Source of the DNA: Myxococcales bacterium
Lineage (GTDB): Bacteria > Myxococcota_A > Polyangia > Polyangiales > Polyangiaceae
DNA length: 35,065 nt
Direction: 5' to 3'
Assembly (NCBI GenBank): GCA_903642325.1
Contig: CAHJWM010000050.1
Location: forward strand, 1-35,065
Part shown: positions 1 to 35,065 of the stretch, one piece after another
How the letters are laid out: every line of letters starts with the position of its first letter
Position numbering within the stretch: the stretch's first letter is position 1
Notes under the pieces: generated by a model
The model's input: only the letters and a program-made list of their open reading frames with translations
What the model was told of the DNA's origin: nothing
The model's database searches: none
Translations under genes and position numbers: made by a program

Positions 1-46
1 GCCCCGATGAGTCGAGCTTGGTTTGCGCTACGAGCGCGCGCCGTAC

Positions 47-1927
47 TCAGTCGAGCGGCTGATCGTCCAAGCTGTTGAGGAACGTGATCACGTCTGCCCG
101 CTCGGCCGCGTTGCCGACGAAAAACGGGTGCGGGGCGTCAGCGGCCCGCTGCTTTGGATCGAGCAGCGCGTCCAAGGAGGCGACCGAGTTGTCGTGCAAG
201 AAAACGGGCTTCCGCTTCAAATCCATCAGCATGGGAAGGGCATCGCCGCGCGGCAGGCCGAGGTTACTAGCTTCCACGATGATCAACTTGTCATCGAAGA
301 TGCCTACCGAATTTCGCACGGGCACGAGCGAAGTGATGGACGGAGCCACCGTGCTGGGCGTCAGCGGACGCTCAGCGAGCGCGTCACCACCATCATAACC
401 GGGCCACAACGTGGGGCGAGCTGGCGCTTTCGAAAACAAGTCGACCGTGCTGTTGAAAGGCACGATGTTCTGCGGGACGAACTTGCTCTGGTCCTCGTTG
501 TGACACGACGTACACTGTTGCCGGAACACGACGCGACCGCGGGCAATCGCATCCGGGTCCGTCTTGTCACCCGCGGGTGCGGGCAATGAGTCGAAGTAAG
601 AGCTCAGGTTCTTCAGCTTCGTCTCGTTGACGCGCATGCCGATGAAAGAGTCCTCATTCTTGGCGCCGGCATCCAGCCCGGTGGTCACCTCCGTGTTGCC
701 TGCGCGCCCCACGAACGGGTAACCGTTGGTCCCACCCTTCGGGACCGTCAGCTCGGCCAAAATCTTCTCGAAGTTGTCGGCGATCTCCACGCCCGCGGCG
801 CCGCCTCGGTCCATGAGGAACTTGCGACCGCCGGCGGTAGTGATGTCGGTTGGATCGAGCAGCGCCGTGTACACGAGATTATTGAAGCTCGGCAGCAGCT
901 TGATCGAACCATCGCTGCCTTCTGGTGCCTGCAAGTCAGCCCTGAACATGGGCGTGATGTGCATGGGAGCGCCGTTGCCGTCGATCGCGTCGTCGAACGA
1001 CCCCACCGGGTAAAGATCCGGATTGTTGAGATACGCGTCCACCTCCACTTCGGTCGCCGCCGCAGAAATGAGGTTCATGCTCACGCCCTTGCGCGAGACC
1101 GACTTGCCCATGTTGGCGACCAGATTCAAAGCCAGCGTGGGGTAGTACGCGCGAGATTGTGCGCCTAACGCAATCGAAGCACCGACGTTCAGGAAATGAT
1201 TGGTCGGGCCGTCCACGCGCTTGCCGATCGTGCCGCCGTTCGGCACGACCAAGACCGAGCCGTCCGTAATGCTGTGACAGAAAGCGCAGGTGATACCCAC
1301 GCTTTCTCCGGCGAAGACGTCGTCGTTATTGATGTCGATTTTGCCATTCAACGGCTTTTGAATATTGCGCGCCGAAATGCCCAAGACCGCGTTCATTTCG
1401 ATCAAAGCGATGGTCGTCGCTGGGTCGTTGAGCAAGGGCGCATTGGCCGGGCTCAGGTCGGTCTTGACCTCAGCCGCCAGCTTGGTCTTCACGTCACCGG
1501 CCGGGATCGCGTCGATGTCTACGCTGAGCCCAGCTTTGAGCGCCATGACGGGCGTGAGGTTCGCGGCCGCGATGCCCTGCGGCAATTGCAGCACCCGCGT
1601 CCAAAAGCCTTCATTGCCGAACGTCTCGAAGCGAAACACATCCTGGCCGGACTTGGCGGTGCCGCGCGGATGGTCGAACATGTTGGTGGTCGCAAACTTA
1701 TCCGTTGGCCCGGCCGAGCCGGGGAGCCCTCCGCCGGCTTCGCCGCCAGCACCCGCGGCCGTCTCGCCCGCGCTTCCGCCGACGTTCGAGCCCGCTGCAC
1801 CGGCCTCGCCGGCTTCGCCGCCTCCGGCCTTGCCGGTGTCCTCGTCCGAACAGGCCGCGGCGATGAGGCCGGTACATACTGCTATCCCCAATGCGATGAT
1901 GCTGCTGTGTCTCTTCGTGACGATCAT
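47..1927 (-). CDS. Di-haem c-type cytochrome lipoprotein, CCP/MauG-like (copy A)
   Basis: The 626-residue protein starts at an ATG with an AGGGA ribosome site five bases upstream. Its signal peptide ends in a lipobox (LIAAAC, Cys26), followed by a Gly/Ala-rich linker to about residue 75. Two CXXCH haem sites are visible, CAFCH at 214-218 and CTSCH at 472-476. Near the C-terminus, PVFLHDNSV followed by SLDALL resembles the substrate-side segment of bacterial di-haem cytochrome c peroxidases. The haems are about 258 residues apart, against roughly 145 in classical CCP, so this is an insertion-rich relative; a RoxA-type oxygenase or another MauG-like oxidase is possible. The protein is probably anchored in the outer membrane or periplasm. 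A paralogue, about 80 % identical over the last 165 residues by eye, lies at 12693-14648. Family call is fairly sure; substrate unknown. Confidence 0.85.
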   Translation of the reverse strand: MIVTKRHSSIIALGIAVCTGLIAAACSDEDTGKAGGGEAGEAGAAGSNVGGSAGETAAGAGGEAGGGLPGSAGPTDKFATTNMFDHPRGTAKSGQDVFRFETFGNEGFWTRVLQLPQGIAAANLTPVMALKAGLSVDIDAIPAGDVKTKLAAEVKTDLSPANAPLLNDPATTIALIEMNAVLGISARNIQKPLNGKIDINNDDVFAGESVGITCAFCHSITDGSVLVVPNGGTIGKRVDGPTNHFLNVGASIALGAQSRAYYPTLALNLVANMGKSVSRKGVSMNLISAAATEVEVDAYLNNPDLYPVGSFDDAIDGNGAPMHITPMFRADLQAPEGSDGSIKLLPSFNNLVYTALLDPTDITTAGGRKFLMDRGGAAGVEIADNFEKILAELTVPKGGTNGYPFVGRAGNTEVTTGLDAGAKNEDSFIGMRVNETKLKNLSSYFDSLPAPAGDKTDPDAIARGRVVFRQQCTSCHNEDQSKFVPQNIVPFNSTVDLFSKAPARPTLWPGYDGGDALAERPLTPSTVAPSITSLVPVRNSVGIFDDKLIIVEASNLGLPRGDALPMLMDLKRKPVFLHDNSVASLDALLDPKQRAADAPHPFFVGNAAERADVITFLNSLDDQPLD

Positions 1928-2771
1928 GTCGTTCCCTGTTGTAAAGCGGTCGGCAAATATAAGCGCTTTTGACGATCCGAGATTTTAGTAAGAGCGCGCG
2001 CTGGCGCCTGATGCACCTTCCGCGCCAATCGAGTGGCAAATTTCAGACCAAAATGCCGAGAACCGCGCGCCACTGCGCTTGGACCTAAGCCCGAGTGTCC
2101 GGGCATAAACAGCGCGATACTGTTCGGCTTTCGTAAAGTAGAGGCTCGCGGGCACGTAACGCTGCAGGCTGCCCCGCACCCCGCTGGAATGCCACGATGC
2201 GACCGATTGCCTCGCCCTAGAGGGCGATGCGTGCGGCTCGAGGGTCATAATTCGATGTTGAAAAATTTCGTGTTTCTTTGAAACCAAATTCTGCGCGGTG
2301 CATACAAGTTTGCCCACCGGGGCCGAGAGTCCTAATCAGCGCGCCTGAGCCACTGGCACCATGTCATTGAGAGTATGGGGAGCTCGCACGCCCATGCTAG
2401 GCCTGAACGGCGTCCGCCACGCGTAGCCCGGCGCCCTGCGCGCCGTGCGTCGCTCTCCGAACACGCTACATCGAGAGTTCAGCGAGCGCTCGCCCGCGCT
2501 CGCGTGCACACGTGCACGTGCTGTGCGAAAAGCCGTTGGCTACGACGGATGATAATGCCGCAATATGATCGCAGCCTGCGAAAAAAGCCAAGGTGCGGCT
2601 GATGACGGCGTATCGCATGCATTCGCCGAGGCGGGCCGCCCGCGAAAGCGCCCTGCCTGGTCAACGTCAAGCCGCCAACTCGGCCTTGAGACGCCCGGTC
2701 CCGATCCAGCGTGCGAGGAGACGCTTGGAGGGTCGCTCGAAATCCGCGTCTATGCAACACTCGTCCGCTCG
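1928..2771. other. Intergenic region, no convincing gene
   Basis: This 844-base gap separates the minus-strand di-haem gene from the plus-strand membrane protein gene, so it should hold two divergent promoters. Short open frames on both strands are Arg/Ala-rich and overlap each other, as expected from chance in GC-rich DNA. An AT-richer patch around 1950-1990 contains TATATT on the minus strand and may be the -10 region of the di-haem gene, but no good -35 is visible. Around 2480-2525 there is GCGAGCG/CGCTCGC inverted symmetry and alternating purine-pyrimidine GTGCAC sequence. No tRNA or riboswitch was recognised. Confidence 0.5.
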
Positions 2772-4283
2772 ATGAAGCCAGACAGAAAACGGCGCGTCAT
2801 GGCGCCGGGCGAAGCCTTGCCGGTGCTATGGGCGCTCGCTTTCGCGGCATTCTTGTTGGGCGCGTTTTTCGCAGTTCCCTACTTGCCGATGGTCGATATG
2901 CCGCAACATGCGGCGCAGATCAGTATTTGGCAACGCCTCGGCAACCTCGGTTTTCCGGAAACGCAACGGTTCGAGCTCAACCTTCGGACTCCCTATTTGG
3001 GCGCTTATGCGCTGGCTCGCGCGCTGTCCGGCCCGCTCGGCGTGATCGCTGGATTGAAGCTCACGGTCTGGCTCTCGATCATCGGGCATTGGGCGGCGTT
3101 CGATTGGTTGGTGCGCTGCACGAAGCACGAGCGTTGGCTCGGCCTGCTGGGTTTACCCATGGGCATGGGCTACGGCTTTTATTACGGCTTCATCAGCTTC
3201 ATCGGCGCGTTGCCGTTCGCGTTGGCGGCGGTGAGCCTGGCGCTCCGTCATCGTGAGGCGCCAACGCTGGCTTCGGGCTCATGGCTCGCGGCGGCGCTCT
3301 CGGCGACGCTTGCCACGCACGGCTTCGCGCTCGGGCTCAGTGTGCTTCTGGTGGCACCGCTCCTGCTGCGGGGGCAAGGCTCCCTGCTTGCGCGCGGAGC
3401 GCCGCTGCTCGCTCCTCTTGCGCTGATGGTGGTTTGGTTGATGCCCGGCTCCTCGGCGCGCGCCATCGGCAGCACGGTTTGGGATCCGCGATTCTGGGAG
3501 CTTGGCTCCGTGCCGTCGCTGCTTCTCGCCGCCTCCGCCGCCGACATTGCGGCGACCGTGCTTGGCCTCATTTTCCTAGGTTTCATCGGTCTATCGCTGG
3601 GCCGGCCGAGCCGGGAGCCCGAGCGCTACCTACCCATTGTCGGGTTGCTGCTCGGCTTTTGCTTGTTCCCGCTGAGCTTTGGCGGCTTCACCCCGTTGCA
3701 TCCGCGCTTTGCCGCGTTCCTGGTGCCCGCGCTGTTGCTCGTGTGCGAGCCGCGTTCCGAGCCGAGCTCGGCGCTCCTTCCGCATTGTCTGGTGGTGGCG
3801 ACCACGGCTTGGCTCGCGATGTTCTCATTTCGTCTGCATGCCTTTGCACGCGAAACGCGACCGCTCCGCGACTTCATTGCGCACGCGCCCGCCGGACTGC
3901 GCATACGGCCCATCGTGTTCGAGCGCAACAGCCTGGTGTTTCCCGGATTGCCGGCCCTGCTCCACCTATCGGCGTATTACGTACCCGAAAAGGCCGGCAC
4001 CCAGGGTTATTCATTCGCGATGTACCCGACGAGCGTCATTCGCTACATCCCGGCCGTGGTGCCGAGTATGGACAATGGTTCGGAATGGCGCCCCGATTGG
4101 TTTTCCGCTGAGGCCGAGCTAGCCGACTACGATTGCTTTTTGGTTCACAGCGTGAACGATCGATCGCTTGGGCTGTTCGGCGCGCACCTTGCTGAAGTCA
4201 GACTGGCGTTTCGAGAAGACGATTGGTGGGCCTATTTCACGAGCGCGGCCGACCGCCAGCCGCGCCTGAGCACCCGACGATGA
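2772..4283 (+). CDS. Polytopic inner-membrane protein, possibly GT-C-fold glycosyltransferase-like
   Basis: From the ATG at 2772 the protein has about 503 residues and around nine to eleven hydrophobic segments, the first right after a short basic start (KPDRKRR). The frame is open further upstream, but that part is Arg-rich and not protein-like, so the later start was chosen; a second ATG at 2799 is also possible. After the first membrane segment comes a loop reading VDMPQHAAQ. An acidic residue in the first periplasmic loop is typical of GT-C glycosyltransferases of the PMT/ArnT type, which suggests but does not prove that fold. A soluble tail of about 130 residues follows the last membrane segment. 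Two methyltransferase genes follow closely, so it may act with them on a lipid-linked or surface glycan. Function uncertain. Confidence 0.75.
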   Translation: MKPDRKRRVMAPGEALPVLWALAFAAFLLGAFFAVPYLPMVDMPQHAAQISIWQRLGNLGFPETQRFELNLRTPYLGAYALARALSGPLGVIAGLKLTVWLSIIGHWAAFDWLVRCTKHERWLGLLGLPMGMGYGFYYGFISFIGALPFALAAVSLALRHREAPTLASGSWLAAALSATLATHGFALGLSVLLVAPLLLRGQGSLLARGAPLLAPLALMVVWLMPGSSARAIGSTVWDPRFWELGSVPSLLLAASAADIAATVLGLIFLGFIGLSLGRPSREPERYLPIVGLLLGFCLFPLSFGGFTPLHPRFAAFLVPALLLVCEPRSEPSSALLPHCLVVATTAWLAMFSFRLHAFARETRPLRDFIAHAPAGLRIRPIVFERNSLVFPGLPALLHLSAYYVPEKAGTQGYSFAMYPTSVIRYIPAVVPSMDNGSEWRPDWFSAEAELADYDCFLVHSVNDRSLGLFGAHLAEVRLAFREDDWWAYFTSAADRQPRLSTRR

Positions 4284-4298
4284 GGCAGACGAGACCGC

Positions 4299-5192
4299 AT
4301 GAACAATCGATGGTCGTCAGTAGCTCCCCGTAGCGATTCGCCGGTGGCCGCCCCGATTTCCGCTGCGCGCCGCGCCAGCGCCTCGTCGGGCCCCGAAATC
4401 ACGCTCCAAGACTTCGAGCGTTATTTCCCGCATACACCGGCCGCGCTGTGCATCAAGGAATGTGCGCGCTTGTCCGTGATGCGTCGCCATCCGTGTCCTG
4501 GGCCGGTGTTGGACGTGGGCTGTGGCGACGGTCTATTCGCGCGCATGGCGTTCGACGACGTGGAAGTGTGGGGCATCGACATCGATGCGGCCGAGGGGCG
4601 CTGGGCGGCAGCGAGCCAAGCGTACGCGCAGGTCATCTTGGGCGATGTCACGCGTGCGGCGCTGCCGGCGGGCTTTTTCGCCACGTGCGTCGCCAATTGC
4701 TCCCTCGAGCACGTGCCGCGCATCGACGTAGCGTTGAAGAATATTTTGCACGCGCTGCGCCCTGGCGGTCTGGTCTACTTGTTCGTGCCGGCCGCCGGTT
4801 GGGCGAGCTACTTGAAGAGCGCGCGCGTGCTGCGTGATTTAGGCGCCGCGCGCCTCAGCACAGGCATCCAAAATGCGATCGATCATCGATTCCGGCACCA
4901 CCACCTGTATGACGCGCCGGGCTGGAGTCGCGTGGTCGAGCAGTCTGGGCTCGAGCTCCTGGCATGCGAACCGGTACTGTCCACGGCCACGACCGTCGCT
5001 TTCGAGGCCTTTTTATTGCCATCGTTAGCGGGCCTTCTGAACAAAAAACTGACCACGCGCTGGACCAATTTCCCGAACGCCCGGCGCCTCTTCGCGCGGC
5101 CCGTATTCGAAGCGGTGAAAGCCATCATGAGTCGCACGTCGGCCGCGCCCACGGCCGAGTTCTTGTTGATCGCGCGCAGACCGGAGGTGTAA
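4299..5192 (+). CDS. Class I SAM-dependent methyltransferase
   Basis: The 297-residue protein shows the methyltransferase motif I LDVGCGDG at 71-78, an acidic motif II (GIDID, near 93), a motif around LEHVPRID and the post-motif LRPGGLVYLFVPAAGW. This matches the Methyltransf_11/23 type of Rossmann-fold enzyme. About 40 N-terminal residues before the fold are Ser/Ala-rich and may be disordered. The C-terminal half has a hydrophobic stretch (FEAFLLPSLAGLL), so the enzyme may touch the membrane or a lipid substrate. It starts 15 bases after the membrane protein gene and ends directly against the next methyltransferase, which supports an operon of three. Substrate unknown; such pairs often modify lipids, quinones or polysaccharide sugars. 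Confidence 0.85.
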   Translation: MNNRWSSVAPRSDSPVAAPISAARRASASSGPEITLQDFERYFPHTPAALCIKECARLSVMRRHPCPGPVLDVGCGDGLFARMAFDDVEVWGIDIDAAEGRWAAASQAYAQVILGDVTRAALPAGFFATCVANCSLEHVPRIDVALKNILHALRPGGLVYLFVPAAGWASYLKSARVLRDLGAARLSTGIQNAIDHRFRHHHLYDAPGWSRVVEQSGLELLACEPVLSTATTVAFEAFLLPSLAGLLNKKLTTRWTNFPNARRLFARPVFEAVKAIMSRTSAAPTAEFLLIARRPEV

Positions 5193-5819
5193 GTGGCAGA
5201 ATCCGTCGACTATTTCACGAACCATCGCTTCAAGCTGCGCTTCCCGTGGAAGCTCTACCATCAGCCGATCGTGCGTGAGCTGAGCCTGGCGCTATCGGCA
5301 TCCAAGGGTGATGACGTGCTCAATCTGGGCTCGGGGCCGTTTTACGAATTGAACGCGCTGCCGCTGCTCGCTAAGCGTTTCACGCTGTGCGACATCGATC
5401 CGCGCGCGCTAGAGGCGGCGCGCAAGCTACACGGCGCAGCGTTAGCCGGCACGGATACGGTACAACCCGGCGCGCCCCTACCGTATCCGGATGCCCGTTT
5501 CGACGCCGTTGTTTCCATGGACGTGGTCGAGCACCTGGTCGACCCGTTGCCGTGGCTCGAGGAAGCGTTGCGGGTCTTGAAGCCGGGCGGCCTCCTGTTT
5601 TTGACGACGCCGAATTATGCGTCGCGGTCGTTGCGCGCGCTCGAAAACACCGTGCTCGAAGCGATCGCCCGGGCGCAAGGCTTCAGTCGCAAAGACCTGC
5701 ACCCAAGCAAGCTGGACGCGCCCGCGCTGCGCTCGCTTCTTCGCCGCGCTGGCGCCCGAAACGCGGTGACTCAGCCCATTTCCTTTGGCTGGGTGCTCGC
5801 GGCCTATGCGTGGCGCTGA
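5193..5819 (+). CDS. Class I SAM-dependent methyltransferase, type 11
   Basis: The gene uses a GTG start immediately after the TAA of the previous gene, with a strong GGAGG ribosome site at 5183-5187 inside that gene's end. The 208-residue protein has motif I as VLNLGSGPF near residue 43, motif II CDIDP, the motif MDVVEHLVDPLPWLEE and the following LKPGGLLFLTTPNY. It lacks any membrane segment and should be cytosolic. The first glycine-rich loop reads NLGSG rather than the more common DVGCG, still compatible with SAM binding. It is different from its upstream neighbour rather than a tandem copy. Substrate unknown. Confidence 0.85.
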   Translation: MAESVDYFTNHRFKLRFPWKLYHQPIVRELSLALSASKGDDVLNLGSGPFYELNALPLLAKRFTLCDIDPRALEAARKLHGAALAGTDTVQPGAPLPYPDARFDAVVSMDVVEHLVDPLPWLEEALRVLKPGGLLFLTTPNYASRSLRALENTVLEAIARAQGFSRKDLHPSKLDAPALRSLLRRAGARNAVTQPISFGWVLAAYAWR

Positions 5820-6134
5820 CCTCGCGGCGCTATCGAGCTCAGCTGCTAAAAAAATTCCCGGATTTCTGATAGATTTGGGCGAGAATCAACAGAGCCTCAT
5901 GAAGACGCGGCGTTGGCGGGAACGACTCCATATCTTCTTCGTTCCAGGTGTCGATGGTCACTCGGCATCCCTCATTGCGTCCCAGCCTTCGGCGCCGCGG
6001 CCGCGCCTGGGCTTTTCTCGATCAAGATTGCCGATCGTGGGAGCTCCATTTACGGGGCGCCCACGTTGTCGGATCGTGCGATGGTGACCGAACCGCCGCG
6101 CCGATCCTCTCTCCGCTCTCCGCCGTACTCGGTC
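5820..6134 (+). other. Intergenic leader upstream of the TPR gene
   Basis: This 315-base stretch lies between the second methyltransferase and the TPR protein. A run of seven A at 5847-5853 precedes a modest AT-rich patch. Frames open here (from ATGs at 5899, 5913 and 6081) code for sequence without recognisable folds. The frame from 5913 runs into the TPR protein but reads like noncoding sequence until a hydrophobic signal begins near 6165. No hairpin with a T-run was found, so the methyltransferase operon may be read through. Confidence 0.4.
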
Positions 6135-7340
6135 ATGCATTTCAAATGGGGCGGGCGTCGTACCTGGTTACTCGTCGCGCCGCTGTTGCTGTTGGGGGTT
6201 GCGGCGGCGGTCACGCTGCTTCGGCCGGCCCCGGCGAACGCTGACGTGTATGTGCCCAAAACCGATGCGGAGGTGCTCGAGACGTTGCCTGGCCCCGTGG
6301 CGAACACTTGGCTGCAAACCGCCGCCCAGGCATCGTCCTCGGCACCCCTCGACGCAGACGCGGCCGTGCTGCGCGCTCGTGCCGAGCTGACGCTTTACCA
6401 GGAGAGCGCCGATCCGCGTTACTTGGGACGCGCGGAAGCGGCCTTGGGCAATTTTTGGGACGAGGCTTCACCGCCTGAGCCCATCCTGGTGCTCCGCGCT
6501 CGCATTCGCCAAAGCAATCACGATTTCCTGGTGGCGCTGGCCGACCTCGACCAGGCGCTGACGCTCAGTCCGAACGACGCTCAGGCCTTGCTGGATCGAG
6601 CCAGCATTCAAACGGTACTGGGGCGCTACGATGCGGCGCGGCGCGATTGCCAGACCCTCGAAACGTTGACCGCGCCGCTTTACGTGGTGGTCTGCCGGGC
6701 GGCGATCGCGGGTGTGACCGGGTCGGCGGCAGCGGCCGCCGCCGAGCTCTCGCAAGTGCTCTCTGCCCCGCGTGTCGAAGTGGAGGACCGCTGCTGGGCC
6801 GAATCACTCCAGGGCGAGCTGGCGACGCGCCTGGGCCAGAGCGCCCAGGCCGAAGCGCATTTTCGTGGCGTACTGGCGGCCTGCCCAAATGATAGCTACG
6901 CGCGCGGCGCACTGGCCGATCTGCTCCTGGACTTGCAGCGGTATCCCGAGCTGATCTCGTTATTGGCCGATTCCACTCGACAGGATGCTTTGCTGCTTCG
7001 CCTGACGATCGCAGAGCGCCAGCTGCGCTCCCCAAACTTCGATTCTCATCTGAAAGATTTGGAGCAGCGTTTCGAGGAAGCGCGCCTGCGCGGAAACCAA
7101 GTTCATCGGCGCGAGGAAGCGCGCTTCGAGCTTTCGTTGAAAGATGCGCCGGCTCGCGCGTTAGCGCTTGCGACCGCCAATTTTCGAGTGCAACGCGAGC
7201 CAGCCGACGTGCGCATTGCCTTGGAGTCGGCGCTCGCCGCTGGCCATCCGGAGAGCGCGCGAGACGTGATTGCCTTCGTGTCGGCTTCCAAGCTGGAAGA
7301 TCCCCACGTGGCCGCGCTCTTGGGGAGGCTTCGGCCGTGA
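6135..7340 (+). CDS. TPR-repeat protein, membrane-anchored or secreted, coupled to HupE
   Basis: From the ATG at 6135 the protein has 401 residues. It starts with a basic segment and a long hydrophobic stretch (LLVAPLLLLGVAAAV), a signal peptide or anchor. The rest is helical, with tetratricopeptide-like units; the clearest are around LVALADLDQALTLSPNDAQAL and a downstream unit around AEAHFRGVLAACPNDSYA. An in-frame ATG at 6081 would add 18 residues. The stop overlaps the start of the next gene as GTGA, so the two are translationally coupled. TPR domains hold protein partners, so this may be a periplasmic scaffold for the HupE-type permease or for the DUF4331 protein encoded nearby. That role is inference. 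Confidence 0.8.
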   Translation: MHFKWGGRRTWLLVAPLLLLGVAAAVTLLRPAPANADVYVPKTDAEVLETLPGPVANTWLQTAAQASSSAPLDADAAVLRARAELTLYQESADPRYLGRAEAALGNFWDEASPPEPILVLRARIRQSNHDFLVALADLDQALTLSPNDAQALLDRASIQTVLGRYDAARRDCQTLETLTAPLYVVVCRAAIAGVTGSAAAAAAELSQVLSAPRVEVEDRCWAESLQGELATRLGQSAQAEAHFRGVLAACPNDSYARGALADLLLDLQRYPELISLLADSTRQDALLLRLTIAERQLRSPNFDSHLKDLEQRFEEARLRGNQVHRREEARFELSLKDAPARALALATANFRVQREPADVRIALESALAAGHPESARDVIAFVSASKLEDPHVAALLGRLRP

Positions 7341-8452
7341 AGCAGGGCGTCGCGGCCCTGGTCTTCGCCTGGGCTTTGTTGTCGAGCTCGCTCGCCAGCG
7401 CTCATAAGCCAAGCGACAGCTACCTGATGCTGCAGAGATCCGCGCGCGGTGCGCACGGTCGTTGGGACATCGCGCTTCGCGATCTGGAAGCCGCCGTGGG
7501 CCTGGATCGAGATCACGACGGCGCGGTCAACTGGGGCGAGCTCAGGGCCCGCTTGCCGGTCGTCACGGCATATGCAGCCGGCCGCTTGAGCGCGCGAACC
7601 TCAGCGGGCCGCTGCGTACTGTCCCTCAGCCCGCAGGGCGTCGTTGCGCACTCGGATGGCAAGTACGTGGCGATGGGGCTCGAGCTCTCCTGTCCGGGCG
7701 ATGCCTCCGCCATCCTAGTGCGCTACGATCTCTTGTTCGACATCGACGCGCAGCATCGCGGTGTGCTGCGCTATTCGGATGGCGACAACATGCAGCCCCT
7801 GGTGTTCAGCAAGGCGCGCCGGGAGCTCGCGCTGTCGCATGTGGCCCCTAGGTTTTTTGCCATCGTTCGCTTGGGAATCGAGCACATTCTCAGCGGTTAC
7901 GATCACTTGTTGTTTTTGACGGCGCTGCTCTTGCCGTCCGTTCTCCGTCGCCGCGATGGCAAGTGGATCCCCGCCGCCGACTTCCGGAGTGTGCTGATGG
8001 ACGTGCTGCGTACGGTCACCGCCTTCACGCTCGCGCACTCGCTGACGCTCGCCCTGTCTGCGGCGCACTGGGTCGTCCTGCCGTCGCGCTTCGTGGAATC
8101 CGCGATCGCGGTTTCCATCATCTTGGCCGCGCTCAATAATCTTTTCCCAGTGCTGGACGCGGACCGCTCGCTTGCGTTTGGCCTTGGCTTGCTTCACGGC
8201 TTTGGCTTCGCGGCCGTGCTGTCCGACGTGGGGCTGTCGGGGCAAAGTTTCGTGCGCACTCTGTTCGGCTTCAACCTGGGCGTCGAGATCGGACAGCTGG
8301 CCGTCGTAGCGTCCATGCTGCCGGTGCTGCACCTGCTCCGGCGTAGCCGCTTTTATCCCACATGGGGCATGCCCACCGCCTCGATCGCAGTGATGCTCGT
8401 GGCTTGCATTTGGTTCGTGGAACGCGCCTTCAATATGAAGATCATCTCTTAA
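7337..8452 (+). CDS. HupE/UreJ-type metal permease with periplasmic EF-hand loop
   Basis: The 371-residue protein starts at a GTG overlapping the upstream TGA. It has a signal peptide (ending near SAHKPSDSYL), an N-terminal extracytoplasmic domain of about 150 residues, and then six or so membrane helices. The membrane part carries the family signatures GIEHILSGYDHLLFL, AHSLTLALS and LHGFGFA, whose His/Asp residues are thought to bind nickel or cobalt in HupE/UreJ proteins. In the N-terminal domain a perfect EF-hand loop occurs at residues 57-68 (D-x-D-x-D-G, hydrophobic at position 8, E at 12), so calcium or another divalent ion may bind there. Together with the coupled TPR gene it forms a two-gene unit upstream of DUF4331. 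Transported metal not proven. Confidence 0.88.
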   Translation: MKQGVAALVFAWALLSSSLASAHKPSDSYLMLQRSARGAHGRWDIALRDLEAAVGLDRDHDGAVNWGELRARLPVVTAYAAGRLSARTSAGRCVLSLSPQGVVAHSDGKYVAMGLELSCPGDASAILVRYDLLFDIDAQHRGVLRYSDGDNMQPLVFSKARRELALSHVAPRFFAIVRLGIEHILSGYDHLLFLTALLLPSVLRRRDGKWIPAADFRSVLMDVLRTVTAFTLAHSLTLALSAAHWVVLPSRFVESAIAVSIILAALNNLFPVLDADRSLAFGLGLLHGFGFAAVLSDVGLSGQSFVRTLFGFNLGVEIGQLAVVASMLPVLHLLRRSRFYPTWGMPTASIAVMLVACIWFVERAFNMKIIS

Positions 8453-8568
8453 GGCCGCGACATGCCAAGTTGCGCGACTCGAGGCGGCCCGGTTAGAACG
8501 TGGATCGTCCGCGACACCGCACCGCGCACTTTGAAGAAGCCGTCGCCCGATGTCGGAGCGCGGGGGGC

Positions 8569-9162
8569 TTATTTCAATTTCGCGAAGCTTTCGAACAGAC
8601 GCGCTTCCGTGGCGTCGGACGCCGGTGTCTTCTGTATCTCGCGCACCGTCAAAGACGTGGCTTGGTTGATTCGGATTTCGCGGTTGGCGAGCACGATCTT
8701 GCGGGACCTCTCCGCGCCGGCCTTGGCCGCGGCTGGATCGATGTACTCGCACAAGCTGATCGCGATGTCGGTTCCCGACATGCCGCCCACGCAGTAACGT
8801 GCGCCGTAGGGCCGCCCCAAGTGCTGACGCACGTCCCCGAGCTCGATACCGTCTTTCTTGAAGGCGGCCAGCGCATCCTCCACCTTGATCGTGCCCGTCG
8901 GGCGCGCGGCTAGCTCGTTCTGGAACATTTCTCCGAAATCCCGGGGATTTCTCGGCAATGCAGCCGTCGGGCTTCGGGCCGAATCGCTCGCGCTCGCCGA
9001 TGCGCTCGGGCCGAGAGCGGCGCTCGCGCTCGTTGCAAGTTTGTTGTTGTCTAAGGTGGAATTCTGCGCTCTGCCGCATGCGGGCAATACGCCACACACC
9101 GCGCCGGCCCCCAAAATCCCGATAAAATGCGCGAATAACTGGCGAGATTTATTATTAAGCAT
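8569..9162 (-). CDS. Small hypothetical lipoprotein
   Basis: The 197-residue protein has a signal peptide and lipobox GVLPAC (Cys29), then an Ala/Ser-rich low-complexity linker to about residue 70. The C-terminal domain of about 125 residues holds a region around DVRQHLGRPYGARYC and a second cysteine in ISLCEYIDP, possibly a disulphide pair. No known domain was recognised. It is transcribed divergently from the DUF4331 gene across a 138-base spacer, which suggests shared regulation. No clear ribosome site precedes the ATG. Its 3' end faces the HupE gene. Confidence 0.7.
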   Translation of the reverse strand: MLNNKSRQLFAHFIGILGAGAVCGVLPACGRAQNSTLDNNKLATSASAALGPSASASASDSARSPTAALPRNPRDFGEMFQNELAARPTGTIKVEDALAAFKKDGIELGDVRQHLGRPYGARYCVGGMSGTDIAISLCEYIDPAAAKAGAERSRKIVLANREIRINQATSLTVREIQKTPASDATEARLFESFAKLK

Positions 9163-9177
9163 AATCGAGTTTTACTT

Positions 9178-9223
9178 TTGACGGCTGGGTTCGGATCGAG
9201 CAATGATTAGAGTACGGTGCTCT
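9178..9223 (+). promoter_or_regulatory. Putative promoter and pseudo-palindromic operator of the DUF4331 gene
   Basis: TTGACG at 9178-9183 resembles a -35 box and AATGAT at 9202-9207 lies 18 bases on as a weak -10. Directly downstream, AGAGTACGGTGCTCT (9209-9223) is a pseudo-palindrome with seven-base arms and one mismatch, a fitting place for a repressor. The spacer serves two divergent genes. Assignment is by eye only. Confidence 0.35.
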
Positions 9224-9300
9224 TAGCGCAAACCGTAAATCTGATCTAGCGCTGCGGTCGTAGTCCATCGACCGCTCTTATCTGCGGACAGGGAGTTAGT

Positions 9301-10986
9301 ATGAGAAATCGAGCTCTAATCAAATCGGGTCTAATCGCCGCGGCGCTATCGGCGCTGGGCATTTCGCTGCTCTCGCACCACGCCGGTGCGTCAAGCCATC
9401 GCGAAGCACCCTTCATTACCAAGAACCCTAAAGTCGACAGCACCGACTTGTATCTGTTCAAGAGCTACGAGGCCGGCAGGGCGGCGTACGTGACGCTGAT
9501 TGCGAACTACATGCCGCTGCAGAATCAGAACGGCGGTCCCAACTTCTTCACCTTCGATCCGGAAGCTCTGTACGAGATCCATATCGACAACACCGGCGAT
9601 GCCAAGCAGGACATCACGTTCCAGTTTCGCTTCCAGAGTAACCTCGTCGGCACTGCACTTCCGGTTCCGCCGCCCGTCGGCGGCGTCCCCGCTGCCAACA
9701 CCAAGAACGTCGCCATTCCGCTCATCAACTCGGGCGCGGTCTCCGGTGACGGCGCATCGGCGCCCGTCAACGCCAATGTTTTCGAGACGTACACCGTTCA
9801 AGTGCTCAAGGGCGATGCGGCCACCGGCACCACGACGGACGTGACCCTAAACTCGAATCCAGCGATCAAGACGTTCCAGAAGCCGCTCGATTACATCGGC
9901 CAGAAGTCGTTCGGCAGCCCTGCGGCATACGAGCTGTATGCGCGCAAACACATCTTCGATGTCAAGCTCGACGGCTGCGCAACACCCGCGCGCGTCTTCG
10001 TCGGTCAGCGCAAAGAGACGTTCGCCGTCAACCTGGGCGTGATCTTCGATCTCGTCAATGTCGACGGCCTGGGCTTAGCCGCGGTGAATCAGCCGCTCGG
10101 CGACGCGCTCTCTTCCAAGAGCCATCGCGCCGACTTCGGCAACCCCATCGGTAACACCAACATCACCAGCATCGCGCTGGAGGTGCCGATCACGTGCCTC
10201 ACTGGCACGGCCAGCGCGGCAACCGGTGCCGCCGCCGATGCCAACAAGGTCATCGGCGCTTGGCAGACGGCCAGCGTTCGTCAGGCCCGCGTCATCAACC
10301 CCGGGCCGACGTTCGCCAAGCCCACGGTCGAAGGCGGCGCTTGGGCGCAGGTCTCGCGGCTCGGCTTTCCGTTGGTCAACGAGGCGGTGATTGGCCTGAA
10401 AGACAAGGACAAGTTCAACTCCAGCATTCCGAGCAACGACCTCGCGAGCTTCGCCGACTACGTGACGAACCCCACGCTGCCCGCGCTGCTGCAAATCTTG
10501 TTCGGTGCCGCCGGCTACGCGGCTCCGCCAGTTCCGCGTGATGACATCGTGGCCGCAGCCATCACCGGCGTCTCAGGCGTCAATCTCGTTGTCGGCGGTG
10601 CCGCCGGCGAGATGCAGCGCTTGAACGTCAACCCCGCTTTCGTGCCACGGCCGATCGCGACCCAGTTCCCATTGGGCGCCGCCGGTTGTTTCTTAGGCGC
10701 GAACGTCGCGGCCCCGACGTACGGCTTCCTTGCCACCGACCCGAACTGCGACCCCAATGGCTTCCCGAACGGCCGCCGTCCGCTGGACGACGTCACCGAC
10801 GTGATTCTGTCGGTCGTAGGCGCCAACTTTCTGCGTACGCCACTGGCCGACAAGACCGTGCTTCACGACGGCGTTGCTGAGGAAGCGGGCTTCCGCGCCA
10901 TTGTCGCGCCTGCGACCACGCCCACCGCGAGCTCGCCCGCCGTGGAGATGTTCCCGTACTTGCCCACGCCCAATGGCGGAACGTGA
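9301..10986 (+). CDS. DUF4331 family secreted protein
   Basis: The 561-residue protein starts at an ATG with AGGGAG five bases upstream. A signal peptide precedes SSHREAPFITKNPKVDSTD, the N-terminal hallmark of DUF4331 proteins, and the following LYLF and later LYEIHIDNTGDAKQDITFQF also fit. The mature protein is predicted to be mostly beta and to sit in the periplasm or outside the cell. No catalytic motif is known to me for this family. The acidic and His residues of the HREAP region (HREAP then D-x-T-D) could bind a metal. It overlaps or nearly abuts the small lipoprotein gene behind it and shares a region with TPR, HupE and di-haem genes. Family call is confident; function unknown. Confidence 0.9.
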   Translation: MRNRALIKSGLIAAALSALGISLLSHHAGASSHREAPFITKNPKVDSTDLYLFKSYEAGRAAYVTLIANYMPLQNQNGGPNFFTFDPEALYEIHIDNTGDAKQDITFQFRFQSNLVGTALPVPPPVGGVPAANTKNVAIPLINSGAVSGDGASAPVNANVFETYTVQVLKGDAATGTTTDVTLNSNPAIKTFQKPLDYIGQKSFGSPAAYELYARKHIFDVKLDGCATPARVFVGQRKETFAVNLGVIFDLVNVDGLGLAAVNQPLGDALSSKSHRADFGNPIGNTNITSIALEVPITCLTGTASAATGAAADANKVIGAWQTASVRQARVINPGPTFAKPTVEGGAWAQVSRLGFPLVNEAVIGLKDKDKFNSSIPSNDLASFADYVTNPTLPALLQILFGAAGYAAPPVPRDDIVAAAITGVSGVNLVVGGAAGEMQRLNVNPAFVPRPIATQFPLGAAGCFLGANVAAPTYGFLATDPNCDPNGFPNGRRPLDDVTDVILSVVGANFLRTPLADKTVLHDGVAEEAGFRAIVAPATTPTASSPAVEMFPYLPTPNGGT

Positions 10987-11000
10987 GAAAGGCCTTAGTC

Positions 11001-11378
11001 ATGCGCTCACGTACTCTCCTTGGTGCGTTGTGCTTGCTCGGCGCGTTGACCGCGGCCGCGTGCAGCGACGACGACGCTTTGACTGGCGGGACCGGCACTT
11101 CAGCCGGTAGCGGCGGTAAAGGCGGCGGTGGTAACAGCACCGGCGGTAATGCCGGCAAAGGCGGCGGCAGCCACGCGGGTTCTCCGGGCGGCGGGTCGCC
11201 CGGCGAAAGCGGCGCGGGTGGCGAGGCCGGAACAGGTGGTGGTTGCGTCCACTTCGCTGATTTCGTGCACGATGTCATCGCAAAGGACACGAATAGCAAG
11301 AGCGCGCCTCGGCCCGTGAATGATATCGTGTTTTGCGTCGAGCCCGCCGACCCCGGCGCATTCAACGACCTGTTCTGA
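11001..11378 (+). CDS. Short lipoprotein with Gly-rich linker and small C-terminal domain
   Basis: The ATG at 11001 is preceded by GAGAAAGG, giving 125 residues; an in-frame GTG at 10983 overlapping the DUF4331 stop (GTGA) would add six. The signal peptide ends in LTAAAC (Cys21). About 50 residues of Gly/Ser repeats follow, and then only some 45 residues of normal composition, CVHFADFVHDVIAKDTNSK to the end, with two cysteines that could pair. Its position suggests a surface partner or anchor for the DUF4331 protein. No family was recognised. A terminator follows at once, marking the end of this operon. Confidence 0.75.
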   Translation: MRSRTLLGALCLLGALTAAACSDDDALTGGTGTSAGSGGKGGGGNSTGGNAGKGGGSHAGSPGGGSPGESGAGGEAGTGGGCVHFADFVHDVIAKDTNSKSAPRPVNDIVFCVEPADPGAFNDLF

Positions 11379-11400
11379 TCGAAGCGTACTGGTCACTTAG

Positions 11401-11444
11401 CGAGCCGGTCGGCGTCCTCCGCGTCGACCGGCTCGAGTTTTTTT
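11401..11444 (+). terminator. Intrinsic terminator after the DUF4331-lipoprotein pair
   Basis: A perfect 11-bp stem, CGAGCCGGTCG (11401-11411) with CGACCGGCTCG (11425-11435), closes a 13-base loop and is followed by seven T at 11438-11444. It lies 23 bases after the lipoprotein stop and in front of the converging NiCoT-like gene. Confidence 0.9.
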
Positions 11445-11517
11445 GTGCGTCTGGGGCGGTGCCCGTGGCCCGCTAATCGGGGGCATGACGTGCGATCTTA
11501 CGGGATTGAAGCAAGCG

Positions 11518-12210
11518 TCATTGCGGCAACCAGTGAGGGTGGCTGCTGAATAACCCCTGCACGAATCCAATGTCATAGATCAGCAGGGCACCGAAAGAGA
11601 CGCTGAGGAGACCGGTGACGACCCCGAGGACCCGGTGCAGGCGTGCAAAACGCTGGGCGGCGGCTGCGATCGGGACGGCCATCGCCGTGGTGATTAGCAG
11701 CATTCCCGCGATTGTACCGACGCCAAAGACGACGAGATAACATGCGGCCCACAACGCGTTCGGGATAGTGCCTAAGACCAAGAGGGCGACCGCGGCAGAC
11801 CCGGCAAGCCCGTGCATGATGCCGACGAAGAGCGGCCGCATCGATCGCGGTCGATTCAGAGCTCGGGCGCTGGGGTGCTCTGGGTACGGCTCCTCACCCC
11901 CAGACTCGGCCGCTTCGCGAAACCCCGCGCGCACGTTGAGCCCGCCCAGAAATACAAGCATCAGCGCGACGCACAGTTCCATGCTCAGCCCGACATAGGG
12001 TGGGATCACGATGCTAAAAAAGATGATCGCGCCGCCAACGATCAAGATCGCGATCGAGTGCCCGGCTCCCCAAATGACCCCAATGGGTGCGGCAGCCCAC
12101 AAGGTTCGCTCACGACTAACAATTGCCGACACCGCGACCACGTGATCGGCATCAGTGGCGTGTCGAATTCCAAGGAAAAAGCCGAACCCTAAAGTCACCG
12201 TAATGCCCAT
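11518..12210 (-). CDS. NiCoT-like (HoxN/HupN/NixA-type) permease, short form 1
   Basis: The 230-residue protein has about six membrane helices. Its first helix holds RHATDADHV, the HX4DH nickel/cobalt signature of NiCoT permeases, and a GAGH motif and HGLAGS follow in later helices. An AAGGA ribosome site lies about eight bases before the ATG. Classical NiCoT proteins are about 330 residues with eight helices, so this is a reduced form; the central loop is short and acidic. A paralogue lies at 21962-22702, and both end in the same HxHWxPQ pattern. Metal import is likely, but export or another substrate cannot be excluded. Confidence 0.85.
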   Translation of the reverse strand: MGITVTLGFGFFLGIRHATDADHVVAVSAIVSRERTLWAAAPIGVIWGAGHSIAILIVGGAIIFFSIVIPPYVGLSMELCVALMLVFLGGLNVRAGFREAAESGGEEPYPEHPSARALNRPRSMRPLFVGIMHGLAGSAAVALLVLGTIPNALWAACYLVVFGVGTIAGMLLITTAMAVPIAAAAQRFARLHRVLGVVTGLLSVSFGALLIYDIGFVQGLFSSHPHWLPQ

Positions 12211-12246
12211 GGCGCTGTCCTTGCTGAAAACTCAACCGAACGTGCC

Positions 12247-12273
12247 ATGATTATTTATCATTGTGTTACACAA
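12247..12273 (-). promoter_or_regulatory. Overlapping palindromes upstream of the NiCoT-like gene
   Basis: ATGATTATTTATCAT (12247-12261) has five-base arms and TTGTGTTACACAA (12261-12273) is another palindrome with five-base arms. They lie 37-63 bases upstream of the NiCoT-like start, in the expected promoter zone. The AT-rich core could be bound by a Fur-, Zur- or NikR-like regulator, but neither matches a consensus exactly. Confidence 0.4.
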
Positions 12274-12356
12274 GCGCACTTCGCGCCGACTTCGCGAGGA
12301 TGTGTGCAGGGGCGTGACTTTTTAGATCGTAGCCGAGGGCGCGGCCTTTTTCGTGG

Positions 12357-12380
12357 CATCTTAATTAAGATTCGTGCTAC
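12357..12380. promoter_or_regulatory. Palindrome plus TTCGTGCTACA motif shared with the receptor promoter
   Basis: A 14-bp perfect palindrome, ATCTTAATTAAGAT, leads straight into TTCGTGCTACA. The same CTTAATT and TTCGTGCTACA words, four bases closer together, occur just upstream of the TonB-dependent receptor gene near 14972-14989. Two copies in one neighbourhood suggest a shared regulator. Confidence 0.4.
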
Positions 12381-12388
12381 ATAATTTT

Positions 12389-12435
12389 CGCCCGACCTAC
12401 GCGTTCTCTCCCCTGTCGGGCGCGTAGGTCGGGCG
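12389..12435. repeat. Perfect 15-bp inverted repeat
   Basis: CGCCCGACCTACGCG (12389-12403) and its exact reverse complement (12421-12435) flank 17 bases. No T-run follows on either strand, so it is not a standard terminator. The last loop bases repeat part of the right arm (GTCGGGCG twice), allowing an alternative register. It could be a cruciform, a protein site or a remnant repeat element. Confidence 0.6.
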
Positions 12436-12626
12436 CCGAAATACCGAGCCATCCTCGAGCGCTGCTCCGCGACGGAGGTCAGCGCGGCCACGGCGCTGAG
12501 AACGCCCTAAGGGCTGGCGGCGACGCTTAACAAGCACAAGGCGCCGAAGCCGCTCAAGAGGGGAGGCAAGAGCGCGACAGCTCCGCGCGGTGGCCTCGAC
12601 GCCCACTTCTTAGTTCGGTGGGAACA

Positions 12627-12669
12627 CAAAACGAGCCAGGCGGCGCATCGAGTGACGCGCCGCCTGGCT
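12627..12669 (-). terminator. Terminator of di-haem copy B
   Basis: AGCCAGGCGGCGC (12634-12646) pairs perfectly with GCGCCGCCTGGCT (12657-12669) around a ten-base loop. Read on the minus strand, a short CGTTTT tail follows. It begins 24 bases beyond the copy B stop. The T-run is short but the stem is strong. Confidence 0.75.
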
Positions 12670-12692
12670 TGATTCGTATCGACGGCCGGCGT

Positions 12693-14648
12693 TCAGTCGA
12701 GGGGCTTGTCGTCCAAGCTGTCCAAGAACTTGATCGTGTCTGCACGTTGGCCCGCGTCCGAGATGTAAAACGGATGAGGCGCATCCGCGGTTCGGAGGGT
12801 GGGGTTGAGCAGAGCGTCGAGGTTGGGTACCGAATTATCGTGCAAGAAGACGGGCTTGCGCTTCAAATCCATGAGCAACGGCAACGCATCACCACGCGGC
12901 AACCCGAGGTTGCTGGCCTCGACGATGATGAGCTTGTCGTCGAAGATCCCGGGTGAGTTCCTCACTGGTACCAGGCTCGTGATGGCCGGCATCATGGTGC
13001 TGGGCGTGAGTGGACGCTCGCCGAGCGACGGCCCGCCGTTATACGCCGGCCACAGCGTGGGACGTGCCGGGGCGGCTGAGAACAAGTCGACGGTGCTATT
13101 GAACGGCACGATATTTTGGGGCACGAATTTACTCTGATCGTCATTATGGCAAGACGTGCATTGCTGGCGGAAGACGATGCGTCCGCGGGCGATTGCGGCC
13201 GCGTCCGTCTTGTCGCCTGTCGGCGCGGGTAGGGAATCGAAGTAGGAGCTGAGATTCTTCAGCTTGGTCTCGTTCACGCGCATACCGATTGGCGAATCCT
13301 CGTTCTTGGCGCCCGCGTCGAGGCCGGTAGTCACGTCGGCGTTGCCCGCACGACCGACGAATGGATAGCCGTTCGTCCCGCCCTTGGTGATGCCTAGTGA
13401 GGCCAGAATCTTCTCATAGTTGTCAGCGATCTCGATGCCGGCCGCGCCGCCGCGATCTTGCAAGAACTTCCGGCCATTCAGCGTAGTGATGTCGGTGGGA
13501 TCGAGCAGCGCGGTGTAGACCAGGTTGTTGAAGCTAGGCAGCAACTTGATATCGCCGTCACTTCCTTCGGGCGCCGCCAAGTCGGTGCGGAACATCGGCA
13601 TGATATGCATGGGCGCGCCGTTTCCATCGATGGCGTCGTCGAACATTCCCACCGGGTATAAAACTGGGTCGTTCAGGTAGGCATCGACCTCGGTCTCGGT
13701 TGCAGCGGCAGAAATCAGGTTTGCTCCGACCCCTTTACGAGACACCGAGCCATGCTTGTTCGCGATCAAGTCCAGAGCCAAGCTCGGGTAGAACGCGCGC
13801 GAATTTGCGCCCAGCGCCACGGCCGCGCCTACGTTCAAGAAATGGTTGGTCGGGCCGTCGACACGGTGACCGATGGACCCGCCGTTCGGCAACGAGAAGA
13901 CGCTGCCGTCGGTGATGCTATGACAGAACGCGCAGCTGATGCCGACGCTCTCGCCTGCGAACACGTCGCTCGTGTTGACGGTGATCTTGCCGTCCGGCGG
14001 TTGGGTGATATTGCGCGCGGAAACGCCGATCACCGCGTTCAGCTCGATGAGCGCGATCGTGGTGGCTGGATCATTGAGGGTCGGAGCGTTCGCGGGGCTC
14101 AAATCGGTCTTGAGCTCGGCGGCAACCTTGTCCTTGGTTGCGCCCGCGGGGATCGCGTCGATGTCGACGCACAAACCCGCTTTCAGCGCTTGAACCGGCG
14201 TGAGACCAGCGGTGATGATGCCTTGCGGTAGCTGCAAGGCGCGCGTCCAGAAGCCCTCATTTCCGAAGGTCTCGAAACGGAAGACGTCTCTGCCCATCGC
14301 GGCAATGCCGGCCGGATGCTTGAACATGTCCGTAGTGGCGAAAGCATCCGTGGGCCCGGACACTCCCCGCAGGCCCGGGACGCCTGGGACCCCCGCCTCG
14401 CCGCCCGCGCCCGCTTCGTCCGCGCCGCCCGGTTCTTCACCGGCGCCGCCGCCCTTGGAGGTCTCGCCGCCGCGGCCCAATGACCCGGCATGCCCCGACG
14501 ATCCGCCGTGGCCCGACAGCCCCCCTTGGCTCGAAGAGCCGGAGGCACCGGCCGTGCCTTGCGCATCGTCGTCGGAACAAGCGGCTAAGGCGCAGCCCGC
14601 AAGCACCGATAGAGTTAGGGCAACACAAGAGCTCTGTCTTTTATTCAC
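12693..14648 (-). CDS. Di-haem c-type cytochrome lipoprotein, CCP/MauG-like (copy B)
   Basis: The 651-residue protein starts at a GTG and has a signal peptide ending in LAAC (Cys24), followed by a Gly/Ser/His-containing linker of about 75 residues that differs from that of copy A. Haem sites are CAFCH at 239-243 and CTSCH near 497-501. The region between them, the FRFETFGNEGFWTR block and the C-terminal PVFLHDNSV block are almost the same as in copy A, and nucleotide changes fall mostly at third positions, so both copies look functional. Copy B has an extra Cys near 160. Its promoter region carries 17-bp tandem repeats. It ends at a strong hairpin. Likely an envelope redox enzyme or electron carrier; substrate unknown. 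Confidence 0.85.
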   Translation of the reverse strand: MNKRQSSCVALTLSVLAGCALAACSDDDAQGTAGASGSSSQGGLSGHGGSSGHAGSLGRGGETSKGGGAGEEPGGADEAGAGGEAGVPGVPGLRGVSGPTDAFATTDMFKHPAGIAAMGRDVFRFETFGNEGFWTRALQLPQGIITAGLTPVQALKAGLCVDIDAIPAGATKDKVAAELKTDLSPANAPTLNDPATTIALIELNAVIGVSARNITQPPDGKITVNTSDVFAGESVGISCAFCHSITDGSVFSLPNGGSIGHRVDGPTNHFLNVGAAVALGANSRAFYPSLALDLIANKHGSVSRKGVGANLISAAATETEVDAYLNDPVLYPVGMFDDAIDGNGAPMHIMPMFRTDLAAPEGSDGDIKLLPSFNNLVYTALLDPTDITTLNGRKFLQDRGGAAGIEIADNYEKILASLGITKGGTNGYPFVGRAGNADVTTGLDAGAKNEDSPIGMRVNETKLKNLSSYFDSLPAPTGDKTDAAAIARGRIVFRQQCTSCHNDDQSKFVPQNIVPFNSTVDLFSAAPARPTLWPAYNGGPSLGERPLTPSTMMPAITSLVPVRNSPGIFDDKLIIVEASNLGLPRGDALPLLMDLKRKPVFLHDNSVPNLDALLNPTLRTADAPHPFYISDAGQRADTIKFLDSLDDKPLD

Positions 14649-14661
14649 GGTCCATCTCTTT

Positions 14662-14711
14662 CCAAGTTAGCGGGCGGCCCAAGTCAGCGGGCGTCCCAAA
14701 TTACCGGGCCT
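14662..14711. repeat. 17-bp tandem repeats upstream of di-haem copy B
   Basis: Units start at 14662, 14679 and 14696: CCAAGTTAGCGGGCGGC, CCAAGTCAGCGGGCGTC and CCAAATTACCGGGCCTC. A weaker unit at 14713 and AAGTCAGCGGCGG at 14730 keep the 17-base phase. They begin 14 bases upstream of the GTG start, so they would lie in the leader or core promoter. Iterated operators or a slippage product are both possible. Confidence 0.65.
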
Positions 14712-14965
14712 CGTATGCAGCAGGCGTCGAAGTCAGCGGCGGTCGAGGCGCGTCGCGCGCGCGGTCCAACCCCTCGCAGGCCTGCCCGGTCGCCCCCAAG
14801 CAGCTTTCAGGCCATCACCCAAGACCCACTCGGAATGCGGCGTCGTATAATTTTTATGAACCCGCTGAGTAACACGATTAATTCAAAACAGAGCACGGAC
14901 GCCCGTCGCTATTTGCCACCAGGTGGCTAATTGCCTCGGGTCTGGCCCGATCCGTAGCTGCTGAC

Positions 14966-14990
14966 ACGATTCTTAATTTTCGTGCTACAC
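14966..14990 (+). promoter_or_regulatory. Putative operator before the TonB-dependent receptor
   Basis: CACGATTCTTAATTTTCGTG has CACGA/TCGTG inverted ends and runs into CGTGCTACAC, shared with the element at 12357-12380. It ends about eight bases before the GTG start, so a bound protein would block initiation. Confidence 0.4.
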
Positions 14991-14997
14991 ACGCGCC

Positions 14998-17445
14998 GTG
15001 CTGCGTACGCTCTGGTTGGTCCTCGCGCCGGTGTTGGGCGTGCTCGCTCTTGCGCCGCGCGTGGCCGAAGCCGAAGTCATCGCCCCGGAACCAGCCGAGC
15101 AACCGCTGGCGACCTGGCCGCGGGGCCAAGCGGGCACTCGCGACGTGCTCATTCCGGTCGTGCTCGTGCTCGAAGCAAGCGGCGAAGTAAGAAGCGCGAC
15201 GGTCGAAGGCAGTTTCGATCCCGAGCTGCACGCGGCTGCGCTGGAGACCGTGCATCGCTGGTCGTTTCGCCCAGCGTTGCAAGACGGCAAACCCGTGGCG
15301 GCAAAGTTCCGCGTGCTCGTGCGCTTTTTGGGCCAACCGCCCGCGCCGGGCCCCGTCACTCAACCCGACACCGCGTTGCCCGTCTCGAACACGCACGAAA
15401 TCGCATCGCCCACGTCCCTTGGCCCCGCCGAAACGGCGACGATCACCGTGCTTGGCGTGCGCAGCGCGCCGCCTCCGCGTAGCGCCTCCGAGGTCGTTCA
15501 GAGCAAGCGCGTGCTGGCCTCGGCCCCGCATCGCACCGCGAGTGATTTGCTGCTCACCGTGCCAGGCATCGCTCTCACTCAACACAGTGGTGAGGGCTCT
15601 GCCCACCAGATCTTTTTTCGCGGTTTCGACGCGGTGCACGGACAAGATCTCGAGATTTGGGCGGGCGGCGTGCCGGTGAATGACGTCTCCAACATTCACA
15701 GTCAGGGCTACGCCGACCTGAATTTCCTGCCGGCAGAAGTGGTGAAGCAGATCCGCTCCGCACCGGGCACCTACGACCCCCGTCAGGGAGATTTCTCGGT
15801 CGCGGGCACGCTGTGGCTCGACCTCGGCTACGACGAGCCCGGCTTGACGCTGAGCGCTTCGACCGGGCAGTTCGGAGCGCGACGTTATTTTCTCGCCTAC
15901 CACCCGAAGGGTTGGTCGGACGCGACGTTTGCCGCGTTCGAGCTGTATTCGAGCGATGGTTTCGGACCGTCACGCGCATCGGAACGCACCTCGGCGATTG
16001 CGCAGACCGAGGTCAAGATTGGCGCGGCGACGGCGCGCGTGCTCGCGTCCACTTACGCCGCAAGCTTCGACTCGGCCGGCGTGCTGCGCCTGTCGGACAT
16101 AGAGAACCGCCGCATCGATCGCCTCGGCTCTTATGATCAACACCAGGGCGGCGACTCTTCGCGTTCGCAGCTCGCGCTAGAGCTGAGTCATGGCGACGAG
16201 GACTCTCGTTGGTCTCTGACGCCCTACGCCATCCTTCGCTCGATGCGCCTGCGGGATGATTTCACTGGTTACCTCGTGACGCCCACCAATGGCACCGCTG
16301 CCGAGGTGGCCGCGGCCGATAAAGCGAGTGCCCAGGGCAACTCCGAACAACAAGTGAATGACGCGTCGACGATCGGGATGACCGGAACTTACCGCCGCGC
16401 CTTGCCCATTTTTGCCGCGTCCGATGGGCTAGAGGCGGGAATTTTTGCGCGTTACGATCGAATCACTCAAGCGCAGAAAAAGCTGTCCATCGACAGCTCG
16501 CAGGTGACGCTCGACGAGGTGGACGCCCAGGTCAACGCCACCGACGTCGCGGGCTACGCCGATCTCTCGCTGCATCCCCTCCGCCGCGTCGTGCTGCGCG
16601 GGGGCTTGCGCATCGACGGCCTGGCGTACGTCACCCAAGACGACGGCGGCCAAGGTCAGGGTCAGCGCCGTTCGGCCCAGGGCGCGCACATCGGCAAAAA
16701 GGGGACGCTCGACGTGCGGCTGACATCCGACCTCCACGCCCTCGCGAGCTACGGCGACGGCTTCCGATCGCCGCAAGCCCGCAGCCTGCAAGCGGGGGAA
16801 ACCGCGCCCTTCACCACGGTACAAAGTTACGAGCTCGGCCTCCGTTATCAGGCTCCCCGTCTCCGCGCCACCACGTCGGTTTTCCGCACCGCGCTCTCGG
16901 ACGACCTCGCGTTCAATCAGGTCACGGCGCGCAACGAGCGCACGCCGCCCACGCGCCGCACGGGTGTGAGCGCCGAAATGTCGGCGCAGCCCAACAGCTG
17001 GTTCAGCGCGGCGGCCAGTGTCACGTACACGCGCTCGCAGTTCACCAATACCGATGGCGGCTTCAACGCGGGGGACCTGCTGCCTTATGCGCCGGAAGTC
17101 GTGATTCGCAGTGACATTGCGTTCACCCCCGTACTCGGCCGCGTGCTCAATCGTCCGCTGACCGGGCATCTCGGCTTTGGGCAAACCGGTATTGCGCGTC
17201 GCCCTTTGCCCTATGGCCAAATGGGCCACGACTACAGCGTGATCGACGCCGTCGCGCGCGTGCGTCTGCGCGAAGCCGAGCTCGGCGTCAGCGCGTTCAA
17301 TTTGCTGAATGTGAATTGGTACGACGGCGAATACACGTTTGCCTCGAACTTCAACCGAAGCGGGGCGCCTTCACTCGTCCCCGCGCGGCACGTGACCGTT
17401 GGCGCGCCGCGTACCGTCTTTGCAACACTCACCCTTTATTTATGA
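14998..17445 (+). CDS. TonB-dependent outer-membrane receptor with fused TonB C-terminal domain
   Basis: The 815-residue protein starts at a GTG. A signal peptide ends near residue 26 (VAEA-EV). Residues about 48-112 match the TonB C-terminal fold (IPVVLVLEASGEV, then HAAALETVHRWSFRPALQDG), normally found in the energy-coupling protein, not the receptor. A Pro-rich linker leads to a TonB-box-like ETATITVLG at 145-153, the plug at about 165-285 (ASDLLLTVPGI, FFRGFDAVHGQDLEIWAGG, VVKQIRSAPGTYDPRQGDFSVAG) and a beta-barrel to the end. The stop overlaps an ATG (ATGA) that may start the next gene. With two lipoproteins behind it and metal genes around, metal or metallophore uptake is the favoured role. 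Ligand not known. Confidence 0.9.
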   Translation: MLRTLWLVLAPVLGVLALAPRVAEAEVIAPEPAEQPLATWPRGQAGTRDVLIPVVLVLEASGEVRSATVEGSFDPELHAAALETVHRWSFRPALQDGKPVAAKFRVLVRFLGQPPAPGPVTQPDTALPVSNTHEIASPTSLGPAETATITVLGVRSAPPPRSASEVVQSKRVLASAPHRTASDLLLTVPGIALTQHSGEGSAHQIFFRGFDAVHGQDLEIWAGGVPVNDVSNIHSQGYADLNFLPAEVVKQIRSAPGTYDPRQGDFSVAGTLWLDLGYDEPGLTLSASTGQFGARRYFLAYHPKGWSDATFAAFELYSSDGFGPSRASERTSAIAQTEVKIGAATARVLASTYAASFDSAGVLRLSDIENRRIDRLGSYDQHQGGDSSRSQLALELSHGDEDSRWSLTPYAILRSMRLRDDFTGYLVTPTNGTAAEVAAADKASAQGNSEQQVNDASTIGMTGTYRRALPIFAASDGLEAGIFARYDRITQAQKKLSIDSSQVTLDEVDAQVNATDVAGYADLSLHPLRRVVLRGGLRIDGLAYVTQDDGGQGQGQRRSAQGAHIGKKGTLDVRLTSDLHALASYGDGFRSPQARSLQAGETAPFTTVQSYELGLRYQAPRLRATTSVFRTALSDDLAFNQVTARNERTPPTRRTGVSAEMSAQPNSWFSAAASVTYTRSQFTNTDGGFNAGDLLPYAPEVVIRSDIAFTPVLGRVLNRPLTGHLGFGQTGIARRPLPYGQMGHDYSVIDAVARVRLREAELGVSAFNLLNVNWYDGEYTFASNFNRSGAPSLVPARHVTVGAPRTVFATLTLYL

Positions 17446-17453
17446 GGTTCTTC

Positions 17454-18272
17454 ATGTCATCGCCGACTCCATTACTGAGCAGTGTATGTCTCGCGCTCTC
17501 CCTCACTTGTCTTTCTGGGTGCGGGTCAGACTCGGGCGGTAGCACGACCGGCAAAACAATCGTGCTGCACAGTGAGCTGACTGCAGATCCAGTCATCAAG
17601 TCCGAGCTCACCACCGGGTTTGGTTGGGACGTGACTCTGACCCAGGCAAAGGTGGCGGTGAGCGCTCTGTATTATTTCGACGGACCCCCGCCGACCGCGT
17701 TTTTCAAGACACCTCATCGCAGCTTCGGTGAGCGGATCTCGAACTTCGTCGTGGGGACCGCGTGGGCTCACCCGGGTCACTATCAGGCGGGCACGGCCTT
17801 GGGGCAGACCATCTTGCCCGACCCGATCGCATTCGATCTGTTTTCGTCGAAGCCGGTCGACCTGAATGATGGCGACGGGGTGACGGGCACCTATCGCTCT
17901 GCGCGTTTCGTGTTTCCCCAAAAGGCGCCCAAGGACGACGTGCTGGACGGGCACCTCGCCATCGCCGAGGGCAAGGCCCTCAAGCATGGCGACGCTACTG
18001 CCGTGCCGATCTACTTTCGCCTCATCGCCGATTACGACGACATCTCGATGAACGTGAATCAAGGCGCAGTGGATGGCTGCGTCCTCGATGAAACCACGGT
18101 CACTGGCGACGGCACGATCACGGTCGAAGTCCGGCCGATGATTTGGCTCAATCTCGTCGACTTCTCCAAAATCGCGGTTGGCACCGCCAAGAAGCCGACA
18201 GAGGCGCGAGACCCTGGGTTCTCTCAGGGCATCACCGAGCTCAGCGCATATCACTTCAGTTACGATAAGTAA
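17454..18272 (+). CDS. Lipoprotein of the receptor operon, AHPGH motif
   Basis: The ATG at 17454 has GAGG six bases upstream; an ATG at 17442 overlapping the receptor stop is the alternative. The signal peptide ends in CLSGC (Cys23 from 17454). The domain of about 245 residues is probably beta-rich (TQAKVAVSALYYFDGPPP, YRSARFVFPQ, PIYFRLIADYDD). The stretch TAWAHPGHYQAG, with closely spaced His residues, and the Asp-rich LNDGDG look able to bind a metal ion. It is likely a surface or periplasmic partner handing ligand to the receptor. No family recognised with certainty; loosely comparable in position to MbnP beside MbnT. Confidence 0.75.
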   Translation: MSSPTPLLSSVCLALSLTCLSGCGSDSGGSTTGKTIVLHSELTADPVIKSELTTGFGWDVTLTQAKVAVSALYYFDGPPPTAFFKTPHRSFGERISNFVVGTAWAHPGHYQAGTALGQTILPDPIAFDLFSSKPVDLNDGDGVTGTYRSARFVFPQKAPKDDVLDGHLAIAEGKALKHGDATAVPIYFRLIADYDDISMNVNQGAVDGCVLDETTVTGDGTITVEVRPMIWLNLVDFSKIAVGTAKKPTEARDPGFSQGITELSAYHFSYDK

Positions 18273-18295
18273 TCGCTTCAAAGGGAAATAAAATC

Positions 18296-19225
18296 ATGAA
18301 GTCGAAATCGGCATGGGTATGTTTGTGCGTTGTATTCATAGGCGTAGCGGGTTGCAGCAGTGATGCGACCAGCGGGGGGAAGGGGACGGAGCAATTTACT
18401 ACCTGGGGTGAGGAGTTCGTCGAAGACGGTATTCCCGCGGGCGACGGTACCAGCGGCTTCGTCGACGGCTGGTCACTCAAATACGCCAAGTTTCTCGTAA
18501 ATTTTCACGCGATTCGCGTCGCCGATGCCGACGGCAACGTGGTCGCGGAGCTCGACAAGCCCCGCTTCGTCGACAACGTGAAACCCGGCGTGAAGGAGCT
18601 CATCACCTTCCCCGGACTCGACGCAAAGGCGTATACGCAGGTCAGTTACGAGATCAAGCCCGCCGTTGCCGACGAAGAAATCGTCGGCGACTCCGATCCT
18701 GACGACTTGAAGATGATGGTCAAGGAGGGGTACTCGGTCTACTTCGAAGGCACGGCGACCAAGAAGAAAGTCACCAAGACCTTCCATTGGGGCTTCAAGA
18801 CCCAGACTAGCTACAAAGATTGTCATTCTGCCGAGGAGAACGGCATCTCGACCGAGGGGGTGGTGGTCACCAACAACCAGACCGACACCAGCCAACTGAC
18901 GACGCACGGGGATCACCTGTATTACGACAGCCTGCAGTCCGGCGACAACGCCAAGCCCACATTGATCCGCTTCAACGAAAAGGCGGCGGCTGATGACGGC
19001 CCGAAAGGCGACGGCGATGGCGACGTCACCGTCCAAGAGATGTGCCAGGAAAACATCGACCCCGAAATCTACAACACGTCCGGTTTACCGGGCGCGACGA
19101 TCGGTGACTTCGTGATCTCGCTCGCGCGCACCATCGGTCACTTCCGGCACGAAGGGGAATGCACGATCAAACGCATCGACCCAGTGCCGAAAAGCGTGAC
19201 GAACCCGTGCGATGAGTACCCCTGA
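18296..19225 (+). CDS. Lipoprotein of the receptor operon, degenerate EF-hand
   Basis: The 309-residue protein has AGGGA nine bases before its ATG and a lipobox GVAGC (Cys20). It seems beta-rich, with ADADGNVVAEL near 77-86, FHWGFKTQTSYKDCH near 163-177 and THGDHLYYD near 203-211, which place His, Cys and Asp residues close together. Residues 237-248 form an EF-hand-like loop with D at 3, D at 5, G at 6, V at 8 and E at 12, but Lys at position 1. It follows the other lipoprotein after 23 bases, as the third gene of the receptor operon. The FHWGF block and beta pattern loosely recall MbnP-type copper proteins; this is a weak, by-eye comparison. Confidence 0.75.
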   Translation: MKSKSAWVCLCVVFIGVAGCSSDATSGGKGTEQFTTWGEEFVEDGIPAGDGTSGFVDGWSLKYAKFLVNFHAIRVADADGNVVAELDKPRFVDNVKPGVKELITFPGLDAKAYTQVSYEIKPAVADEEIVGDSDPDDLKMMVKEGYSVYFEGTATKKKVTKTFHWGFKTQTSYKDCHSAEENGISTEGVVVTNNQTDTSQLTTHGDHLYYDSLQSGDNAKPTLIRFNEKAAADDGPKGDGDGDVTVQEMCQENIDPEIYNTSGLPGATIGDFVISLARTIGHFRHEGECTIKRIDPVPKSVTNPCDEYP

Positions 19226-19260
19226 GGCGCGGCTCTTGAGCTTTGACATGCAGGGTTGAT

Positions 19261-19314
19261 GGTCACGGAGCACGCCGCGGGCGGCAAAGCCTTCGGCGGC
19301 GTACTCCGTGATCC
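19261..19314. terminator. Imperfect hairpin between convergent genes
   Basis: GGTCACGGAGCACGCCG (19261-19277) pairs with CGGCGTACTCCGTGATCC (19297-19314), with one bulge and one mismatch. It follows the receptor operon by 35 bases and faces the cupredoxin gene. No T-run is present on either strand, so it may act as a weak bidirectional or Rho-assisted terminator. Confidence 0.45.
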
Positions 19315-19428
19315 ATGCGGAGCGATCCAAATGGCATCCGCAGCCCGCTCCAACACTTGATGGTGGCTTCGCTCGTGCGCGGCCTGCGCGGCGCGCACAC
19401 GGTCGTGAGCCGCGCCGCTTGCGTGGTT

Positions 19429-20049
19429 CTAGGGTGTTACGTGAACGACGCCGGCCATACCCATGCCGTCGCCAAACGAATGCAGCTGGCAGTGATAGGG
19501 GTAGGTCCCTGCGTTTGCAAACGCGAAGTCCACGCTGTTACCACTCGAAGTAATCAGGATGGGATTGTCAGGGCTGCCGGCGTCGGCGTGGGCGGGGTTC
19601 CCCGGCGCAAGCGGGTGCGCCGAAAAGCTGCCCGCCCAGCGCACGGTTTGGCCCGCCGCCACCGTCAGGCACTTGGGCGTGAAGACGAGCCCCATGCCCC
19701 CAACGTCAATCGTTCGTGACGCGCCCGATGCGCGCCCGTCCACATAGTCTGCCGTCGTGCAGCCGTTGAAGTCTGGAATCTGATCGCTGCTCGCTCCGCC
19801 GGCGGCTTCTTCCATGCCGGGGCTACCGCCGGGCGCTTCGTTCTTGCCGGCCGCGCCGCCCTCGGATGCGGGCGCGCCCGCTATTCCATCGGCCGCGCCG
19901 CGCCCTCCTGAATGATTGCCCGCAGTGGGCTCTCCCACCGAGCCCGATGGAGCCCCGCTCGCATCGTCACCGGATGAGCACGCGGGTCTCAGCGCGGTCA
20001 ACGTTGCGACGAGCATTAGTGAGCGGGACGCCAAACGAGCATAGTGCAT
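19429..20049 (-). CDS. Cupredoxin (plastocyanin/amicyanin-like) with Gly/Ala linker
   Basis: The 206-residue protein has AGAGGA six bases before its ATG, a signal peptide ending near ALRPAC (an atypical lipobox) and a linker of about 65 residues. The last 110 residues are a cupredoxin fold. Blue-copper ligands are His145 (FSAHPL), Cys187 and His190 (YHCQLH) and Met198 in the MAGVVHV pattern. Cys97 and Cys127 may form a disulphide. It should carry electrons or bind copper in the periplasm or on the surface. It is the last gene of a minus-strand run, 24 bases after a ferritin-like gene. It could serve the di-haem cytochromes as redox partner; that is inference. Confidence 0.9.
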   Translation of the reverse strand: MHYARLASRSLMLVATLTALRPACSSGDDASGAPSGSVGEPTAGNHSGGRGAADGIAGAPASEGGAAGKNEAPGGSPGMEEAAGGASSDQIPDFNGCTTADYVDGRASGASRTIDVGGMGLVFTPKCLTVAAGQTVRWAGSFSAHPLAPGNPAHADAGSPDNPILITSSGNSVDFAFANAGTYPYHCQLHSFGDGMGMAGVVHVTP

Positions 20050-20073
20050 GCAATTCCTCTCGAAGCAGTGCGT

Positions 20074-21009
20074 TCAGGCGAAGTAGTCGGGGACGCCTTT
20101 ATCAAGACCCGGCTCCGTCCCAATCGTGCTCACGAACGCCTCGGGCACCACCACGGACGCGGTCGTCTCGTTCAGCTTGGGGCCAGGGTCGGCCAGGCCG
20201 AGCACTAGCGCCGCCAGCACGATGAAGTGCTGCGTCTCGTCGCCCTCGATCGAGCTTGCCAGGAATCGGAATTTTGCGTCTTCCATGCCCGCGAGCACCT
20301 GATTGTAAGCGACGGCGGCGCCGCGCTCGGCAGACGCGGCGAACTTGAGCACGTTGCTGATCGTTGGGTTCGCAACCAAAGCCGCCGGCGGTTTGAACGC
20401 CGCAGCGACGTCCGCCTCTTTTACCGGCGTCCCGCTGAGCGAGTTGATGGCGGCGACCAGCGCTGCCGCGTGAAGCTTGTGCTCACTTTGAATCTTGACC
20501 GCCACGTCGGTGATGACAGCACGCAAAGCGTACAGTTTGTCGGTGGTCGCGGCCGCTCCGATCAGCATCGCGCCAGCGGTGTAGGCAGTGATTGCGTTGT
20601 ACTCCGCGGTCAGCAAGGCGTTGAGCGGCGCGATATCGGCGTCCGGGGCGGTCGTCGGTGCGCCACCGGTTCCCGCACTGCCGGCAGTAACGCTCATGCC
20701 ACCTCCACCGGCTGTGCCAGCCGTGCCTTGGCCACCGGAGCCTCCGCCTGCGGTCCCCACCGCGCCGCCCATGCCGGCACTTCCGTTGCCGGTCGCCCCG
20801 GCTTTACCGGCAGGTGAACCACCCGCGCCCCCCGCTCCGCCCGCGCCGTCTGCGGTGTCATCACTGCACCCGAGTGCAACCATACCGAGTAGCACGGCGG
20901 CAGCGCCCGCGGCGCCCGAGCTCAGCAGGCTTCTGCGAGCGGGCTCTTCGGACACTTGCCGCACGGTTGCGGGGATCTTCATATCGTCGCTGTCTTTTAA
21001 GTCGTTCAT
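20074..21009 (-). CDS. Ferritin-like domain protein, Tat-type lipoprotein
   Basis: The ATG at 21009 has AAGGAA upstream and gives 311 residues. The N-terminus has ARRSLLSSG followed by a hydrophobic stretch and ALGC (Cys48), a Tat signal combined with a lipobox. A Gly-rich linker of about 70 residues follows. The rest is a four-helix bundle of the Ferritin_2 type, with LLTAEYNAITAYTAG, SEHKLHAAAL, SAERGAAVAYNQVL and GDETQHFIVLAAL supplying Glu and His ligands for a di-metal site. Tat export implies folding in the cytosol, perhaps with metal already loaded. It lies between a second ferritin-like gene and the cupredoxin gene in one probable operon. Confidence 0.88.
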   Translation of the reverse strand: MNDLKDSDDMKIPATVRQVSEEPARRSLLSSGAAGAAAVLLGMVALGCSDDTADGAGGAGGAGGSPAGKAGATGNGSAGMGGAVGTAGGGSGGQGTAGTAGGGGMSVTAGSAGTGGAPTTAPDADIAPLNALLTAEYNAITAYTAGAMLIGAAATTDKLYALRAVITDVAVKIQSEHKLHAAALVAAINSLSGTPVKEADVAAAFKPPAALVANPTISNVLKFAASAERGAAVAYNQVLAGMEDAKFRFLASSIEGDETQHFIVLAALVLGLADPGPKLNETTASVVVPEAFVSTIGTEPGLDKGVPDYFA

Positions 21010-21059
21010 GGCTAATTCCTTCGAGTTACGGTGAGGCTCTAGCGCTGTGTGCTTCGGGC

Positions 21060-21773
21060 TCACGCCGCCGCGTCCAGCTTCAACAGGGCATCGAGCGCCG
21101 GGAAATTTTCGAGGCTGGTCGTGCCCGCGCCGCCTACGTCCAACACGAAAGCGGCCGGGACGACGAGGGTCGGATTCATGGCCGTGCCGGCGTTGGCTTG
21201 AATCAGCCCTTCGACTAAAAGGTACAGCACGACGAAGTGCTGTGTCTCCACGCCGCCGATGGCGGCGATGAGCTTCGCGGCGGTGACGGTGCTGGTGGTC
21301 TGCAACACTTGCACGTATGCGACGGCGGCGTGTTTCTCCTTATCGGTCGCCAGCTTCATCACATCGGTGGTGGTCGGCATTGCCGGAAAGGAGCTTGGAA
21401 TCTTGGCCATCATCGTGTCCGTCACCGGGGTCCCGGCGTTGGCCAGAATCATGGCCTTCAGGGCGGCGGCATGTTGCTTGTGTTGATCTTGAAAGTGCAC
21501 GGCGACCGCGGTCACGACGTCGCGTGTCGCTTTGGGGGTGACCATGTCGGCAGCGATGATCCCGGCCCCTGCGGTATACGTCGCAATCGCGTCGTACTCG
21601 GCCGTGAGTAGCGCATTCAGCGAATCATTGTCCTTGGTGGGGTTGGGCGTCGGGTCGACCTTCGCCTCCGCCCGGCGCGCAGCGGTGTGGATTGAAGCGG
21701 CAAGCCCAAGCCCAACTGCGGTCGCGGCGGCGCGCGCGAGCATTGTCCGACGACTGAAGTCGCTAAGTGACAT
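21060..21773 (-). CDS. Ferritin-like domain protein with Tat signal
   Basis: The ATG at 21773 follows a strong GAGGAGA ribosome site and gives 237 residues. SRRTMLA and a hydrophobic stretch form a Tat signal peptide, cleaved near AEA-KV. There is no lipobox and no long linker, unlike the paralogue behind it. Helices carry LLTAEYDAIATYTAG, DQHKQHAAAL, DKEKHAAVAYVQVL and GVETQHFVVLYLL, the same Glu/His positions as in the second protein. It is the first gene of the ferritin-ferritin-cupredoxin run. A periplasmic soluble form beside a lipid-anchored form suggests related roles in metal storage or oxidation. Confidence 0.88.
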   Translation of the reverse strand: MSLSDFSRRTMLARAAATAVGLGLAASIHTAARRAEAKVDPTPNPTKDNDSLNALLTAEYDAIATYTAGAGIIAADMVTPKATRDVVTAVAVHFQDQHKQHAAALKAMILANAGTPVTDTMMAKIPSSFPAMPTTTDVMKLATDKEKHAAVAYVQVLQTTSTVTAAKLIAAIGGVETQHFVVLYLLVEGLIQANAGTAMNPTLVVPAAFVLDVGGAGTTSLENFPALDALLKLDAAA

Positions 21774-21943
21774 ATTCAATTCTCCTCTTGATGAAGTGAG
21801 CGGTGGCGGCATGCCGCACTTTGCAGGTGGATCGCCGCCCAGAGCCGTGCTCTCCGGCAAATGCTCTCGGCGAACACCTGGTACGACCAGGGCGGTGCCT
21901 CGGATCGTCCGAGAGCGTTTTAGATTCGCCTTCCCGGCGCCCC

Positions 21944-21960
21944 TGTGCGACCGTAGCACA
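21944..21960. promoter_or_regulatory. Inverted repeat before the second NiCoT-like gene
   Basis: TGTGC (21944-21948) and GCACA (21956-21960) flank seven bases and end two bases before the ATG at 21962. The 188-base spacer is shared with the divergent ferritin-like operon. An operator overlapping the start is possible, but short repeats of this kind can also occur by chance. Confidence 0.3.
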
Positions 21961-21961
21961 A

Positions 21962-22702
21962 ATGTTTCAGATCATGTTACCCGGGCTCGTCGAGGGCGGC
22001 GGCTCCCATGCAACGGTCAGCGTCCTCGCGGTCTTGACACTGGGTTTTTTTCTGGGCATGCGGCATGCGACCGACGCCGACCACGTCGTTGCCGTGTCGG
22101 CCATCGTCATGCGCGAGCGCAACTTGCGGGCCGCAGCGCCAATCGGAGTTTTATGGGGGATCGGTCATACGGTGACGGTCTTATTGGTGGGCGGAGCGAT
22201 CACTCTATTCGGCGTCGTGATTCCGCCTCGTTTCGGCCTTGCCCTGGAGCTTTGCGCCGCGTTGATGCTGGTAACGCTCGGAGGTTTGAACATTTGCAAC
22301 GTTTTGTTTAACGCGGCCGAGAGCTCAAGTCGCTCCTCGAGCGGGGCTCACGTACATTCGCAGCGACCGATCGGCTCGGTCCGACCGCTCGCAGTGGGAG
22401 TCGTGCACGGCCTTGCCGGGTCGGCTGCAATCGCCCTCCTCGTGTTGGGAGCGATCAACAGTGCAGTGTGGGCGGCCTGCTATTTGCTTGTCTTCAGCGT
22501 GGGCACGGTCGCCGGCATGATGCTCATCACCCTTGGCATGGCCCTGCCTCTGTCCTTGGCGGCGCGTGGCTTCGAGCGTTTGCACAAGTACCTCCGACTC
22601 GGATCCGGCTTTGCCGGCGTGATTTTTGGAGTCTTCCTAGTTTACCAAATTGGCTTCGTGCACGGCCTCTTCACCGCGCACGCGCATTGGGCGCCGCAGT
22701 AA
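21962..22702 (+). CDS. NiCoT-like (HoxN/HupN/NixA-type) permease, short form 2
   Basis: The 246-residue protein has about six membrane helices with RHATDADHVVAVSAIV, GIGHTVTV and HGLAGSAAIALLVLG, the same signatures as the paralogue at 11518-12210. The frame is open upstream to 21803, but that part is Arg/Pro-rich and not protein-like. No clear ribosome site precedes the ATG at 21962; an in-frame ATG at 21974 is possible. The cytoplasmic loop here contains AHVHSQ, different from copy 1. It is divergent from the ferritin-cupredoxin operon, a layout that favours joint control by metal. Confidence 0.85.
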   Translation: MFQIMLPGLVEGGGSHATVSVLAVLTLGFFLGMRHATDADHVVAVSAIVMRERNLRAAAPIGVLWGIGHTVTVLLVGGAITLFGVVIPPRFGLALELCAALMLVTLGGLNICNVLFNAAESSSRSSSGAHVHSQRPIGSVRPLAVGVVHGLAGSAAIALLVLGAINSAVWAACYLLVFSVGTVAGMMLITLGMALPLSLAARGFERLHKYLRLGSGFAGVIFGVFLVYQIGFVHGLFTAHAHWAPQ

Positions 22703-22787
22703 AGCTCTGCGCACGCATTGCTGCTCATTGCGGCGGAGTAGAGCCGCAGCGCTCATTGGAGCCAGCGAAAGCGAGCTCACGTCGACG

Positions 22788-23864
22788 CTAGTCGTGGTCG
22801 TGGTCGTGGCGATGGTGCACGTCCGGCGCGTGGGGGTGTGCGTGGACTTGTACCTCGTGCGCGTGTGCATGACTGTGCTCGCCTAGGAATGGCGGCTCGT
22901 GAGTATGCTCGTGATGCCCGTCGTCATGGCGATGTGCGTGCTCGTGCGCCAAAGGTTGATGCGTGTGAGCATGAGCGTGGCGTTCCGTTACGTGAAAGTA
23001 CACGCCTGCGGCGAAACAAAGGGCCGCGGCCGCGGACCCCGAGCTCATGCTGCCGCTCCCCATGGCCCACGCAGTTGCCGCGCCGATGAACGGCGCCACC
23101 GCGAAAATAGAACCAGTGCGCGCCGCCCCAATGTGCCGCTGCGCGCGTAAATAAAAGCGAAGGCTCAAGCCGTAGCCGGTGGCGCCGCACAGCAATAAAC
23201 CAAGCATCGGCGCCGCGCTGGGGAACGCCTGTCTCGAGGCGAGAGCCAGTGCAAAGCTCAGCGTTGCCCCGAGCGTGCCCTTCCATTGCACCACCTGAGT
23301 GGGACTGAGCTCTGCCAACGGCCGCGCCAGGGTGTTGTCTAACGCCCAGCCGAATGTCGCCAGCACCACCGCCATTGCGCCGATTCCGAAGCCGGCTGCC
23401 CGAACGCCGGCGATCACGAGTAAGGCGCCACCCGCAGCCATGAAGGTGAGCGCCAACCCGACGCGCCGCCCAATTGGCTCATGGTGTATTTTCCACGCCA
23501 ATATCACGGTGAACACCGCTTCGAAGTTCAACAGAAGAGAGGCGCTCGCGGCGTCCGTGCGTTGAAGTCCCCAGGTCAAGCAAACCGGAGCGAACACGGC
23601 ACCCACCAGGGCGACCACAAGCAAGCGCGGCAGGTGGGCCCGGCGCACCGGCGCCTCCACCCCGCGCGCGGCACGCCACGGATCGAGTGATGCCAGGGCC
23701 GCTCCAGCGTACAACAAAGCGGCCGCGGGCCAGGCACCCACTCCCTTGCCAAAACGCTGCACGAACGGGGTAGTGAGGCCAAATGCGAGCGCAGAAAACA
23801 ACGCCAGGCCGGCCCCGGCGAGCAGTGGATTAGGCTCCGGCCTAGCCGATGTCGGCGCGTTCAT
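22788..23864 (-). CDS. DMT/EamA-family permease with His-rich C-terminal tail
   Basis: From the ATG at 23864 the protein has 358 residues. About ten membrane helices form the usual EamA duplication (for instance FSALAFGLTTPFVQRFG and WALDNTLARPLAEL). The last 68 residues contain 25 His, with Asp and Glu, in patterns such as HAHAHTH, HRHDDGHHEHTH and HDHDHD, and would be cytoplasmic or periplasmic depending on topology. DMT proteins usually move organic metabolites, but a tail of this kind is typical of Zn, Ni or Co transporters and chaperones. Next to a NiCoT-like permease it is likely part of metal traffic. The longer frame to 24005 is not protein-like. Confidence 0.85.
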   Translation of the reverse strand: MNAPTSARPEPNPLLAGAGLALFSALAFGLTTPFVQRFGKGVGAWPAAALLYAGAALASLDPWRAARGVEAPVRRAHLPRLLVVALVGAVFAPVCLTWGLQRTDAASASLLLNFEAVFTVILAWKIHHEPIGRRVGLALTFMAAGGALLVIAGVRAAGFGIGAMAVVLATFGWALDNTLARPLAELSPTQVVQWKGTLGATLSFALALASRQAFPSAAPMLGLLLCGATGYGLSLRFYLRAQRHIGAARTGSIFAVAPFIGAATAWAMGSGSMSSGSAAAALCFAAGVYFHVTERHAHAHTHQPLAHEHAHRHDDGHHEHTHEPPFLGEHSHAHAHEVQVHAHPHAPDVHHRHDHDHD

Positions 23865-24013
23865 GATTGGTTGCCCGCACACGTTAGCGCAAAGCGGGGT
23901 AGGCGCGCTCTCGGCGCCGTGCTCGGCAGACCGTGATTTAGATAACGCGTGGCGCCGTGTGCAGAAAGCCTGCCGACCGCTATGGCAAACCCTTCTAGCG
24001 CACATTGACCATC

Positions 24014-24057
24014 GCGTCGGCGTCGGGCGTCGGCGTCGGCGTCGAGGTCGAGGTCGC
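24014..24057. repeat. GTCGGC simple-sequence repeat
   Basis: A degenerate hexamer array (GCGTCGGCGTCGGGCGTCGG and on, changing to GTCGAG units) spans about 44 bases upstream of the His-tailed permease gene. It is a slippage-prone microsatellite without a coding role that I can see. Confidence 0.55.
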
Positions 24058-24500
24058 GCTCTTCAACGGCGGCGTAGGTGTGCGTCCGAGCGGCCCATTC
24101 CGCGCTCAGCCGAGTCGCATCACCGAGCCAACGGCGAATCCGTGGTCCTGGAATCCAGCGTGCGCCGTCCCGGCAGTGCGCTTCCATCGCCGCCGCCTTG
24201 CTGCGCCCGCTGTAGCCGGTTGTGGTTCATGGGCCGTCACGCTCGCTCATCGCCGCGCCGCACACGTTGGCGCGGGGCAAAGGTCTTCTAAGACCTCCCG
24301 AAGCGCCCTTTCGATGCGCGAGTGTGGGAAGGAGGGTGGGAACGCGCGGCCGTGGCAAACGGTGAATGGCGAACGGCAAACGGCCAATCCGACCGTGGCG
24401 AGCGTCGTCGAGATCGAATGACGAGTCGCTCACGCCTTTGAGCGCGGCGGGGCGATGCTCAAGGTGTGAGCTGAAAAGGGAGTTGAACTCGAGGGTCCCG

Positions 24501-24524
24501 AGCGTTACACTTCGCAGTAACGCT
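24501..24524 (+). promoter_or_regulatory. Hairpin or operator in front of the surface-protein gene
   Basis: AGCGTTAC (24501-24508) and its exact reverse complement GTAACGCT (24517-24524) flank eight bases, and TTTT follows. It ends 21 bases before the ATG at 24546. It could be an attenuator-like hairpin in the leader or the binding site of a dimeric regulator. Confidence 0.5.
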
Positions 24525-24545
24525 TTTCCGCCGACTTTCCGGCTG

Positions 24546-27500
24546 ATGTCGAAGCTGATTGGTTCAATGTCACATACCCACCGGTTCGCGCTCGAGTCGC
24601 TTCTCGCTTCGCTGTTACTCGTCGTCGCCTGCGGCGGGCCGCCTGACGCAGTCGGTGACAACGGCATCGCAACTGCGGGTAGCGGTGCGTCCGGGGGCGG
24701 GAAGGGCATCGGCGGGTCCGGCGCGGGCATCGCGCCGGACGACCCAGGGCGAGGGACGCCTGGCGATGCCGGGGCTGGCGGCGATAGCGGCGACTCGGGC
24801 CCCGTGTGCGGCAATGGTAAGCTCGAAGCGCCGGAAACCTGTGATGATGGCAATGCCACGCCAGGGGACGGCTGCGACGGTAATTGCTCGAAGGACGCCA
24901 ATTGGCAATGCGCAAAGCCGGGCGCTCCCTGTACCTATGACCCCAAGCCCGGGGTGTGTGGCAACGGGCAAGTGGAAGCCGACGAAACATGCGATCTCGG
25001 GGCGGACGCAACTGGCAAAACTCTGAATGACGGCACCGTTGGCTGCGATGCTACCTGTCACACGGTCAATGGCTGGACGTGCGCGGGTGCCGGTGTGTCG
25101 TGCACCAAGGATCCCTACTGCGGCGACGGCACCGTGCAAAGCACGCTCGCCGAGCAATGCGATGACGGCACCAATGACGCAATGCACGGTTGCGACGGCA
25201 AGTGCCAGGTGGTCCCCCATTGGAAGTGTCCGAACAACGTGTGCGTTCCGGACGCCTCGTGCGGCAACGGCGTGATCGATGGCAGTGAGCAGTGTGACGA
25301 CCACAACATTCGCAATTACGACGGCTGCTCTGCCACTTGTTATTTAGAGGCCGGCTACGCCTGCCCGGCTACTGGTGGCACCTGCGAGCAGACCTGCGGC
25401 AACGGCAAGCTGGACGCGGGCGAGACCTGCGACGACAGCAACCACAGTGCAAAAGACGGTTGCGATAGCAGCTGCAAGGTGGAGCCTGGGTACACGTGCG
25501 GCACCGTAGGGCAAACATGCATCATCACGCCCGTGCCGTTGCCACCCGTCTGCGGCAACGGCAAGCTCGAGACCGGCGAGCTCTGCGACGACGGCAACGT
25601 GCGCAGTGGCGATGGCTGCTCCAGTACCTGCCTCTTGGAGGCTGGGTGGAAGTGCAGCACGCCCGGCTCAGCCTGCGTTTCGGCAAAGTGCGGAGACGGC
25701 ATTTTGGCCGGCAACGAGCAGTGCGACGATGCCCTCGTCGACAATGTTCACGGCTGCAGCTCGAGCTGCACCGTCATGCCGAACGCCGTTTGCCCGGCGA
25801 ACGGCGGCAGTTGCGTCCCCATGGTGTGCGGCGATGGCAAAGTCACCGGTTCCGAGACCTGTGATAGCGGCCTCAACGACGGCAAGCACGGCTGTTCCAC
25901 CACCTGCCACACCGTGCCGGGCTGGATTTGCCCCCTCGCAGGCGCGCCGTGCTCGGCGGTATGCGGGGACGGCGTGGTCGTCGGGGACGAACAATGCGAC
26001 GAGATGGCAGACGTGCCCTGCTGCTCGGCGAGCTGCAAGCTCAAGCCCGGCTACGTTTGTGACCCAAGCAAGCCGACGCACTCGCAGGTAGCCACGCCCT
26101 ACTGCGGCAACGGCACGGTCAACGGCCCCTCGAACGCCAGTAACACCGTGCTCGGGAGTGAGCAATGTGACGACGGCAACATCAAGCCCTTCGACGGCTG
26201 CTCTCCGACCTGCACCAATGAGCCGCTATGCGGGACTTACAACACCTACGTCACCCCGACGCCAGCGGCCACCGCGTACCAGTGCTTCGCTCATTGCGGG
26301 GACGGCCTGTTGGTCGCGCCTGAGCAATGCGACGATGGCAACACCTTGGCGGGCGACGGCTGCGACGCAAATTGCAAGGTGGAGCTGATCCCAAACAGCA
26401 CGCAGCCTGCTTGGACATGCGCGCAACCGCCGCCCGGCACCAGCCTGGTCATGCCCGTGATTTGGCGCGACTTCTCGCCCCGGAGCCATCCTCAGTTCTC
26501 GGTCGACCCGCGCGACAATCGGCGCATGCCGAACATCACCCAAAACGCGCTCGTGCCCGTATATTTGGGCAATTTGCCGCGCCCGTACAAGTACGTGCCA
26601 GCATACAACACCGCGTTTGCATCTCCGAATTGGGGCGCCGCTTACAAGAATCTACCCAATTGGACGATGAACGGCCCGGGTTGGGTCTCCGGCTCGGAGG
26701 GTTACCTGGCCCCGCCCTGGATGAACAACCCGCCCGCCTACGACAAGGTTTGGTACGCCGATCAACCTGCGACGCTGAACAATGGCAACGCCAACGCGCT
26801 GCTCACGCCCGCCGGTCGTTTCGCGCAGTGGTACGTCGACGACGCGACGGTCAACAAATCGCTCGCCTCGAGCATCGCCATGAAAGCGGTAGGCGCGGCG
26901 TTTCAGTATTCGTGCGACGACACGGCGTGCGATAGCGCTTTTCCGGGCAACCCATCGGGCTTCTTCCCACTCGACGGCAAGGGCTGGGTAGCAGCGGGCG
27001 GCGAAACTGCGCGCGACGGCGGCCACAACTACAGCTTCACGACGGAGATGCGCAATTGGTTCACCTACACGGCGAGCGGCGCGCAAACGTTGTCGTTCTA
27101 CGGGGATGACGACCTGTGGGTGTTCATCAACGGCCAGCTGGTGCTCGATATCGGCGGTATTCACTCCAAGGTTGCCGGTAACTTCACGCTCAACGCCGAC
27201 GGCACCGCGACCAGCTGCGTCAAGAACTTGCCGGACGACACCGCGCTCAACTGTTCGCCCGTCGCGTTGGGTTTGGTCAAAGGCAACGTCTACGAGGTCG
27301 CGATCTTCAACGCCGAGCGCGAGATCGTTGCATCCAACTTCCAGCTCACGCTCGTTGGCTTCAACTCCGCTCCCAGCGTGTGCACGCCGATCTGCGGGGA
27401 TGGTTTCGTCGCGGGCAGCGAGCAATGTGACCAGGGCAACCTGAACGTGTCGCCCACGAGCAACACTTACGGCAAATGCACTACGTCGTGCCGGCTCGGT

Positions 27501-28670
27501 CCTTACTGCGGAGATAAGAGCCTCACTAGCCCGCCCGAAACCTGTGACAACGGTCTGAACATCGACGCTTATACGAGCGCGGCGCCGAGCACCCTGCAAT
27601 GCGCGCCAGCCTGCATGGCGCCGAGCTACTGCGGCGACCACGTTCTACAAAAGGTGAACGGTGAAGAGTGCGACGATGGGGCGGCGCTCAACCAGGATGG
27701 TTATGGGCACTGTCAGAAGAACTGCAAGCTCGGCGCGCGCTGCGGCGACGGTAGCCTGAGCAACGGTGAAGAGTGTGACGCAGGTGCCAACAACGGCGCG
27801 CCCTCCAGTAGCTGCGACGGTTCGTGCAAGCTCAAGTGCGGCAATGGCGCGGTCGACTCCGGCGAACAGTGCGACACTGGCAAGGGAGTGAATGGCACCG
27901 CGGCCAGCGCGTGTGACAGCACGTGCCAGAACAAGTGCGGCAACGGTGTGGTCGAGGCTGGCGAGCAATGCGATGACGGTGCGAGCAAGAACGACGGCAG
28001 CTACAACAACTGCAAGGCCGATTGCACGAAGGCGCCTAGCTGTGGAGACAATACGCGGCAAAGTCCCCCGGAAATCTGCGACCTCGGCGGGGCGAACAGC
28101 AGCACGGCTTACGGTCCCAATTCCTGCACCCTGTCCTGTTTGCCCGGCGGTTTCTGCGGAGACGGCGTGATCAATGGCAGCGAAAAATGCGACGACGGCA
28201 AAAACACTGGGTTACCCGGCTCTTGTAAGGTCGACTGCTCCGCGTACGTCCCGAGTAGCTCGTGCGGGGATGGTAAGATCCAAGCGCCGGAAAAGTGCGA
28301 CGACGGGACCGGCGCCAACGGTAACGGGAGCGCGGCCAGCAAGTGCGACACCGCCTGTCGCTACAAGTGCGGCAACGGATTGGTCGACGCCGGCGAGCAG
28401 TGCGATAACGGCGTCGATGATGGCACCTACGGCACTTGCACCGCCACGTGCACGCTTGCCGGCTACTGCGGCGACAACATCAAAAACGGCAATGAGCAGT
28501 GCGACCTAGGCGCGAAGAACGCCGACATTAGCTCGGCTTACGGAACGGGCACTTGCACCAAAGCCTGCAAGGCCGCGCCCTTCTGCGGTGACGGTAAGAT
28601 CCAAACTGCCCACGAGGACTGCGAAGGCAACGTCAACTGCTCGAACTGCACAACGACGACTCCGAAGTGA
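24546..28670 (+). CDS. Giant Cys-rich surface lipoprotein: DUF4215 repeats around a fibro-slime domain
   Basis: From the ATG at 24546 the protein has 1374 residues (an ATG at 24567 is equally possible). The signal peptide ends in LLVVAC (Cys29). After a Gly-rich linker there are, by count, about 11 Cys-rich units of the form CG(D/N)G...E(Q/T)CDDGN...GC, then a fibro-slime/PA14-like domain at about 635-941 with the hallmark DDDLWVFINGQLVLDIGGIH, then about 12 more Cys-rich units. DUF4215 repeats are typical of myxobacterial surface proteins, and the fibro-slime domain is associated with extracellular matrix and adhesion. The repeats after the domain vary more in length. Frame is intact throughout. 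A role in adhesion, matrix or prey contact is likely. Confidence 0.92.
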   Translation: MSKLIGSMSHTHRFALESLLASLLLVVACGGPPDAVGDNGIATAGSGASGGGKGIGGSGAGIAPDDPGRGTPGDAGAGGDSGDSGPVCGNGKLEAPETCDDGNATPGDGCDGNCSKDANWQCAKPGAPCTYDPKPGVCGNGQVEADETCDLGADATGKTLNDGTVGCDATCHTVNGWTCAGAGVSCTKDPYCGDGTVQSTLAEQCDDGTNDAMHGCDGKCQVVPHWKCPNNVCVPDASCGNGVIDGSEQCDDHNIRNYDGCSATCYLEAGYACPATGGTCEQTCGNGKLDAGETCDDSNHSAKDGCDSSCKVEPGYTCGTVGQTCIITPVPLPPVCGNGKLETGELCDDGNVRSGDGCSSTCLLEAGWKCSTPGSACVSAKCGDGILAGNEQCDDALVDNVHGCSSSCTVMPNAVCPANGGSCVPMVCGDGKVTGSETCDSGLNDGKHGCSTTCHTVPGWICPLAGAPCSAVCGDGVVVGDEQCDEMADVPCCSASCKLKPGYVCDPSKPTHSQVATPYCGNGTVNGPSNASNTVLGSEQCDDGNIKPFDGCSPTCTNEPLCGTYNTYVTPTPAATAYQCFAHCGDGLLVAPEQCDDGNTLAGDGCDANCKVELIPNSTQPAWTCAQPPPGTSLVMPVIWRDFSPRSHPQFSVDPRDNRRMPNITQNALVPVYLGNLPRPYKYVPAYNTAFASPNWGAAYKNLPNWTMNGPGWVSGSEGYLAPPWMNNPPAYDKVWYADQPATLNNGNANALLTPAGRFAQWYVDDATVNKSLASSIAMKAVGAAFQYSCDDTACDSAFPGNPSGFFPLDGKGWVAAGGETARDGGHNYSFTTEMRNWFTYTASGAQTLSFYGDDDLWVFINGQLVLDIGGIHSKVAGNFTLNADGTATSCVKNLPDDTALNCSPVALGLVKGNVYEVAIFNAEREIVASNFQLTLVGFNSAPSVCTPICGDGFVAGSEQCDQGNLNVSPTSNTYGKCTTSCRLGPYCGDKSLTSPPETCDNGLNIDAYTSAAPSTLQCAPACMAPSYCGDHVLQKVNGEECDDGAALNQDGYGHCQKNCKLGARCGDGSLSNGEECDAGANNGAPSSSCDGSCKLKCGNGAVDSGEQCDTGKGVNGTAASACDSTCQNKCGNGVVEAGEQCDDGASKNDGSYNNCKADCTKAPSCGDNTRQSPPEICDLGGANSSTAYGPNSCTLSCLPGGFCGDGVINGSEKCDDGKNTGLPGSCKVDCSAYVPSSSCGDGKIQAPEKCDDGTGANGNGSAASKCDTACRYKCGNGLVDAGEQCDNGVDDGTYGTCTATCTLAGYCGDNIKNGNEQCDLGAKNADISSAYGTGTCTKACKAAPFCGDGKIQTAHEDCEGNVNCSNCTTTTPK

Positions 28671-28686
28671 GGCACGGCGTCAGGAG

Positions 28687-28713
28687 GGAGCGCGCGCGGA
28701 AACGCGCGGCTCC
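28687..28713. terminator. GC-rich hairpin between convergent genes
   Basis: GGAGCGCGCGCG pairs with CGCGCGGCTCC around a GAAA tetraloop, with one bulged G. It lies 16 bases after the surface-protein stop and in front of the converging outer-membrane protein gene. No T-run follows, so termination strength is uncertain. Confidence 0.5.
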
Positions 28714-28756
28714 GCCTCGTGACCTCGTCAGTCAGGGGCGGCCGCAGGAGGGGCGG

Positions 28757-29647
28757 CTACTCGCTTGCCCAGCGGTAACGGATGCCAAGCTCGGTGAAGT
28801 CGCCGCCAGCGAGCCCGATCCGGTCGGGGCTGATGACCGTGAAGATGAAGCTACCTCGGACATCCACTCGCCGCGAAAGGGCCAGCCGCAGGATGGGTCC
28901 TACACGGATGGTGCGCGAATCGTCGCGTTTCGGCACGTCCAGCAAGTCGACCGCGGGCCCGATGGAGTGCTGGTTCCGTGATCCGAAGCTGAACATGTAG
29001 CCGAGCCGCGCCCGCCAGACCACCGGTGGCGCGACGATGATGTGCAGCGTCTCTTCGTACACCTCTTTACCGTTGGGAACGCCGGTAATGTACGACGCGC
29101 TACCCCGCAGGGTGAGCCGGCCAGGGCCCAAGGTGAAGGTAAGATCGAGCTCCGCCTCGTAGGTCAGCGTTTGCGCGGTCTGACCAGAGCTATTTTCGAG
29201 ATCCAAGCGCCGATAATGAGCCTTGGGGTCGATATACGTGTGCTGGAACGACCGGAAATAGCGCGGTCCGACGCGTAGATCCACGTGCGGGATCTCGACG
29301 CGAAAACCTCCATAGGCGCCCAAGCCGTTCTGCGACCCAATGGGATTGGCGTCGACACCGACCCATTCCGTGAAGGGGCGGCCATAGCCGAGCGAAAGGC
29401 GTGGCCTGGCGTACAGGTAGCCAATATCGAATGTCGTCGCTAAGAAGCTCCGCGGCGGCAGGGTGCCCCAAGAGCGCGCCATCCGCGGATCGATCAGTGC
29501 CTCGTCCGGCGTCGGGAAGATCCCGAGGGGCGGCTTCGGATCCGGAAATTTTTCGCCCGCGGGCTCCGCCGCTGCAGCTCGGCCGCATAGCGCCAAACAC
29601 CACACAGCGGCCGAGAGCGAGCCAACGAGCAACGGCACGGCGCGCAT
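28757..29647 (-). CDS. Predicted outer-membrane beta-barrel protein
   Basis: The ATG at 29647 overlaps the TGA of the upstream gene (TGATG), so the genes are coupled; this gives 296 residues. A signal peptide ends near AAAAEPAGEKF. The rest shows alternating strands rich in Tyr, Arg and Gly (FDIGYLYARPRLSLGYG, GYMFSFGSRNQ), ending in GIRYRWASE, all in keeping with a small outer-membrane barrel of about 10-12 strands. The final residue is not the aromatic seen in most barrels, so the call is not certain. Its coupling to a PAP2 phosphatase suggests action on the same envelope lipid or on its products. Confidence 0.75.
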   Translation of the reverse strand: MRAVPLLVGSLSAAVWCLALCGRAAAAEPAGEKFPDPKPPLGIFPTPDEALIDPRMARSWGTLPPRSFLATTFDIGYLYARPRLSLGYGRPFTEWVGVDANPIGSQNGLGAYGGFRVEIPHVDLRVGPRYFRSFQHTYIDPKAHYRRLDLENSSGQTAQTLTYEAELDLTFTLGPGRLTLRGSASYITGVPNGKEVYEETLHIIVAPPVVWRARLGYMFSFGSRNQHSIGPAVDLLDVPKRDDSRTIRVGPILRLALSRRVDVRGSFIFTVISPDRIGLAGGDFTELGIRYRWASE

Positions 29648-30645
29648 CAGAAGATCCCCAAAAGCCCGAGCCCGCCCGGGGACGGGATCACGTGCAGCTC
29701 GAGGCCCCCGCTCTTGCCGGAGGCCAGAGCGTTTTTGCTCCGATAATGGAGCAGTGGCACGCCGTAGCCGACGAGCGTGCCCACGAGGGCCCCGGTGAGA
29801 ACGTCGCTTGCGTAGTGAACATCGCTGACCACGCGAAACGTCGCGGTCGTTGCCGCCACCGCGTAGCCGCCGGCGCAGCTGATTGCGTCCCACGGCGGCC
29901 CCAACAAGTCGTTCTCGAAGTGATGGATGCAGATCAGCGCCGCGCCAGTGAAAGATAGGGTGGAGTGTCCGCTAAAAAAGCTACGGTAATGAGCGCTGCC
30001 TTCACAGTCGATGGAGTCGCTCGGCAACTCGCTGGTTCCGCAAGTACGCCCATATGGCCGTTCGCGACTCACTAGCGTATTCGTCACTCCTTGAATGGCC
30101 CCGCTGATCGCGAGCGTCTCCAGGTCGATCAGCGCCATTTGCTCGGCGACGTCGCGGCTGCCGCGGTACCACCACGCCGCCGTCAGCGCGTCTGCAACGA
30201 ACGGCCAAGACACGGCGAGCGACAAGCCCACGTCCGAGGCATCCCGGAAAATATAGCGGTTGGAGAGCGAGCGAACGCGCAGCGCGTTGCGCACGTCGTT
30301 GTCGAACCACAGCCCCCCCCTGACGTGCGCCTTCCGCGGGTTGATGATGGCCGTGGTCAAGGTGATCGCGCCGGCGGTCGCGCCGACCACGTAATCAGCG
30401 GTCGAAAATCGCGTCCAGTTCCAGGTCAGCGGTGCCGGCGTACTCTCCGCCGCCTCCTTGGCGGTTGGTGAGCGAGCGCCCCCGCTCCACTGCTCGGCGG
30501 CTGTCTCGCTCGGCGACGCATCGGGCTCGACCGAAGGATCGCCGGGATCGGGATTTTGGGCTCGAGCCGAATGGCCGAAGAGCAAGGCGAAGACAGCACA
30601 CGCCAGGCCGAACATTCGGGCGGCTGAAGCAAAGTAGGCGCTCAC
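29647..30645 (-). CDS. PAP2-superfamily phosphatase (phosphatidic-acid phosphatase type 2)
   Basis: The 332-residue protein starts at a GTG (an ATG at 30615 is possible) and has a signal peptide or first helix (LACAVFALLFGHSARA). The acid-phosphatase signatures are present in order: SRERPYG, FFSGHSTLSF and FRVVSDVHYASD, the last as R-x5-H-x3-D. Hydrophobic helices surround them. Enzymes of this type remove phosphate from phosphatidic acid, undecaprenyl diphosphate or lipid A. A linker with many Ser/Pro/Glu residues precedes the first helix. It overlaps the outer-membrane gene behind it and follows the chitinase-like gene after 70 bases. Confidence 0.88.
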   Translation of the reverse strand: MSAYFASAARMFGLACAVFALLFGHSARAQNPDPGDPSVEPDASPSETAAEQWSGGARSPTAKEAAESTPAPLTWNWTRFSTADYVVGATAGAITLTTAIINPRKAHVRGGLWFDNDVRNALRVRSLSNRYIFRDASDVGLSLAVSWPFVADALTAAWWYRGSRDVAEQMALIDLETLAISGAIQGVTNTLVSRERPYGRTCGTSELPSDSIDCEGSAHYRSFFSGHSTLSFTGAALICIHHFENDLLGPPWDAISCAGGYAVAATTATFRVVSDVHYASDVLTGALVGTLVGYGVPLLHYRSKNALASGKSGGLELHVIPSPGGLGLLGIF

Positions 30646-30715
30646 GAGGTTGACTCGGCCCTTAGCAGCTTCTGCAGGCAGAGTCTCTCAATCCGGCGCG
30701 ACGAGCGGTAAACCC

Positions 30716-32338
30716 TTAGCAACCCTCATTCCCGCCACTCGCAACGCCGAGCTGGCTGCAGAAGTTCTGAAAGGCGTTGACCCGGTTTTGGACGGCTTGC
30801 GGCGATTTTCCGCCGCACTCGAGCGGCCCATTGATCAGCTGAATGGTTTGGCCAAAGCCCTTGCCCGACACGACCGTACTGTGAGCTGAGTTGAAGGGCT
30901 GCCGTGTCATCCACCACCAGAGGGCGGCGTTGAAGGCGTTGACCGAGCTTTGCACCACGAGCTCTGGGCTGGTGAGCAAGCTCAAGCCAAGCGCCCGACC
31001 GGCTGTCCCGTAATTGTAGTTCCAAGAGAGCTGGAGCGGGCCTCGCCCATGATAAGACCGAGTGCCGCACGGGAATTCTGTGCGGTTCGCGTCGCAATAA
31101 TTGGAGGGCGGATTTTGCTCGTCCAAAAACTTGAGCCCCGCGGTCTCTTGCACCATGTGCGCGAAAAACGCGGCGAGCTCGCGCTTGCGCGCGGCCGCGT
31201 CGCCCTCACCACAGAAGAGTGGCCATTGCTGGGCGGCCGCAACGAAGCCTTCGTACGTGTAAAGCGGGTTGTGCCCTGGAAAGAAGGCCTCGAATTGCGC
31301 CTTGCTGACCAGGTCACCGGCGTGCCCGGTGACCTCACCCGCGCCCAGCTTCAGGTCGTCGATCGAGAAGTCGTACGCCTTGGTGTTGTCGTTCGGCGCA
31401 AAGTCCACGGCTAGGATCTGCTTCTGGAATGAGTATCCAGCCGGAGCCAGCCCTTTTGCTCCCGTTGGCCCCCAGTTGGACTGCGTGAACTGCGCCCACT
31501 TGAAGGAGTATTGGGTCCACGTTGGCGAGAGCGTGATCAAGACCGAATAGTGATTGTAACAGCCTGCATCGCCGTCCGGGCATGAGCCCCCCGCTTGCTT
31601 TTCCGTGGTCGGCGGGGTCGGCAGCGACACCTTGATCGTATCGTTTTTCCCAGCGCTATCGCCTTTGATCCAGAAGCCGATACCGTCGAACGCACTCGCA
31701 TCGTAACAGATGCCGAGCGGCACGCCGTACGTTGCCCAGAGCGGAGTCAGCACGGGGCCGCTCATGTGGAGCGCCTTGCTGCTGTTCGGCGCTCCACCGG
31801 ACGTCGCTTCCACGGCCATCGTTAGAGCTTTGGCCGCCGGTAAGCCGAACCACTCTCCGTTACGCTCGTCAATCTGCTGAATGAAGAGGGTTCCGTCCTC
31901 GAAGCTGTCGATCCACTGATTGACGGCGAGGCCTGTCGAAGTGTGGCAATCGCACCGGTTCTGCCCGGGCGCACACACGATAGCTGCGCTCCCGCCTGCG
32001 CCACTGGGACCAGCTCCGCCTTGCGCTGCGCTGGTCCCCGCATGGCCTGCGCTGCCCGCGGCGGTTCCGCCCGTGCTCGAGCCGAGGCCGCCTGTACCCG
32101 GGCCGGCTGCGACCGCGCTCGCGCCACCGAACGTGCCGCCTCCAGCACCATTAGAAGCGCCCCCACTCGCATTTGCCGAACCTGCTACCGAGCTCGCACC
32201 AGCCGGGGAGGCAGGGGTGGTCCCCGTGGGCCCGCTCTGCCCGCTGCCACTCTGCCCGCTGCCACTCTGCCCGCTGCACGCCGCGCCGCTCAGCACCACC
32301 AGCACGGGAAAGAAAGCCGCTCGTTCGATTCTCATCAT
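30716..32338 (-). CDS. GH19 chitinase-like lipoprotein with carbohydrate-binding domain
   Basis: From the ATG at 32338 the protein has 540 residues. The signal peptide ends in LSGAAC, followed by a SGQ-repeat and Gly/Ala/Ser linker. The middle part (IDSFEDGTLFIQQI to YDFSIDDLKLG) looks like a jelly-roll carbohydrate-binding module. From about residue 340 it is GH19: HMVQETAGLKF and the following YCDANRTEFPCG supply the two catalytic Glu (near 398 and 421), and YHGRGPLQLSWNYNYG is the family's substrate-binding signature. GH19 enzymes cleave chitin or peptidoglycan, so the target may be fungal prey, bacterial prey or the cell's own wall. Lipid anchoring makes it a cell-bound enzyme. Confidence 0.9.
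   Translation of the reverse strand: MMRIERAAFFPVLVVLSGAACSGQSGSGQSGSGQSGPTGTTPASPAGASSVAGSANASGGASNGAGGGTFGGASAVAAGPGTGGLGSSTGGTAAGSAGHAGTSAAQGGAGPSGAGGSAAIVCAPGQNRCDCHTSTGLAVNQWIDSFEDGTLFIQQIDERNGEWFGLPAAKALTMAVEATSGGAPNSSKALHMSGPVLTPLWATYGVPLGICYDASAFDGIGFWIKGDSAGKNDTIKVSLPTPPTTEKQAGGSCPDGDAGCYNHYSVLITLSPTWTQYSFKWAQFTQSNWGPTGAKGLAPAGYSFQKQILAVDFAPNDNTKAYDFSIDDLKLGAGEVTGHAGDLVSKAQFEAFFPGHNPLYTYEGFVAAAQQWPLFCGEGDAAARKRELAAFFAHMVQETAGLKFLDEQNPPSNYCDANRTEFPCGTRSYHGRGPLQLSWNYNYGTAGRALGLSLLTSPELVVQSSVNAFNAALWWWMTRQPFNSAHSTVVSGKGFGQTIQLINGPLECGGKSPQAVQNRVNAFQNFCSQLGVASGGNEGC
32235..32277 (-). repeat. 15-bp tandem repeat inside the GH19 linker
   Basis: CTCTGCCCGCTGCCA occurs at 32235-32249 and 32250-32264, with a nearly full third unit to 32277. 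It encodes the SGQSG repeat right after the lipobox. Copy number may vary by slippage, changing linker length without a frameshift. Confidence 0.8.
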
Positions 32339-32915
32339 CCTGATTGCCTCTCTACTCGGTAGCGCATGCCGACGCCGGGTGCGCCCCCAAGCGCACCGTT
32401 CACCAGTTACGGCAATCGTTCTTACAAAAACTGCCCATCTCACCCAGTTCTTGTGCCCTTGCGTAAGGAAAATAGAGATGCGGCTCACCGGGGGGTGGGC
32501 GAGCCATCGTTGCCTCGCCGTGGCGCCGGTCGCTCATCACAAGGCGTGAGACACCGCGCTTCGTGCCAGTGGGCGGGCCACGCGCGGCGACACGACGCCG
32601 GCTGCAGGCCAACCGTGACCGAGCGCGTCGTCTTGCGGACTCGAGCTTCGATCGGACGCGTCGCGCGTGGGCCCTAAGCCTCTTCGTCTTTCAACCGCAC
32701 CCCGCCGGCACGTTCGATCAACGGTTGTCGTGCGTCCTAGATTTGCGGCACCCTCGGCGCGTGAAGCACGCGCCGATGAGGGCCCTCGAGAGGACATGCG
32801 CCAATCGGGGCGCAGCCATCACCGGATCGTTCACGAGGCAGCCAAAGACCATGCGCATGGCAAGGGGCTATTCTGCACTGCCGCGGGCCCGGCGCGGAAA
32901 TGAGAGCGTCGGAAA
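32339..32915. other. Intergenic region, no convincing gene
   Basis: These 577 bases separate the minus-strand GH19 gene from the plus-strand spermidine-synthase-like gene. Short frames on both strands are Arg/Ala-rich, mutually overlapping and lack signals or ribosome sites. An AT-richer patch near 32415-32475 may hold the GH19 promoter. No hairpin-with-T-run or RNA gene was recognised. Confidence 0.45.
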
Positions 32916-33587
32916 TTGAAAAAGTGGACGGAGCTCGAGCAGGTCAAGACGCCCGATGGCAGCACGCTGTCTCTGGCCGTGCACGACACGGTCTACGTCT
33001 TGCGCGTGAATGGGCGCGAGCTGATGTCGAGTCGCCATAGCTTTTCGGAGCAGCAGCTAGCCGTGGTTGCGTGCCAGCCGCTCTTCGAAAAAAGGGGCGT
33101 TCGCGTGCTGATCGGCGGGCTCGGGCTCGGCTTCACCTTGCGCGCGGCGCTGCTTCATTTGGCGGCCGACGCTGAAGTCTTGGTGGCCGAGCTGCTGCCC
33201 GAGGTCGTCGCCTGGAACCGCAACGCCGATTATCCACTGGCGGCGGCCGCGCTCGCAGACCCTCGCACGCGTGTGGTCATCAGTGATGTCGCGCACGTCA
33301 TCGAACAGAACGAAGCGCGCTTTCACGCCATTCTGCTCGACGCAGACAACGAGACCACCGCCATGAACACCGCGGGCAACACACGCTTGTTCGCGGCTGC
33401 GGGCTTAACGGCGGTGCGCCGCGCGCTCCAACCGGGCGGCGTCGCCGTGTACTGGTCGGCAGGTGAAGATCCCGCGTTCGTGAAGCGCTTTGCGAGCAGT
33501 GGCTTCAGCGTCGAGACTCGGCGGGTTCGCCGCCACCCTTCGCTTAAGAGCAGCCATTTCCTGTTCGTGGGCCGGGCGTTGACCTAA
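32916..33587 (+). CDS. Spermidine-synthase-like (PAPT-fold) protein
   Basis: The 223-residue protein starts at a TTG. An N-terminal beta region (DGSTLSLAVHDTVYVLRVNGRELMSSR) precedes a Rossmann fold with LIGGLGLG at 65-72, an acidic segment AELLPEVV and ILLDADNE. This layout is that of polyamine synthases and their relatives. The expected catalytic aspartate pattern of true spermidine synthases (DxxD near the active site) is not clear, so it may be a relative that methylates or transfers aminopropyl groups, or an orphan. A second gene of the polyamine pathway is not visible here. Confidence 0.75.
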   Translation: MKKWTELEQVKTPDGSTLSLAVHDTVYVLRVNGRELMSSRHSFSEQQLAVVACQPLFEKRGVRVLIGGLGLGFTLRAALLHLAADAEVLVAELLPEVVAWNRNADYPLAAAALADPRTRVVISDVAHVIEQNEARFHAILLDADNETTAMNTAGNTRLFAAAGLTAVRRALQPGGVAVYWSAGEDPAFVKRFASSGFSVETRRVRRHPSLKSSHFLFVGRALT

Positions 33588-33639
33588 GCCTGCGTGCAAA
33601 CCATCGAGCCCAGCGGGCCTGACAAAACAGCCACAGCGC

Positions 33640-33657
33640 GCGGGCTAGCGAGCCCGC
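33640..33657 (+). terminator. Short hairpin after the spermidine-synthase-like gene
   Basis: GCGGGCT and AGCCCGC enclose a four-base loop 53 bases past the stop. No T-run follows. It is a possible weak terminator between two plus-strand genes. Confidence 0.35.
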
Positions 33658-33714
33658 TGCTGCCGAATGTGTCATCGATTTGCTCGTGCGCAAACCGTGT
33701 TTAGCTTTAGGTGC

Positions 33715-34362
33715 ATGAGCCGCGAGCTGCTGAGAACGACGGTTGTGGTCTGGGCCGCGTTGGTCGTCGTGAACGGTTGCGCGGCCGAGCCGGAGCAGCG
33801 TCCGGAGCCGGAAACGCCGCACCTGACCATCGATGACCAATCGACGGACGCGCCCCCACCACCGCCGCCTTCGGCGCCGCCCGCCGACGCCGCTAGCGCG
33901 CCGCCGCTTCCCGTTCCGGAACAGGGCCGGAACGGGCCGCCGTCTCCGCCTCCGCAACCACTCGGCGTTCCCGCCACGCCCGCTCCGCAGGGCGCGCCCG
34001 TCACCGATCCCGCGCCGCCGCCGCCGTCCGCCCCGGAAGGCCCGCCGAGCTCCGCGGAATGGGCGCACGAATATCCGTCGGGCCGCTGGGTATACGCCAA
34101 CGACTACGGCTGGATGTGGGTTCCCGCGAATGCCGCGAGTGAAGACAGTGACGGCGTGCCGTACACGTATTTGTACAGGCCGAGCTACGGTTGGAATTGG
34201 TACGTTTCACCGTGGGGGGCGGGCGCGTATCGCTACGGCGGTTGGGTGCGGCGCCCGTATCGGCCGGCAGGTTATCAGGGCGGCTGGGTTGCGCATCCAC
34301 GCGTCGTGGTGCGCTTGGGTGGCCATGGCCGCGGCTATGACCATCGCCGTCGCCGCTGGTGA
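33715..34362 (+). CDS. Pro-rich lipoprotein with Trp/Tyr/Gly-rich C-terminal region
   Basis: From the ATG at 33715 the protein has 215 residues with a lipobox VVNGC (Cys22). Residues about 25-110 are a Pro/Ala-rich disordered linker (PPPPPPSAPP and similar). The last 100 residues repeat short aromatic patterns such as YPSGRWVYANDYGWMWVP, YRPSYGWNWYVSPWG and YRYGGWVRRPYRP, a style found in surface and cell-wall-associated proteins with beta-strand YxxxW repeats. The end is His/Arg-rich. The frame is open upstream to 33667, but the shorter start gives a proper signal peptide. Function not recognised. Confidence 0.75.
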   Translation: MSRELLRTTVVVWAALVVVNGCAAEPEQRPEPETPHLTIDDQSTDAPPPPPPSAPPADAASAPPLPVPEQGRNGPPSPPPQPLGVPATPAPQGAPVTDPAPPPPSAPEGPPSSAEWAHEYPSGRWVYANDYGWMWVPANAASEDSDGVPYTYLYRPSYGWNWYVSPWGAGAYRYGGWVRRPYRPAGYQGGWVAHPRVVVRLGGHGRGYDHRRRRW

Positions 34363-34426
34363 CGGTCGCGACGCCGAAGGCTGAGGCGCCCCGCGGCGCG
34401 CTCATTGACCAACAAACCCAGAACGA

Positions 34427-35065
34427 TCAGCCGTGCGGCTTCGAGCAGGTCGCGCCGGTCGCGCCCGCGCCTGCGCTGGCACACGCTTTTTCAGTGCCTA
34501 GAGCGCCATACACGTTGAACTCGTGGATCGACCACCAACCGGAGCCCACCCCGCTGCCGGCGGAGCCGAACTGCGTGACGCGCACCCAGCGCGCGGAGAC
34601 CGCAGGAAAAGAAAAGTCGGTCGCGGTCATGCCGTCTCCGCAGGCAACGGCCTGCCACGCGCTGTGATCGATCGAGACTTCGACCTGAAGTCGTGGCGCG
34701 GCGTCCGTGCTGACGTTGGAGTCGACCTTGACCCCGGCGATCATCACGGCCGTGGTCATGTCGACCTCGTAGGTGAAGGGCGCGGTCTGCTCGCTCATTT
34801 TCAAGCCCGTGGAGAAACGCGTAGACGTCATCCCGTCTAGCGCGAGGGCGGGGGGATTCTTGTTATCGCCGGATATCGAACAGTCCGAGGACGTGGCAGA
34901 CCAACAGCTGCGATCGAGCGGGCTCGCTTGATGCGTGGTGGGGGACGGCATGGGACAGCCCGGCGGGAAGCCCGTGCCGGTGCCCGCGTTACCGGCCGTG
35001 CCGCCGCTCGCCGTCCCGCCGCCCGCGGTGCCCCCGCTCCCCATGCCTCCGGTGGGGGTGCCCCC
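34427..35065 (-). CDS. Discoidin-like (F5/8 type C) lipoprotein, 5' end cut by the window
   Basis: The frame is open to the edge, so the start lies outside; the visible part has about 212 residues. It begins with a Gly/Thr-rich linker (GGTAGG-type repeats), as in the other lipoproteins of this window. The rest resembles a coagulation-factor 5/8 C-terminal domain: SCWSATSSD, PALALDGMTSTRFSTG, QTAPFTYEVDMTTAVMIAGVKVDS and SARWVRVTQFGS are the usual blocks. Such domains bind glycans or lipids. A signal peptide and lipobox upstream are expected but not seen. Confidence 0.75.
   Translation of the reverse strand, partial: GGTPTGGMGSGGTAGGGTASGGTAGNAGTGTGFPPGCPMPSPTTHQASPLDRSCWSATSSDCSISGDNKNPPALALDGMTSTRFSTGLKMSEQTAPFTYEVDMTTAVMIAGVKVDSNVSTDAAPRLQVEVSIDHSAWQAVACGDGMTATDFSFPAVSARWVRVTQFGSAGSGVGSGWWSIHEFNVYGALGTEKACASAGAGATGATCSKPHG

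Follow-up and report, generated by a model that had tools for sequence, protein, structure and literature searches.

Large di-haem lipoproteins of the CCP/MauG superfamily and their neighbourhood with DUF4331 genes in a myxobacterium

The window analysed here, a stretch of 35,065 nucleotides, encodes two related di-haem lipoproteins, A and B. We take them to be long-diverged, functional, lipid-anchored enzymes that form a subfamily of their own in the CCP/MauG superfamily, near RoxA and FadCcp, and that have no fixed pathway in common with the DUF4331/HupE module lying between them. To this explanation as a whole, including the mechanism proposed below, we assign a probability of roughly one half (0.48).

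Two diverged copies and their family

Copy A (47..1927, minus strand, 626 aa) carries the haem sites CAFCH and CTSCH, and copy B (12693..14648, minus strand, 651 aa) carries them at 239-243 and 497-501. The reading frames bear out the arrangement described in a sequence-only reading of the window: the genes share a strand and lie about 12.7 kb apart from start to start, with an intergenic distance of about 10.8 kb. A has a lipobox-like IAAAC, judged by eye, and B a lipobox-like LAAC, each followed by a Gly-rich linker. The host is a soil myxobacterium.

By BLASTP, the two proteins are 74% identical over 651 columns including gaps. Over aligned codon pairs, the identity is 79.0% (624 pairs), rising to 81.7% for the last 545 and 82.4% for the last 165, for which about 80% had been estimated; the similarity thus extends beyond the C-terminus. 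As had also been proposed, the linkers differ in the BLASTP alignment and the catalytic part is conserved. Differences at codon positions 1/2/3 number 131/74/330, and NG86 yields dN 0.168 and dS 1.98 for all pairs and dN 0.144 and dS 1.95 for the last 545, giving a dN/dS of about 0.07, a rough figure because dS is saturated. This upholds the view that the changes are mostly silent and lies well below the value near 1 that would have spoken against it; both copies are maintained under purifying selection. A third di-haem gene, copy C, lies elsewhere in the same genome (60% identity), and its pairwise means with A and B (dN 0.31 and 0.33, dS 1.4 and 1.9) give no sign of relaxed selection on one copy. 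A and B are sister copies in the tree (support 100/99). A recent tandem duplication was considered and rejected, as dS is saturated although the copies are sisters.

The family as a whole comprises 67 loci in nine phyla, as named in the sequence records, and many branches of its tree mix phyla. Our alignment unites A and B with 52 of the 58 usable relatives (L035, L044, L045, L046, L047 and L056 were left out), making 54 rows. Two CxxCH c-haem sites per chain are invariant in all of them, as are four His (152, 410, 512 and 534 in the numbering of the structural model), among them His625 of B. A MauG-type motif reads PVFLHDNSVP in B and PVFLHDNSVA in A. The CxxCH motifs are 258 residues apart in both copies and, by subtraction, 238-284 apart among the relatives, so this spacing is ordinary within the family. 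Few conserved sites differ between A and B. Residue 361 of B (270 in the model) is Glu in both copies, aromatic in the 52 other rows and Trp in copy C; hence A and B may function unlike the rest of the family.

The Pfam model CCP_MauG (PF03150) matched a single row of the 54 (E 0.0019, cut-off E 0.01) and neither A nor B at E 0.01. The best named match of A and B is NCBIfam NF040606 (E 3e-7 and 8e-7), a di-heme-cytochrome C peroxidase model to which about 50 residues match, scoring 30 and 29 bits where the cut-off is 150. By sequence, B alone found no match among solved structures at E 0.1 or below. A di-haem gene is present in one of 188 genomes of the phylum, where the search with B as query gave weak partial matches in four others, and in three of 108 genomes of the family; it occurs, as one copy each, in 1/7 other genomes of the genus and 2/107 other genomes of the family. 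As the genome search scored first-look candidates only (up to 11 per genome in the family), weak relatives may have been missed.

The DUF4331 module and its linkage to di-haem genes

Between the copies lie, as the sequence-only reading had recognised, genes for a DUF4331 protein (9301..10986, plus strand), which matches PF14224 from residue 31 (E 2e-119; 400 bits against a gathering threshold of 27, model positions 1-421), and a HupE/UreJ_2 permease (7337..8452, plus strand; PF13795, HupE_UreJ_2, E 8e-45). The N-terminal part of the permease contains DRDHDGAVNWGEL, which we take to be EF-hand-like. Its gene overlaps by 4 bases that of a TPR protein (5913..7340, plus strand; TPR_19 E 2e-6), whose true start may lie further in and whose cluster is represented near DUF4331 at 26 of 43 loci. 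A 197-aa lipoprotein that matches no family (8569..9162, minus strand) lies between HupE and DUF4331 and has relatives in six other module-holding genomes. The start of a small lipoprotein of 131 aa (10983..11378, plus strand), with a Gly-rich linker and a short conserved tail, overlaps the DUF4331 stop. The TPR protein, the HupE permease, the lipoprotein, DUF4331 and the small lipoprotein constitute a real module.

A membrane protein further on (11518..12210, minus strand) is NicO/DsbD_2-like (DsbD_2 E 4e-5) and 31-37% identical in tblastn to stretches in four other loci (L010, L104, L110, L111). It carries HATDADH. Its earlier label, NiCoT, is less secure, the NicO match (E 7.5e-4) falling below the NicO cut-off. 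Beyond copy B, a TonB-dependent receptor (14998..17445, plus strand) whose N-terminal domain is TonB_C-like has relatives near DUF4331 also in L096 and L097.

Among DUF4331 loci, the small lipoprotein goes with a single group. When its tails were left out in turn, they ranked first of 2999 in 10 of 12 cases and second for L097; that of L102 was not found, against a background without training members. In this group, the small-lipoprotein gene of L096 has unread bases and was read through in another frame, and L098 was recognised by eye. The rule for a lipoprotein behind DUF4331 also fired in four reading frames outside the group; by eye, two resemble non-genes (L088, L132) and two encode other, longer proteins (L079, L093).

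Di-haem and DUF4331 genes are linked above chance expectation. They lie within 11 kb of each other, a limit chosen after the distances were known, in seven of the 50 genomes, where chance would give 0.28, and within 5 kb in four genomes against 0.15 expected, under a null model of even placement with rounded genome sizes and hand-read copy numbers. The count draws on 50 of the 67 loci, including all five already known to have DUF4331; the fetched stretches of the other 17 contain no DUF4331. Since many contigs are short, the linkage is a lower bound. The linked genomes belong to Acidobacteria/Blastocatellia, Proteobacteria and Myxococcales (as named in the records), with distances down to 0.2 kb.

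The proposed link to DUF4331 therefore holds in so far as it recurs in other phyla; that it forms one obligate pathway of the di-haem pair and the DUF4331 block is unlikely. No DUF4331 match at E 0.001 was found in 22 of the 50 di-haem genomes, and neither copy C nor the closest relatives (L006, L007) have DUF4331/HupE-type neighbours. The DUF4331/HupE/TPR module mostly occurs apart from the di-haem gene, none of 20 myxobacterial DUF4331 regions having a two-haem gene. The A/B pair bracketing the block, whose lack of recurrence in related genomes had been named as evidence to the contrary, was not found in the 107 other genomes of the family. We also considered the pair and the block as one conserved operon and rejected this, the pair occurring in this genome only among 8 of the genus and 108 of the family.

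A loose functional link between the di-haem genes and DUF4331 is possible. The neighbourhood could instead arise with no functional link at all, both genes being frequent passengers of shared mobile or stress islands. This account bears on the linkage only and is compatible with any reading of the enzyme. The patchy occurrence of the di-haem gene (1/188 and 3/108 genomes), the mixed-phylum branches, the varied neighbours and the stand-alone copy C all fit it, whereas seven linked genomes in the groups just named, some with the genes as close as 0.2 kb, do not sit easily with it; we regard it as a strong contender, somewhat short of even odds. In the explanation that we prefer, the DUF4331/HupE module would work without the di-haem enzyme in most genomes, and the frequent neighbourhood would reflect a shared condition or optional cooperation.

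Predicted fold, haem ligands and enzyme class

The AlphaFold model of the di-haem lipoprotein (pLDDT 87.8, pTM 0.91) has, as predicted, a CCP/MauG fold. In VIA-align the top match is not RoxA but chain C of 5c2v, a hydrazine synthase, at Z 13.8. The further matches include many CCP and MauG chains at Z 9 to 12 (CCPs at 11.6 and below, MauG at about 10), MbnH-like 6e1c (Z 10.7) and RoxA 4b2n (Z 10.8, rmsd 3.7), whose 330 aligned residues are the most for any of the 50 matches listed. Foldseek matches at E < 0.001 are 5c2v, YhjA and a Nitrosomonas peroxidase; RoxA, present among the VIA-align matches, is absent from the 50 Foldseek matches listed. The structural comparison suggested earlier thus agrees on the fold, and the matches to the model, at Z 10 to 14 and rmsd about 4, are remote. 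Nothing matched in a viral fold library. With the classical CCP, MauG and MbnH the protein shares the core fold, two c-haems and an alignable C-terminal domain (hhalign against the genome's own MauG-like proteins: 126 columns, probability 87%); these enzymes differ in being half to two thirds as large, in their shorter haem spacing and in being recognised by CCP_MauG.

The RoxA, RoxB and LatA rubber oxygenases are likewise large di-haem c-type proteins of the CCP superfamily with a MauG motif. In published accounts, RoxA has the motif PYFHNGSVP (pattern in RoxA/RoxB, P[YF][FLM]HN[GS]SVP) and a bis-His C-terminal haem with H394/H641, resembling PVFLHDNSVP and H410/H534 of our protein, in which bis-His ligation is probable only. 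By the ends of the structural alignment (554 with RoxA 662), His534 of the model would lie next to RoxA H641. In the same accounts, the rubber oxygenases differ in having HNGS/HNSS where HDNS occurs here, and CSACH or CSGCH or CHACH/CASCH in place of CAFCH/CTSCH. RoxA, moreover, gave no sequence-level match with B alone as query, and no position in the lipoprotein could be assigned to its residues F317 and W302. The FadCcp proteins PA2077 (10S-DOX) and PA2078 (7,10-diol synthase) offer a parallel, being likewise a related pair of large di-haem proteins from a single genome. Their published haem spacing of 245 and 235 is close to the 238-284 seen here, a comparison by spacing and not by sequence; that of RoxA/RoxB is 199, and the 258 of A and B exceeds all three values, in keeping with the earlier claim of a spacing above that of classical enzymes.

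We favour the reading that the lipoprotein is a di-haem oxygenase or oxidase resembling RoxA and FadCcp. Its lipid anchor and Gly-rich tether would attach the catalytic domain to the envelope. In B, the N-terminal haem, with His243, would be open and reactive, binding O2 or peroxide, and the C-terminal haem, bound by His501 and probably also by His625, would pass or store electrons. As substrate we would expect an organic compound, small or lipophilic, and not H2O2 only.

In bacterial CCPs, Gln, Pro and Glu make up a distal set at the N-terminal haem, and a Met behind an HDG-type motif ligates the C-terminal haem; in MauG and MbnH, Tyr serves as the C-terminal haem ligand. In the present family, the columns facing the distal set, including the catalytic Glu, are unconserved, in a part where the global hhalign alignment is weak. 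Behind the FLHD motif there is no conserved Met; one column alone, 547 in the last helix, holds 10 or more Met (18/54; Thr in B). Tyr537 of the model, three residues behind the invariant His534, is found in 50 of 54 rows. The unconserved peroxidase positions, the lack of a conserved Met and the single row matched by CCP_MauG count against a stress peroxidase that would act in the envelope on H2O2 or organic peroxides, drawing its electrons from small cytochromes or from the cupredoxin lipoprotein nearby (19429-20049). Such an enzyme would accord with that lipoprotein and with the many peroxidases among the fold matches, and the genes near the relatives suit it as well as they do the RoxA-like reading, against which they therefore count: Crp-type regulators (8 loci, two being the same place), ECF sigma factors (12 loci, 8 within 4 kb), DUF417 (4 loci, two being the same place) and Ferritin_2 (4 loci), each group checked with Pfam on one or two members, and a ChrR-type cupin adjoining L096 and L097. 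We judge the peroxidase unlikely, if still worth weighing. Improbable is a MauG/MbnH-like oxidase that converts a residue of an envelope protein, DUF4331 or the small lipoprotein being the candidates, into a metal site: the MbnH-like and MauG fold matches, the above-chance linkage and the tie of the small lipoprotein to one DUF4331 group would suit it, but all 20 myxobacterial DUF4331 regions are without the di-haem gene, 22 of 50 di-haem genomes are without a DUF4331 match, and the window's small lipoprotein has neither Trp nor Tyr.

The DUF4331 N-terminus and wider meaning

The most novel lead of the analysis is the X-X-His N-terminus of DUF4331 proteins. In the window's protein, the predicted mature N-terminus is SSHREAP, after HHAGA, and X-X-His is the predicted secreted N-terminus in 53 of 55 DUF4331 reading frames. 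These are the better matches, weaker and broken ones being left out, and include three places twice (L077/L125, L082/L128, L083/L130), a near-identical pair (L076/L123) and two frames each from L093 and L095. In proteins with AASHREAP, cleavage possibly falls one residue later, which would place His at position 2. That this is an ATCUN-like Cu/Ni-binding end is a testable idea suggested by the sequences. No solved relatives of DUF4331 were detected at E 1 and no viral relatives were found; a structure predicted from a five-row alignment (pLDDT 38) was not used. No paper in the open-access literature searched names DUF4331, a search in which the control term DUF2236 was found. A bolder proposal, which we consider a long shot, is that DUF4331 proteins are carriers of Cu(II)/Ni(II), secreted and with an ATCUN-type X-X-His at the mature N-terminus, in an undescribed metal-linked envelope module with the TPR protein, a permease (HupE2 or NicO, of unrelated families) and, in one group, the small tethered lipoprotein; the di-haem lipoproteins would be optional oxidoreductases, adjoining it in several phyla.

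The di-haem subfamily, which occurs across many soil phyla, escapes the usual CCP_MauG model. The superfamily includes enzymes for rubber cleavage, fatty-acid oxygenation and the making of protein cofactors, so that unfamiliar chemistry may be found in a new branch. For DUF4331, a large family without an assigned function, the module offers a testable idea: a putative N-terminal Cu/Ni-binding end beside metal permeases.

Copies, phylogeny and fold of the di-haem lipoproteins

The window, one complete contig (C50) of a 5.83 Mb genome in 140 contigs, encodes two di-haem lipoproteins on its minus strand, A (47-1927; a 626 aa ORF) and B (12693-14648; 651 aa). Both begin with a lipobox-like signal, recognized by eye, followed by a Gly-rich linker whose length differs between the copies; since further window proteins share this linker type, it is no special feature of the pair. 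The catalytic part of each carries two CxxCH motifs spaced 258 residues apart. The similarity that the sequence-only reading had noted near the C-terminus amounts to 82% identity over the last 165 aligned residues, and equally over the last 545, while its proposal that both copies are kept by selection, with mostly silent changes, is borne out by a dN of 0.144 against a saturated dS of about 1.95. A third copy, C, lies on another contig (C12) and is 60% identical.

A single scan of the genome contigs with B as query returned 67 loci. A 61-row tree places A as sister to B (support 100/99) and C as sister to L007 (100/99), a locus from a genome of the same genus as the window genome (the same match as G244); nine phyla, assigned by record title, are intermixed. 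Haem spacing ranges from 238 to 284 residues among the relatives, and all 54 aligned rows retain both haem motifs and the same four His. Pfam yields just a weak cytochrome c match for the family, with CCP_MauG matching one of the 54 rows, and the best NCBIfam name, NF040606, scores far under its cut-off. At position 361 of B (model position 270), all 52 other family rows have Tyr, Phe or Trp, and C has Trp; B and the equivalent site in A both have Glu, which arose before the A/B duplication.

An AlphaFold model from the 54-row alignment (pLDDT 87.8, pTM 0.91) gave three Foldseek PDB matches with E < 0.001, namely hydrazine synthase 5c2v chain C, YhjA and the Nitrosomonas peroxidase. Among the 50 matches listed by VIA-align, 5c2v reached Z 13.8, peroxidases at most 11.6, RoxA 10.8 over 330 residues (the longest alignment of these), MbnH-like 6e1c 10.7 and MauG about 10. 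These matches place the modelled protein remotely within the CCP/MauG superfamily; its C-terminal domain can be aligned with MauG-like proteins encoded by the same genome.

Elsewhere in the window are a TonB-dependent receptor that carries a TonB_C-like fusion at its N-terminus and, behind it, two lipoproteins (together 14998-19225), the latter (17316-18272 and 18296-19225) having no family match; a cupredoxin lipoprotein (PF00127, E 7e-7; 19429-20049, minus) and two Ferritin_2 proteins (20074-21959, minus), all 5 to 7 kb from B; and a 1434-aa protein in which 12 DUF4215 stretches are combined with a PA14 domain (24366-28670, plus).

Likely chemistry and genomic neighbours

Our comparison of di-haem enzymes draws on excerpts of PMC4496055, PMC6311187 and PMC6797691. 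In the review excerpt, the N-terminal haem of RoxA binds O2 and is ligated by H195, the C-terminal haem is ligated by H394 and H641, and the MauG motif reads PYFHNGSVP; RoxA is described in these excerpts as devoid of peroxidase activity. The counterpart in B is PVFLHDNSVP, and 22 residues past it lies an invariant His, which the ends of the structural alignment set beside H641. In the family, the columns opposite the acid-base residues of peroxidases vary, in a part where the alignment is weak. We therefore favour as candidate a RoxA/FadCcp-like oxygenase or oxidase rather than a plain peroxidase.

The less favoured reading, a peroxidase acting in an oxidative or envelope stress setting, draws its chief support from the neighbours of the relatives, which fit such a role. 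ECF sigma factors occur near the di-haem gene in 12 loci (within 4 kb in eight) and Ferritin_2 proteins in L019, L020, L036 and L042, alongside response-regulator-like proteins, Crp-type regulators and DUF417; apart from the response regulators, one or two examples of each of these groups were checked. L096 and L097 also have a ChrR-type cupin.

Linkage of the di-haem genes to DUF4331

The sequence-only reading had A and B bracketing a DUF4331/HupE/NiCoT block, a linkage that it took to suggest an undescribed envelope redox pathway. The bracket does not hold as a conserved unit: no A/B pair was seen in seven further genomes of the genus, one of which has a single relative, or in 107 other genomes of the family (two carry one relative each), and neither DUF4331 nor HupE lies beside C, L006 or L007. 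Among 20 DUF4331 regions (each at most 20 kb) taken from other myxobacterial genomes, none has an ORF of at least 150 residues with two CxxCH motifs. What stands is the association itself. DUF4331 is matched in 28 of 50 genomes having a di-haem gene, and in seven of the 50 the two lie 0.2 to 10.8 kb from each other on the same contig (G235/L062, G217/L094, G192/L010, G194/L012, G234/L060, G203/L021 and G218/L095), versus 0.28 expected by a simple placement model (P about 7e-9); at a 5 kb limit, four are observed versus 0.15. By record title, four of the linked genomes are Acidobacteria or Blastocatellia, the others being Gammaproteobacteria, Phenylobacterium and Myxococcales. The link is therefore real but optional. 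In L095, a tandem pair of DUF4331 genes (17393-19901) lies 10.5 kb from a di-haem gene and is preceded by an ECF sigma factor.

The DUF4331 module

The module between A and B was counted across 43 loci with DUF4331, one gene being counted twice (L097 = L112). Of these loci, 26 have a TPR protein belonging to one cluster and 23 have a permease, which is HupE2 in 18 and a NicO-type protein in five; the two permease clusters never occur together in one of the 43 loci. The NicO-type protein, with the motif HATE[VI]DH, replaces HupE2 beside the DUF4331 and TPR genes in L010, L104, L105, L107 and L111, the part read of L105 and L107 being without the motif. Six other genomes with the module encode relatives of the lipoprotein at 8569-9162. 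Directly behind DUF4331 is a small lipoprotein (10983-11378) with a short conserved tail, ranked first of 2999 in a profile jackknife for 10 of 12 copies. In all 12 loci where PKV/PKT follows the SSHREAP stretch of DUF4331, a group defined after the sequences had been inspected, this gene comes directly next (the window, L074, L076, L096-L102, L121 and L123; one copy spans unread bases). None of the papers in the searched open-access library names DUF4331 or PF14224.

The Pfam domain of the window DUF4331 protein (9301-10986) begins exactly at the predicted mature N-terminal residue. There, an Ala/Gly behind the hydrophobic stretch is followed by X-X-His and then Pro, a rule that captures 48 of 55 DUF4331 ORFs; of the seven missed, five show the X-X-His pattern further in and two are gene pieces. 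Nearly all of the DUF4331 proteins examined (the window protein and L074-L113) have this pattern directly behind the signal peptide. X-X-His at a mature N-terminus is the ATCUN arrangement that binds Cu(II)/Ni(II), and the DUF4331 proteins would present such an ATCUN-like end should cleavage of the signal peptide fall at this point. This predicted end, with the permeases alongside, suggests a metal function.

A and B belong to a new, unassigned and widespread branch of an ordinary superfamily, kept in two copies here, and the DUF4331 module adjoining them is separate from that branch and deserves testing in its own right.
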